A stretch of DNA of 64,000 bases from Macrophomina tecta (taxonomy: Eukaryota; Ascomycota; Dothideomycetes; Botryosphaeriales; Botryosphaeriaceae), in assembly GCA_024180945.1 (NCBI GenBank), contig JAKSGN010000003.1, positions 3,100,001-3,164,000 on the forward strand, read 5' to 3'. Positions 1 through 64,000 of this stretch are shown piece by piece. The notes beneath the pieces are model-generated. The model saw only the letters and a list, made by a program, of their open reading frames with translations, had not been told where the DNA came from and searched no databases. Numbering within the stretch: position 1 is the first letter of the stretch; every line of letters begins with the position of its first letter. Made by a program: the position numbers and the translations under genes.

Positions 1-443
1 CGGCGTGGATGACGTTGTGTTGTTGATATGTTTGGGCGGTTGCCCTTGCAACGCATGGACCGACCGTGGTGCGGCCTGCGCGTTCGGCGGCTCTCCCTTT
101 GGGCCTGGACGTACATCTGCCACCGTGCAACACCACCATTCTGCTGTACAACCTCACTCTCGCCTCCCGCATTCCGCGCTCGCATTCTTGTTACGCCAGT
201 CGCCCGTGTGCTGCATCGCATCTCTCTCGCCCGCAAAGCCAAGACCATGGTACGTTCTGTCCCAGCTGCCCTTTCCCGTTTGGGCGCTGCTCCCTGAAGC
301 CGCCATCCCCCAAACAACCCCTCCCTGGCCGCGATCAACACAACTCCCCCAAACACGCTGTCTGCCCCCGCGAATCCCCATTTCCTGCGCCCGCGTTTCT
401 CTCCCGTGCCTGTCGCTCTGCGCCTTCTCTCCGCGCACCCACC

Positions 444-1083
444 ATGGCGTACGACAACTCACAAGCCCAGGCCTCCACCAACTACAAAGAAGCCTTCCAG
501 CTGTTCGACAAGCGCGGCAACGGCCGCGTTGCCCTCGACCAGCTCGGCGACCTGCTCCGCGCCTGCGGCCAGAACCCCACGATGGGTGAAATCAAGGAAC
601 TCGAGAAGCAGGCCGGTGGTGACTGTAAGTTGGCCTGAACAAACATGCCCAATAAGCAGCGTGTGGCAGCGGCTCAGCACCGAGCGATGCTCGGTCGCTG
701 CCATTACCTCCGGCAGATGGCTGACATGTGCATTTCCGCCTCCAGTCGACTTCGAGACCTTCTCCAAGATCCTCAACCGCCCTGGTGGCTTCCGCGACCC
801 CGGCGACATTGACGAGTACTGCCGCGGTTTCGAAGTCTTCGATCAGAATCGCACCGGCTTTATCGCCGTTGGCCAGTTCAAATACATCATGACGCAGCTA
901 GGCGACCATCTGGATGAAGATGAGGTGGCTCAAGTGCTCAATACTGTCGACACGTCCAATGGCGAGGTCCCATACAGAGGTGCGCACACGTTCCGCCTTT
1001 TCCAGACGCCCTCTCCATCTCACTTTTTGTTTGTTCGGCGCTGACATCATGCAGAGCTGGTCGCGACGATCCTGGCCAACTAA
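444..1083 (+). CDS. cdc4: Cdc4-type myosin essential light chain
   Basis: Spliced gene with exons 444-624, 746-979 and 1055-1083, giving 147 aa. Introns of 121 and 75 bp have GTAAGT and GTGCGC donors, and the reading phase is preserved across both. The product is a calmodulin-like protein of the myosin light chain family. It carries LLRACGQNPT near residue 33, the LNRPGGF/PGD segment after it, and ends in ILAN, as Cdc4 of fission yeast does. The EF-hand loops are degenerate (the last loop position is Gln, not Glu), as is usual in this family, so calcium binding is doubtful. By family knowledge it binds the IQ motif of myosin II or V heavy chains at the cytokinetic ring or septum. An upstream ATG at 246 is followed directly by a GT donor, so an alternative 5' exon cannot be excluded. 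Confidence 0.93.
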
Positions 1084-2007
1084 GCGCATACGCAATACAC
1101 GGCTTCTCTTCTACTTCTCCACGTAGCCTATAACGACGAACGAGATGCACATCATCGGCGGCGATGCGGCTTTTGCTAGCTTGATTGGGGTTCTTGCTTT
1201 GGGCGTTCAACGGGGCTTATATGGCGGGCTGGAATCCTTACATCACGCACAATGATCTCGGGGGAGAAAGGGGAACACACGACGAAGTGTGATGCTGTGG
1301 TGTTTGCTGGAGCTTTCTTGGGAACTGGCCCTTATGCTATGACATCTCCTAGGGCGTTCTTTGACGCGAATTGATAGTTGACTTCTACACCAACACTATG
1401 GAACTTCCCAACATACCGATTCCGGTCCCTCTTGAGCGGAGTTCAACCGTAGGCACTCAGCCGGACGACCGGCGCTGCGCGGGGGTGATATGTGCTCTTG
1501 TCGTAGACCACAGTAACAACAGTGGTGCTCGGTGGCTACTTGGATTAGGGACGCAAGAGCGCGTAGGGGCTAAATCTTGTTTTTTTTTTTGTTTTTTTGT
1601 TTTTTTGTTTTTTTGTTTTTTTTGTTTTTTGTTTTTTCTTGTGTTTTCTTGTTTTTTTGCCCTGTCGCAGAGTGCTATTGTTCACGAAGAGGAACAGCCA
1701 GGCGGACGGACAGTTGGATTAAAACAGCGACATGTACACTCCCGCATTACCCCAACCGTACGCTAAAGGCCGCTCGGCAAAGGCGCACATGCAAATCATG
1801 CGTGTGATTTGCCGTGGTTTGTTGAGCAACAGGGCAGCCCTCGGCCATGGCGTCACACTCGGAGCCTCGTGATGCCCCGCCAAACCCCACACATCCCACC
1901 AAGTCTATCACTGACATCTCTCACTCTTCCTCTCTCCTTCACCCTTGTCCTGAAGAATCTACCTACCCGCCTTTCTCGACCACGTCTCGGCTATCCACAT
2001 CACCAAT
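1084..2007. other. intergenic, with T/G-rich tract
   Basis: No supported gene between the light chain and the acyl-CoA-binding protein. At 1577-1655 the + strand is a run of T blocks broken by single G residues. Pyrimidine-rich sequence at about 1900-2000 precedes the next start codon and looks like a fungal core promoter and 5' UTR. Confidence 0.6.
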
Positions 2008-2590
2008 ATGCCTGCCACTGAGGAACAGTTCAAAGCCGCCTTCAGCGAGGTCCGCAACCTCGCCGCTCAGCCCACCCAGGATGAGCAGCTCGACGTGAGT
2101 TCCCGAGATGTTTTTTCTTCCCAACGCTTTCCTTCAACCGCGGGTTACTTGTACGCCGAAGTCTGGGTTGCAGAATGCTGATGTTGAGTGTCCTCCGTGT
2201 AGCTCTACGCCCTCGCCAAAATCGCGCAGAACGAAGACATTGAGCAGAAGAAGCCCGGCATGTTCGACATCAAGGTATGTCATCGCTCTATGATTCTGTC
2301 GCCTGCACTGCGAAGTGATAAATTGCCGAGCGTCGCATATATGCTCTGTTCGCATCTGCCACGCGTGCTGTATGCGGGATGGCAAGCCATACAACCTTCG
2401 CGCCGGATACCTGTCTCACTACTTGATGGCCTTATGTGGAATAAATGCTGACGATCTTTGGGCCCAACAGGGAAAGACGATGAGAAACCACTGGCAGAAG
2501 AAGCTCGACGAGGGCATCACCCCCGAGCAGGCCCGCGACCAGTACGTCGAGCTGGTCGAGAAGTTCAAGAAGACCTACGGCACCAAGTAG
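2008..2590 (+). CDS. ACB1: acyl-CoA-binding protein (ACBP)
   Basis: Three exons, 2008-2094, 2203-2274 and 2471-2590, all phase 0, give 92 aa, the normal length of a free-standing ACBP. The sequence shows the family core: FKAAFSEVRNL at the N-terminus, LYALAKIAQ, then KPGMFDIKGK followed by W-x-KK and a C-terminal EKFKKTYG. These residues form the four-helix bundle that binds the CoA head group and fatty acyl chain. The protein is expected in the cytosol, buffering and delivering long-chain acyl-CoA for lipid synthesis and sphingolipid elongation. Donors are GTGAGT and GTATGT. The Trp is preceded by RNH where many homologues have a different triplet, which is a minor deviation. Confidence 0.93.
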
Positions 2591-5500
2591 ACGGATACTC
2601 TCGTTGTATGAATTGGGGGATACCGTAGTGAATGGATATACAATCCTTTTGACGAGAATATAATCGGTTTGCCTGGACAGTGCTCTTCCTGGCACGAGTA
2701 TGCCTGGAATGTTGACGAGTGGGTGCGCTCCCCTTGGCTGTGATTTTCCACCGAGTGCAAGCCGTTATTGACGCAGTGACTTTCTATTCTCCCGTCCCTT
2801 TTCTGGTGAACGAACAGCACCAAGCTTTGAATCGAACTAGAAGTGGCCTTGATCGCTACCCAGGCTTAGAGTGGGCTTCGATCTAACACAAGAAACGGTC
2901 CACTCCCTGCAACTCTAGCTTTTCCACTTACACAACATTCTCTCTCGCTATGTGCGACCACCATGAAGGCTCATTAATAGCCACTCAACGGCCTTCTCAC
3001 GGTTCTGCCTCGTTATATTTTCCTTTGTTGCAACGGGTCCTACGTTCTCGTCAATCCTCAGACACTGAGCAGCTCAGTGGAGAGACTGCCAACAAGCCAG
3101 CCTTTCCGGATCGCCGGTCGGTGGAGCTTCTGGGAAGAGCCGCACTCAAAGCATGCGACGATCTCGGTGGGTCTGTCGGGGTGGCCCTTTCAGCGCGCCA
3201 AACACATAGGACCCGGTGCGGTGAGTTCTAGGCCCGACGCAGCCTCACAACTGTCTAAGATTCAGTCAACTAATGAGTTTCCAGACACGCGATGTAAATG
3301 CCTGACCTGATCATTCCTAAGATACGTGTCAGGCACTGCATACCGTCGCGCTCGAGGCTTGACAGTCCGAGAGCTCGAGCGACGGGTAAATGCGCGCTTT
3401 CGAAGCAGCTAGACTAATAGTCTCGCTCTCCGCATACCAGCTGTCTGCCTTCCTACTCAGTATGAACTGCCAGGCACGTCTGGGCAGGGCTTCGGTAGCC
3501 ACATCCGCCCCGCCGGGAATGGAGCACAAGGCCGGCAGTAGATTCGGTGAGATCGATGCGCCATCGGAGCAGTTTGTGGTCTGCGACCTGCAGTTCGTTC
3601 ATCATACGCTAGGCTTATAAGTAAGTCCTACTGAATGGCGTGGAGTATTGCAGACGGACTGCTTCTGCCTTGTACTCACTGCTGATTCAACTACAGCGTT
3701 TCTGGGCCCCTTCATTGTAGCTTAAATGAAACCGGCAATGACGGGAGAACCTTGCGACCAGTGGTGCACTCGGGCCATTGTGGCAGTAAGGCAGAGGAGA
3801 AGAACATTTGCGCTTCTCATCGAATTCAATAGCCATGGAGAGGGCAACCGTTCAGCTTCAGGAGAGTCTGGGGTTAAGAGGGATGTGTGGAAGGGTCAGG
3901 TCCACATGGACAGAGGGGAAAAAAGTCCGTTCAGAAAACTGCTTCTCGATCACTTCTGCACCTCACCCAGCATAAGACGACGGGCATTCTGAATGTACTA
4001 CGAATATCTTCTGGTATTGTTCGTTTGCTACTTTGGCCCGGAACCGCCTGCAAAATTGGGGTTCTCTGATCAACTGAATTTGTCCATGCGGCAGCCATGA
4101 ATTGGTAAGTCAAATGTCGCCCGCTTCGGGACAACATCTTACGGATATGCGGAACCGCGGGTCTCTTCACAAAATTCCAAAGCATTCCACCCAAACCTCG
4201 TAGCCGGTGGAAGCACCGGAAAGCGGGGTATTGGGAGATGTGACGGCTTTGGGCACTGCCGGAGAGCGAGATACTTGGCATCAAAAGAACAAGGGTGGTG
4301 GAAGCAACGGATATGCCAAACCAGGCACGATCTGACAGCACTATGACTGTCTCCTGAATGGACTTGTTGCCTTAGCTCCGGGATCAACAACCTCATCTTT
4401 TGCGTATCAACGCTCTCAGATGAACACCACACCACTTTCAGCTTCGGCCGCGGTCGGAACGAGGCCCGGTCTCGGTGGCTCAGCTTACCGACCGAGCCCG
4501 TCAGACGCCTATCATGCCGCGAGATTCCGGGAAGCCGTCTTCGGGCGGCAGAAAGCTGAAACGCGCCCAGCGGAGAGCGTACAGCGGGCCGAGTAATTGG
4601 CGGAAAGCATGCTGACGATCGGACTTTCGATATTTCGGCGAAACCAACGCTGCAGGGGGGAGGAGCAGAAAGCATATAGTGAGGGTGGACGGCGTGGGCA
4701 CATGCGGACACCACGGCAGCCCAGTCCCGAGCGAACGGGAACCTTTGTGCAAGATCCCTTCCGCTCTTCTCTTGGTTCCCGTTCCTTCGATTCTAGACTC
4801 CTGCTCTTCTTTTGCTGCACACCGTACGGCCGGTGTCGGTGGGACGCGCAATCTTGTGAGGGGCCAGTGTCTCTTCTTTATGCCAGACCGGGGGGAGATT
4901 GATCATCATTCAAGCTGCCGTGGCTGTTTCGATCTTCCCCACAGCAAACTGGTCGGACGCCCAATATCCGATAACGAATCTAACTCCCTCACGGCCAACT
5001 CCGCTGGTTGGTCGTCGCGATGCTGGTCTGGATCTGTGGTCGGAAGATTTATTACCAAGGTGACGAACTGACCGCCCTCCTCACTCCGTAAGCCATATAG
5101 GATTCTGTACCTTGCAGCGGGCGCCCGGACGTGATTAGCAGCCTCCCTCGAACGCCTCACTTCGCCAGCAGCGCCACCAATGGCTAGGGCCCCCAGCTCC
5201 AACGCTTCAGTGCTATCTTGATATGGGAGAAGGCGCACCGATCCCCCCCCCCCCCCACACACACACACACCCCAGACATCCAAGAAAAGGGAGCAGAGTC
5301 AAGGCGACACAATGCTACGACGTACTCGGAGCTGCGAGCGCTTGAGAGGAAGGCGGATGTCAAAGTAAGCTACACCTCGAGCACTCACATGAGACGATTA
5401 GTGGTCCGAGAGGACCGCGGAGATGCCCGAAGGAAACACTGCCATCTCGCTTCGTAGTGCGCATCGTTATTGCTACATTACTCGCGGTCGTCTGTCTGGT

Positions 5501-6312
5501 GATTTCGAATTGCCGCAACAGGAAGCCGACTCCGTTGCTATTTTCCGCCGCGTGCTTCGCCCAGTCGCAGCACGATCGCTGCACGCCTCAAGCGGAATTG
5601 TGCCGACACAGCAGGACCAGGGATTGCGGTTCCGCCGGCACTGATGCTGCAGGGATCAGTCATCCTTGCAAGGCCTGCCCCAGGTTCTGGCTAATGCAGA
5701 CACACTGCGTGCATTCGGTTCCTGCGGCAGTTCTCTTGCTGGCGCTCCTGCTAGAACAGTAGTTCCCGTCAGCTGGAAGCCAGGACATTGAAAAAGGGGC
5801 CACAAGAGCAAGAAGCGAGATGTGTGAAAGATTGCATTATCGTGGGAGAGAAGCCGTAGTTGGCGGAATGGAAAGTCAGAATTGCTGGCCGGCCGGGGGC
5901 CCTGCCGGCCTGAAGAGGTTCAATAAAAAAAAAGGGAGCTGGGGGAAACGCGTTGACTGGGAGTTCCTGAAGACTTGTCCAATCAGCGCCCGCGACGATG
6001 CCCAAAAGGAGGCAGGACACCCAGTCTCGGATGAAGCTTAAAAAACCTCCAGATAATCTGCCGCCCGCCTCGCCGCAGCCACAGCAAGCTCAGGACCCAG
6101 CGTTTCGTCACATATACTTGGATGCACGCAGATCTTATTGTGCGCACGCCGCTCCGTGTCCCTTGAACGCGCTCCGAAGCTTCTCTTCCCTTGTTACCTC
6201 TCGATAGACCATCCCATCTATTTCACTCTTATACTGATCTCTCTGTTCTACTCTTTGCATTCGCACGTTCCTTAGCATTTCTTTATACAATCGTACGGCG
6301 TCATAATGCATC
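2591..6312. other. 3.7-kb stretch without a supported gene
   Basis: Six-frame reading gives only short overlapping frames with no recognisable domain and no coherent set of splice junctions. Codon-like structure is absent on both strands. The only simple-sequence feature is a run of about 14 C followed by an (AC)n run at 5243-5270. The last ~120 bp before 6313 are pyrimidine-rich and probably the promoter/5' UTR of the rhodopsin-like gene. Confidence 0.55.
5243..5270. repeat. poly-C / (AC)n microsatellite
   Basis: About 14 consecutive C followed by roughly seven AC units. Simple repeat, likely length-polymorphic. Confidence 0.9.
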
Positions 6313-7909
6313 ATGGCAGCTGCCGGGGGTTCGGCAGGCTGGCCAGCGCCTAATTATGTCGACCCTCCAGACCGTGTCCCGTACATCGCGTCGATTGAGA
6401 TACCGTTGCTGTTTTTCATGACGCTGGCTGTCTCCGCCCGCTTCTACAGCAGAGCAGTGCTACGACCCATACTAGCATGGGATGACTGGTTTATGTTGCC
6501 GGCATGGGTAGGGCGTATTTCTACATGCATTTTCGAGTCTAAGAACTGATCAGCGCATTTCTTCTAGGCTTGCCTGGCAACTGTCACAATAACGAGTCTT
6601 TACTCTACCATGCATCTTAATTTAACACGGCACCTCTGGGACGTCAAGCCTGAGTGGGCGCAGGAAGCACTAAAGGTGAGCATCAGAAAAGAGAAGATCA
6701 TCAGTGGACCACTTTTGATCCAAAGGGTTAACATGTGAATCAGATCAATATACTATTCGAAATCCTGTATCCCATCGGCGTTGCTCTGACAAAAGTTTCC
6801 ATCTGCCTGAACTACCTCCGCATCTTCCCCATGCAGACTTTCAACGACTACTTCTGCAAGGGCGCCATCGTCTACTCCATCTGCTGGTGCATCAGCACCG
6901 TCATCCCGCAAATTGACCAATACGTCAATTGTCCGCCCATATCCAACCAGAGGGAGCAGATCCAGATTAATCGGGACTGTATTAACCAGCAAGATTTCCT
7001 GATTACGACCGCCGCATTGAACAGCTTCAGTGACCTGTGTATCTTTCTGTGGCCTGCACGCTTCATCTGGGGCATGCGCGTTCCAAAAGAACAGCGATGG
7101 GGCCTCATCGGCCTCTTCTGCGTCGGAGTAATGTAAGTCTAAATACTTCCCCTTGCCCACCCTCACCTCGGCACCCAGCCCACCAGATCAGGATAAAAGC
7201 GCTGCTCCTGACAAAAGGTTCTACTTTCCTTCCGAACAGCATCTGCGTTGCAGGCGTCCTCCGCATGTGGTTCTTCACTGTCTGGTTCAAATCGAAAGAC
7301 CCGTACTGGGACGGCGTGTGGAACTACATCATCCTGGCCTGCGAGACCAACATCGGCCTCATTTGCGCCTGTCTCCCCTGCTGCAAGCCGCTCCTCGTCC
7401 GCCTTTTCCCTTGCATCTTCAGCAACCACGAGTCCCGCGCCTCCGACCGCAATAATAACAACGACCCCGCCGGTCCCTCTCCACTCGACCCGGAGGCCCA
7501 GCGCATCCGCAACAAGCGCAGCTGGAGCTTCTGGGGCACTGGCACCGGCACCACCCTCACGACGACAACGACGACCACGAGCAGCAGCAACGCGCCTGGC
7601 GGCAACACCCAGCGGTCGGTCAGTGCGCCCACGCCCAACGCCGCCGCCGGCAAGAGCGACACGGTCATCCTGATGGACGATCTGGGCAACAACACGGGGC
7701 TCGCGCCGACGGACTACGACGAATACGACAGCATCACCGCCAGCCACGGGGCCGACCGCAGCCTGACCGTCACGCCGCAGCCGATGAACGGAAGCTTGAC
7801 GGATGTCTCGTCGGCCCGTCGCGACATCGAGCTGGGATTCCCGCCGCCCGAGTACGAGTACATCGCCGTGTCGGAGGACGGGCATCCGGGGCGGAAGATC
7901 ATGCCGTGA
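6313..7909 (+). CDS. fungal rhodopsin-like seven-TM integral membrane protein
   Basis: Four exons, 6313-6507, 6568-6675, 6744-7132 and 7240-7909, give 453 aa. Introns of 60, 68 and 107 bp have GTAGGG, GTGAGC and GTAAGT donors. The first two-thirds is a chain of hydrophobic helices: around residues 28-42, a segment after WDDWFMLPAW, a long pair after the INILFEILYPIG start of exon 3, and further ones ending near CLPCCKPLLVRLF. The D-D-W signature after helix 2, L-x-YLRIFP, and the Asn-Ile-Gly-Leu-Ile-Cys-Ala-Cys-Leu-Pro helix are typical of the fungal rhodopsin domain family that includes Pth11-like receptors and proteins annotated as integral membrane protein. There is no N-terminal CFEM domain. 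The hydrophilic tail of about 170 residues is rich in Ser, Thr, Asn and Gly and should be cytoplasmic. A sensory role is inference only; no retinal-binding Lys is evident. Confidence 0.85.
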
Positions 7910-10900
7910 TAATGCGTGGGATTGCATCATATTTGCTGTGTTCTCTCGTCCTCGCGGTGGTTGCATAGAAAAGGGGGTTATTTTTTTTTGGAAAGAGAGG
8001 GACAAAAGTATAATTTTGGTGGAATGGGCATGACTTGGTTGGGATTGCTGCATATCCTCCGTTTTTTTTTTTTTTTTTTTTTTTTCGTTCGAAGGGCGCA
8101 CTATACCACTTTCGCGATGGGACTGCTGCATATTATTCTTTTTGAGATATTAATTCGGATGGCGGAGAGATGTGTATGAGCGACCTTGGTGACGACATTT
8201 TGCCGTTCATCTCGTTTGGAGCGTGTCGCATTTTTCTTTCTTTTTTGGGTTGGCTCGTCGAATCAGGACGCCGGTGGCGCCGTGCGACGCGGGTCGTTTC
8301 AGCTCAAAAGCTTGTGGACGGAAACTGATATCCTTGGGTGGTTAGAAAAGTCGGTCCTGCTCGATGCGCTCTATATGCGGAGGTGTTAAAGCGGGGTGCG
8401 CCGAGAATGACAGGAAGGATGATTACCGTGCAGGAGCGCGGTCCGGTATGTACTCTTCGCTAAGGTCTTGGACGGATGGAAACAAGGAAATGTGCTGATA
8501 ACGCTTTGACGCGGTGACCTTGGCAGACCATGGAGGATCTAACTGTTGTCACGCTTGGAGGACTCTTGAGGCAGCAGACAATTAGTGCTTATATGCTGAA
8601 GCTTACCTTCTTTGTACAATATTCCGCGCCTGGACCGGGCTTGAAGCTCATCTGTTGATTGCAAATAGTCAAACTCTCCGGTTCCTTGATTTGCATGCGG
8701 AGAAGGCCCCGATCCTTGCCAGTTTCACAAGCCTTAGGGTGATGGTGATGTGGGGCCGCTGCAGCAGCTTTGAGGGTGCACTGAGATCGCCCCGTGTGTT
8801 TTGTCGCTAGGCTGAGTCGATGTCAATCGAGTCTCCACATTGCTCTGTTCCTGCAGCTTCAAGGTGTTTTTCTAATGAGGCGACACTCTGACTGCAAATT
8901 GGAGGGGTTGGGCTAGAAAATCATCGTTCGAGGCGTAAGGGTCAAAGACGAGAGTGATTTGAGTCCCTTGGCCCTTCGCGACCTGCCACGCTGAGTGCGT
9001 CTTTTCACTGTGCTACTTTTAGTCTGCGGTCTGCCAAAGTGTTATGCATGCATGATTGATAGCTGCAGCAACCATTCTGAGCTAGTGAGACATCGATACC
9101 AGCTGCCCCTTACTGCAGTAGCTTAGAAAGGACAGCATAAAGCATAGCAACACTACAAAAATCCGAAACATGCAGGCCGTCGTAGATGGAGATGGCAATC
9201 AGTCCATTACATAGCGATGCGTCTTCCACAATGCAAGTAAGTCAGCTGTAGCGTTCACACATAACCTTAAAATTGTCCAACAAAAAACGTAATTCGTCAA
9301 CTCAATCGCTAAGCAAAGCCGAGTACTAATGCGAGGTGGCTGATTACACGGCACATCAGCTTCTAGGGACTCTGTCTCCTTATGGAGAACTGGAGGAGGG
9401 TTGGCTGTCGCGCGCAAGGTGATACAGAATTATAGCACTGTGCACAGATGTATTAGTTGCGTGGTTATTCTGATCACATCCACGTGCCGCAGATTCTGCT
9501 CGTATCGGCAAAGGCGAGTAGTGATACCTCTTTTGACAGCTTACGGTCGTGCCAAGTAGATGGATTCCTACTACACAACGAAAGGCTTGTCGGAACGGGG
9601 CCTGCCTATATTGGCAAATTATCATGAGAGTGCCATAAAAATAACAGAGGGAGCGATGCGGACAGTGAATGTCAATAGTATCAGCAGAAATATGCATCTG
9701 GACGGACCCCTTCATCAGTGCTGGCATGCCAGAAAACTCGGATTATATCGAGGCCTCCATTGAGGACTCCCTCGCAGAGAATATGCTGCTTCCTAGAGAG
9801 TTCGTGTACGTCATGATGCAACGGCTACGACTATTGGCGAACGAGAGATGTGTAGTCAAGCGCATCCAGGCAACAGTGTGGGTCAATCGTTGGCTTGACG
9901 ACATTCGTTTCGTAGGCGAGCTTGTATATTTAAGCACGCAACCCCCATGGAGGCATCATTTACTCCTCGAATACCACAACTATTTGCTTTTACTGCGCTT
10001 TCTGCGGCGGCTCGACCCAGAAGCCTTGGATCCCTGACGTGCCTCTCTCGGATCGACTTCGGCGGCGCCAGGCACGACGGGAGCGCTTCAGAGGGGAATT
10101 TCAAAGGCTCAAACTCTATGGATGATCATGCCCTGTCGTGGGAGGAAATACTGTACGATCCTGAGATTCTCACTAAAGCGGATGTGGAGTGGGTAGAGAA
10201 GCCCTACATAATTAAGTCCAACCCGCTTTCGCCGCACACTTCGAAGCACGTTCCGTCGCTGAAGCCCTACTTTACATACGGCTGACCTCTAAAGGGGATT
10301 TCATAATGGCCCAGCTAAGATGACGGTAGATACCGTGTATGTTGATTTGTCTCTTGCCCAGTAATAAATCCGCTGAATTGTTTCATGCAAGTGGGTTGCA
10401 TTCGAAGGTCATCATGTCAGGATGAGGACCGCTCAACATGTGCGAAAGGCGGAAAAATGATTTTTCCTCCTCGAAGAACTGCGACCAAATGAATTGCAGT
10501 AGGAAGTAAAGATGTGCTGGTCAGGCATCTGTACATGTGGTCTTAACAACTGCGCGTTTCCGTCAATTCTGAAGACTTCGTCCGTGGGGAAAGGATTATA
10601 TTCCCTTTCGATTGACACTACTTTATCCTCTTCTTGCATTATCTCTTCAGAACCAATGATCCGTGGGGAATTCAAGAAAGACATCCTTTACGACGTAATG
10701 CGGGATTATAAGTGGTTCCGTAATTTGGACTTGCATTACGGTAACCCAGGTCCTGCGCCCCGCATCTGTGGAAGCTTGGGAGCGTAATTCTGGTAATGAG
10801 TTATACTCTCTCGTCCATAATTATCAGCATTGGATAAGAGAATGCTTACAACTCTTCCAGTTTGTGGCCAGCCATCCGACTGATGCACCTGGATTGATTG

Positions 10901-12053
10901 GCTTTCTGAGGTATGCGATTGCCGAATGCTGCCGCGCCACAAAAAACCTTGCTAGTTTAGCGCCGTGAATCTGCAGAGATCCTTCAGCACAAGTGTCATT
11001 TGACATTCTAATTCAAATCGTGTATATTTTTCCGAACGAAGACCTTCTCGCACTCTCAACCGTCTCCTTCGCCGTTACTCAGCTTTCCGTGACGATGACC
11101 GTTTCTAGGAACAGGGAATACGTTGTGGTATGCTTGGTTTTCGAGGCTCACACCATCCTTGATGAAGATGATTCTATGCGGGATAAATCCTTTCGACACG
11201 CCTTCGTATGCCTCGAATCATTGTCAACGCCCAGGATTGGCATGCGCGGCATCTGCATGGGTGTTGCAAATAGATGGCGCATATGGGGTCGCTGTAGTCA
11301 GCTGGCGATAGCATACCTGTCCAGAATTCCTCCATCTACCTCTGGTGTAGCTAATTTTGAGGCTGCCAGTGCCCCAGTGGGCCAAATCATTGTTGGAGTA
11401 GCTTTGAGGTTTGCTGCTGGGGTATTTGATCTACACTCCAATATCACCAAGAGTTACCCAAAGAATCTGCCGGTAAATCTCGAGTGACTTTTAATGACTA
11501 AAGTTGTGAGGAACTACAAAGGCACTGGCTGATGCTCACGCATACTTGACCTTGATTGCCTTTTACAGCTTCTCGGGACAATTGAAATTGGATGGAGTTG
11601 CGGAAAGTGTCTGGTATATTTCTTTCATTCTTTAATCTTACTCCAGCCGTGAAGGCTGCTTTAACTCAAAATTTACGCATCACAGGGAATACCATGCTCC
11701 TTTTGATTGAAAATTCAACAGTTGATTCCAAGCTGAAAAATTAAGAGCATTCCAAGAGACCAAAGAAACGGTCAGTAGCGGGATCACACGAGTGATTATC
11801 AGCATGAAAGAGCTCCAGGATTACATCTTACAGAGTGAAAAGTTAGTAATGGCCTCTGCCCTCGTCGTCGCTACACTGCAAGGCTTGAATTGTTCAACAG
11901 CGAGCAAATGAATTGGAATTTCGTTGCGGCATACATTTACCCTGCGTACCCCGCTTCTCCTTTCAGTAGGGTCATGTACCTCGTCTCCCTCAATCACCTT
12001 TAATGTTCGTCGATGTCTACATTGGCCATGTTCGCAGTCGCCTAAAGCAATAG
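7910..12053. other. gene-poor stretch with uninterpreted coding-like fragments
   Basis: No confident gene. A 24-T run sits at 8062-8085. Between 9669 and 11487 there are short frames that look moderately protein-like. One, at 9669-10037, contains REFVYVMMQRLRLLANE. One, ending at 10285, contains SWEEILYDPEILTKADVEW. One, around 10770-10968, contains ALYSL-like helical sequence. One, at 10993-11487, opens with SFDILIQIVYIFPNEDLLAL, faintly F-box-like. They are separated by stops and I could not join them with convincing splice sites. They may be remnants of one or two decayed genes. Confidence 0.4.
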
Positions 12054-12370
12054 TTAACCAATGCTATCCTTGAGAATCTGGAGTGAAAATTGACTTTCCT
12101 TCGCAAGCTTCTTTATGGGGCACCCACCAGAGAGCTTGGGCCCAGGCGGAGAGCATCCACCGTCGCATTCGATCTTGGGATTTTCGGCATAACAGCCATC
12201 ATCACACCAGCAGACGTTCCCGATCGTATGGTCCGGATCGGCACTACGTGGACCGTCAGCATCAACAGAGAACGACATAATTTGTGGCCATACTAATTGA
12301 AACACTTTGTCTGTGCAGCCACGAAGCCGTCGAGCGCGGCAAGGGCGAGGAGTGTTGAGAAAATCTTCAT
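12054..12370 (-). CDS. small secreted cysteine-rich protein (effector-like)
   Basis: Two exons, 12294-12370 and 12054-12243 on the minus strand, are joined by a 50-bp intron (12244-12293). The intron has a GTATGG donor, a GCTGAC branch point and a TAG acceptor. Without splicing the frame stops at the donor, so the gene is invisible as a single open frame. The 88-aa product starts MKIFSTLLALAALDGFVAAQ, a good signal peptide. The mature part of about 68 residues has seven Cys (C23 and six in exon 2, including a CWC and a GGC pair) and many Asp, Gly and Pro. A TATAAA-like box lies about 70 bp upstream of the ATG (near 12440). I do not recognise a named family. Short length, signal peptide and Cys content fit a secreted effector or cell-surface protein; function is unknown. 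Confidence 0.7.
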
Positions 12371-13950
12371 CGTTGCGTGTGTATCCTTGAAACTGCTTGA
12401 ACGATGTTGAACACAATTTTGCGTGGGCTTTGCTTTGATTTATATCCTCGTGCAAGTGGCCAACTGTTGGTGCGACGCAAGGCCCGGAGAGGGGGTGGGG
12501 GGAGGGGACAGAGGGATGTTCAGATGAGTACAACGGTTTTTACTATAAGTAGGGATACATGTGTCCGGAATGAGGAAGTCTAAGGCTGAGAGAGACGACC
12601 GGCAAAGTGTCTAAGAGCTCCTGGACTACTGGTTGGCTTCATGAAAATTTTGATTATTTCTCCGGCTAGAGAGGCGACCTCCACCGTAAAAAGCTATACT
12701 AGCATGCAGGGACCAAGGTCGAAAAACACTAACTCCTGCGTGCTATACAATGCCACTCAATCCCGTTCAATTTTACGCAGCAGCAGAAACCCTTCCACCA
12801 CCTGAAGGATGAGAGAGTTGCACCAATTTCGGTATGAATTGTGTTCCTCATCGCGCTACGTCTGTTTGCTGTGACAAGGACGATTTGAGGGAGCAATGAC
12901 AGGGAAATTCATGGTCACAGGAACAGCGGGGATGTTCGACCTGCCGTCTTCGTGACTAGCGCGGTAAAAAAAGAAAAGAAAAATACCAATGATAACTTGG
13001 TTCATAGCATTTCAGGTTGCTCCAATACCCTGCCTGTTGCAGCCAAGCCCGCGAGTGCTACACAATGGTTGAGGCGCCAAGATCACAACTGATCAGAGGT
13101 GGTTAGCGGACAGAGCTAGAAGCTGAAAACAAGATCGTGAGGTGTACGCTTGGCCCTACCACGAGGCTTCACCAAAGTTTTGCATTGTCGAAGTATTGGA
13201 GCGGTGCGTGTACGGCGTAATTGTAGGCCGCGCGATAGAATCGCCACTTTAAGATGCACGATTGGTTCTACGTTTTCGGCGATGTTTGTTGCACGAAGAA
13301 CAATTCATTGGAAGTAACACAGGCCGGCACTGTGGCGTACGTTTAAAAAACACCGGTAGGATGCTAGTGCTCACCTCTCAGCGTTGAAATGCCCGGCTAT
13401 GTTGTCATGCAATTCGGACGTTGTCGACGGAAGGCAACAACTTCGGGTAGCTTCTGCATGCGCGCGGTTTGAGAGGCGAACGGATCCAGGATGCGTACTC
13501 ATCTTGAACCTCTTTGAACCATGTGGGAAGCTAAAGTAAAAGCTGCATATAGGATAGGTGGAAAATGATGCGAGATCTCTATATCGGGAGTGAACACTGT
13601 TGCTTTCGGTGACAATTTCGTAACAAAAACCATCAAGTGCCAATGCAGCATTGCAACGAGATCACTGGAAACAATGACAAAAGCAGAATAGCTGTTTGGC
13701 AGCACTGCTGCTGTCAAGGCAGTGTTGAATGGCCAACATCCTTCTGATTCGTTCGCTCCGACAGGGGCGCAAAAACGGCTCCGCACTGCGTTCGACGTTG
13801 CGCCGAGTGAAGCAAATACGGGGAGTAACAGATCCTCCTTAGCAGCCGATCAGTATCACTGTTCCATCTTGCATCGATCGTCACTTGTGATGCGGTCAGG
13901 CGTGCCATTTTCTTTTGTTCCGACGATTGACCAGTTACCCAAATAGGCTA
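12371..13950. other. intergenic, nothing recognised
   Basis: Apart from the presumed promoter of the secreted-protein gene (to about 12540), I see no gene, RNA or repeat here. Frames on both strands are short and carry no domain. Confidence 0.5.
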
Positions 13951-14191
13951 GGCCGGTGGGATGAGCTGCACATCCCACACGGGCCGACGAGGTAGCTTTA
14001 CATCCCATCTGAGCCGGTGCCGTTACTTCCACATCCCACTCGAGCCGGTGGCGAAAATGGTATGGTCAAGGCTGAGGAGGAAGCATAGAAGCTGATAGAT
14101 CGTCATGTCCAGCCTCACATCCCACTCCGGCCGGTCCTAGATCTCTGCTAGATTGGCGGCCCAGATTCAGCCCATCCCACAGGAACCGATG
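13951..14191. promoter_or_regulatory. cluster of six copies of a ~20-bp promoter motif
   Basis: A motif close to ACATCCCACTCGAGCCGGTG recurs upstream of the carotenoid oxygenase. Forward copies are at 13970-13989, 14000-14019, 14031-14050, 14117-14136 and about 14172-14191, the last the most diverged. A partial copy in the opposite direction (GGCCGGTGGGATG) is at 13951-13963. The two conserved cores are CATCCCA and GCCGGT. Copies 1 to 3 are spaced 30 and 31 bp, roughly three helical turns, so they present on the same DNA face. The cluster ends about 180 bp before the ATG at 14369. This arrangement is what one expects of binding sites for a dedicated regulator; the identity of the factor is unknown. 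Confidence 0.7.
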
Positions 14192-14218
14192 GCCACGTCA
14201 TGAATGAGATCACCAGAG

Positions 14219-14229
14219 CATAAATAGAG
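14219..14229 (+). promoter_or_regulatory. TATA-like box of the carotenoid oxygenase gene
   Basis: CATAAATAGAG lies 140 bp upstream of the oxygenase ATG and immediately downstream of the repeated-motif cluster, a plausible core promoter position. Confidence 0.5.
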
Positions 14230-14368
14230 CCGACAGGAGCACCTTGCTCACACTCTGTGCCTTCTCCATGCATATTTTCAAACAGCCTTGCCTCTGAAGT
14301 GCTTAGTGTTGACTCGTTCCTACGTTCAAAGTTGCTTACTAGCGCCCGCCGTAACACCACCGCAAAGT

Positions 14369-15433
14369 ATGGTCCGCAAGCTGAATTACGATGACTTCTC
14401 AGGAGCTACTCGCCCCTTTCGTGCTGATGTAGAACTGGACGACCTCGAAGTCGAGGGCAAAATCCCACCAGAGCTGGACGGGACCTTCTATCGTGTGCGT
14501 ATCTACAGCTTATGAACCCCGTCACTCACTCATCGCCAAAACTTTTTCGCCATCTCATGATTAATCATTCGAAAAAACCCTACCTCTCGATTTTTAAGTT
14601 TAATGTCATTTCAGCAACGAACTGGAGCTCATTCGACTCCGTGGCCTTCAACTTACCAGTCGGACAGGTTATGCATGACCCATACTATCCTCGAGACTAC
14701 TACAAAAACGGCAGCAAGACCATCCCGTTCGATGGAGACGGCTCTATCAGCGCGTTCCGCATCAAGAACGGCAACTGCGCCTTCAAACAACGATATGTGC
14801 TGACCGAACGCTTCCTCGCGGAGCGTCAGGCCGGCCGCGCCATGTTCGGGATCCTCAAGACGCCCTTCTCCCACCACCCGTGCGTTCGCGCAGTACAGGA
14901 CAACACTGCGAATACAAATGTTATCGTGCATGCTGGGAAGCTCCTGGCGCTGAGTGAGCAGGGACCGCCGTATGAGTTGGACCCGAGTAAGTCACCCTCA
15001 AGGCAGACTGCGTCCTTCCAGCTGGCGCACTTGGAGAAATGGCCACGTCCGAGGTATGATTGAGACTAAAAATTCCGGGCGGCATTGCAGATACGATGAG
15101 AACGTTGGGGAACACGCCTTTTCCAGGGCAGATCCCCAAAGGCGCTCCGTTTACGGCGCATCCCCATGTTGACCCAAACTCTGGGGATCTTGTGGGGTAT
15201 GGATATGGTCTCAATGGGGTCGAGAGCAATGATGTGAGATTGCCCGTTGTCTTGGCAGAGCCGCTTCACACACTCTGACCCTTCATGTTGTAGTGCACTG
15301 TTTGGGTATTGGACAAAAATGGTAAAAAGACGTTTGAGCGAACCCTGACGATGCCCGGAAACGGCTTCGTGCATGACTGCGCTATTGTAAGTTGAAGTCC
15401 AAGCCGGGGCCACAGTTTGAAATCACTGAGACA
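14369..15433 (+). pseudogene. carotenoid/stilbene cleavage oxygenase, 5' half (split gene)
   Basis: Exons 14369-14494, 14668-14986, 15091-15233 and 15294-15386 encode the first 227 codons of a carotenoid cleavage oxygenase (RPE65/lignostilbene dioxygenase family). Family marks are the opening LEVEGKIPPELDGTFYR, then FDGDGSISAFRIKNG, FKQRYVLTERFL, PFTAHPHVDP (first Fe-ligand His) and GNGFVHDCAI (second Fe-ligand His). After exon 4 a GTAAGT donor opens an intron that runs into a hAT element at 15434; the last 8 bp before it, CTGAGACA, are one half of the target-site duplication. The other half of the gene lies 29 kb away on the minus strand at 43386-45036. The family uses non-haem Fe(II) to cleave a carotenoid or stilbene double bond with O2. 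With only two of four iron-binding His this half cannot be active. An upstream in-frame ATG at 14288 is possible, but 14369 matches the family start better. Confidence 0.9.
15426..15433 (+). repeat. 8-bp hAT target-site duplication, site A (left partner)
   Basis: CTGAGACA directly abuts the outer end of the left hAT copy. Its partner is not at the other end of this copy but at 45046-45053 in reverse complement, next to the second copy. Confidence 0.93.
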
Positions 15434-18158
15434 CAGACATCCCAGTAATAAATATATATTTATTATTAAGGGCATATTTATTGTTAAGCTTTTCCATAAG
15501 GATAATAATATAGACGCTGCCAATAAATATATATTGTTAACTATTAATAATATAGGCCCACTATTTTCCAGCGCCAATTCCCCCAGAGTGTTTCAGATTA
15601 AATTGCAGTCTTGTACGCATATTACTGCTTATCAGGCCTCTAGATAGGAGGTGAACTCCAATGTTTGTAACTCCTAGCAACCGAAACTGCTGCCTCGCCA
15701 TACCCGTCACGTTGCAAGTACGCAGTTCGTAATACATCAGCGACATATCTCTACACACGACAATGGACGTCAACATATCCTCACTGCCCCAATCCAATGC
15801 CCCGTCAAGTTCTTCCTCCGTGGTACCCTCTGACAGTGCCTCACAAGTTGCCAGCACACTGTCAGAACCCGAGGCATCGTCAGCTCAGCATACGGTCAAG
15901 AGACGGAAACTGAGAGCCACATTAACATGGGATCACTTTCGAGAAGCTCAAGGCGACGAGCCACGTACTATGAGCGGGAAATTACTTCACTACTGCACGC
16001 GTTGTCGCAATCCATCCTGGTCAACCCACATATCTGGCAACGCCCGCTATCATCTCGAGAAGGCTCATCACATACTTGTTCGAGAGGATTCAAAATCTCA
16101 AAACAGGCGCCAACTAGCCATCGAAAATGCCTTCGCAAGAACAACCGGCAAGCGGCTGCAGCAAGTCAGGGAGAATGAGATGAACGCTCTACGGAGTGTA
16201 ATCAATGTCGATGCCTTTCGAGAGGCACAGATGTTGCTATCCGCACATAAACATTTACCGCTCAACTTCGTAACCTGGCCGGAATACCAGGCACTTCTGG
16301 CCGCGATAAACCCTGCCGTTGAAGAGTTCCTAACTGATTCCGGTAGCACAGTTGCGGCGGACTTGGATAGGGCCTACGATGCGCATCAACAATCCGTAAA
16401 GGAATGGCTAGAACGTGCCCGGAGCCTCGTACACATTGCTATGGACGTATGGCCTTCTCCTCAGCGGAAGGCCTATATCGCTGTTCACGCCCAATGGGTT
16501 GACGAGGCCTACAAACCTCGGAAAGCATTGCTAGGGCTACCAAACCTCCGCCGCTCTCACGCCGGCACGGCTATGGCACCTCACTTGATGACGATTATCC
16601 GACAGTACCACTTAGCGCCCCGAATCGGCTACTTCACTGGGGACAATGACGCAAAGAATGACACCTGTCTCCGCCAACTTGCTGTTGAGCTGTCGCAAGA
16701 GTACGGCCTTACACTTGACCCAGTGTCCTCTCGAACGCGGTGTGCCGGCCACATCATTAACTTGTCCCTTCAAGCCTTTCTCTTTGCAACTAGTGAGGAC
16801 GCTCTGCAGGCCGCAATTGCGCAGGCGCAACACGAGGTAAATGATGTAACAGTTGCGGACGCGTTACACGACCAAATTCAGTCGAACACTTGTCACAAGA
16901 GTCACGACAGGCGCAAGAAACGCCATGACACTGCCGGCTGGCGGAGCATCGGCCCAATGGGTAAACTCCACAACATTGCGGTGTTCATCCGTAATTCCAC
17001 AGTGCGCAACGATGCATGGGATGACATTGCAGAAAAGGCGCTTGGAATTGACAATATCACCCGTTGGAACTCATGGTTCAAGTTGCTTGATGCGGCTATC
17101 AGCCAAGAGGGTCCATTGTCAATATTCCTCAACCAATACCACAACGAGCTGGAAGACGACATCCTCACACATGATGATTGGCAAGTACTCAAAATGACTC
17201 ACGAGTTCTTGCAGCCGTTTTACCAAGCGACCTTGGAGCAGCAAATGGAGTGGGCATCAATAGATCAGGTGCTAGAGAATATGGATATTCTTTTCATGCA
17301 GTTTGAGAATGCCAAGGTAAGCCATGGACGGCTCGATCGATTACCAGACCTGGACTGATGTTAAAGCAGGGCAAATACGCCAGCAACGCGCGTATGGTTC
17401 ATTCCATTCACATGGGTTGGTGGGTTCTCTCGAAGTATTATGAAGAGAGTGACAGAAACCCAATATATGCCACGGCATTATTGCTCCATCCAGAAAAGCG
17501 CCGGAGGTACCTTGACCGCCACTGGGCAGAGGAATGGAGGCAGACCGCTATTGCTGGTGCACGGCAGCATTGGGCGAAGTACAAGGACCGGCCACTCCCG
17601 TCGGAGTCCGCGGCTCGGCTGAACGACGAACGACGGGAAGTAACACCGTACGAGCGTATCAAGCAGTCAATGAGTGTCTTGGATGAACCCGGAGATGAGG
17701 ATGAATTCGAAAAATTCGTCAATTCTCCGCCAAGACCTATGACGACCAAAACACCGCTTGAATGGTGGTGTCGAGAAGAACAGAGGATTGAGTATCCACG
17801 TTTACACCAATTGGCCATTGACATACTAAGTGTGCCGGCGATGTCCGACGATCCGGAACGGGTATTCTCTTGCGCAAGGCGGACAATTTCTTGGGACAGG
17901 GCACGGCTCTCGCCTGATACTATCGAGAAGCTTCAATGCCTGAGCAACTGGGTGAAGAATGACTTGGTCCGCAAAGTCTACGTGGCAGTAGATGGTAAGG
18001 TCATGGATATTGCTGGCGGCAACGACGACATGCATGGCGCTTCAGTTTTATATTAATAATTATTGATAAGCTTAGCAATCGATAATAATATTAGGATCTG
18101 CCAATGAATACATAAGAATATGTCAATATTATGTATTTATTTATTATTGGGATGTCTG
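15434..18158 (+). mobile_element. hAT DNA transposon, left copy, 2,725 bp
   Basis: The element is bounded by terminal inverted repeats of about 21 bp with one mismatch, starting CAGACATCCCA at both ends (15434-15454 and 18138-18158). It contains one intact transposase gene at 15763-18056 in the same orientation. The 329-bp leader and 102-bp trailer are AT-rich. A subterminal direct repeat of about 45 bp, containing AAGCTT, GATAATAATAT and CTGCCAAT, occurs near both ends (about 15487-15530 and 18069-18115). An 8-bp duplication and a CAG terminus are standard for hAT. The flanking octamers of this copy differ (CTGAGACA versus CTTGCAGC), so the two sides come from different insertion sites. The copy at 45054-47778 is its inverted twin: position x here pairs with 63212 minus x. 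Confidence 0.95.
15763..18056 (+). CDS. hAT transposase with BED zinc finger (left copy)
   Basis: Two exons, 15763-17316 and 17370-18056, with a 53-bp GTAAGC...GCAG intron give 746 aa. The N-terminus is Ser-rich, followed by the basic KRRKLR and a BED-type finger: W and F near 55-60, C78-x2-C81 and H97-x4-H102. The RNase H-like core has the first catalytic Asp in AMDVWPSP (D228) and the second in GYFTGDNDAKND (D294). It also has the LLGLPNL and SHAGTAM segments that usually lie between them. The C-terminal dimerisation region shows WWCREEQRIEYPRL, DILSVPAMSDDPERVFS and LSPDTIEKLQCLSNW. All conserved blocks are present and the frame is unbroken, so the enzyme is potentially active in cut-and-paste transposition. 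It differs from the other copy at one residue, A142 here and T142 there. Confidence 0.93.
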
Positions 18159-18166
18159 CTTGCAGC
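18159..18166 (+). repeat. 8-bp hAT target-site duplication, site B (left partner)
   Basis: CTTGCAGC abuts the inner end of the left hAT copy. Its matching partner is the reverse complement GCTGCAAG at 47779-47786 beyond the second copy. It lies within coding sequence of the AAA ATPase gene (Val-Leu-Gln-Leu). Confidence 0.93.
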
Positions 18167-21100
18167 TCGTACATTCCATGCAGTACACCGTCGCGAATCT
18201 CCAAAGGCTTCCATTCCCCACAACCGGAAACCTACCGCAATCTAAAACGCAGGCAGAAAACGTTGTAGGCCCTCAGAGTCCAACAAAGAGATCCGAAGAT
18301 GAGTATTTCCGCAAGCTAAGGGAATCCGAGAAAGCTGCGGCATACCTCAGGCCCGATGTAATCACTTTGATCGGCCCGATGAATCAAATATACAGTCTTT
18401 CATTCGAAAAATGCAAGACATGGAAGGCAAGTGAAAGTTGTCGTTTTCATGCGTTACAAAACGGGCTGACGAGTTGCAGGGCATGAGTGAGGCAATGAGG
18501 CAATTGTTTCAAGACTGTTCGTGGCCCGTGGAATATGGAGTAATATTCGGTGAGGGGAAACACTTTGAGAAATACTTTAACGTAATCAGACAATTGCCGG
18601 AGAAGGAAAAGACGGAGAGCGAGACTGCCATACCACTACGAGACTGGGAAAAGTTAGTACAACCGGGCTGGACCGTTGGCGTACAGTTGCTGCGTGAGCG
18701 GATTTTCCAAGACCTCCAGTCTCCGAATATGCTGCCCATGGAAGTTTTGACCCACCTGGATCCAATCGAGCGGCCTTCTGCCCCTATAGTATCAGCATAT
18801 GAGAATAAAGTTCAGTACACCGTTGACTTCTTTGAAAGAGATGGAAATTACGGGAACAGATTTCTGTATCAAAAGAATTACGCTGCTCCAATCTCATTTC
18901 GTGTAGCTCAGGAGCCAAACACGACCCGATCGGTACTTCAGGAAGTCAAAACAATCATCCGATCACAGACAGCCAGGTTCAGAAATCCTCACCCTGGCCA
19001 TGGAGCGGACCTGCCATCTTCACCACCAACGTACTCAGCTCCTTCAGATGAGCTCAACAGAGGGGATATTGTCGGGCAGACATCTCTCCACATTCACTCC
19101 AATCTTCTCTTGAATGCTCTCAGGTCTGTCATACAGTTCCAATCTCTTCAACCGCTCAGACAAAGTGCCTCGATGATGGGGTTTCCGTCAGAGGCCCCAA
19201 ATCAGCTTACCCCTGAGCCGGTAACCGACTTGGAGAATGGAATTTTCCTGTACCCATTCAAGGACTTGTTCTTCCACAGAGACGCATTGAAGCGCTACAA
19301 AGCATCGCAGGATATCAGCAGGCTACGCCATACAAACGAGTACAACCGACATTGCGACGAGCACATCGATATCCTGCTGGAGTACCTAGATACAAATCCG
19401 AACGTGCGGGTAGATGTGGCAGAAGATATGTTCAAACGTGGTGTCGCAACATTCAAGTGGGTCTGGCTCCTCCTGAGGCCCGGTGCGCCTGTCTATGTCC
19501 GCGAAGGAGAGGGGCTACTGAACTGCTACATCGTCGAGTCAGTGGAGCATTCAGAGCCACTGGAGAAAGCCCTCAATTGCAAAGTGGACCTCTGGAACCT
19601 CGATTTCAATGGGAGATACTTGAGTCGGACAACAAAAACAGTACAGATCCCTTTTTTCGAAGGCGAGAAAAATATCTCTGAATTATCGGTGTTCCCCACC
19701 AGTCGTTCAGGCGACGCCAATCTTCAAGCATCACTTATCGAGCGTGGCAAGAAATTCGTCGACATTTTAAGGCGGTCCGCTGTTCAAGAATATAGCGGAC
19801 CCAGCGGAAGGGATGGCGTGAAAAGGGTATGAGCCCCTCTGGCGAAGAAATACGATCTGATATTCAACTAAAATGAAACAGTACAACTCGTCCAGGCTAA
19901 TCGTGGACTACACCGATAGGCCATGGGAGCAGCCTGGTTGGGACAAGCCGCACCACCCCTGTAAGGTGGACTATAAGTACGGCCTTGGGTCGAGAACACG
20001 GGTCCAAGCCTGCGAGTGCTCAATCTGCGCAGCAGAAGAGGCGCTCAGCCCGGGCTACGGAACGCGAGCATACTCAGACTATGATAGTATAGACCTCAAA
20101 CAAGCGGGGGACCTTACAGACCTTCAGTACATGCTGTGCTGGTCTCACGTTTATGGATTTTCATTCCAAGACCGAACCTATGGTGAGCGTAACAAGTCCA
20201 GGGGGTTTATCATCGTCGTTGACATGTCGCACAGATTTGTTTGCTGTCCATGGGCTAAGGGAGGCAACCTTCAACAAAGATATGATCAAGGATCTAATTG
20301 TTGCCGATGCTACCAAAAAGATGGTAATGGCACTTTGTGAGGTTTATGACAGAAACGACCAAGAGAACAACCTTTTTCCTACCGAGTTGATCCGAGGAAA
20401 GGGGGAAGGGCGAATTATTCTCCTACATGGTGCACCCGGCACTGGCAAGACGTTCACCGCCGGTAAGATATGCGAGAGAAAAATCTTTCGAATTAACCAT
20501 TAAGCTGAAATCAACAGAACTAGTAGCAGAGTACACGGCAAGGCCTCTTTTGACTATCACAGCCGCCGATCTTGGAGATGAACCAGGGACGATGGAACGC
20601 ACGCTACAACGCTTCTTCCGGGATGCAGGGCGGTGGGACGCCATTCTTCTTCTGGATGAGGCCGACGTTTATGTTGCGAAAAGAACAAGAGATAACCACA
20701 AGACTAACGTCATTGTGTCTGGTGAGTTGCAGCCTCACGATTCGCGAAGAGATCCGCTAATTTGTATCAAGTGTTCCTTCGCGCTCTGGAGTACTTCAAA
20801 GGGATCCTTTTCCTCACAACAAATCGTGTAGGGGTATTCGATGAAGCCCTCATGACCCGAATTCATGTGCAAATACATTATCCACGTCTGACACGTGAGG
20901 CACGACAGAAGATATGGTCTTCTAAAATTCACAAACTTCGAGATAACCACGTCAACGGTGGACAGCAATTTCACTGCGACGAGGCAGTTGAAGAATTCCT
21001 GCACTACGACAGTACACTTGACGAGTTCGAGTGGAATGGAAGGCAGATCTCTAATGGTATGGATCTAATCTGTGGTCATTGAAACACAACTGATTTCGGG

Positions 21101-21404
21101 ATTAGTTTTTCAAACGGCCGTTTCTCTTGCAGTATGGGACGCCAAGGCAGGACATCTGCGACGGCAGATACCGATCTTGAAAGTAAGACATGTCAAGCAA
21201 GTAGTGGAAATGTCGAGGGACTTTCAGGACTATCGTAAAAAGGTCGTCAGGTTGGACGAAACAACTTGGGCTTACAATACAAGAATGCGTGCAGATGGTC
21301 CTTCACCGACACTCCAGGCGAATGACACCAGCAAGGGGATATTCCATCCCACGGGTCCTCATGGCTGGGCTGATGACTCTTCTGAAACCTCATCAGAAGC
21401 ATAG
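18159..21404 (+). pseudogene. ULD-DUF7025-AAA+ ATPase, 3' part (5'-truncated by hAT/inversion)
   Basis: Seven exons: 18159-18426, 18480-19826, 19882-20182, 20235-20462, 20518-20721, 20772-21056 and 21106-21404. They give about 976 codons with no start of their own. Order: a linker, a ubiquitin-like ULD segment (LIGPMNQIYSLSFEKCKTWK then MSEAMRQLF), a long middle region matching the DUF7025 pattern (FKWVWLLLRPGAPVY ... VDLWNLDFNGRYL ... IPFFEG), then an AAA core. The AAA core has Walker A GAPGTGKT, Walker B ILLLDEAD, sensor 1 FLTTNR and the Arg-finger region TRIHVQIHYPRL. The first intron uses a GC donor; the other five use GT. All junctions keep phase. The first codons read in frame through the octamer CTTGCAGC, and upstream coding continues on the minus strand at 47787-48461. 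These proteins are common in Pezizomycotina; their function is undefined. Confidence 0.85.
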
Positions 21405-21815
21405 TTAGACGGCTTGGCAACGATCTCTGGCACTCAAGTAAGGCAGTATGGCGATATGTTTTTTCTCTTGTGCTTTTCCTTTCGTCTAGTCATTTTATTC
21501 TTTGTTAATCTTGTCATTATCTACTACTAAGGTCACGCTGTAATATAATTCCCATAGTCAAATTGATGTTTGTTTCATTGTTTGCTCTAGTATGCCAACA
21601 TCTTTCCACTTCTGTGCTATACCGTATTGGCACCATTGCTCCAGTTGGTTGTTCCACATCAAGTATATGAACTACTTAGGGTCACTTCTTGAAACCATGA
21701 ACGAAAGTTCTCATTGTTCCGTGAAGCCGATGTATTCTGGGAGTACCGGCGCACTGGACCGGAATTGTGGGCGCCGTCGTGGCTTAACTCTACTTTTTCC
21801 TTTCCATTTCGCCAC
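21405..21815. other. intergenic, convergent 3' ends
   Basis: The spacer between the AAA gene and TDP1, which converge here, is AT-rich and T-rich just after 21440. No gene seen. Confidence 0.5.
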
Positions 21816-24047
21816 TCAAAACCCATCCCATACATACCCCTTAACATCCGGCTCCCCATACTTCGCTGTTGCGCACCAGGGCTTATCCCCCCTTCCGTAC
21901 GGTGTCAAGGGCAGATCATACGGCATCCGCCACCCCACCACAACTCTTTTTTCTTTCTCTCTACTGGCGTTGCCTTTCCACTCCTCTCCCGCGAGCTCCA
22001 CTGTATCTTCCTCACCTCTCAAACCCTTCCCAACAACTGGAACCATAACCACCTCCCCTTCTCCACTATCGACAAACAGCTCCGGCCACACCACAACTCC
22101 GATCTCCCAACTACAAACCCTCACTTCCTTCCCGCTCTCACCCTGGATCTTCACCCTCGCCCTCGCACCGCCAGCACCACCAGCACCACCAGCACCACCG
22201 GGCCCCTCCTTTCCCACCACCGGTAATGCCCCCCACGCCTGCGTGGATAAATTAGCACTCGTCAGCATTGCCCACTCAATGCACGTTCCCTCACCACCCA
22301 GTCCCTGATCAGAAGGATACCTGTACCGGACATACGTCTTGATATGGGGGGCAGCCAGGCTCCTTAGGGCAGAACACCCGTTCTGAGGAGCGGCTCTGGA
22401 GGCCGACGAAGAGGTGGTGGGTGAGGCAGCGGCGGCGGTGTTCCAGCGGCAGAAACGGGGCCGCATGTAACCAAGCTGTTTCTGCTGTTTCGCGCTCTGC
22501 GTTTTGAGGTGGATGGAGGCACCGGAGTAGTAGCCGTCGAGGGACGTGCGGACATCGGCGACAGAAGGAAAGATGATTTTGAGGGGAGGGTAGCTCTTCT
22601 GTGCGCTTTTGAGAGTGGAGGAAGAGATCAAGAGTTGGGAGGCTGGTTTGAAGGCGGAAGAGCCGCTCGTCTTTTCTGAAGTGGTGCTGACGCTGGAGGA
22701 TGGTGCTGCCACGGCGGCGGTAGACTTGCGGGCTGCTAGCACGCTTTCGAAGTGCTCTAGCCAGGCACCGGTCTGGCCAAGTGTTGCGATTGACGAGATC
22801 TGCGCTACGAGAAGTTCATCTTCGTTGGTTGCCGCTTTTGCTGAGGCGCGGACTGGAATCTGGTGGAGCACTTCGCGGAGGCCCACCCAACCCCACGATG
22901 TCTGCTTCTCAGGTTTGGTATCATCCAGCTTCACCCGGTGCGGTGTGCTGGCCACAAGCGCAGCGCGGATAGAAGAGAAATCATAGCGGAGGAGCTGCTC
23001 CGTGAGAGAGTGGAGACGCTTCCCGTAGGCGCCGAGGTAACGTAGAAGATCTGTCTTAAACCTCTCGCCACTACCGATCGAGTGATTTTCACGACGAATT
23101 CCTCCGGGCGAAGAAGACGAAGTTGCATTCTGCGAATACTGGGGCCGAGATACTTGCATTGATTCCGGTAACAGCGGCAGAAGTGGAGACCGCCATACAG
23201 CATTGGTCATATTCGTCCAGTCCTTTCTGATCATGTTGGCGGTATGGATCACAACCTGCGCCAAGTCGTCTGCGCGAATAAGCACCATCATCTTTGAGTG
23301 ATGGGTGCCGAAAGGCTCAGGCATGTAGGCCTGAATGACTTCAAGGTTCGGGTACGCCTTCGCCCATCTCTCCATCAACAGCCTCTGCTGGTCCTCACGT
23401 CGCCAGTTGCCATGCACCACTTTCACTCTTACTGTGTCCCTGACGTCCTCATCTAGAGCATTCATTAAGAAGTCGACGTCGAAGAGGTAGTTGAACTGCC
23501 ACACCTCGACGATGAGCGGGTCGCACAAGATATCCTTCAAGGTAACCGTATCCAAGTTGGCCGCGGGAGGGAGATCTTGTATACGTGTGAGCTGGATGGG
23601 CGAGGAAATGAACTTCGTCTTCTGCGGCCGCTGCTCTCTACCGTCTCCGCTCAATGCTGCCGCCTGTTCGACCACCTTCAACGCCTCCCGTTGCTCCTCC
23701 TTCGCGGCCGATTTCGCTTCGTCTTCTACCTTCCGGACGCCACGTCCCCGCGGCTCCGCATCATCCTCATCCTCTGTCTCCGCCTCACTCTCCCCTGCAC
23801 CCGCCCTCCTCGCTGGCGGGCTAACCGCCCGGTGCAAGCTCTTCAACAGCCGCTGTTCTCGCACGGGCGCATCCGCGCCGCCGTGCGCCTTCTTCACCCT
23901 CTTCCTCGCCGGCCCATCCGACCCATCTTCGTCCTCGCCCTCAGCCAAAGCACCACCCTCACTCTCGTCTTCGGTCGTCGCCTCATCCTCTGCAACCCCA
24001 GTAAAGAGTGGCGGCTGCGACAGGGGCGGAGGATCGGAAAACGGCAT
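21816..24047 (-). CDS. TDP1: tyrosyl-DNA phosphodiesterase 1
   Basis: Single-exon gene of 743 aa. Residues 1-145 are a low-complexity acidic/Ser-rich tail with the basic patch ARKRVKK near 47-53, probably a nuclear localisation signal. The catalytic region carries both atypical HKD motifs of the Tdp1 branch of the phospholipase D superfamily: HHSKMM (H250, K252) followed by HTAN, and PHIKTY (H568, K570) followed by TSANLS. Tdp1 hydrolyses the 3'-phosphotyrosyl bond left by stalled topoisomerase I, so it acts in nuclear DNA repair. Extra Gly/Ala-rich inserts near the second motif lengthen it relative to many homologues. The next gene upstream is OLE1, in the same orientation about 0.9 kb away. 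Confidence 0.93.
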   Translation of the reverse strand: MPFSDPPPLSQPPLFTGVAEDEATTEDESEGGALAEGEDEDGSDGPARKRVKKAHGGADAPVREQRLLKSLHRAVSPPARRAGAGESEAETEDEDDAEPRGRGVRKVEDEAKSAAKEEQREALKVVEQAAALSGDGREQRPQKTKFISSPIQLTRIQDLPPAANLDTVTLKDILCDPLIVEVWQFNYLFDVDFLMNALDEDVRDTVRVKVVHGNWRREDQQRLLMERWAKAYPNLEVIQAYMPEPFGTHHSKMMVLIRADDLAQVVIHTANMIRKDWTNMTNAVWRSPLLPLLPESMQVSRPQYSQNATSSSSPGGIRRENHSIGSGERFKTDLLRYLGAYGKRLHSLTEQLLRYDFSSIRAALVASTPHRVKLDDTKPEKQTSWGWVGLREVLHQIPVRASAKAATNEDELLVAQISSIATLGQTGAWLEHFESVLAARKSTAAVAAPSSSVSTTSEKTSGSSAFKPASQLLISSSTLKSAQKSYPPLKIIFPSVADVRTSLDGYYSGASIHLKTQSAKQQKQLGYMRPRFCRWNTAAAASPTTSSSASRAAPQNGCSALRSLAAPHIKTYVRYRYPSDQGLGGEGTCIEWAMLTSANLSTQAWGALPVVGKEGPGGAGGAGGAGGARARVKIQGESGKEVRVCSWEIGVVVWPELFVDSGEGEVVMVPVVGKGLRGEEDTVELAGEEWKGNASREKEKRVVVGWRMPYDLPLTPYGRGDKPWCATAKYGEPDVKGYVWDGF

Positions 24048-24943
24048 AGCGATCGGCTAGGCCCAGGCAGTGCGTGGTGCCGTGATACCCAGCGAAAGAG
24101 GAACGAAGCAGTCCGGCGTGGAGGCGTTGACGTCACGTCCGGCGGAGAAAAAACGCTTGTGGTCCGTTGGCAGACAAGCGCCGTCCCTTGCGTCAGGCAG
24201 CAGAGACGTAGGCAGGTCTAGGGCGGTCCGGAGAAAAGCAAGGCTGGGGGGCAGGAAATGGGGTGCCCGCGTGGCTGATGTCTTGGCTCTTGCAGCGCCT
24301 CTTGTCACAAGCAACAAAATGGTAGGCAAGTCGGGGTGGATGGGTGGCGTCGTTGCTCGCGCTCGCTCACACTCACGCGTTTGCCGGAGGCGGGAAGAAG
24401 CGAGGGAAGCGGGCAGGCACGCGTGTGTTGAGGCACCCTCCTTGTGCGACCGTAACCCTTTCACTGCAGTAGAGATGCGAGATGGATACGTGACCTGGTC
24501 ACTTGCCCAGGCTGCAGCATTCGCCCGACCAGAGTTGCTAGTCGCGACCATCATGTGGGCCTTGCAATTACTCAGCTTCAAGTGCTTGATCTAGACAATC
24601 CCAATCATTCACGCATGAAATATCGAAGTTCATACTTCAATCGAAGGTTTGAAAATAATGAGCGAGTAGAATGCCACATTGGAGTGACCAGTTGATTTCT
24701 AAATATGCGCATTAGAGCCGCCATAGCGACTCAAAATGTCCGCCCCAAAACCGCGCCCTATTCTAGGACCACGGCATGTGAGAAAGTTAGATTTCAATCT
24801 CACCAGATACAAACGAGATCAATGCCCGCTACCCTCCGTTGAACGCCTTTAGAACGAGAGCCCAGACATCGCTGAACTTGAAACACTTATTCACCTCCAT
24901 CCCAATTTTTGATATTCCGTTCCGTTTGCACCTTTCATTACGT
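24048..24943. other. intergenic: TDP1 upstream region and OLE1 3' region
   Basis: GC-rich to about 24600 (probable TDP1 promoter and 5' UTR), then more AT-rich toward the desaturase stop. A 174-codon open frame on the + strand at 24070-24594 has an Arg-rich composition with no domain and looks incidental. Confidence 0.5.
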
Positions 24944-26441
24944 TCATGCCGCGCCAGCGCTGACCATGGGCTGGTGAACCTTGGTAGGCTGCTCGCCAGC
25001 ACGGACAACACGGTTGCCATAGTCGTCCTTGACGTACTCAACCTCCTTGTTCTCGCGGTTGGCACGCTTCCAAATCTCCACCTCGCAGCCGCCGCGAATA
25101 ACGCCGACACGCATCGTGGAAAGCAGGTTGTGGGCAGCGTTGGAGTGGTCGTAGACACCGCCGTTGAACATGGCGGTGGCGTCCTTGCCGACACCGGCGC
25201 GGATCATTGCCTTGCCACCGGGGTGGTCCTGGATAAAGTCGGTGACGTCGTGGACAACGCCCGCAACAGCGATCAGGCCGCGACCGTTCTTGGCCTGCTC
25301 GACGTAGTCATCCCACTCCATAACAGGGAGCTGGTCAAGAGGAACACCCCAGTCGAGCTTGGCACGCTTCTGGTCGAGCTTCTTCTGAGCCTGCTGCACC
25401 CGACCCTTCTCAATCTCGTTGGCACGGAACTGCTTCAGGTCGTAGGCGAGACCAAGTTGCTTCCAGGACCAGATGCACCACTTAGTAGGGTCGTACTGGA
25501 ACCACTCGATGGCGTTGCGGTAGTCGCTGGGGAACTCATGGTGGAAGTTGTGGTAACCCTCACCAAGGGTAACGAGGGCAGTAAGGACGTGGTCACGAGG
25601 AGAGTTGCGGTCGTCGAAGGGCTGGTCACCGAGCCAGTGGGCGAGGGAGTTGACGCAGAAGGTGGCCTGCTGGACGAAAAAGATGCGGAGAATGCCAGCG
25701 TAGATGAAGCCGCCCATCCAGTCGCCCCAGCCAAGACCAGCAACGGCAGTAGGGAAGACGAGTCCCATAAGCAGGACAAGCTTGACGTAGTGGCGGTGCT
25801 GGAAGACGACGATGGGGTCGTCGTTCAGATCGGAGATATCGGTACGGCCAATTCTCTTGGGATTCTGCTTCATGACCATCCAGCCGAGGTGAGAGTACAG
25901 GAGACCCCTGGACGCAGGTTAGCAAAAGTAACGTGACAAGATGGAGAGGTGGTACGTACTTGCGGACAGAGTAAGGGTCCTTGTCAGTGTCGGTGTAACG
26001 GTGGTGAGCGCGGTGGTCGCGGGACCACCATCTAATGGAACCCTCAACAGCACCAGCACCGACGAGGGCGAGGAAAATCTTGAGAGGCGCGGTGGCCTTG
26101 TAGGAAGTGTGGGCCCAGAGACGGTGGTAGCCGGCAGTGATGCCGAGACCGGTCCAGTAGTAGTAGAGGACAGACCACAGCAGCGTCTTGAAGGTCAGAG
26201 GAGTCCAGAAAGCGGCGATGCAGCCCATCAGCGGGATGCCGCCGATGAAGAAGACGTTGAGCCAGTTGACGTGCTTGTACCAGTTCTGGCGGGTCATGGG
26301 ATATTCGGTGATGTGCTTCTTGGTCGGGTCGTACTTGGGGTTGCGGTTGGGCTCCGAGGGCTTCGCCATAGCGGAGGGCTGGCTCGAGAGGAACTCGGGC
26401 TTAACAGCCGCCTCGCCGGCGGCAGGCTGGTGCGAAGGCAT
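24944..26441 (-). CDS. OLE1: acyl-CoA delta-9 desaturase with cytochrome b5 domain
   Basis: Two exons, 25960-26441 and 24944-25907, with a 52-bp GTACGT...CAG intron give 481 aa. The three His boxes of membrane stearoyl-CoA desaturases are present: H106RLWAH, H143RAHH and H280NFHH. The hydrophobic pairs before the first and third boxes are the expected ER-membrane hairpins. The C-terminal cytochrome b5 domain has its haem-ligand HPGG at 389-392 and a second His in [11 protein letters not shown]. The fused b5 supplies electrons for introducing the first double bond into palmitoyl- and stearoyl-CoA. This is the normal fungal Ole1/SdeA architecture and length. The gene is essential for unsaturated fatty acid supply in fungi studied. 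It lies inside the inverted segment but is intact. Confidence 0.96.
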
Positions 26442-29421
26442 GGTGACAGCGGGCAGCGTCAGCAGCTGGATCCTGGAGTGGTGGCGAGCTGAGAGATGCC
26501 GAGCTGAGAAATGCCTATCCAAGGGACGGGCGTGGAGAGAGAGGAAAAGTGAGCGAGAGGGCTGGTCGAAGAGGAAGGTGGAGAGGCCGAGGGCCAAAGT
26601 AATATTTAGGTAGCGACATTGGGGCGACCAAAAAGGTGGTGCTGTGCTTGGGCGTGCAGTTCCCCAACGCCGACATCTACCGCCCTCAACGAAAAATGGT
26701 GCACGGGCCGCATGTCGACGCCGCGGCGAATCAGAAGCTTTGCGCCGCCACATCTTCTGGCAAGAGCGCGGGTGCGCGGGTATCAGCCGGAAGCGACGAC
26801 CCAGACTCCCCTGTCTGTTCCTGCGTGCCCTGCGGCCTGCTCCAGCGCCCCGGCCAAAACACCAATGCCGCGCGCCGCCCGAGAGCGCGGATGGCGGCGG
26901 CCCTCGCAGCGCGCGCGCCCGAAGCAGCGCCCTCTCTGCCAGCCCCGGCCGCGCCGCACTCTGCTGCGGTGCAGCGCTCTTGCGATCAGCCCTACGGTGG
27001 CGACTCCAGCATTCCAGGATGGTGTTCCGGGCCTGGGGCAGCGATCCACAGTCCACATGTCCGCCGCCAATCAGCGCTCAACCTCGGCTTCAAAGACATC
27101 ATCGCTTAGCCGTTGTTGTTGAGCCTGCGGTTGCCTGCTGCCCGTCCAGGCGACCTGGCACCCCAGGTCCCATGTGGAGAGCGTGTCTGAGCCGGCTTTC
27201 ACATGGCGGATGTCCTGCTTGATGGCGGCTTCCATGCCCTTGCGACCGTAGACCCGGCCGTATCTCGTCCTGCGAATGGCCTATCATTTTGCCGTCTGCG
27301 CCGTCCAGACTGTGCTCGACGGCCGCTCGTTGGGATCATAAGCTGCGTTTTCCTGTCGCCCGCGTACACCACATGTAAAATACCAGCAACCGTGTCTCTG
27401 GAGCTCATGACTCTTTCTCCACCGGCATCCTCAACGGTTCTGTCCTGGCGTTGCTGTCTTTTCGCCAGCGGATGGCTGGCTCTGTGCCCATCCCAGACAC
27501 GTCGGCGCTGCGCTGTTGTCGTTCTGACGTAGCAATGTGCTTTGACATACGCATCATCTGCCTCTTCGATCGTGCTCGACAAAGCCACCTTCTCTGCGCC
27601 ATCCTACCGCCGTGACAACTTGATGGAGGCTCGCATACCTCACCGGAAAGTGAAATGAGTTTCTCCAGCACCCCTATTCCTATTTTGGGACCGGCGTGCC
27701 GCCTACGACGTTGACGGCAGGGTTGAACGTCTGAAACCACATATCGGTCCCCGAAATGCACGAAGGCGCTCTTCATCCACGGCGCAGGAGATTGCATCAG
27801 CAGAGCAAAGGTACCGGAGCGGCAACCGCATCGACATCTTCCAACGTCTCAAGCTGGAACTTGGTTCCCGGCTTCACGCTGTGGCAGCATCGCGGCATCC
27901 GCGCCTGCAACTTCGAACGTCTGAACCTGAAATCTGGTTGCGCTCTGCGCGGATGAAGCTCCTTGTTGCAGTCGTGGGTGGAAAAATGCGTGCAAAGATC
28001 TCCGGTTGGCGCTCGCAGAGGAAACAGTCACGCCACCGTGGCGGCGAAGAGGTGTCGCAGCGACGCGCCGGGATCAAGGGGTGGCCCAGAGCCTCAACTC
28101 AAAACGCGGACCCCCGAATTGAGCAATTGATCCCAACAGTGCGCCTGCTTCAAACGCGACTTCTTGCTACTAACATCGTAAGTTCTTTCGAGCCGATGCA
28201 GAGTCGTGGTCTTATACAGGAATGACAGAACCCATGAGACAGCTGTCAGCAAGGCTTGGCGTTATTACTGACATCGTGTCCAGCTTTTTCAGAGTATCTC
28301 GGAGATGAATGATATCGCCCCAGGAAGTGCAGAGAATCGGACGTGAAACCATCGAGAATCTATCAGAGGCGTTGCATACGATAGACCGCTAAGATGGCGA
28401 TGCTACGAGGATAGTGAGATGCTCTCGCTCGGCCATCGAGAGATCCGTGAAGATGCCGGTGTAATAAGGCCTGAACACCTGTATCCGACCAGAGGTCTCG
28501 ACTGCCCGTACTCATTTGGGCTTGCTGTGCAGTTACGATTTATCCATCCTGTAAGGGGTGGGCGGGGCAGGAGGAACTTACCCAGACGTGCGGTAGGATA
28601 CTGCATATGCCGCATTCGTAGCAGCCTCTTTGCATGAATGCAGGTGGTGGAAATGCTTCTTCATGATATCTGGCTCCTTCGCCAGTGAAGTTTCTTGGTA
28701 TCGATTTCACGGACGTCCTGTGTGTGAGATGGAGCAACGCACATGAGTAATTTTCAAGAGTTGAGGCTCGGGTAAGGCGTTGTAGGTTCACGCTTGTCAT
28801 CACAAGCTTCATTTTCCTCGTACAGAAGCTCATCGACCAGAAGCGCCAAGGAAGTCACGGCACTGACTTAGGTGGGCGAAGATGACATCGCGACCAAGGC
28901 AAGGCGCATCGATGCAAACACCGAGCTTGAGAGGCAATAGATAGGCCGCGTCGTCGGAGTTCGGCGGGGTCAACGATCAGCAAAGGTTCCGGAACGCAGC
29001 CACGGCACTCTGCAGAGGCACCCCGGAGATACGGAGAGCTGGGCTTGCAGGATAGCAATTGCTTTTGTGTGCGGAGGATCTGATGGAGAGTCAGCGGGTC
29101 GGAGGCCCCCGTTATCGGGCCAACCGCCGGCCAGCCGCCAGCCAACCGACGGGCGGGCTGGCCTTATCAGCAACGCATCACTGCACCTTTTACCCAAGCA
29201 TGCCTCTCAGCCCGCTTCATCCCACAAACCCAAATCGATGGCAGCGGCGGAGGAGGACGACATCGGATCGCATGTCGGCCTGTTCCAATGCCTCTAGCCA
29301 CGGCCAGCTCCTCCCTATGCTTCCAAACTGCGCTCTTTGGGGAAGTGCACGCGAAGCCTGTAGATATCGATTCTTTGGCCTCGACATTGCGGGCCCGCTA
29401 CAAATAGACTCTTCCTCGACC
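26442..29421. other. 3-kb spacer, probable OLE1 upstream region
   Basis: Several overlapping frames on both strands at 26619-27220 are Ala/Arg/Pro-rich in every frame, a sign of GC-rich non-coding sequence. I find no domain, signal peptide or consistent intron set to 29421. The part next to 26441 probably carries the regulated promoter and long leader of the desaturase gene. Confidence 0.5.
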
Positions 29422-29829
29422 ATGATGATCACACAAATCCCCAGACTCGTCATCAGTTTCTTGTGTGCAGGGCTTGTTCCCGCCCTTACGCACTCCGTCC
29501 GCTCTCCACTCGGCTCGCAGGATCTACGCGATTTTTTCAGCTCTAAGTCCTTGTCAGCACCAGCACTAGCCAATCCGCTCTCGCAGGATAGCTTTCTGCC
29601 GCAAACGCCACCCGCTTTTGCCTCGTCTTACTTACCTTCGGTCCCTCGCCCTTGGCTTGCTAGCAACGACGACTTCAGTCAAACAGGGAGAGTCAGCGAA
29701 GCCGCATACTACGGAGGATCCGCCTGGCAAAGACATCCGGCGAATACACCGCATGAGTCGCTGAGCCGCACACAGACGCTAGCAAGGTTCGACCAATCCC
29801 TTGTGGAAAAAAAGTCAATCAGAATTTGA
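29422..29829 (+). CDS. hypothetical short protein with signal-like N-terminus
   Basis: An open frame of 135 codons plus stop begins MMITQIPRLVISFLCAGLVP, which resembles a signal peptide, followed by a Ser/Pro-rich tail without cysteines. It ends only 27 bp before the permease ATG, so most of it should be the permease promoter and leader. I do not recognise any family. It is more likely a chance frame than a gene. Confidence 0.2.
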   Translation: MMITQIPRLVISFLCAGLVPALTHSVRSPLGSQDLRDFFSSKSLSAPALANPLSQDSFLPQTPPAFASSYLPSVPRPWLASNDDFSQTGRVSEAAYYGGSAWQRHPANTPHESLSRTQTLARFDQSLVEKKSIRI

Positions 29830-29856
29830 GAACTGCACAACACTTCCTTCGCCGCC

Positions 29857-31861
29857 ATGGACGACTCTCCGGATCAGATCGGCCCCGAGATAAGGCCTAA
29901 AAGATCGTTTGGGGAGAAATTGGGGAGTTTCAGGAAGGCCGTTACCACAAAGTGAGTATTTTTTTTTTTTTTTTGGGCTCGTTGGCATGACAGCCAGGTG
30001 TCTATTTGTTGCCATCTTCACTGCAATGCACGCGTCAGTGACCATCCTGAGGTCTCTCTGTTGACGAGTACACTGGCTATTTCAACTCCACAACCTATTC
30101 TATTCGAGCTACAGTTCTGGTCATTGGTTGCTAACATATTTTGAAAGGGATGGCCTCATAGGTAAATATGACTATGCCTTCCTGTTCCGGCCGAATCTTC
30201 CGTTCATCAAGAAGCATCGTCGTGCTGCACCATTCTTCGGCCTCAACGACAAAATGCCAGTCTTTTTGGCCCTCCTTCTTGGATTTCAGCATGCGCTGGC
30301 AATGCTAGCAGGCGTTATCACCCCTCCAATCATCCTCTCGGCATCGGCAAACCTGTTGACTGACCAACAACAATATCTCGTGTCGACATCGCTCATCGTC
30401 TGCGGCATTCTCTCTTCCATCCAGATCACACGCTTTCACATTTGGAAATCCCCATACTACATCGGCACTGGTCTAATTTCGGTCGTCGGTACTTCCTTCT
30501 CCACCATTCCCGTGGCTACCGGTGCTCTGTCTCAAATGTATGAGACTGGATTCTGCCCCACCGATGCCAGCGGTAACAAGCTGCCATGCCCGGACGGATA
30601 CGGCGCCATCATTGGCACTTCCTGCGTTTGCGCGCTCATAGAAATTCTGATGTCCTTCATGCCGCCACGATTGCTGAAGAAGCTCTTTCCGCCCCTCGTC
30701 ACCGGCCCCACTGTCATGCTCATCGGCATCAGCCTCATCGAATCCGGCTTCCAAAACTGGGCGGGCGGTAGCGGCGACTGCTTAACAAACCCTACGGGCA
30801 TCTACGCGCTCTGCCCCAATATCAACGCTCCGCGCCCGCTACCATGGGGCAGCGCCGAGTTCATCGGCCTGGGCTTCCTCGTCTTTGTGTCCATCATCAT
30901 CTGCGAGCGCTTCGGCTCGCCTATCATGAAATCCTGTGCTGTCGTCATCGGCCTGCTCGTTGGCTGCATCGTCGCGGCCGCCTGCGGCTACTTCGACCGC
31001 TCTGGCATCGACGCATCGCCCGCGGCCTCCTTCATCTGGGTGCATACGTTCAAGCTTTCCGTGTACGGACCCATTGTCTTACCACTACTCGCCGTCTACA
31101 TTGTGCTCGCCATGGAGGCCATTGGCGACATCACGGCCACCTGCGACGTCTCACGCCTACAGGTCGATGGCGCGCTGTTCGACTCGCGCATCCAGGGCGG
31201 TGTGCTGGCCGACGGTCTCAACGGCGTCATCGCTGGCCTCTGCACCATCACGCCCATGTCCACCTTCGCCCAAAACAATGGCGTCATTGCGCTGACCCGC
31301 TGCGCCAACCGCAAGGCCGGCTATGCCGCTTGCTTCTGGCTCATCATCATGGGCATCTTCGCCAAGTTCGCCGCCTCGCTGGTAGCTATACCTAGCGCCG
31401 TGCTCGGCGGCATGACGACGTTCTTGTTCAGCGCGGTCGCCGTCTCTGGTATCCGCATCATCTCAACGGTGCCGTTTACGCGCCGGAACCGCTTTGTGCT
31501 CACGGCCGGTTTGGCAATTGGCTACGGCGCGACGCTCGTGCCGGACTGGTTCGCGTACGTCTTTACGTACGACGGTGGCAATCGCGCGCTGTTGGGCTTC
31601 TTCAACGCGATTGAACTGGTCTTGGAGACTGGGTTCGCCGTCACGGCGTTTGTCACGCTGATCTTGAATCTGATCTTGCCGGAGGAGCTTGAGGACGAGC
31701 AGGAGTTGCCGGAGCTGACCGCAGATGAGGTCGACAAGGAGGCGGACCGCGAGGAGTGGAGTGCAATCAAAGGGAAGGAGATGGATGCGGAGGCCGGGAG
31801 GGTAGGGAGTGGGAGTGCGAGCATGAGCGACATCGCACCGGCTGGGCCAAAGGCGGTTTGA
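29857..31861 (+). CDS. uric acid/xanthine permease (NAT/NCS2 family)
   Basis: Exons 29857-29951 and 30148-31861 give 602 aa. The 196-bp intron has a GTGAGT donor, a T-run and a GCTAAC branch point. The protein is a nucleobase-ascorbate transporter of the UapA/UapC group. It has QHALAMLAG in the first membrane helix (H80) and the NAT signature QNNGVIALTR starting at Q407, which nearly coincides with Q408 of UapA. Twelve or more hydrophobic segments cover residues from about 65 to 540. The hydrophilic C-tail is acidic and ends in a Gly/Ser-rich stretch. Expected role: plasma-membrane H+ symport of urate and xanthine for use as nitrogen source. Choice between UapA and UapC subtypes needs alignment. 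Confidence 0.93.
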
Positions 31862-32500
31862 GGGATGCGAGTTTATTTCTAGCAGTTTCTTTTTTTCTTT
31901 TTTTTTTTTTTTTGCCTTGAAGTTTTGCTGTATATGCTTCTGCGGTTTGAGGGATCTCAAAAGGAGGACATGCAGACCTGGAAAGGGAAAAGTACACTGT
32001 GAATGATTGTTGCGCTAGCTCACAACTACCCGGAGCTTCTAAATTGGTATTGCGCGCTCATATTTCCGCAAACAGGACTGAACAGCATCCGTGCCACCAA
32101 ATTTCCCGCCTGTAAGCCTTCGGCGCTTGGATGTACCAAGTTTGCACCTTCCGGCGGCAAGCGATGTCGCTCGCGGTCGAGAGCCTTGGTGAGAGAAGCC
32201 GTCAGAGCTCACAGGCACGGGATTTCCTAATCGGGGCTTCCCGACCTTCCAGCTCCGCTCCTCCTCGTCATCCCCGCACTTCCCCGCGGGCGAATATGTA
32301 ATGTCCGGAACCGCACTTCACGATATTTCTGTGTGTTCCTCGTATCCCTGAGCCCTAGCTGCGTCTTACTGGTTACGTGGGGCTTCCCTATCCTAACAGA
32401 TCTCTTTAATTTCCCTTCCGACTACTTTAGTCACCGCGTAGCCCTGACCTACGCGCAGCTCGGAAGTTTGAGGCAAAAGAGTAGGAAGAATAATAGGAAG
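31862..32500. other. intergenic with T-rich tract
   Basis: The permease 3' flank holds a nearly pure T tract at about 31888-31912. The rest contains no supported gene; 32300-32500 is probably the promoter of the DhaK-domain gene. Confidence 0.5.
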
Positions 32501-33795
32501 ATGGCCGCCACAGAAGCGCCTCCGACCCAGACGAAGGAGACATTCCACCTCATCAACGAGCCCGGCGACGCTATTCACGAAGCCCTGACCGGCCTTACGC
32601 AGCACCATCCATCGCTCTCATACGCGCCGACCCACAAGATTGTATATCGCAGCGACCTGGTCGAATTCCGAAAGAACCATGTGACTACGATTGGCTTCTC
32701 CGGTGGTGGACAGTAAGTCACTTCTGATTCCCTCGTTCAAGTTGCAGCACCACTCTTTATCACCCTCTCCGCGTCCATAAATCCCTTTTTGTCTCAGAAG
32801 CTCTCCCTCAGCGAAGAGCCCAACACAACCTCAAACTGACAACTCCACCCAGCGAGCCCATGTTCGGCGGCTTCGTTGGACCTTCCCTGCTAAGCGCCTA
32901 CGTCTCCGGCGCCATCTTTGCCTCTCCCACATCCGCCCAAATCCTCGAAGCGCTGCGCATGGTGCAGCCACTCCCTTCCTCTGACCCCAACACGCACCCA
33001 GGCACTCTGATCGTGTGTGGCAACTACACGGGTGACATTCTCAATGCGGGGCTTGCCATCACGCGCGCACAGGCGCTCGGCTACAAAGTCGCCTTCGTGC
33101 CCGTCGGCGACGATGTCGCCGTCGGGCGGGCCAAGGGCGGGAAAGTGGGGCGCCGGGGCCTGAGCGGGCACCTTGTCGGATTGAAGATCGCGTGCGGAGT
33201 GGCGGAGGTGGAAGTGGGTAGGGATGGGTATGGGCTGGAGCGGGTGCGGGAGGTGATGGAATGGGTGGTGGCGAACGTGGGCACGGTGGGCGTCGCGTTC
33301 GATCGCGTGTCGTTGCCGACCGGAACGGTGGCGCCGGTGCCAATGTTGCCGCCCGATACGATTGAGTTGGGCATGGGCGCGCACGGGGAGCCTGGATTGC
33401 AGCAACTGTCGCCGCCGCCCCCACCGGCGAGGCTGGTGGAGCAGATGGTGAAGCTGATCACGGATACTGCGGATGGGGACCGCGCGTTTGTGCCGTTTCC
33501 GCAGGGAGCGAGCGCGGAGAGGCCACACCGTGTTGTGTTGGTCTTGAATAGCTTGGGGAGCACGAGCGATGCGGTCCTGGCAGCTTTTGCGGAATTGGCG
33601 AAGGAAGAACTGGCGAGGAAGAATTGTGCAGTTGAGAGGATTCTACTGGGGCCGTTGGTAACAAGTCTGAAGATGAGCGGCGTGGGAATCACGATCTGGA
33701 GATTGCCCGGTGATGAGGAGAAGGGGCCTTTGAACAGAGAAGATGCTTTGGAGTTGTGGGACCGAAAAGTCGATGTCGTAGCGTGGAGACAGTAG
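32501..33795 (+). CDS. DhaK-domain (DAK1) protein without DhaL domain
   Basis: Exons 32501-32712 and 32853-33795 give 384 aa; the 140-bp intron has a GTAAGT donor and CTGAC branch point. The intron splits the codon of His71 in the SGGGHEPMFGGFVG loop, so splicing rebuilds the DhaK substrate-site motif. Other marks are FASPTSAQILEALR, CGNYTGDILNAG, VGRRGLSGHLVGLKIA and ELGMGAHGEPG, whose His (H248) is the residue that binds dihydroxyacetone covalently in DhaK. Normal fungal dihydroxyacetone kinases are about 580-600 aa because a C-terminal DhaL domain binds ATP. Here the protein stops after the DhaK fold, with no DhaL in the downstream 200 bp. It may bind dihydroxyacetone without phosphorylating it or need a partner protein. 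Confidence 0.88.
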
Positions 33796-34008
33796 ATGAT
33801 CATTTGCGGAATTTTCTTCAACGGAGCAAGTGGTCAAGTCTTCGGGAAGTATTCGAGGATATGTGCAAATACACAAGTAATAATTCTTTCCACGGTTCCA
33901 GGATGATGTGCCGGGTGAAGTTCGCAAGTATGGGGCGTTCTGCAGCACGCTTCTACAAAGCATGTTCCTTCACATATCCCTTCGTTGTTTGCCTTCTGTC
34001 CACCATAA

Positions 34009-34554
34009 TCAATCCACCTCTTTCTCCATCTCCTGAGCCAATAGCTCTGCTTCCTTCCTCATCTCTTCTTCACTCCTGGGCTTCCTCTCAACGTCAGGCC
34101 CCGCGAACCTATGCCTCTGCTCCACCTCTTGATTCCTCCTTAATTCCTTCCCTATGTCGCCCTCTTCTCCCTCCATCATGTCATATAGTTTATCTCCTCC
34201 ACCCCTCTCATCCATATCCCTCTCTTTTCTGGGAATGACATGACAGTGCACATGCTCCACGCTCTGCCCAGCTGCCTTGCCGTCCTGTATCGCGATATTC
34301 AAAGCATGCGCGCCATAGACACGCTCGATCACGCGCGACACCCGTTGCACAGTCGCAAACAGGTCTGAGACCTCGGCGGGCGTCAGCGACGCAAAGCGTG
34401 GGACGACGCGGCGCGGGCAGACAAGGACGTGGCCAGGAAGAAGGGGCTTGAGGTTGACGAGCGCGTAGCTAAGCGGCGTCAAATGGAAGACTTGTGGCGT
34501 AACAAGGAAGGGCCCAAAGTAGATAGGAAGGTGGGTAAGCGGATGAGGAGGCAT
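34009..34554 (-). CDS. HNT2: HIT-domain hydrolase (FHIT/Hnt2-like)
   Basis: Single-exon gene of 181 aa. The histidine triad H101-V-H103-C-H105 followed by VIPR, with GQSVEH just before it, is the FHIT-branch catalytic motif. Upstream PLLPGHVLVCPRR and the ALNIAIQDGKAAG strand complete the HIT fold. The C-terminal 60 residues are charged and helical. Fhit/Hnt2 enzymes cleave diadenosine polyphosphates such as Ap3A into AMP plus ADP. The gene is transcribed divergently from the STEEP1-like gene; the two start codons are 257 bp apart, so they share a promoter region. Confidence 0.93.
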   Translation of the reverse strand: MPPHPLTHLPIYFGPFLVTPQVFHLTPLSYALVNLKPLLPGHVLVCPRRVVPRFASLTPAEVSDLFATVQRVSRVIERVYGAHALNIAIQDGKAAGQSVEHVHCHVIPRKERDMDERGGGDKLYDMMEGEEGDIGKELRRNQEVEQRHRFAGPDVERKPRSEEEMRKEAELLAQEMEKEVD

Positions 34555-34811
34555 CGTGGGCGATTCCGTCGTTCAATGGCAGGTTGAAGGTGGAAAGGGT
34601 CGTGGTGGATGTAGATGGCTGCGTCATCGCGACCCTCAGCCCTACAGCTTGGCGCGTTCGACCAGAAATTCCATGCGTTCTGCCCTCCACTCCCTCGCCC
34701 ATATCCTACAGCAACCCTCACGCGATTGCCCTCCGAGCTTCAACCATACTCTTGCGAGTTCTCATACACCACGCCAGAGCCCGAAGGCCACTACGAACAC
34801 GCCACTCCACA

Positions 34812-35342
34812 ATGGCGACTGCCTCTCCACCACGCGCTTCGTCAACCCCCTCCGCCGCAGCCGCAGCAGCAAGCGCGCAGGCCGACGAACCACCCGTCTA
34901 CACCTACCACTGCATCTGCGCCCAACTCCTCTTCGCAACCACAACCCCTCTGCCCGCGCTCCCCCGCCGCGGCGCCGCCTCCTCTTCCAACCCCGACGCC
35001 GCCTCACCGCTCGACCGCGCACACATCCTACCTCTACCCAAGCAGCCGCCTGACGCCGACGACGCCGACCGACACTATGCGCTGACGCTCCATGTGCAGC
35101 CGGACCGCAAGCCGACGATTGTGCAGCGCGAGGACGGCCTCGAGAAGCGGTGGCTGCAGCGGTGCGCACGGTGCCGGTGCGTTGTCGGGTATGCATTGGA
35201 CTGGGGGCATTGGGGCGCGGAGGGTGAAGGGAGGAGCGGGCCGAGGGGCGATGTGGTGTATTTGGTGGAGGGGTCGTGCGTGGGAACGGGGGAGATGGGG
35301 AGCGCGGAGCGGGGTGAGGGCGTGACCGCGGGTGGGAAGTGA
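34812..35342 (+). CDS. STEEP1-like (UPF0428/CXorf56 family) protein
   Basis: Single-exon gene, 176 aa. After a Ser/Ala-rich N-terminus of about 25 residues comes YTYHCICAQLLF, a central linker, REDGLEKRWLQRCARCRCVVGY and DVVYLVEG. The spacing of Y-x-C-x-C near the start and C-x2-C in the second half fits the zinc-binding layout of the STEEP1 family. In animals STEEP1 helps STING leave the ER; fungi lack STING, so the ancestral role must differ and is unknown. The coding region is very GC-rich. An in-frame open stretch runs upstream to 34584, but the start at 34812 sits just before the alignable part. Confidence 0.8.
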   Translation: MATASPPRASSTPSAAAAAASAQADEPPVYTYHCICAQLLFATTTPLPALPRRGAASSSNPDAASPLDRAHILPLPKQPPDADDADRHYALTLHVQPDRKPTIVQREDGLEKRWLQRCARCRCVVGYALDWGHWGAEGEGRSGPRGDVVYLVEGSCVGTGEMGSAERGEGVTAGGK

Positions 35343-36044
35343 GAAGGCAATCGGGGAGGAGGAAGGACGATAATTTTTGATGGGCTGAGGTTTGAGACTC
35401 AGAAGCTGGCCAACAGGAGAGATTCCCTCCTCGGGAACTCGTTGGGCTGTATTTGATGACGGTGGGGAAAGACGGGATCTTTCAATACTACCATATGAGA
35501 TGGCATTGGGAATGCTCGGAAACCGGCTCTACGTGTGCTCGATACGGGGAGGGTGGGAAGAGTTGAGAAAAACATAGCGAAAGCGTGATATTTCCGCTGC
35601 GGACGGAAAGCAAGGAGACGGGGGATAGTAGTGATTTTTCCTTTTCTGGCTTTGCAGCTAGAAATAACGTGCTGGGAGATACTCTCCCCCGTTCTTGGTT
35701 GAATGATATGTCGATGGCTGGGGCAGTACGAAGAAATCAGTTTTTTATATGGGCCTTGGGAGAAGTTTGCCGGCAAGGGAATGAAAAGATGGGAAAGTTG
35801 GGTGGGCTAAGTATCCACTCGCGGCCCTCGCGATGGCAATTGATACTGAAAGCTCAGCTTCATTGCTTTCATTGATAGATCAAAAGAAAGAGCTGGTATT
35901 GACTGGACTGTCTGGCTTTGCATCGTTCCTGGCCTTGCGCTAAAGTTTGCATAAAAACAATCGAAACATATAAAATACCGAAACGCTGCAGCGTGCGCTT
36001 ATGAGGTCAAAGAAACCTTTCGTAAAGGCGCCTTACAGTGTTTC
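35343..36044. other. intergenic, convergent 3' flanks
   Basis: No gene supported between the STEEP1-like gene and the MOSC gene, whose 3' ends face each other. Short frames on both strands carry no domain. Confidence 0.5.
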
Positions 36045-37514
36045 TCATGACGGACCCTGAGGGATATAACAATGCTCTCCAATTTCCTCCACCACTGCCT
36101 CGTCTTCTACGCTAATGAGGCCTTCATCGCCACTCAAAGGCACCATCTGCATCCCCAAACATGGCCATTTTGCTGCCCCAGGATCGATCTTCCTGAAGGT
36201 TGCCATCGTCTTGTAGGGCTCTTTACTTTCAAGCTCTCCAGTTGCCGGGTTGACATTGAGCATTGTACAGCGGGCTGTCCGACTACTGACATGGTATCGG
36301 CGGGACCCAATGCGGAGGATGCGCCAATGATCTTCCGTGTAAGGGGGCGGACCGGTCACTGTGAAGTCATTTAGTACATATCATGTGCTCGACTTGGGAC
36401 ATTTCTCTGTGCGTACCATAGATATTTGCGCGGAAACGGATCGCGTCAAGGTTGGCCTTAGTCGGCAAGCGGGATGCGACGTCACGGACGCTAGCGAGGT
36501 TCACAATGTGGAGTGGATACTATATACGATGAGAAAATATCTTGCAGAGAGCGTAGAATAACCTACTGCATCAGCCATTCCAACAACGGGTTGGTAGTCT
36601 ACGTCTTGTCCCTTGCGTGGCGCACAGCGGTATACTTGGCGGAAGCGCTGGGGATCAACTCGGAAGAGGGTGAGTTGGTTGGAGATGCCAAGAGCATATT
36701 TTAATTTGGCCAGTGCATCCTCCGGTATTTCAATGCCCATATTGAGCGCTTCGGGGCATTCGTCCCAGATTTTCATGTTTTCACGTGGATAAGCTTTCTC
36801 CTTGATCCGCTCTTGGGGAGGGTTGAAGGGAATGCGGAACGAGACACGGGGCCCATCGGAACTGAGGTGCGTTTGGCGGAAAATATTCTTGCGGATGAAA
36901 ACCCCCAGTCTCTCGAGTTGATACTTGATCCAAAGCGTGTCTTCGATATAGGGGAAAGACACGACAATGCACCCCTCGCTCTTGACGTACTCGGCTTCCG
37001 GGGAATATGCAGGAGACGAAGGATCAGGCACCCAAAGCTCGGTATAGACTTTTGCCAGGTGTGGTGACTGGCGCTGGGTAACGAAGGTCCACTGATGAGA
37101 GATGTTCCAGCTTCCATCCTTTGCCACGGAGCTGACTAGCTGGGCAAAAGTGTACTGACGGTCGTATTTCATTCCAGTGGGAACCACTGTGCCACTTTCA
37201 AGTTCCACAGCGCAACAGCTTTTGATAGGATAGATGCATAGCGCCTTGACTTTCCAGGTCGACTTATCGTCGTCGCTACCGCCGGCGTATTTCGCATCGT
37301 ACTGATCGCGGAGATTGGACTTTGTCGGGGGAAGTCCAAGCCTGCGACAGCCTGCCGGAGGTTCTGGCTCTTTGTTCTGGCGCCGAATATCGAGGATAAC
37401 AGCAGCGACAGCAACAGTTGCGGTAGTGACGAGAAGAAAGGAAAGAATGGCAGGCCAGTTCTGAGCCAGATGCCGTATAAGCAAGCGGCCGATTTCGGAA
37501 GTATATTCAGCCAT
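36045..37514 (-). CDS. membrane-anchored MOSC-domain protein (mARC-like)
   Basis: Three exons on the minus strand, 36567-37514, 36417-36519 and 36045-36358, give 454 aa; introns are 47 and 58 bp. A hydrophobic anchor (ILSFLLVTTATVAVAAVIL, about 22-41) is followed by a short linker. Then comes the MOSC N-terminal beta-barrel domain (VKALCIYPIKSCCAVELESG, YDRQYTFAQL) and the MOSC domain proper (YPLHIVNLASVRDV across the first junction, IRFRANIY, then SSRTARCTMLNVNPATGE). The Cys in ARCTM is the position that holds molybdenum in mARC enzymes. The architecture matches amidoxime-reducing proteins of the outer mitochondrial or ER membrane, which bind molybdenum cofactor and reduce N-hydroxylated compounds with cytochrome b5. 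Substrate is not inferable. Confidence 0.9.
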
Positions 37515-37853
37515 TGGAAGGATGGAAGGGAATGACGAGCAGAAAGCTTGACTGAGCGAATGATGTTACAAGAAATGACAGTGGCATTAACAAAATCAGC
37601 TTCTTGTCCAAATGATGCTTTGGGTCATGTTGAGGCCGTGTTTCAAGCAAGCGAGAAGAAAGCTGGGTGCTGAATCGAGGGAACCAGCTAGCTGTGCATA
37701 TGCGTGACTCATGCGGCATTGACGTCGCGCGTCTTCCGCTCGCGACGCGTCTCACCCACGCATCAACCCATCCACAACATACTGGCCCATGCGGCTGACG
37801 AACTTTCAGCCACCAGCAATGCGCTGCCACAGATAGCGACCGCTGTTCAGGAC
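37515..37853. promoter_or_regulatory. bidirectional promoter region
   Basis: The 339 bp between the divergent MOSC gene and the RAD51 paralogue hold no gene and must contain both promoters. Confidence 0.55.
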
Positions 37854-39287
37854 ATGGATTTACATTCGTCCTCGCAGTCTGCCCGTGCGCCAACTCCCCC
37901 GCCGAAATATACAGTCTTGCTAACCGGAGAGCAGACAGACTTCCCACCGTCTCCGCCTCGCAGGCACTTCGCTCACTCAAGATCGGTGGCTCTCGCGCCA
38001 TTCCGACCGGCCTCAAACAGCTCGATGCCCTGCTGCAGCCAAGCACTGGTAGCCAAGGCCAGCGAGGCCTTAGCCGCGCCCAGGTGACGGAAATATATGG
38101 ACCACCAGGGTCCGGCAAGACGGCTCTTGGGTATGTGCATACTGGAACTGTTTGAGCTGTATTTGAAGTGGTAGTAAAAGGCTGAACCTCAATGGGAAGG
38201 CTCCAGGCGACCAAGAATGCACTACAGAGAGGCGGCCATGTTGTCTGGATAGGTGTGTGAACATGGTTCTACAACACTAGGGGTATATCGTTGACCAAGA
38301 TACAGATGCCGCCGACTCTGTATCTAAACCGCGTCTCGAAGCACTGCTATCTACCTCTCCTCCGTCATCCGCCGAGGGGTTGAGCTCCTCTGTCGACCAA
38401 AGCCTCACCGTGACTGATATGCTCCAACGCTTCCACCACTACTTTGTCCCATCGCTGGCGCATCTTTTCGCCATGGTTCTACACCCGCCAACAACTTTTC
38501 CTCCGCAGGGGACTTCCTTGGTTGTGATTGATTCTGTCTCGACCTTGTTTGATTCTGCCTATCCGCGGACTCGAGCCGCAAAGGATAATAAAAAGGACGG
38601 GAATTGGACAGCAGGGAGGCGATATGCTGTGATGAGCAGCCTCATCTCTTCATTAAGTAAGATTGCAGCGATTCGAGATATTCCTGTAGTCGTCACAAAT
38701 CAGGTCACAACCCGATACAGAGAAGACGTTGCATTACTGGCTCCTGCGATGGCGGGGTCAGAATGGGACAATGGCATTGCAACACGACTTGTCGTGTTCA
38801 GAGATTGGCCGCCTGATCCGGGGAGGCTCGTGGACTTTAACGACGAGAAGATCAAACAGATCCGCTACGTTGGCATAGTTAAAGTTGCGGGGGTGGCTCT
38901 CAGAGACGCTGATGGATTAGGCGCCATAATTCCATTTTCCATAGGATCTGTAAGCTTTTCTAACCGGCTGCATCGTTCCTAGCTAATGATCCCTAGTCTG
39001 GACTCTCTGATGTTGACCTGAAAACGGTGGAAGTGCCCATTCAAACACTGGCCTCTCCAGCGCGGCCAGCAACACGGACATACACGGAAGTCGCCGATTC
39101 AGAGGATGAACTCGGCTCTGACGAGTTGTACGGGTGGGGTGAAGATGATGATGTTGCTGCTGAGGGCCTTCTTGTCGACGAGACAGCGCTCACGAACAGC
39201 TCTTCTGGAGGAAGGTCGGGTCAACCACCTCAAAAGAGGAGAAGAACCGACGAACCGGAGCCTTCCCCTCCACCAGAGCAAGAATGA
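37854..39287 (+). CDS. RecA/RAD51-family recombination mediator (Rad55/Rad57/RAD51D-like)
   Basis: Five exons, 37854-37884, 37935-38130, 38200-38252, 38306-38949 and 38997-39287, give 404 aa in continuous phase. Exon 1 encodes only ten codons; intron 1 (50 bp) has a clear GCTAAC branch point and explains why the frame containing the Walker motif has no ATG. The core has the substrate-loading signature IPTGLKQLDALL, Walker A GPPGSGKT (66-73), VVWIDAADSV, Walker B SLVVIDSVS (D169) and the L2-side strand IPVVVTNQV. The C-terminal 90 residues are acidic and Ser-rich and contain the basic KRRR. The family helps load Rad51 onto single-stranded DNA in homologous recombination. Which paralogue it is cannot be settled without alignment. 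Confidence 0.87.
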
Positions 39288-39347
39288 ATACGCTTTTGGT
39301 GGCCTGTAACTCCGTTCCTGTGCGACCTTGAGCTAATCTATTCGTCT

Positions 39348-42300
39348 TCAGCGGCAATACCTCAGGTTCTCGAGTATCCTGACGACTGGCTCGACGAATA
39401 CCGAGTCGGCTGTTCCCCTCCTCATTATAATTGTGAAGGCGTCAATAATCTGTGGAAGGCCGCAGGCGCATAAGAGATTGCCGTTCATGGATGCCTTTCC
39501 GCCGTTCAAGATCCAGTAGTTGGCGTACTCGGAGTCTACTGGCCCCCAGATTTCTGCCAACTCGCATACGACCCGCGGCCCGAAGAAGGGGCTCGACATC
39601 CCTGGATCCTCCTGGGTTTCGGGAGAGAGGTCAGAGCACAGCTCGCAGACCAGGTTGGATCGAGTGTAAGCCCATACTACGAGGCCTGCACGGAGCATGC
39701 AGCCAACGCTGAAGGGATCAATGCGCTGGAAACTCGAAGCAAACATGTCCACCTCTTCCGCATACAAGCGGAACATTTGCGCCGCATATCTCACCGCAAT
39801 TCTTGCATTCCTCGACCCCGCCCAGGCATGGACGCGGTTCTCAAGCCTCCGATTCGACATGGAAGACATCGACGCCGGCGTTGTCCTCCCGCTCTTTTCC
39901 TTCTGCAAGCTTGCGCTCAATCGTCTTATCAACACCACATCCGCATGCATCCGGACATACGACAAGAAGTACAGCATCGATGTGTTGAAGCGCGTTCGTC
40001 GCCAGTGCGCCGGCGGCGCGTATCCAGTGTTGACCTGCTGGCAGCGCTCACGAAAGACCCGCCAGTGTTCTAGCTGCGCGTGCCATCCCTCACCGAAACC
40101 GACAAACTCTTGCGCAATCAGGTCATTCGGCCCCACTTCGTGGCCGTCCACCACCCGCCCTTCTCGGACTATTCCGCCTCTTGCCCCCGCAGTACCTCGG
40201 TTTGGCCCGAAATCGTACGCGTCACTCGAGTTTCCGAACTCCTCGTGCCGCTGCTGTGTGTCTTCCCATAGGCGAGCTTGCATGGCGCAGAGGCCGAGTT
40301 CGAAGTCTTCCTCGAGCAGGACAGGGATGGTTTGCCGGGTGTTTGCGGAGGCTGCAGTGGCGCAGATGGAGGAAAAGGTCTTGTGCAATCGGCCATTGGG
40401 CTCGAGAAGGCGGGCCCGCCGCCAGTCGTCGACGGTGTATGCATCCCAGAGGGCGAGCGTACATTGGAGAGGAACACGAACTTCCTGGAAACGGATCGAG
40501 GGGGCGCGATCATGGATGATGGACAGGTAGGTGTCGAGACGGAAGATGGACATTGAAAGCCTTGATGGGGGTTTAGTCAACTTTGGACAGAGGCCAAGGC
40601 TATAAGCAACAAACCTACCGTTTTTTGGCTTCTAGTTCCAACCAGCGCTCATAGTCTGCGTCATTGCCTTGGCCGAGACCGGAACTGCAGCTTGAGGACG
40701 AGCTGGAGACCCTTTCGTGGTGATCAAGGATCCTATCGCTTTGGAAAAGGCCGGCTTCGCGGATCCACTCGATGAGTGTGCTGAGACTTGAGGAAATGCG
40801 AAGGCGGAGTGCTGTTTGCTGTGAGTTGTTTATCAGCGGGTTTCTCTGCAGCTGTAGGCATTGATTTTCTGGCAGGGCTTACGTCGATGCAGATACCGTA
40901 AATGATGTTCAGCAGAAGGGCTTGAGCCACGACGAAATTTGCCTGGCTGGTTTCGTCTCCCGGATACGACTCTTCGACTCGCCACTATGAGGCAGAGGTT
41001 CGTTTAGCATATGTTTCCTCTCAGTACTCTGTTTGTTTCTTCCAGCAATATCCGTCTCTTGCCCGAGTAGTATCCCCTGCCAACACCCTTTACCTCGCTT
41101 GAAGTACGGAAAGGAAGAAAAAATTTGTGATAATACCTGATTCAGATGAGCGCTCAAGTTGGTCAACAACCACTCGTGGACCTCTCTCGCTGCATTCCGG
41201 AATGTGTCGCGTTCCTCGTCACTGCGTCTGGAACCTCCTCCGCCATCCCCAGAACCACCTCCCCTCTCGCCCCAACGCTGCTGTTGCTGCCTACTCCTCC
41301 TCGTCTCCTCTTCGTCCCTCCTCGTCCTCACCGAGCCCCTCACACTCCCCGGCGACCCACCGGGGCCCCACGGGCTCGTACTCCCACCCGTCGACGCTCC
41401 ACCTTGCTGCTGCTGTTGCTCCAAGAACAAACTTCCCACCAACCCCACGCTCCACACCAGCTCGACCGGCTGCTCCTCCAGCCGTTCCAGGAACCGGCCC
41501 CGGTGCAGCATCGGCCAGCAGTAGTGGAAGTCGCCAAAGTACAGCGAGATCAGCTCCGGTGACACCAGCCGCGCCGCCAGCGCCCGGATGAACGGGTGGG
41601 GCGTCAGGATCGTCGGGTACGCTGTCGTCGTGCGCGCGGCCAGGCGCATGTGCGTCAGCTGCGCGTGAGCGTGCGGTGCGGTCGTCGGGTGCGTGAGCGG
41701 GTGCATCGGCTGCGGTTGCGGCGCTGCTGCTGGGGCTGGGGGCTCGAGTTGTCGGACGGAGCGGAGCGGTCGGAGAGGTTGCGGCGCGTGGAGTTGGTGG
41801 TATGGGGGCTGCTGGGTTGGGGGCGAGGGGGTGGAGTGCGCGGAGTGCGTTGCTTGTGGGTAGGGGTGGTGGGTTTCGGCGTAGTAGGAGGGAGAGGGGA
41901 CAGGGGCTTGCGTGTGCAGGGTCGGCGCCGTGCTGCTAGGGGTGATGGCGGTAGTCGTGGGGGCTGTTGGTTGGTGGGCCGTTGATGCGTTGGTTTCGAC
42001 GGGGTTGCCGCTGGCGTCGAGGCCGGTTATGATGGATTTGTAGGCGGCCGCGGCGGATATCAGGTTGAGGACCGTACTACTTGGGCGTTGCTGTTGCTTG
42101 CTATGGTACTGTTCCAGTGCCTGTTGGTGCTGCTGCGCTTGGAAGTGGTGGGCGTCTTTCTGAGGCCGCGTGTATGGGCTCGGCGTCGCGGTGTAGGAGG
42201 GCGGCGGGGAGAAGCTCTCTTCGTCTTCGCACCGGCCTTGCGGACTGTGGGACATTGGGGCTTCGTTATCAGACCCGCTGCTGCTGCTGCTGCTGTCCCG

Positions 42301-42967
42301 GAAAAAGGAAGTTCCCTGAGGGCTGGGCGGTCCAACTGCTGCTGCGGCTGAGGATGAGGTTCCTCCACGAGGTGGTGATAGGCGCTCTCGCTGGCAAAGG
42401 GCTCCGCTCTCAACGCAGCGGGTGCATGGCAGTTCTCCGGAACAGCGCTCCTTGCGGGTGTGGCACCGATCACACGCTGAAGAGGCTCGGAGGAGGCGGG
42501 TGCTGCCGGTTTCTTGGTGATGCGCGAGATGCCGCTTCAAGACATCGCTAACAGGTTACAGGCGTCAGAGTGGTGTTGACCGTCGGGTCCAAGCAAGGTT
42601 TTAAGATGGTGTCAAATTGTACGGATGAAGTGTTTGGGACAGAGAAAGAGACAATAGGAGCTCCTGAGCTTCCTCAAGAAGCGACGGACGGATTCATGAA
42701 AGCATGAACAGCTCACCTTCTGGCAAATGCGCGCTGGCAGACGCCACAGACATGAGGACGACTTGAGCTGTGGTGGGCTTGAGCATGTCTGTTGAGGTGC
42801 TCGCGCCGGCGGAAACGCTTCCCGCAAGCGCATACGTACTCGGCAGGCATGCCGACCTCAGGACACGGGTTTCGGACCTCGAATCGTCCTAGAGCCGGGC
42901 TTGGCTGCTCCGAAAATCCTGCGCTTCGGAGGTTGGGGCGGAAGGGGAGATCGGCAGAGACACTCAC
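39348..42967 (-). CDS. C2H2 + Zn2Cys6 transcription factor with fungal-trans domain
   Basis: Five exons on the minus strand, 42717-42967, 41137-42547, 40883-40984, 40619-40818 and 39348-40560, give 1,058 aa. The N-terminus has two C2H2 fingers, YVCACGKRFRRREHLNRH (about 45-61) and HVCGVCQRAFARS completed across intron 1 by DVLKRHLAHH. A Zn2Cys6 cluster follows with C109, C112, C119, C125, C128 and C135. A long Gln/Pro/His-rich linker leads to the fungal-trans middle homology region, beginning around LISLYFGDFHYCWPMLHRGRF. This double-finger layout is a recognised Pezizomycotina class of nuclear regulators. Target genes are unknown. After undoing the inversion it would lie directly downstream of, and in tandem with, the carotenoid oxygenase gene. 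Its 3' end converges with the RAD51 paralogue, 60 bp apart. A further 5' exon cannot be excluded. Confidence 0.9.
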
Positions 42968-43385
42968 GCAGCAGCAACTGGGGCCCGCGGGAAGGCAGGA
43001 ACTGACGCTGCTTCACGTATGTAGTCGGGGGGAGAAAGCTAGCTACTCGCACGTTACGGCGTGGCCGACGTTGTCCAGAAGAGCCCAATAAGAGAGCCTT
43101 GCAGCACCCCCTTCGCCTGGATATGTAATATCTGCCCTGCAGTAGCGCTGCCGATTTAAAGTTTGGCACTTGCAACAAGTCGCAACCCACGAGTCAAACT
43201 TTGACACAACCTTCCCCGCGTGCCAGCCCGTCGCCAACGCCCAATGAGAGATAACCCCCCCGGTGCGAAAAATGACGCCCGTCCGGCCATGAGAAGCCGT
43301 TTTTTCCTGACTAAAGCTCATCTTTGTGCGCCTCATCGAACCTTCTCCCGCGCCGCATGCTTCGTCATCCCGCTTTCTGTCAGTG
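42968..43385. other. spacer between oxygenase 3' end and zinc-finger gene
   Basis: The 418 bp should contain the promoter and leader of the zinc-finger gene. No gene or repeat seen. Confidence 0.5.
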
Positions 43386-45036
43386 TTAATTCGCGGGGTA
43401 GAGACGCCCCATGTCGGGCAGGGGCTCGATGAAAGGCCCCGTCTCCGGAATGCGCTCGGCGTCGACCCAGTTGCCATGCACGGCCGATCGGAGGCCTACG
43501 ACACAATCGAGCAAGCCGTTAGCCATGGTGATAACCGTCCCCGCCCCCTTTCGTATCCGAGCCTTCCGACGCCCGCCGCGATCTCGGTCCTGCCCGGACG
43601 AAGTATCAACGCCGAGCGGCGGCTACGGTAGCGGCGCAGAGAAAGCCTATTCGCACACCTCGACTTACGGAATGGCAGGATGACGCGTGCCACTACCTGC
43701 TGGAAGTCACGCGTGTCCTGGATGATCTGCCGGGCACCAACGCAATTTAGCTTTCTTCGCCCCTTGGCTGTCATGTTCATCTCATATCGATGCGGCGCTT
43801 GCGCTGGGGACGAGGAAATGCCTCTCTCTTGGAATCAGGACTGGAGAGGTCTGGACTCACGATTTCATTGCGTTCAAGGGGGATGTTATCCACCAACGTG
43901 ATCAGGAAGCCATCCCCTTCCGCCGCATTGGGTCCGCGAGCGCTAAAGCATGGTTCTTGCACCAGGACTCCTGGTCCGGGCGACATCACTTCCAGCGTCT
44001 TTGCCTCGTTGTCGTACCGTGCCAGGCAGTTAAGTCCTCGATATAGAAGCGCTGGGTCTGCTACGGCCGTGGGGTCGAAACAGTCCATGAAGGTGTAACG
44101 CGCTGAGTCGTTGATAGCTCGGTTAGTGGGATTGAAGTTTCAAGTGCTTCACCTCTCCATTTTGTGTATGGATAAGGATAAGCGTGCGAGCATATAACGG
44201 GTCTGACTTGGAGGCGGAACGGATTGAGAAGTGAGCCAGGCCAATAGGAATTTGGCTCCGGGATTCAGAGCAGTATCTTGCAGCCCCCATCCCTCTTTTA
44301 TCTCGCTTTCCAGTCGTTCCGCTGTCCCAATCAGACACCTTAGCACTTGGCAAACTTATTACACTTACATCTACGGGTTAGGAAGCGCTCATCCGTCCGT
44401 GGAAACTCGCATGGAACGTTGACGAGAACCTCTGCGCGGATGTGGGTCAGCGTCTGTCCGAATCACGAATTGGATAGAACTGCGTGAATATCCCACCGGG
44501 ATCATCCAGTCGATCCGTCTCAGCTTGCGGATCAATCTCGAACCTGACATAGTTTACTGTCACCGTCTGGCCGCTTTCGTCGCTCGATTCCTTCTTGGTT
44601 GCTTTTGCGGAGATGATTAGCCTCACTCATTTGCCTCAAGTGATGGACTATGGCACTTACGGAGGAAGGGAAATGCGTTTCCGATAGCGACACTAGTGTC
44701 GAAATATCTGCGCGAGCGGTCAGGCCGCAGGGACAGCCGCAGAACCCGCCGCACCGTCTGTGTGCACTTACACTTTCCCGTCCTCCTCCCACGACGCGCC
44801 TGTATGGACCGGCATGGCATTCTTCCACTTGAACCAGCGCACCGGTTGGTCTAGATGCTTTCTTGGAACAAGGCCGAACCAAGCCGGCACGGACTCGTCG
44901 TATGTCCTACTGTGTGATTGGCTCAGGTAATCGGAGTTAACGCACTGATTACATACCACATATGTCCGTCCGGTTTTTCAACGTTCCTGGCATCGGCCAC
45001 GAATGGCATCTGCTGTAGTACGGCATAATTCTCTGT
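43386..45036 (-). pseudogene. carotenoid/stilbene cleavage oxygenase, 3' half (split gene)
   Basis: Eight exons on the minus strand: 44957-45036, 44772-44909, 44661-44707, 44497-44601, 44369-44431, 43861-44102, 43669-43726 and 43386-43495. They encode the last 280 residues and the stop of the oxygenase that begins at 14369. Exon 1 opens with TENYAVLQQMPF, the segment that follows HDCAI in this family. The remaining iron ligands are seen in PVHTGASWEED and SAVHGNWV. RTDERFL, YRGLNCLARYD and EGDGFLITLVDN are further family marks. All donor and acceptor phases match, and the start is phase 0, as required by the 5' half. Between 45036 and the hAT element lie the acceptor side of the broken intron (45037-45045) and the octamer TGTCTCAG. 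There is no promoter or start codon, so it should not produce enzyme. The 266-bp intron 44103-44368 is unusually long for this gene and is the least certain junction. Confidence 0.87.
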
Positions 45037-45045
45037 CTGAAGCTT

Positions 45046-45053
45046 TGTCTCAG
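45046..45053 (-). repeat. 8-bp hAT target-site duplication, site A (right partner)
   Basis: TGTCTCAG on the + strand is the exact reverse complement of CTGAGACA at 15426-15433. It abuts the inner end of the right hAT copy, inside the broken oxygenase intron. Confidence 0.93.
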
Positions 45054-47778
45054 CAGACATCCCAATAATAAATAAATACATAATATTGACATATTCTTAT
45101 GTATTCATTGGCAGATCCTAATATTATTATCGATTGCTAAGCTTATCAATAATTATTAATATAAAACTGAAGCGCCATGCATGTCGTCGTTGCCGCCAGC
45201 AATATCCATGACCTTACCATCTACTGCCACGTAGACTTTGCGGACCAAGTCATTCTTCACCCAGTTGCTCAGGCATTGAAGCTTCTCGATAGTATCAGGC
45301 GAGAGCCGTGCCCTGTCCCAAGAAATTGTCCGCCTTGCGCAAGAGAATACCCGTTCCGGATCGTCGGACATCGCCGGCACACTTAGTATGTCAATGGCCA
45401 ATTGGTGTAAACGTGGATACTCAATCCTCTGTTCTTCTCGACACCACCATTCAAGCGGTGTTTTGGTCGTCATAGGTCTTGGCGGAGAATTGACGAATTT
45501 TTCGAATTCATCCTCATCTCCGGGTTCATCCAAGACACTCATTGACTGCTTGATACGCTCGTACGGTGTTACTTCCCGTCGTTCGTCGTTCAGCCGAGCC
45601 GCGGACTCCGACGGGAGTGGCCGGTCCTTGTACTTCGCCCAATGCTGCCGTGCACCAGCAATAGCGGTCTGCCTCCATTCCTCTGCCCAGTGGCGGTCAA
45701 GGTACCTCCGGCGCTTTTCTGGATGGAGCAATAATGCCGTGGCATATATTGGGTTTCTGTCACTCTCTTCATAATACTTCGAGAGAACCCACCAACCCAT
45801 GTGAATGGAATGAACCATACGCGCGTTGCTGGCGTATTTGCCCTGCTTTAACATCAGTCCAGGTCTGGTAATCGATCGAGCCGTCCATGGCTTACCTTGG
45901 CATTCTCAAACTGCATGAAAAGAATATCCATATTCTCTAGCACCTGATCTATTGATGCCCACTCCATTTGCTGCTCCAAGGTCGCTTGGTAAAACGGCTG
46001 CAAGAACTCGTGAGTCATTTTGAGTACTTGCCAATCATCATGTGTGAGGATGTCGTCTTCCAGCTCGTTGTGGTATTGGTTGAGGAATATTGACAATGGA
46101 CCCTCTTGGCTGATAGCCGCATCAAGCAACTTGAACCATGAGTTCCAACGGGTGATATTGTCAATTCCAAGCGCCTTTTCTGCAATGTCATCCCATGCAT
46201 CGTTGCGCACTGTGGAATTACGGATGAACACCGCAATGTTGTGGAGTTTACCCATTGGGCCGATGCTCCGCCAGCCGGCAGTGTCATGGCGTTTCTTGCG
46301 CCTGTCGTGACTCTTGTGACAAGTGTTCGACTGAATTTGGTCGTGTAACGCGTCCGCAACTGTTACATCATTTACCTCGTGTTGCGCCTGCGCAATTGCG
46401 GCCTGCAGAGCGTCCTCACTAGTTGCAAAGAGAAAGGCTTGAAGGGACAAGTTAATGATGTGGCCGGCACACCGCGTTCGAGAGGACACTGGGTCAAGTG
46501 TAAGGCCGTACTCTTGCGACAGCTCAACAGCAAGTTGGCGGAGACAGGTGTCATTCTTTGCGTCATTGTCCCCAGTGAAGTAGCCGATTCGGGGCGCTAA
46601 GTGGTACTGTCGGATAATCGTCATCAAGTGAGGTGCCATAGCCGTGCCGGCGTGAGAGCGGCGGAGGTTTGGTAGCCCTAGCAATGCTTTCCGAGGTTTG
46701 TAGGCCTCGTCAACCCATTGGGCGTGAACAGCGATATAGGCCTTCCGCTGAGGAGAAGGCCATACGTCCATAGCAATGTGTACGAGGCTCCGGGCACGTT
46801 CTAGCCATTCCTTTACGGATTGTTGATGCGCATCGTAGGCCCTATCCAAGTCCGCCGCAACTGTGCTACCGGAATCAGTTAGGAACTCTTCAACGGCAGG
46901 GTTTATCGCGGCCAGAAGTGCCTGGTATTCCGGCCAGGTTACGAAGTTGAGCGGTAAATGTTTATGTGCGGATAGCAACATCTGTGCCTCTCGAAAGGCA
47001 TCGACATTGATTACACTCCGTAGAGTGTTCATCTCATTCTCCCTGACTTGCTGCAGCCGCTTGCCGGTTGTTCTTGCGAAGGCATTTTCGATGGCTAGTT
47101 GGCGCCTGTTTTGAGATTTTGAATCCTCTCGAACAAGTATGTGATGAGCCTTCTCGAGATGATAGCGGGCGTTGCCAGATATGTGGGTTGACCAGGATGG
47201 ATTGCGACAACGCGTGCAGTAGTGAAGTAATTTCCCGCTCATAGTACGTGGCTCGTCGCCTTGAGCTTCTCGAAAGTGATCCCATGTTAATGTGGCTCTC
47301 AGTTTCCGTCTCTTGACCGTATGCTGAGCTGACGATGCCTCGGGTTCTGACAGTGTGCTGGCAACTTGTGAGGCACTGTCAGAGGGTACCACGGAGGAAG
47401 AACTTGACGGGGCATTGGATTGGGGCAGTGAGGATATGTTGACGTCCATTGTCGTGTGTAGAGATATGTCGCTGATGTATTACGAACTGCGTACTTGCAA
47501 CGTGACGGGTATGGCGAGGCAGCAGTTTCGGTTGCTAGGAGTTACAAACATTGGAGTTCACCTCCTATCTAGAGGCCTGATAAGCAGTAATATGCGTACA
47601 AGACTGCAATTTAATCTGAAACACTCTGGGGGAATTGGCGCTGGAAAATAGTGGGCCTATATTATTAATAGTTAACAATATATATTTATTGGCAGCGTCT
47701 ATATTATTATCCTTATGGAAAAGCTTAACAATAAATATGCCCTTAATAATAAATATATATTTATTACTGGGATGTCTG
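45054..47778 (-). mobile_element. hAT DNA transposon, right copy, 2,725 bp, inverted
   Basis: Same length and same terminal inverted repeats (45054-45074 and 47758-47778) as the left copy, in opposite orientation. The AT-rich ends that I compared base by base are identical to those of the left copy. The only difference found is at 47026 (paired with 16186), changing Ala to Thr. No excess of C-to-T change at CpA is visible, so the copies have escaped repeat-induced point mutation and are recent. Its two flanking octamers differ from each other, but each matches one flank of the left copy. Confidence 0.95.
45156..47449 (-). CDS. hAT transposase with BED zinc finger (right copy)
   Basis: Exons 45896-47449 and 45156-45842 on the minus strand, with the same 53-bp intron as the left copy, give 746 aa. 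BED finger, catalytic Asp blocks and C-terminal dimerisation region are all intact. It differs from the left copy at a single residue (Thr142 instead of Ala142), located after the zinc finger and outside the catalytic blocks, so it too may be functional. Confidence 0.93.
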
Positions 47779-47786
47779 GCTGCAAG
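47779..47786 (-). repeat. 8-bp hAT target-site duplication, site B (right partner)
   Basis: GCTGCAAG on the + strand is the exact reverse complement of CTTGCAGC at 18159-18166. It abuts the outer end of the right hAT copy, within coding sequence of the AAA gene. Confidence 0.93.
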
Positions 47787-48461
47787 ACTTCTGGCTCCTC
47801 AGAGCCTCCAGTAGCGTCGCTCAATACATCATCGATGATTCCCCTACCGTGATCACCAGTTGGATCGTCGTGTCCCATAATGGCGTCAAACCCCGAATCG
47901 GAGTTCGATGAGATATCCCAATTTGATGTTTCGCTTCCCCTGTCGCTGGGATTTTGGCTCTCGAGAAGGGATTCTGCAGAAACAGCTTTGCCTGTAGGGC
48001 TGTTGAAGGAAGGTCTTTCTCCGCACGCAATCTGGCGAGCTTCATGTGAAGTTTGAGCAGTTGGTCCTTTGTTCTATCGGGGACGCTTACCGGTCTCAAC
48101 CTACGTGTGGTTAGCTTCACGAAATGCTGACAGCAAGTGCATGGAGTCCGGCTTACATTTTTGAGCAATATATCGAGTATCTTCTGGGTCTAGAGACCGA
48201 CTCTGTTTAGACATCGATTTAAAGTTTGTTATATTTGGGATTACTGACCGGAGTATGGGTAGCCAGTGTTGCTTGATCTGGCTTGTCCGCGGTGGCAGAA
48301 CCGTGGAGAGGAACAAGTCGGTCATGTGCCCATGATTTGTAGTTCTCGAAAGATGCCGCAATATCAGCATAATAAGGCTTGAAAGGCCCAGCCTCTTGCC
48401 GCTCCGTAGCTTCGAGAAGCCGAAGGAAGGTGGATACCAGGCAGAAATGTCGCTCTGACAT
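47779..48461 (-). pseudogene. ULD-DUF7025-AAA+ ATPase, 5' part (3'-truncated by hAT/inversion)
   Basis: The ATG at 48461 opens a 71-codon exon (48249-48461) encoding MSERHFCLVSTFLRLLEATE and FENYKSWAHDRLVPLHG. The F-x-x-YKSWA pattern resembles helical N-terminal domains of fungal signalling/ATPase proteins. A 46-bp intron (GTCAGT donor, CAG acceptor ending at 48203) follows. The part next to the transposon is an open Ser/Asp-rich frame (AVSAESLLESQNP ... GIIDDVLSDATGGSEEPEVLQ) that runs in phase through the octamer into the coding sequence resuming at 18159. Exon limits between about 48060 and 48202 are unresolved: a GTAAGC donor and several AG acceptors compete, and none keeps frame in an obviously unique way. 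Confidence 0.7.
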
Positions 48462-48749
48462 CGTGTCCGGTGTCGCGGCTCTTACCGCCTACGTTCGCAC
48501 GGTTGTCAAGAGACAGGACCCGCTGGGTTTTAAGTGAGAGCCTCGGGCGAAGATGTTCGGACGACAGGGAAGAATTTCAGCGGATGTGTTGGTAGGGGAA
48601 TCGCGCAGTAAGCGCTGATGACCCCGCTTTCGCTTATGCAGGATCAGGCTGGTGATATGAGCTGGCTCTGATCCAGCTGAAGACTCTTCGTGACATGAAA
48701 AATAGGACTCACTCTACACTCCCAAACCGCTGGGAGGCTTGCCATTACC
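48462..48749. promoter_or_regulatory. divergent promoter region
   Basis: The 288 bp between the starts of the AAA 5' part (minus) and the DUF7580-like gene (plus) should hold both promoters. Confidence 0.45.
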
Positions 48750-50520
48750 ATGTCTGGTCTCGAAATCGCGGGCGCTATTCTTGGCGGCATCCCTCTGATC
48801 ATCAGTGCGCTGGAACATTACTCGGATAGCGTGGGTGCACACAAAAGCATCAGTGTTATGAGGCTGACACTTGCTTACAGCTTGAACGAATAGAAGGGAT
48901 ATGGAATTTCCGCCAGACATTCGACGATTTGCGCACAGATTTCCTCACATATATGAGTGTCTTCAACGACATGTCGAGGGACCTCTTGAGGCAGCACTTG
49001 GGCAGTTATTACGCCGAACTAAACCTCGAACAACTCATGGACCACCAGCTGGGTACATACACAGAATGGATAGCACAGAGACTGCGAGAAGGGCTTGGAC
49101 TCAGGGTCTACCAGGTCTATGAAAAACTGGTGCGGCGCTTGAACAAGAGACTTGTATTGCTCCAAGAAAAACTTGGATTGGCAGCAGATGGGAGTGTGAG
49201 TGATTTCACGTGGTCTCTAGAACCGACGCCTGACCGTAAGCTCATACAGGTACCGTTTCTCACTGGCGACATCATCGACGAAGAGCAGCACCGCCACTTC
49301 TTCGAGATGTGGTGGAGGAAGCCACTGTGGGCTTCTGTTCGCGCTCGTAATTTTCGAAAGCTCGTGAAGGAGATTAAGGCTGAAATTGAAAAAATAGAAA
49401 AGGTCACTTCGAGTGGCCGCCCGGAGATTGTTATTCGTCAAAGCGCAAAGCAGTCTAGAGGACTCTACTCGCCATGCGATAAGTACTGGCTTGCTCTACG
49501 AGACCATACGATAAGCCTCCACGCCGCACTCCAATCGGCCTGGCCACCCGCTTCTCGGACTATATCTCAAAGTCAGGCTCAGATTCTGATCGGCATGCCC
49601 GAAAAAGCCAATCAAATACCCCGAAGCACTGGATTTCATTTGGCCCTCGGATTTGAGAACACGAAAACTTCCGCTCCTATTAGCTCAGATGAATCAAACA
49701 ATGTCCTGGTGCTTTGGAAGCGGGAAAGCCCATCCCAAGTTCTAGAGGATGTTGTTGTTTGTTCTTGCCTGGAGCAGCGTCACATTACAGACTTACAGGA
49801 AGACCTTCTCGAGCCTAAAAAGGGAGATTGTTTCGGGGTTCTCAAGGATGGAGCCTTAATTTTCCACTTGCATCCCACTGTGAAAGTAGACTTGGAGAAC
49901 TCCCAGCCTTTATCGAAAGTTCTCGTAAAGCAGCAGCGGAGACTTCTTTACAAGCGAAGGTGATGCCCCATCAACTAATTTGTGCATAGGTGTACTGATC
50001 AAAGACCTACATAGATGCGAGTACGCGCTGGGTCTTGCAGCAGCAGTTTTACAATTCCATGACACGCCTTGGCTTCCACGAACTTGGTCGATGGCCGACG
50101 TGTTTTGCCTGACCACACCAGATCTTAAATTCCACCTCTCAAGCCACGTCGTTTCGGATCGTGGCGAGGAGTGTATGGAATCCGAGGCGCCACGTGCGCC
50201 GATAAAGAATAGCTGGCTTTTCAGACTCGGCATCTCATTGATCGAACTCGCATTCGGGCAGGAACTCAGCAAACTCCTGACGGACTCTGATTTGGTTGAC
50301 GGAATAGAAGGAAACTACACCAGATTCCAAGCCGCCTACAGGTTGATGATGGAGCTCGCGGAGGGTGATAGACCGGATTTTTGCCGCAGCGGTTGAGTTC
50401 TGCATTGATCCTCACTCGAAGGAGAACTCGCAGATCAAGTACAGCCTCCGAAATGAGGCTTTCCGGGAGAATTTCTACCTCAATGTGGTCTGCACATTGC
50501 GGGACGAGGTGTTCGGATAG
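48750..50520 (+). pseudogene. DUF7580/HeLo-like protein with two apparent frameshifts
   Basis: The start MSGLEIAGAILGGIPLIISA is a classic opening of fungal prion-domain/DUF7580 proteins. Exon 1 (48750-48830) is joined to 48881 by a 50-bp intron with a GCTGAC branch point. The frame then runs 48881-49963. The conserved C-terminal part (LHRCEYALGLAAAVLQFHDTP, WSMADVF, GISLIELAFGQ) is in a different frame from about 49,935 on, and the last part (IFAAAVEFC ... VVCTLRDEVFG, stop at 50518-50520) in a third frame from about 50,370. Both shifts are of +1 type and no intron of normal size fits either point. The gene is therefore probably dead, unless both are sequence errors. In the family such proteins sit beside HET and NLR-type genes and are thought to act in self-recognition and cell death. 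Confidence 0.65.
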
Positions 50521-50848
50521 TCCTCATAGAGCGTTTGGACTGAACAGTGACTTTTTGTGTGGAAGTTGTGGCGGTGATTGAAGTGACGAGAAGAACCAGA
50601 GCCGTAGCAACATGCGAGCAATATCCTGGAGATGCATTTCTGGGGTTCAAATGTGTCAGGACCTTGGCCGGCGGCGTGCTCGACCACTATAGGAGCACCC
50701 GTGTCTACCGCATATCTTGCGGGGTCATCTCTTCCGTGGTGAATTTTATAGACAGCCAAAGTGCATATTGTAGATACGGGAAACGCAACGAGAGATGAGA
50801 GAGTAACCATTAATACGGCTATATTATACAAGAGCGTTTTCATCAAAT
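50521..50848. other. intergenic
   Basis: Short spacer between the decayed DUF7580-like gene and the SDR remnant; nothing recognised. Confidence 0.4.
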
Positions 50849-51118
50849 TCATCCTTCGTCAACTTGATAAACAGAGCCAGTCATGTACGTTGCTTCATGG
50901 CTGAGTAAGAATGAAAGCAGCGGAGCAACTTGCTCCGGCTTGCTCATTCTGCCCAATCCTGTCTGTTTGGCCATACTTGAAATGGTCTCGCGAGGTGGAT
51001 TAGTCATTGGAGTTCCAATGTACCCCCTGCGGTGTGTCAATTGGAATGGCGACGTGATATAGCGGTGAAGTCAACTTACGGAGTAATGCAGTTGAAGCGG
51101 ATCCGGGTATCGCCCTTT
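50849..51118 (-). pseudogene. short-chain dehydrogenase (SDR), C-terminal remnant
   Basis: Two joined pieces on the minus strand read IRFNCITP, then after a short intron (GTAAGT donor, CCGCAG acceptor) GYIGTPMTNPP, GRMSKPEQVAPLLSFLLS and ATYMTGSVYQVDEG before a stop. This is the end of an SDR: the N-x-x-x-PG strand after the active site, the substrate loop and the VDGG-like terminus, here VDEG. The Rossmann nucleotide site and the Tyr-x3-Lys active site should lie upstream on the minus strand, but that sequence is unrelated and has stops. It is a truncated remnant of about 80 codons. Confidence 0.7.
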
Positions 51119-52208
51119 CCGGATGATTCAGAGACTTACCAAAAATCAGCGCAGCGGGGCGAAATGAGATCTAGCTGCAGCAAAGCTTGAGTATATACGG
51201 GGTTTACTTTTGGTCATACAGTGCTCAGGACCAATAATGCGGGGCCCTCGTACTCTCATTGGCTGCTTGGTCAGAATGGTTCAACCAGAAACTATCAGGA
51301 ATGCTCGCTAAGCTGGACTTGCAGTCTGAATCCTCACTATTACTTTTGCTACTCGCCTTGGTCCTAGGCGAACTTTATAGTTCTATAGCGAACCGGGCCG
51401 AGCGGCGCTGACAATCAAGTTGTGGAAGAAGGGGACCACCGCGCGGGGGCATTGGCAGGTGCAATCGGAAAATCTCATTATCCTAGGTCTGCATGTCATA
51501 TGCCACACCAGAGACTTCCAGACTGAACAACTCAAACAGGGGGAGATATGATAGTTCAAAAATTTGCCAGTTAGCCAACATCAAATGCACCCGACGGCAG
51601 CTGTTCACGTGAAAGCGCACCCGACAATGAGCAACTGGCGCATCTGCCCTGTGTAACGGATGCTGATGATTGATCACACAGACACTAGCGTTACTGTGCC
51701 TTGCATATGCGAAGCCTGATATGCTGTAGCGTGTGGTTCTTGTGCTCTTTTCCATTGGGCGTGGAAAGCCCACTTACCTCATACGTGCGACTCTTCAGCG
51801 GACGTCTAATTGGGAAAAGAGAATTTGAGCCCAGCTGGAACTGGGTGTGGTGGAACCCCGCAGTTTGCCACTTGTGACGTACATCGGAGTAGAGCAGTGC
51901 GCACAAGAGTGGGCTGGAGACGGTTGAGAATCAAAACAGCCGATTCGCCAGTCGGCTGCGTGCGGAGCAGCACGTGGTTTCCCATTCGGGCTCTATCCCA
52001 CATACTCCAAGACCCAGCTTCAAACCCAATTCACTGTTTACTAGGGGCACAGACTATGGAACTGCGGATTTCGTAAAATGTAACCCTCTTATCCCACTTC
52101 CAGCGCGCGGGGTACGTTATGACTGGGGAGTATACTGGTTATAAAGTCGCGTTCTTCCTCGCCAGATTTCTCGACAATACATTATCTGCCCAAGTTCCAG
52201 AGCCGAAA
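51119..52208. other. intergenic, nothing recognised
   Basis: No gene supported. Frames on both strands are short and featureless; the last ~150 bp before 52209 are the likely promoter/leader of the phosphodiesterase gene. Confidence 0.5.
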
Positions 52209-53658
52209 ATGAGCCCTAAAAAGACAGTACTAGCGGTCGCATTGAGCGGGCTCGCCGGCCTCGCAGGTGCTGCACGCCAACCCTACGACGTCAAGAAAAT
52301 CATCAATGCTTTCCGCAACCCTCCAGATGATCTCACAATCCTGTGCGCGCATCGGGGTCTCCGGTGGGTAACTGCCACAATACATCTCCCCTATGATGGC
52401 GATGTCTGACAAGCGCCAGATGGAATGGCACCGCGGACAACTCCCACGAATCCTACTTCCGGGCACCTGAAGCTGGCATTGAGTGCGTAGAAACCGACAT
52501 CCGCCTTTCCCTCGATGGCTACCTGCCCATGATCCACGACAGCGGCCTGGGCCGCGAGACAGACGTGGGCGAGCAAACCGGCAAGGCGGCCTATAACCCT
52601 TTCACTGGACAAGGCTACAGCCCCAAGGTATCCGAATCCAACTTCTCCGGCTTCATCGAAAACCTTCACCGCCGCGATGAGTTGGGCCGGGTCAGGCGCG
52701 AACAGGTGGCAACACTACCGGACATGATCCAGAACATCCATGAAGCGAAGACGAACGTCGTCCTGCAACTCGACTTCAAGGATCAGGCCGCTGTGGAGCC
52801 CGCGTACTGGGCGCTCAAGAACTTGACCAATGCGGCCGGTATTCCAGCAAATGAGTGGTGCATCTACAAGCTTCAGGCTGAGTGGTACAGGTCACCGGAG
52901 GAGTTCGAGGCATTGGACTGGGTGCAAGATGCGTTCGCCAGCGGCATCGAGTTAGCGTTCATCCCGGTCTATCAACCTGGCGACGTCACTGAGTGGGATG
53001 TCCTGGCTTCGCTGCAATCGTTCGCGAAGACGAATTACACGATCAGCGCTGAGATCGAGCTCCAATCGACTGGTGGCGCTCTTCAGCATCTGAATGACTA
53101 CCTTGATGGCGATGAGTGGGACGGCGTATTCAACAGCCGTGGTATCTTGTAAGTGAGAATCCCTCGCGTGCTCTGCGAGCGCTTACTTAAACTGGTCAGT
53201 TTCGCCATCGGCGATTTCGTGGACCCATTCACGTCCAATCTCACATTGTAAGATATTATCACAACTTGGGGCGCCAACCTCCCAGCGTATATGCAGCATT
53301 GAGCTGTGCTAACTCCTCCATGTCCAGTTTCGACACCGCGAATTATACGCTGCCTGATGGTATCCGCACGAACGACTCTGTCTTCGTCTATCGAGACAAC
53401 GCAGCTCCCGTGCTTCTCGATACGCTTGCTAATGACAAATTCCATGACTCCCGTTCTGACTTTGCGTGGATCATTGATCAGGGCTATCATTGGGTCATCA
53501 CTGATACGGCAGATGAATGGCATCACAGGCTTAAGGAGCAAGGGAAAAGGAATCTCAGCTCATTGGTAGCAGATGGCCAGGAGCTTGTGGATCCGACGTT
53601 GGGTAGTGGATGGTACAAGGCCAGGAGACATGCCCGCGATCTTGACTCCAACATATAA
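52209..53658 (+). CDS. secreted glycerophosphodiester phosphodiesterase (GDPD/PLC-like)
   Basis: Four exons, 52209-52363, 52420-53148, 53200-53247 and 53328-53658, give 420 aa; introns are 56, 51 and 80 bp. The first 22 residues (KKTVLAVALSGLAGLAGAA) form a signal peptide. The GDPD core begins with ILCAHRGLRW (H48), then NSHESYFRAPEAGIECVETD and LSLDGYLPMIHD, giving the catalytic His pair and the metal-binding Glu/Asp. VVLQLDFKD is the next barrel strand, and AWIIDQGYHWVITD near the end closes the TIM-like barrel. The first intron begins GTGGGT and splits the Arg codon of HRGLR. The enzyme should release glycerol-3-phosphate from deacylated phospholipids outside the cell or in the secretory pathway. 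Several Asn-x-Ser/Thr sites fit secretion. Confidence 0.88.
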
Positions 53659-53859
53659 TGGAACGGGTTCAAGCGCAGATTCGGCCTAGTAAAGCAACTT
53701 GAGCGCACCGGACAAAAACGATCATGAAAGGGATTGGCTCTTCCCTTACACGTATTATCCACAGCGCAAGCTATCCAATTTCTTACTAACAGTAAGTTCA
53801 CACCGTGTCACTGCGCGAAACTACGCGAAGATTGCTACCTTGGAAATTTATTGAGCGTC

Positions 53860-56132
53860 CTATCTTTCGACTTGCGACTGCATAATCCCCGAGATCGTCT
53901 CATTCAGAAGATATGGAAATCGGCTCTGTCCTGCCCTGGCGTCCTCCGAGTTCTCCGAGGGGGCCAAAATTTCTGTTTCTCGCACTTCAATATCAGTTTT
54001 CCGGAACCTAGCCCCATATCTCCCTTCGGCGACAAGCACCGGGTGATCTAAGTCATCAAGGTCCAAGGTGGCCAATTTCTCTCCTTTCTGCGCAACAGGC
54101 ACGTCCCCAGCGCAGTGGTCCCATGTGCCCATCCCCAGTTCTTCATGTGCCATCCGCTGCAGCTGCAGCGTCCCGTTCGCGCTCCACTCCAGCCGCGCGT
54201 ACGCGCCGCGTGTCTCGCCGAGACGACGCTGCACGTACGCGGAGACGGGCGCGATTGTGTACGAGATGAAGATGATGGAGCCGCCAAGCACGATGGTGGT
54301 TACGAGGCCCAGCACGGAGAAGTTGAAGTACTCGCCGTTGATGATTTTCTGTTGCGCGGTGACCGTCAGCTCAGGCTCCCAGATGCATCGACGCGTCAGT
54401 TCACATACCTGGCTGCTGCATAAATGATGTTCCTGGGTTGTATTCGGCCTGGCCAACCATTTCTCCACCGTCGAATCCGAAGGCCCGGCCGCCACTTCCT
54501 TCATGACGCCCTGCATGGCGGCCAGGGATGTCGCGTGCCAATGCTCGGCTTCCAGCTGCCACTGATTGTCTTCCAGCGCTCCCTGGAGGCCTTCCGACAG
54601 GCGCTGCCTCGCCAGCAGAGCCGAAGCGCCGAGCGTGTACACGACGTTGTGTATAGAGGGTTGGTGGGCTTTGAAAATCGCGCCGATCCAGCGAAAAGCG
54701 GCCAATTGCTTCTCATCCGTCCACAGGTGTTCCGCAAGATACGCAGATTCATGCTCGCCGCCGAAAGGCGCGCACCGGATCTCTTCCGGTAAGTTCGGGT
54801 TGCAGTATTGCTCTTTCACCGTGCACGCCAGCACCGAAGCGGCGTCATCTTGGACGATGGCGGAAATTTCGCCTTCGACTTGGCCAATGTCGGACCAGTA
54901 TATCTGCGAGATGTTGCGGTGAGCAGAGTACCACGGGTCGTCGACCATCTGGGTGAAGATGATGGAGTTCGCCGAGAGGAAGATCAGGTGCAGGTCGGCG
55001 TCTGTTTGCTGGAGTGCGGGGACGGGGACGAAGTCGGTGTTGGTGTTGTTCATGGTGCCGTTGAGCACGGTGGCGTCCATGCCGCTGTTTGCTGGTGTTA
55101 GCAATTCCGTTCTGGACTCATTTCGCCATGGCCTGAGAGCGCCTACCCGAGTGTGTAGTCTGTATTCGCGGTCGGCAACTCCCACTCCATCGTGATTTCG
55201 GGATACCTGTATGTGTAGTTGTTACCTTCCCAGAAATTGGCCGCTGTGCCGTAGTTATATTGGATGTACGAAGTGTTTGAGTTGGCGAGTCGTCCACGCT
55301 GACGGTATCCTTTCGTGGTAATTGGAGCGCAGGTGGAGATGCGTCGCAGCTGAACTCGTTCTTTCCTTGGCGCATTAAGCCCAAAGTCGTCGTTACTGTC
55401 GAGATAACCGGTATCAAAGCGGATGTTTCTGTCCGCAGAAAGACACAAGTCCTCGTTGAACGGACAGGTCACGTTGAGGGTGGTCGTGGTTGGAAGATTT
55501 CGCTTCACAAAGGCGCGGCAGTCCGTCATGTCCGAATCATTACGATAGCACTGTTGCGAGAAGGCTGCGTAAGATGCCATCAGCCGCGCCTGGTATGAGT
55601 ACAGATGCGCGGTCAGCTGAGAGACATCAGGGTCTTGCTCCTCCATCAAGATACCACATTGTGAACTGGAAACAAGCACTTCTTTCCCGGCCGCGGTGGC
55701 TATCTTTGAGGAAAAGGTGCCTGCAACCCCGAAAGCCACGATGTGGCAAACGGCGATACAGATAAGAGGCATTATTCGTCGACACGGTTCCGCTCCTCGG
55801 GCACTCCGCCTCCATGCGCTCAGTACCATCAGCAGACCCCAGAGACCGCTCGTTCCGGTAGCCGAATTGCGTAGTGTCGCTTGTCTTTGGTGGTAAAGAG
55901 CATCCTGCGGCTTGGAGGAAGAGAGAATGTAGTGTAGGCAAAAGCAGGTGATGTTCCAGAAGTAAGTTCCGACTATGCTCACGAAGAGAGCCAAGATGGC
56001 GATGAAGATAGTCCCACTCTGACGAGGTGTGGTTATGGTCGCACCGAGAACAGGGCCTCGTGACCAATTTGTCCAGAAGCCAGTGTAGATATCGTAATGG
56101 CTGGACTGGCCTTCAGAAGAGAACGAACTCAT
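53860..56132 (-). CDS. large fungal integral membrane protein of unknown function
   Basis: Three exons on the minus strand, 55147-56132, 54409-55084 and 53860-54348, give 716 aa. Start chosen at MSSFSSEGQSSHYDIYTGFW, because this YTGFWTNWSRGPVLGATIT opening is typical of an uncharacterised Pezizomycotina membrane family. Further upstream sequence is open by chance. Helices lie near 50-75 (GTIFIAILALFVSIVGTYFW), 110-125, 145-165 and near the C-terminus (FSVLGLVTTIVLGGSIIFIS). Between them is a large, probably extracellular, region with many Cys and Asn-x-Ser/Thr sites. Intron 2 (54349-54408, GTATGT donor, GCTGAC branch) is 60 bp and free of stops, so retention would add 20 residues; I treat it as an intron. 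No enzymatic motif seen. Confidence 0.72.
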
Positions 56133-57671
56133 GTTCAAGCGGTCAAGGCCCCTACCAGGCCGTTGAATGATGGGGTTTGTTCCGCATTCGAATGTTTCGC
56201 AGCTGGGGGAAAAGCTTGCATTAATGCATGGACATGCAGTGCGAGATGTTGTCGATCCACGCACAGAGCCGGATACAAGGCTTGTTAAGACAGCTATCCT
56301 TTCCATCTACGGTGCAGACGATAGTGGCGCCGAAGAGCCGGGTGGGGGCCACGGCGAGATTAGCTATTCTTAGCTCGCGACTGTAATGGCGTGTATAGCC
56401 CCTGTCTGGCCTCTGAATGAACGGCGACACCCAATCGCTTAGGCCATTTGACGCGGGGCGCTTCCCGCATTCCCTTGCCTCGGGCTGCCGGCTTCCAATA
56501 GAAGGTAGAGAACCCGGCACGGAGTGCGGACTATGGAACACGGTTTCAAATTTGCGCGGCCACGCCCTGCATAGCGTGCGGGGAGGAGAACAGATACGTC
56601 GTCGATCGCTTTTTGTCACCCAAGTCTTAGTTTGATGCTGAATCCGACAGAGGCTGGAGTCTGCACAGTCGGGGCCCTGGCACCTGATTATATTTAGGCG
56701 AAAGTGTGTAGAACAAGGATGGTGATGGGCACGAATCGGTAGGCCTTGTGTGGAACATATACCATGTTTGGCTGTCCAAGGCTGGCTAAGTGCGAGAGTT
56801 TCAGAGACAAGGAAAAATTAACTGACATGCCTTAAAGCCACTTCGTTCCCACACATATCTGCAAATGCAGTTTTTCATGCACAACCTCCAGCTCGGTAAA
56901 GAGATACGCGATCCGGCAATTTTTGGAAACACTATGAATAGGTGCGCTCTTTGCAGTTGCACCCAACCCATGGTAAATGACGCTACTTCGCTGCACGATG
57001 TGTCTACAGAATCGCTGCGCCGTTACTTTCCAGTCGCGGAGGGGAAAGCATTACTATTAGCCAATATACTCTTCCTGTGCCCTGCTCTGTCACATCTCCG
57101 CCGCCGTATCTTCCTTTTCTTTGGCTAGGACCTTCTTCGGTAGCACCTTGTCTTTCATCGCTCCAGCCTTCCCTGTCCAGTTCGGCACCTTCAGGAACTT
57201 TTGGTTTTTCCGACAGACGCGTTCTACGAGTGCACCGCGAAAGAGGCTTTCCAGTCACCCTTGTCCGAATTGCACATTCACGCAGTCCCTGGAGATGTGC
57301 TTGTGGCAATCCATCTGAATCTGTCATTCCAAGCCACATCTGCCGGAGCACGCGTGTGGTGCTCATCATCTTCGCCAACTGGGTCCGAGAGCGCCCGGGC
57401 GGCAAGTGCATTCTTGCCATCTTCCAAAAGGGTGAAAGCGTGGACAAGCATCAAGTACGCTTCCTAGTCGTTCTTCTTCTCTTCATCTTACAGTAATTTA
57501 GCGCATGCGTAACCAATGGGCGTGAGCAGTCCACTGGCCCTCTCTCACGACTGATGACCTTTATAACGCGACCTCGCAAGACTGTATTTCCCAGGCTGGG
57601 TCCGACCTCAGACATAGCGAGGGCTTGGATACCATCCAGTGTTGAATCTTGTTGGTTTTTTCAGACGTCAA
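56133..57671. other. 1.5-kb spacer, nothing recognised
   Basis: Overlapping frames at 57004-57496 on both strands have no domain. The part adjoining 56132 is the likely promoter of the membrane protein. Confidence 0.45.
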
Positions 57672-59873
57672 TCAGTCAACGCCTGCCTCTTCCCCCGGCT
57701 TATCGCTTAAGCCAGGCGGCCATGCAAAGGTAACATCCATTTCCGCATCTCTGCTAAAGAAACAGAGTCCGTTAAGCCAACGGTTTGTCTTCAAGAATGG
57801 CAAGCCGTTCGCCCGCTCTTCGTCAACAAAAACTTCCAGTGAAACATATTTGTCGATTTGGCTTTCTTCCACATTCCGATCATCATCACACGACCTTCCG
57901 CTCCACGCAGTAAAAGCGTATGTAGGGACGAATGAAGTGGACGTTGCTTCGCCTTCAGACAACTGTGACGGTGAAGAACTGGGTGAGCTCTCATTCCCGC
58001 AGCGAGCCTCAGTATGATCTGTTTTAGTTCCATCGGCAAAAGAATTCTTTCTGGCTCCTGTGCACGCCTCTCGGTCGCCGATGAAGATGGCAGTATGCGG
58101 AGGTAACACATCTTCATCGTCCTCGCTTTGTCCATCCCACAGACGGGCGAGCAGAACAGCGTGGCCTTTTGCAATGCTCCTTTCGAGATTACTCGCGGCA
58201 ATGCGCATATAGGTTTCTGCAGGGATCGGTCTTTCAGTTCCTCCTCGTTTGCTATTCCACTTTTTGTCCGCATCTGAGAAATATCCGTTCTTCTTAAGGA
58301 GCCCTGCCAGCTCATGGCATCCGTGGTTGTGCAGTTCATCGGCAAGCACTTTGAGTAATCTCTCGGGCGGCTCCCAATGCTCCTGGCCCGCTTTACCTTT
58401 CTTGTGACGCCCTTCTCTTCGAAATTTTGGGTCTCGTGTTGATATCCGTCTATCCACTTTCCACAGCCAGCCACATGTGGTGACCCCGTACTCTGAAAGA
58501 CTGACATCGACAAATCGGCAAGTCTTCAAGAAGGTTAGTTGCCCTCCTTGTACCGGCGGCGAAAAATTATCCAATGAGACGGCTTGCAGGTAGTCGAATA
58601 TCTTCATACTCTGCAACTCTGAAGTTGTGTATTTCACTTCGCCTTTGAAGATCTCGCCATTCAGCAGCCAGAGAGACAAGATGCAAACACTGAGATGCGT
58701 ATCCGAGCCATATAAGCGGTTGGTATCCAGACGAGCGCCGTATTGGCAGCAATTTGAGGCAATGGGCAAAAGATCTGCGCGAAACCTGGCATTTCGATGA
58801 GCGATATCCTCGAGGATCCTATTCGTCATGGTCCGTGAATAATCCGTCACGCCGGTCGTCCCGTCGGGAAGCATGGTGTAGTAATACCTCCCCGCCTTCT
58901 GGATCACCATACGGCACGTCTGCTTGTCCGCATCCAAGATGAAATCACTCTTCAGATAAGCCAGACAAAAGCGCGTAGCCGCCTTGTGGAACTCGACCGA
59001 GCTGACCAACAACTCGCCCGGCACATCGCCCGTCCGCCACCGCTCCCGCCTGCGCCTCTTCTGCCGCCGCTTCCGCTCGCTCAGCGGAATGAGCAGATTC
59101 ATCTTCGCCCCCGCGCAATAATTTTCCTGAAACGTCCAGGCCCGCCCCCACCACGGATCATCCGTCAGCCACTTCAAGACCCTCAACGCCTCCGCCGCCG
59201 TGCTCTGCTCCACTCCCTCCCTCAACACATCCGCTCCCCTACCAGCCTCACGCGCCTCGAGCAGCTCCAGCCCCATGACCGACTCGAAAACGCGCAGCTC
59301 CCCTTCGCCCGCGATCGGATTGAACAGCAGCGCGACCGGCCACGCGCTGAACTGGTACACCAGATCCATCGTGTGCAGCGCGGCCTCGTTCTCGGGCCCG
59401 GGATCCTGCGGCACGCACTCGCGGTCGAGCCAGACGTTCGGGCAGCCCAGCGCCTCGGCGCAGCGGGCGGCGCGCGTCAGAACGACGTCGCGGACGGCGC
59501 TGGCGGCGTGGGCGCGCGAGGCGGAGGTGCAGATGCGCCAGATGCCGCCGGTGCGCGGGTCGTCGGTGGTGCCGGGGTGGCTGGAAGCGTCCCACGGGTA
59601 GGAGATGGCGATGTAGTTGCCGGCGCGGCCGTTGACGGCGGTTCGGGTGAGGGTGTGCGGGCGTGCGGGGCCGGGGAGGCGTGGCGTGAGCTTGCGCTTG
59701 CGGGCGAGCGGGCTGTGCGTGCTTAGGCAGTGCAGGTTGGAGACCCAGGAGAGGGACTTGAGGTTGTGGAGAAGGTAGTTGTCCTGGATGTGGAGGAGCT
59801 GGGTGATGAGGCCATGTTGGTGCGGGTGGGCGGCGCGGAGGTCGCGCAGGGAGAGATCCAGGCTTGTGTTCAT
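57672..59873 (-). CDS. HET-domain (heterokaryon incompatibility) protein
   Basis: Single-exon gene of 733 aa. The three HET blocks are present in order: YIAISYPW (87-94), NVWLDRECVPQD (145-156) and WWGRAWTFQEN (240-250). A basic stretch SERKRRQKRRRRERW follows. The C-terminal 350 residues are not a known repeat domain (no NACHT, WD40 or ankyrin seen), so it is a HET-only type with an undefined tail. HET domains, distantly related to TIR domains, trigger programmed cell death when incompatible hyphae fuse. The partner gene is not evident. The first 300 codons are much more GC-rich than the remainder, which gives dense antiparallel open frames on the + strand. Confidence 0.9.
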   Translation of the reverse strand: MNTSLDLSLRDLRAAHPHQHGLITQLLHIQDNYLLHNLKSLSWVSNLHCLSTHSPLARKRKLTPRLPGPARPHTLTRTAVNGRAGNYIAISYPWDASSHPGTTDDPRTGGIWRICTSASRAHAASAVRDVVLTRAARCAEALGCPNVWLDRECVPQDPGPENEAALHTMDLVYQFSAWPVALLFNPIAGEGELRVFESVMGLELLEAREAGRGADVLREGVEQSTAAEALRVLKWLTDDPWWGRAWTFQENYCAGAKMNLLIPLSERKRRQKRRRRERWRTGDVPGELLVSSVEFHKAATRFCLAYLKSDFILDADKQTCRMVIQKAGRYYYTMLPDGTTGVTDYSRTMTNRILEDIAHRNARFRADLLPIASNCCQYGARLDTNRLYGSDTHLSVCILSLWLLNGEIFKGEVKYTTSELQSMKIFDYLQAVSLDNFSPPVQGGQLTFLKTCRFVDVSLSEYGVTTCGWLWKVDRRISTRDPKFRREGRHKKGKAGQEHWEPPERLLKVLADELHNHGCHELAGLLKKNGYFSDADKKWNSKRGGTERPIPAETYMRIAASNLERSIAKGHAVLLARLWDGQSEDDEDVLPPHTAIFIGDREACTGARKNSFADGTKTDHTEARCGNESSPSSSPSQLSEGEATSTSFVPTYAFTAWSGRSCDDDRNVEESQIDKYVSLEVFVDEERANGLPFLKTNRWLNGLCFFSRDAEMDVTFAWPPGLSDKPGEEAGVD

Positions 59874-61131
59874 GCGGGGTGATAGTGGTGGGATATTTCT
59901 GCGCCGCCCGGTGCACGCGACCCGGTGTTAGTCGATGGACTGCCGGTAGAGGGCAGGTTTCGGTGGAGCTTTGGGAGTTTTTGGCGGAAACGTTAGCGGA
60001 TGGCGTGCAGGCGCTAGCCTCTTCCTCAACAGGGCACGTCGATCCCCTTTGTCGCCCGCTCCACATGAAGCATGCAAGGCTGACGAGGCAGCCTCTGCCA
60101 AGTGTAGTCAATTCAGGCAAGGATAAAAGGCCACTCCGCGGCCGCCCTCCTCCTCCTCCACCATGCAAATCTATGCCTTCATCACTGGATAAGCTGTCAC
60201 TGCACACTTTCCAACACCATCCAATTCGCCAACCGCAATTCTGGCAATTATCGCCAGGCACGACGAAAGTTCTGAGTATACGCAGCTCGTGCGCTTCAGA
60301 AGCACTTCGGGCGCGATCAAATTCTTCTCGGCATCATGCGCCAAAATACCCTCCATACTATTTCCCCTCAAAATGCTGGGTTCGAAAGCGCCAGGCGAAC
60401 GAGCACTTCACTCCATGTTCTTCGCTCTTCGTTCCGCGGCAGAAGAACAACTCAGCATCTTGTTTTTTCTGCGTCGGAATAGCCCGCCTTAGCAAAAGAC
60501 CATTGATGCAGCCTTAAAGTCCGTGGATCTGTGTCGATCGCTTCCGTTGGTGTACGCAGCCGTGGCATTTTCACACAACAACGGGTCAGCCAAAGTTACA
60601 GAAGACCAACTTGTCCTTCCCGCTGACTACAACCGTACGGGCTAATGACGAGACTAAGCCCCTACTGGCTACTCCCAAGGCTTGCTGTCCAGGCCTCGGA
60701 TCAGAGGCCGACGGAGACACAACGACCGTCACGCAGCGCTCACAGATGCATTGAATGAAAGCTTCTGATGTGGGTCATGCGGCTGGCTTTTTTCCATTAG
60801 GCTACGTAGGACCCGGAGTCGGCCACCGGCAGGATGACCAGTCAGTCACAAGTTGGATTTCGCAACAAGCGCTATGAAACCGTGCTCATCTACTCCCCGA
60901 TTGAAACTACCGCGAATATTTTCAATCGCGAAGGACGCATCAATTACAAAAGCTTCACATATTTTGAGCAAGATACCAGTAGCACCTATTTCCTTGTCAT
61001 CACGCGCAGCGTTGTAGGCCCCCGTACTTCGGAACTATGTGCCCCCAAACCGCCGACGCGATCGCAATACTCTTCCTGGTCAGCGCTCTCAGTACTACCG
61101 CTCAAAGATTCCCGCGGTCCATGTTGCTTTG

Positions 61132-61164
<33 letters not shown>

Positions 61165-61593
61165 CCACCACCACTGTTCTCCATGACTATGACATTCGTG
61201 ATATCCAGCAGTGCCACAGTGTGATGGCCACTCGGAAGAGGGAGGTGGGAGAAATTGATCGGGGATACATGCCCTATATTCCTGTCCTAAAACACTAACC
61301 TAAATCCTTAACTAACCCTTCCTAACCGGCCTTACCCTCCCAACCCCAAATGAAGGCCCTAAATTTCTATATCTAAGTTAACAGTTTATACGTTATTGCG
61401 CTGTGGTGGAGATATTTAAGAAAGATCGTGTTTTTTGGTAAAATAGGTGTGTATGTCACTACGCAAGTGTGCGCAGAGCTATATTGTACACGTTAGGTGT
61501 GCATGTTGTACTATCCCGCTTTTTTTTTTTTTTTTTTTTTTGGCTCAATCACAACGGCTGTCGTGCAGATGGTGAATTTTGCGACCAGTGGAA
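59874..61593. other. intergenic with simple repeats
   Basis: No supported gene. It contains an (ATC)10 microsatellite at 61134-61163 followed by ACC units, a CCTAA-rich stretch at 61286-61342 and a 22-T run at 61520-61541. A + strand frame at 60834-61298 ends in the microsatellite-encoded poly-Ile and looks incidental. Confidence 0.5.
61134..61163. repeat. (ATC)n microsatellite
   Basis: Ten ATC units followed by several ACC units. Confidence 0.9.
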
Positions 61594-62916
61594 TTATTCA
61601 GATCTCTTCCTTTTTATGCCGAGAGTTGGTGCGTTCATTTTTTGTCTCTTCCGCTGTGAAGACCTTGCTGGACTGAGCGAAGGAGGAACCTCCGCTTCCG
61701 CTCGGTAGCTTTTATACAATTTATCTTCTCGGCCCTGCTCATAAGTCTCTTCTTCGCCCGAGTCGCGCTCGGTAAGATCTCCATCTCGTTCATCTCGGCC
61801 ATCGGCAGATTCGACAACGCCATCTTGCCAGCTTGCATTTCTGCAGTTCATCGAGCCTTGCGTACCAACACTATCTTCCAACTGCGCATCGATACGGCCC
61901 AAGGCTTCATCTGCTAAGCAAGCATAGTGACGCTGTACAGTGTTGTCTTTCAATGCGAGAAGATGCAGCCACCACAAGGCTAAATTGACACTCAACTGTC
62001 CTGCTTCGCAAGGGCCGCACCTGATTGATGCATACTCCAAAACGCCGTTGTTCAAGGTTTCTCTGAGCTCTTCAGAGGGAACATGTCCAAGAGTGGCCGC
62101 TGCTCGCTGCAGATCAATCAGTCGTTCTGCTTCGTCTGAAAGTCTACCAGACTTTCTCCGCCTTTTCGATCTATCCAGAGGGCCAATCCGCACCACGACC
62201 AGTTCCTTGTCGGTGATCAAGTAGCCGTAGCGTACCTGTAGCTCCACGCAGTATGAGAATATCTGGACGAATGGCTTGAACCAATCGGGCCAATCATAGG
62301 GGCCACGTTCGCCCACGTTCTCTATGATTTGCGACTCATCGAGCGTCCAGGCCCGGCTGATCTTAGTCTCTCCAGGTAGAATGTTCGCAGGATTCTCTTC
62401 CGTTGGCTCAAAGCTGTGTCCGTGTACGCGTATCCCGGCCCAATCGGGAATGTAATTTCTCCCCCCGTCATCCCGCCGCACCAGCTGTGCGCTATGACCA
62501 CGGGCCATGCTGATGAATTCTTGCCGTCCGAGCAGGTGTCCGGTCTCTCTCAAAGCTTCGACCATGACCTTCAGATTGTATTCCTGAATAAAGTCACCGA
62601 CGCCAGCTTCGTTTTTGGCGCGCCTAAAAGAGGGTCCAATCTGAAAATGGCGGGGATTGATGCTCTCGTCGCTCAGAAGGTGGTCGTACATTTTGTGCAG
62701 GGTGGCGTAGTTGAAATCTTCCCATTTTATGATGCGCAAGGGCGGCATGTACGATATATTTGTGGTCAGGGATTTTCTGCCATGAGACTTGCTTGACTTG
62801 GATCTCTTTGATTTTTTGGATTTTTTGGATTTCGAGCTCGTCTCTTCTTTGGCTGTGTCCTCCGGAACCAGCGCAAGGGAAGGTCCTTCCTCTGTGAGAT
62901 ATCGGAAAAGCGTCAT
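61594..62916 (-). CDS. hypothetical fungal protein, restriction-nuclease-like pattern
   Basis: Single-exon gene, 440 aa. A Lys/Ser-rich segment at about 30-48 (SKSKKSKKSKRSKSSK) looks like a nuclear localisation signal; KRKRSE ends the protein. The central region shows DWFKPFVQIFSYCVELQVRYGYLITDKELVVVRIG. The arrangement of helix, RYGYLITD and ELVVVR is common in fungal proteins that pair with, or are fused to, kinase-like FunK1-type domains. It resembles a decayed PD-(D/E)XK fold, but I cannot identify catalytic residues with confidence. The gene is divergent from the kinase-like gene at 63294, with 377 bp between starts, which supports a functional link by inference only. Confidence 0.6.
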   Translation of the reverse strand: MTLFRYLTEEGPSLALVPEDTAKEETSSKSKKSKKSKRSKSSKSHGRKSLTTNISYMPPLRIIKWEDFNYATLHKMYDHLLSDESINPRHFQIGPSFRRAKNEAGVGDFIQEYNLKVMVEALRETGHLLGRQEFISMARGHSAQLVRRDDGGRNYIPDWAGIRVHGHSFEPTEENPANILPGETKISRAWTLDESQIIENVGERGPYDWPDWFKPFVQIFSYCVELQVRYGYLITDKELVVVRIGPLDRSKRRRKSGRLSDEAERLIDLQRAAATLGHVPSEELRETLNNGVLEYASIRCGPCEAGQLSVNLALWWLHLLALKDNTVQRHYACLADEALGRIDAQLEDSVGTQGSMNCRNASWQDGVVESADGRDERDGDLTERDSGEEETYEQGREDKLYKSYRAEAEVPPSLSPARSSQRKRQKMNAPTLGIKRKRSE

Positions 62917-63293
62917 CCTGGTCGATTAGTGCGAAGTATTCTAAACGAAAAAACATCTTTCAAAGCTTCGCTTTATTCGGTGGCGTCCAGTTGCTGTGCC
63001 GCAAGCGAGAGCAGGGGCCTCTTTTACCCAGCTGTGCAACACATACCCAATAACCTCAATTTCCCTGAGAGCTGCAGCTGCAACCTCAGCGATCCCTCTC
63101 GCAATTGATCACGCGCCAACCCCACTCTTGGTCATCTACCAGTGTTCTCGCCCTTGAGGCTGTATGGCGAGCTTACTCAAAAGTCACAGAACAGCCGGCG
63201 TCAATTGTGCGTACACATCCGGAATGCCGCTGCGTACGGCCGAATGAATTACATTTCTTTGACCCCCTGATTCCCAAGCCTCGACAGAGCAAG
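62917..63293. promoter_or_regulatory. bidirectional promoter region
   Basis: The 377 bp between two divergent starts; no other feature seen. Confidence 0.45.
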
Positions 63294-64000
63294 ATGTCCC
63301 GTTCTAGGACGACGACACAAGGCCGGCGGCCTAACTTGAGCGGGAGGTCTGCGGGAGGAGCGGTCCGACGCGGCAATCTTCTCCCCGGATGCGACGGCCC
63401 CAAGATGCGCCCGTTCGCGCATCGGCGTTTTAAAATCCAATATGATGATCTGATTTCCGATGATCTCTATGGAACTACCTCGAACAACTCCGACGAATCC
63501 TCCAATGAAGAGGCAGCCTCTTCCCATGATGATAAGACCTCCAGCAGTGCGACTTCAGCGACTGGCCGTGACGAGCTATGGTCCGGCGGTGAAGGACACG
63601 TTTTTAAGGTTCGCATCAAGTCTAGGGTGTACGCGTTGAAATTGGTAGGTCTATATCGTCCCAATATCCCTCACCACCACGAATTTGTACTGACGCAAAT
63701 ATCAGTTCAAATTCTTCGACATCAGCCAGGCACGGTGTCAGTTACCCAGCATGTACAGCGCGCAGATCACAGATGATGAAATCAAAGGCCACCTCGACCC
63801 TTTCTACGCAGAGTGCCGTGCATACGGTGCCATCGAAGAGAGGCTATACAATGGCGAGCTTCCGAAAAACGAGGATGACTGGATAGCCGCCCCTTGCTAC
63901 GGCTATCTCCGTATTTCAGTAAGAGATGAAGATTTCCTGCGCGAAACCTTCAAGATCCGTAATTGGGATCGCGCCAATCAAACAGATACGGAGCCAATAA
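63294..64000 (+). CDS. fungal protein-kinase-like protein (partial, cut by window end)
   Basis: Exon 1 (63294-63644) and exon 2 (from 63706) are joined by a 61-bp intron with a GTAGGT donor and TACTGAC branch point; the frame is open to the window end (at least 215 residues). After a disordered Arg/Ser-rich N-terminus, residues from about 102 read GGEGHVFKVRIKSRVYALKL, a glycine-loop-like strand and the Lys of a kinase N-lobe. The spliced continuation is FKFFDISQAR, then HLDPFYAECRAYGAIEE and AAPCYGYLRIS. The ECRAYG and CYGYL blocks are typical of a large fungal kinase-like family. Catalytic-loop residues lie beyond the window. Substrate and role are unknown. Confidence 0.72.

What the first reader, a model, noticed from the sequence alone, without database searches (positions are those of the whole stretch)
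15434..47778. 27-kb inversion between two hAT copies, proven by swapped target-site duplications
Seen directly: the two 2,725-bp hAT elements lie in opposite orientation (15434-18158 and 45054-47778). Neither copy has matching flanks. The left copy has CTGAGACA outside and CTTGCAGC inside; the right copy has the reverse complement of CTGAGACA inside and of CTTGCAGC outside. Flipping 18159-45053 gives each element a perfect 8-bp duplication and at the same time repairs two genes, one at an intron and one in phase through an exon. hAT elements make 8-bp duplications (established). Inference: ectopic recombination between the copies inverted about 26.9 kb carrying some ten genes. An assembler flipping the segment between near-identical inverted repeats would look the same and must be excluded.
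Basis: partly seen in the sequence, partly recalled or inferred. Interest (0 to 1): 0.95.

Follow-up and report, generated by a model that had tools for sequence, protein, structure and literature searches.

The report
hAT transposon swaps reshuffle fungal chromosomes
Two opposite copies of a young "hAT" jumping gene in a Macrophomina-like fungus carry each other's insertion scars, the mark of a 27-kilobase flip by recombination between them, and many sister copies in the same genome show similar exchanges, although an assembly error is not fully excluded.

Summary
Each flank pair also divides a gene. A lignostilbene/carotenoid dioxygenase is split at a phase-0 intron. An open frame leading into a DUF7025-AAA ATPase is split in phase.

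The genome-wide picture is larger. The 54-Mb host assembly (Macrophomina kin) holds 104 left and 106 right element ends. Of 101 copies read on both sides, 63 have perfect 8-bp duplications and 38 do not. In 27 of those 38 the left 8-mer recurs as another mismatched copy's right 8-mer (shuffled mean 0.11). This closes six reciprocal pairs, two inversions and four exchanges between contigs, plus one three-way cycle. A Copia element split by the C6/C7 exchange carries its own matching duplication on both contigs.

Best explanation: ectopic crossing-over between recently multiplied hAT copies. The mechanism is known (Galileo in Drosophila); the scale for one family in one fungal genome is unusual. 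Misassembly remains the main rival, since some contigs start inside hAT copies and two round-length contigs are exchange partners. No reads or sister genome could be checked.

The parts
15434..18158 (+). hAT element, copy A (2,725 bp; transposase ORFs 15763-17358 and 17358-18056)
   Evidence: identity, ends; ORFs; Dimer_Tnp_hAT 1.5e-15
45054..47778 (-). hAT element, copy B, inverted, 1 mismatch to copy A
15426..15433 (+). CTGAGACA, half of the original duplication of insertion 1 (outer side of copy A)
45046..45053 (-). CTGAGACA on the minus strand, other half of insertion 1 (inner side of copy B)
18159..18166 (+). CTTGCAGC, half of the original duplication of insertion 2 (inner side of copy A)
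47779..47786 (-). CTTGCAGC on the minus strand, other half of insertion 2 (outer side of copy B)
18159..45053 (.). inverted segment, 26,895 bp; ORFs with family matches include a tyrosyl-DNA phosphodiesterase, a Cyt-b5 desaturase, a purine-type permease, a Dak1 domain, STEEP1, a MOSC N-terminal domain, and zinc-cluster and C2H2 regulator domains
14228..15386 (+). 5' part of a lignostilbene/carotenoid dioxygenase gene (RPE65 profile 3-178); the start coordinate is that of the first ORF with a match
15387..15433 (+). 5' half of the interrupted intron (GTAAGT donor)
43777..45036 (-). 3' part of the same dioxygenase gene (RPE65 profile 212-438), now about 30 kb away and reversed
47779..48485 (-). 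putative 5' coding part of the DUF7025-AAA gene, outside copy B (open frames only, no family match)
18159..21401 (+). 3' part of the DUF7025-AAA ATPase gene (DUF7025, AAA, AAA lid); Macrophomina phaseolina protein P0001 matches 18738-21401

Best explanation
Two hAT copies inserted in opposite orientation about 30 kb apart, one in an intron of a dioxygenase gene and one in an exon of an ATPase gene, each making its own 8-bp duplication (shown by the sequence). A crossover between the two copies then flipped the 26.9-kb segment between them and exchanged one half of each duplication (inferred; the standard signature). The flip is one of about twenty exchanges between copies of this family left in the genome as a ledger of mismatched duplications. 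These include two reciprocal inversions, four reciprocal exchanges between contigs, one three-way cycle and several open chains (shown as flank pairings; the crossover step is inferred). The substrate is a recent burst: 47 of 49 copies read in full differ from their consensus by a mean of 0.08 per cent. Neighbouring copies often share rare variants, as expected if the element hops locally and so creates nearby inverted pairs (inferred).
For: Exchanged 8-mers at the window pair. 104 left and 106 right ends genome-wide. 63 of 101 two-sided copies are perfect and 38 mismatched; 8 of 8 bases match, or 5 or fewer. 27 of the 38 mismatched left 8-mers recur as another mismatched copy's right 8-mer, against 0.11 in shuffles. 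The C6/C7 exchange is confirmed by a second duplication: Copia positions 1-429 lie on C6 and 422-5333 on C7, with GATTG on both outer ends. 7 of 20 independent links are within one contig against 5.8% of copy pairs, and 4 of 20 are within 60 kb against 20 of 5,253 pairs (links counted by hand, background pairs from 103 copies, the 60-kb limit chosen after seeing the list). The window pair and the copy 34 kb upstream share variants 490T and 1020C; close pairs share rare variants in 4 of 10 cases against 42 of 1,166. The C6 and C7 partners are the only 2 of 49 fully read copies with 1140G, one of the 49 not being scorable there; in all, 2 of 7 linked pairs read in full share a rare variant. Large inversions and translocations between two long-read M. 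phaseolina assemblies are published (PMC6829926: abstract, passages and section 5).
Against: No reads, no Hi-C and no sister assembly were available. Three contigs (C16, C24, C25) begin about 4 bases inside a hAT copy and a fourth (C35) begins within one, so the assembler did stumble at this repeat. C25 repeats a locus already present on C31 with a different hAT allele. C29 (3,215,000 bp) and C37 (3,345,000 bp) have round lengths, as if cut after assembly, and are partners in one reciprocal exchange. 11 of 38 mismatched copies have no mismatched partner for their left flank. One Copia split (C20) is linked by the hAT 8-mer but not by the Copia duplication, and that 8-mer lies inside Copia, so the link is weak. 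The two copies in the window are too alike to show chimerism (one difference).
Confidence: 0.78

Rival explanations
1. Assembly error: the assembler or scaffolder linked the wrong unique flanks through identical hAT copies, and the true genome has matched duplications everywhere.
For: Same flank pattern as a real exchange; contigs C16, C24, C25 and C35 begin inside hAT copies; C25 duplicates a C31 locus; round contig lengths of the exchange partners C29 and C37; no TTAGGG x4 array found.
Against: Multi-Mb contigs contain full hAT copies with private variants. The 5.3-kb Copia duplications match in 6 of the 7 copies examined, out of 9 full-length copies listed at 99-100% identity, so 2.7 kb should be easier to span. 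Links favour the same contig and close neighbours far beyond random pairing of copies. A local flip made by a scaffolder is not excluded by that bias.
Confidence: 0.17
2. Transposase-driven alternative transposition (reversed ends, or hybrid element insertion) made the inversion.
For: Known for hAT elements of maize (PMC8225341 passages); hybrid element insertion can mimic exchanged duplications (PMC2775673 passages).
Against: Reversed-ends events create new matching 8-bp duplications, but here both are old ones exchanged. Hybrid insertion predicts identical copies, and these differ at position 753, though a later mutation could do that. Reciprocal exchanges between contigs with both elements intact fit crossing-over.
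Confidence: 0.03
3. Both orientations coexist in the sequenced culture, the inverted repeats recombining repeatedly, and the assembly shows one isomer.
For: The repeats are intact and near-identical. Contig C25 shows the same Copia and outer flank as C31:2128816 but its hAT copy has the 738 deletion, which the C31 copy lacks. C16 likewise shares 400 identical bases with C20:285243-285642 but has the undeleted allele, while the C20 copy has the deletion. So two versions of a junction may be present in the reads.
Against: Nothing here shows both isomers of the window segment. The C16 flank is repetitive (five places, two identical), so C16 may be a separate locus, and redundant contigs may be assembly by-products.
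Confidence: 0.13

Closest known systems
Galileo-generated inversions of Drosophila buzzatii (PMC2775673; abstract and passages seen)
   Same: Two copies of one DNA transposon in opposite orientation at the breakpoints with exchanged target-site duplications; ectopic recombination.
   Different: Galileo is not a hAT element (recalled); chimerism could be shown there and not here; here the same genome carries many further exchanges, including between contigs.
Ac/fAc alternative-transposition inversions of maize (PMC8225341; passages seen)
   Same: hAT elements at inversion breakpoints, 8-bp duplications.
   Different: Those inversions carry new matching duplications; these carry old exchanged ones, the stated mark of NAHR.
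hAT-derived MITE arrays at Atlantic cod inversion breakpoints (PMC12368964; abstract seen)
   Same: hAT family, inversion, ectopic recombination proposed.
   Different: Tandem MITE arrays and association there; single full-length copies with a base-exact signature here.
Large rearrangements between Macrophomina phaseolina isolates 11-12 and Al-1 (PMC6829926; abstract, passages, section 5 seen)
   Same: Same genus by protein match; inversions and translocations.
   Different: The main text has no word beginning with hAT, and the passages and section seen name no causal element; those genomes are 51.3 and 49.8 Mb, this one is 54.1 Mb and is not identified.

Membership tests
hAT superfamily element | 8-bp target-site duplication | tested here: met
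   63 of 101 two-sided copies have a perfect 8-bp duplication; the rest match at 5 or fewer of 8 bases
hAT superfamily element | hAT C-terminal dimerisation domain in the transposase | tested here: met
   PF05699 1.5e-15
hAT superfamily element | short terminal inverted repeats | tested here: met
   CAGACATCCCA ... TGGGATGTCTG at both copies
hAT superfamily element | intact single transposase reading frame | tested here: inconclusive
   Two overlapping ORFs of 531 and 232 aa; an intron would join them but no transcript was available
TE-mediated inversion by ectopic recombination | homologous copies in opposite orientation at both breakpoints | tested here: met
TE-mediated inversion by ectopic recombination | exchanged, not new, target-site duplications | tested here: met
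   criterion
TE-mediated inversion by ectopic recombination | chimeric elements | tested here: inconclusive
   Only one difference between the copies, and both share 490T and 1020C
TE-mediated inversion by ectopic recombination | a relative with the uninverted order | not testable with these tools
   The genome search states that this genome has no relatives here
TE-mediated inversion by ectopic recombination | junctions confirmed by reads or PCR | not testable with these tools
   No reads available

The most novel reading that the evidence does not exclude
One recently multiplied hAT family has reshuffled an entire fungal karyotype by crossing-over: about 38 per cent of its copies carry another copy's insertion scar. 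The mismatched 8-mers form a readable permutation from which the ancestral order of the affected chromosome arms could be rebuilt event by event, including exchanges hidden behind perfect scars that only nested Copia duplications reveal. The process may still be running in the culture.
Probability: 0.6. Interest if true: 0.8.

Novelty: new member of a known kind. Interest (0 to 1): 0.62.

Why it matters
Single inversions with exchanged duplications are known. Here one genome gives some twenty exchange links for one young family, with closed reciprocal pairs, so the rate, distance bias and products of transposon crossing-over can be counted in one isolate. If real, it supplies a concrete candidate mechanism for the large inversions and translocations already reported between Macrophomina phaseolina isolates. 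It also gives a general test: matched against exchanged duplications as a ledger of rearrangement, or of misassembly, in any genome with a young cut-and-paste element.

Tried and rejected
Telomere test: the TTAGGG x4 pattern found nothing, so contig completeness could not be judged. Chimerism of the window copies: too few variants. Homologue test of the upstream half of the ATPase gene: no Pfam match for two pieces, no second place in its own genome for the one searched, and the M. phaseolina protein starts downstream of the junction, so it was left as a frame argument. Naming the assembly: paper searches gave nothing that fits; PMC8867778 passages describe other, Illumina, Macrophomina assemblies. 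On rechecking I found that my script had printed Copia bases as if they were the flank of C25. The true flank equals that of C31:2128816, so my earlier idea of three independent composite insertions is withdrawn, and I raised the coexistence rival from 0.10 to 0.13 for that reason. Structure prediction was not used.

Full report
OBSERVATION. The window is bases 3,100,001-3,164,000 of contig C3 of an unnamed 54.1-Mb, 37-contig genome. They are the only repeat found in the window at a minimum of 60 bases with a 20-base seed. The nearest named relative of the one window gene searched is a Macrophomina phaseolina protein (95% identity over 78% of the query; exon-wise match), so the host is a Macrophomina or close kin. 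The isolate is unknown.

GENES AT THE BREAKPOINTS. Insertion 1 lies in an intron of a lignostilbene/carotenoid dioxygenase gene. Profile and structure matches of the pieces on the two sides are complementary and do not overlap. The intron of 56 nt has its GT donor on one side and AG acceptor on the other, phase 0 on both (my reading). Insertion 2 lies in an open frame that continues in the same phase on both sides. The downstream side is a DUF7025-AAA ATPase. The upstream side has no recognised domain and, for the piece searched, no second place in the genome, so this second gene claim is weaker.

THE FAMILY. The left 40 bases occur 104 times and the right 40 bases 106 times with up to 3 mismatches allowed; the 100 listed of each have none. 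I read flanks of 105 copies, 101 of them on both sides and 4 on one side because the contig starts inside the copy. Two further copies were counted but not located; by the order of the listing they lie on C37. Of the 101, 63 have a perfect 8-bp duplication and 38 match at 5 bases or fewer. Among 49 copies read in full, the mean difference from the consensus is 0.08 per cent if the two most diverged are left out. Fifteen copies carry the same one-base deletion at position 738 inside the first transposase ORF, so a defective lineage also spread.

THE LEDGER. Taking each mismatched copy as a link from its left to its right 8-mer, 27 of 38 left 8-mers recur as a right 8-mer of another mismatched copy; shuffled 8-mers give a mean of 0.11. 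Closed pairs: C3:3115434/3145054 (the window), C5:2735715/2780610 (a second inversion, copies 45 kb apart), C1:169185/C6:2823734, C6:591472/C7:2122920, C13:161106/C31:1142699, and C29:3143001/C37:3315847. One three-way cycle: C30:1974486/2479975/2531473. There are five open chains of 2, 2, 3, 5 and 5 copies and six single copies without mismatched partners. Counting n-1 exchanges per closed cycle and one per chain link gives 20 (by hand). Contigs are not known to be whole chromosomes, so an exchange between contigs is only probably a translocation.

A SECOND, INDEPENDENT SCAR. An intact Copia element (5,332 bp, 229-bp LTRs) occurs in nine full-length copies at 99-100% identity and many fragments. 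One Copia was hit by a hAT copy: positions 1-429 are on C6 and 422-5333 on C7, each next to an exchanged hAT copy. The Copia's own 5-bp duplication, GATTG, sits on the outer end of both pieces. Thus two elements, with two kinds of scar, agree that these two places were once one. On C31 a hAT copy with a perfect 8-bp scar sits in a Copia whose ends do not match (TTTAT/TTAGT), while a Copia 143 kb away carries TTAGT. So a perfect hAT scar can hide a further exchange. Against this, the Copia pieces at C20:44751 and C20:230435, linked by a hAT 8-mer, do not match at the Copia scar. Because that 8-mer is internal to Copia, I regard that link as weak.

REAL OR ARTEFACT. For artefact: C16, C24, C25 and C35 start inside hAT copies, three of them about 4 bases in (C16 read; C24 and C25 from the motif positions). 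C25 repeats a C31 locus, same Copia and same outer flank with a small deletion. The exchange partners C29 and C37 have lengths of exactly 3,215,000 and 3,345,000 bp; I read this as cuts made after assembly, perhaps to correct misjoins, which is inference. Against artefact: (a) the Copia copies are twice as long and nearly identical, and 6 of the 7 I examined (of nine) have matching scars, so the reads evidently span such lengths; the seventh, C20:268552, does not match, and seven is few. (b) Wrong links between identical repeats should be random among copies, but 7 of 20 links are within a contig (5.8 per cent of copy pairs, P about 9e-5) and 4 of 20 within 60 kb (20 of 5,253 pairs, P about 1e-6; limit chosen after seeing the list) (background from 103 copies; one of the seven is the weak C20 link). 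This does not exclude local scaffold flips. (c) Inversions and translocations between M. phaseolina isolates were found by others with PacBio and Hi-C (PMC6829926). I put a real inversion at 0.78 and an assembly error at 0.17; the coexistence rival (0.13) overlaps with the first, since it is also real recombination.

COEXISTING VERSIONS. The hAT copy at the start of C25 has the 738 deletion, while the C31 copy at the same locus has not. The copy at the start of C16 has the undeleted allele, while the C20 copy with the same 400-base flank has the deletion. If these contigs are true alternative versions, the culture holds more than one arrangement; if they are by-products of assembly, they count for the artefact rival. 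The C16 flank is repetitive, so C16 may simply be another locus.

MECHANISM. Published criteria separate the two routes: recombination between copies exchanges old duplications, whereas alternative transposition makes new matching ones (PMC8225341; PMC2775673). The window shows the first. Hybrid element insertion, which can imitate it, predicts identical copies; these differ at one base. The window pair and the intact copy at C3:3081694 share variants 490T and 1020C, and close pairs share rare variants more often than others (4 of 10 against 42 of 1,166). The C6 and C7 exchange partners are the only two fully read copies with 1140G; of 7 linked pairs read in full, 2 share a rare variant. A reasonable sequence is therefore local hopping, nearby inverted pairs, then crossover. 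Whether transposase breaks start the crossovers is unknown.

NOVELTY. The kind is known. The scale in one family and one fungal genome did not turn up in the paper searches, which cover open-licence PMC papers only and of which I saw listings, and passages or abstracts of the papers named here.

Noticed in passing
C31:2121186, C31:2268376, C25:1-2720 (outside the window): The same hAT-inside-Copia composite (Copia position 4912) appears three times with two different 5' Copia flanks (TTTAT on C31:2128816 and C25, TTAGT on C31:2263520): the hAT may have been carried by retrotransposition, or the Copias recombined.
   Followed up: partly
C29 and C37 (outside the window): Contig lengths are exactly 3,215,000 and 3,345,000 bp, and their ends lie 69 kb and 26 kb past the two partners of one reciprocal hAT exchange.
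   Followed up: partly
15 copies, e.g. C6:3022691 and C6:3068365: A one-base deletion at element position 738, inside the transposase ORF, is shared by 15 copies, so a frameshifted lineage multiplied, presumably mobilised in trans.
   Followed up: partly
C20:268552-273883: A full-length Copia with unmatched 5-bp flanks (CAACC/TGTTC): Copia copies may also recombine.
   Followed up: no
C10:691368 and C36:318980: Two hAT copies share the same 30-bp flanks on both sides; the C36 copy is 4,038 bp long, so about 1.3 kb is inserted. A segmental duplication or a redundant contig.
   Followed up: no
C10:20704-23428: A hAT copy roughly one per cent diverged with a perfect duplication: the family is older than the recent burst.
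   Followed up: no
whole genome: No array of four exact TTAGGG repeats was found; telomeres are absent from the assembly or of another type.
   Followed up: no
window 57672-59873 (-): A 733-aa ORF with a heterokaryon-incompatibility (HET) domain 10 kb outside the inversion.
   Followed up: no
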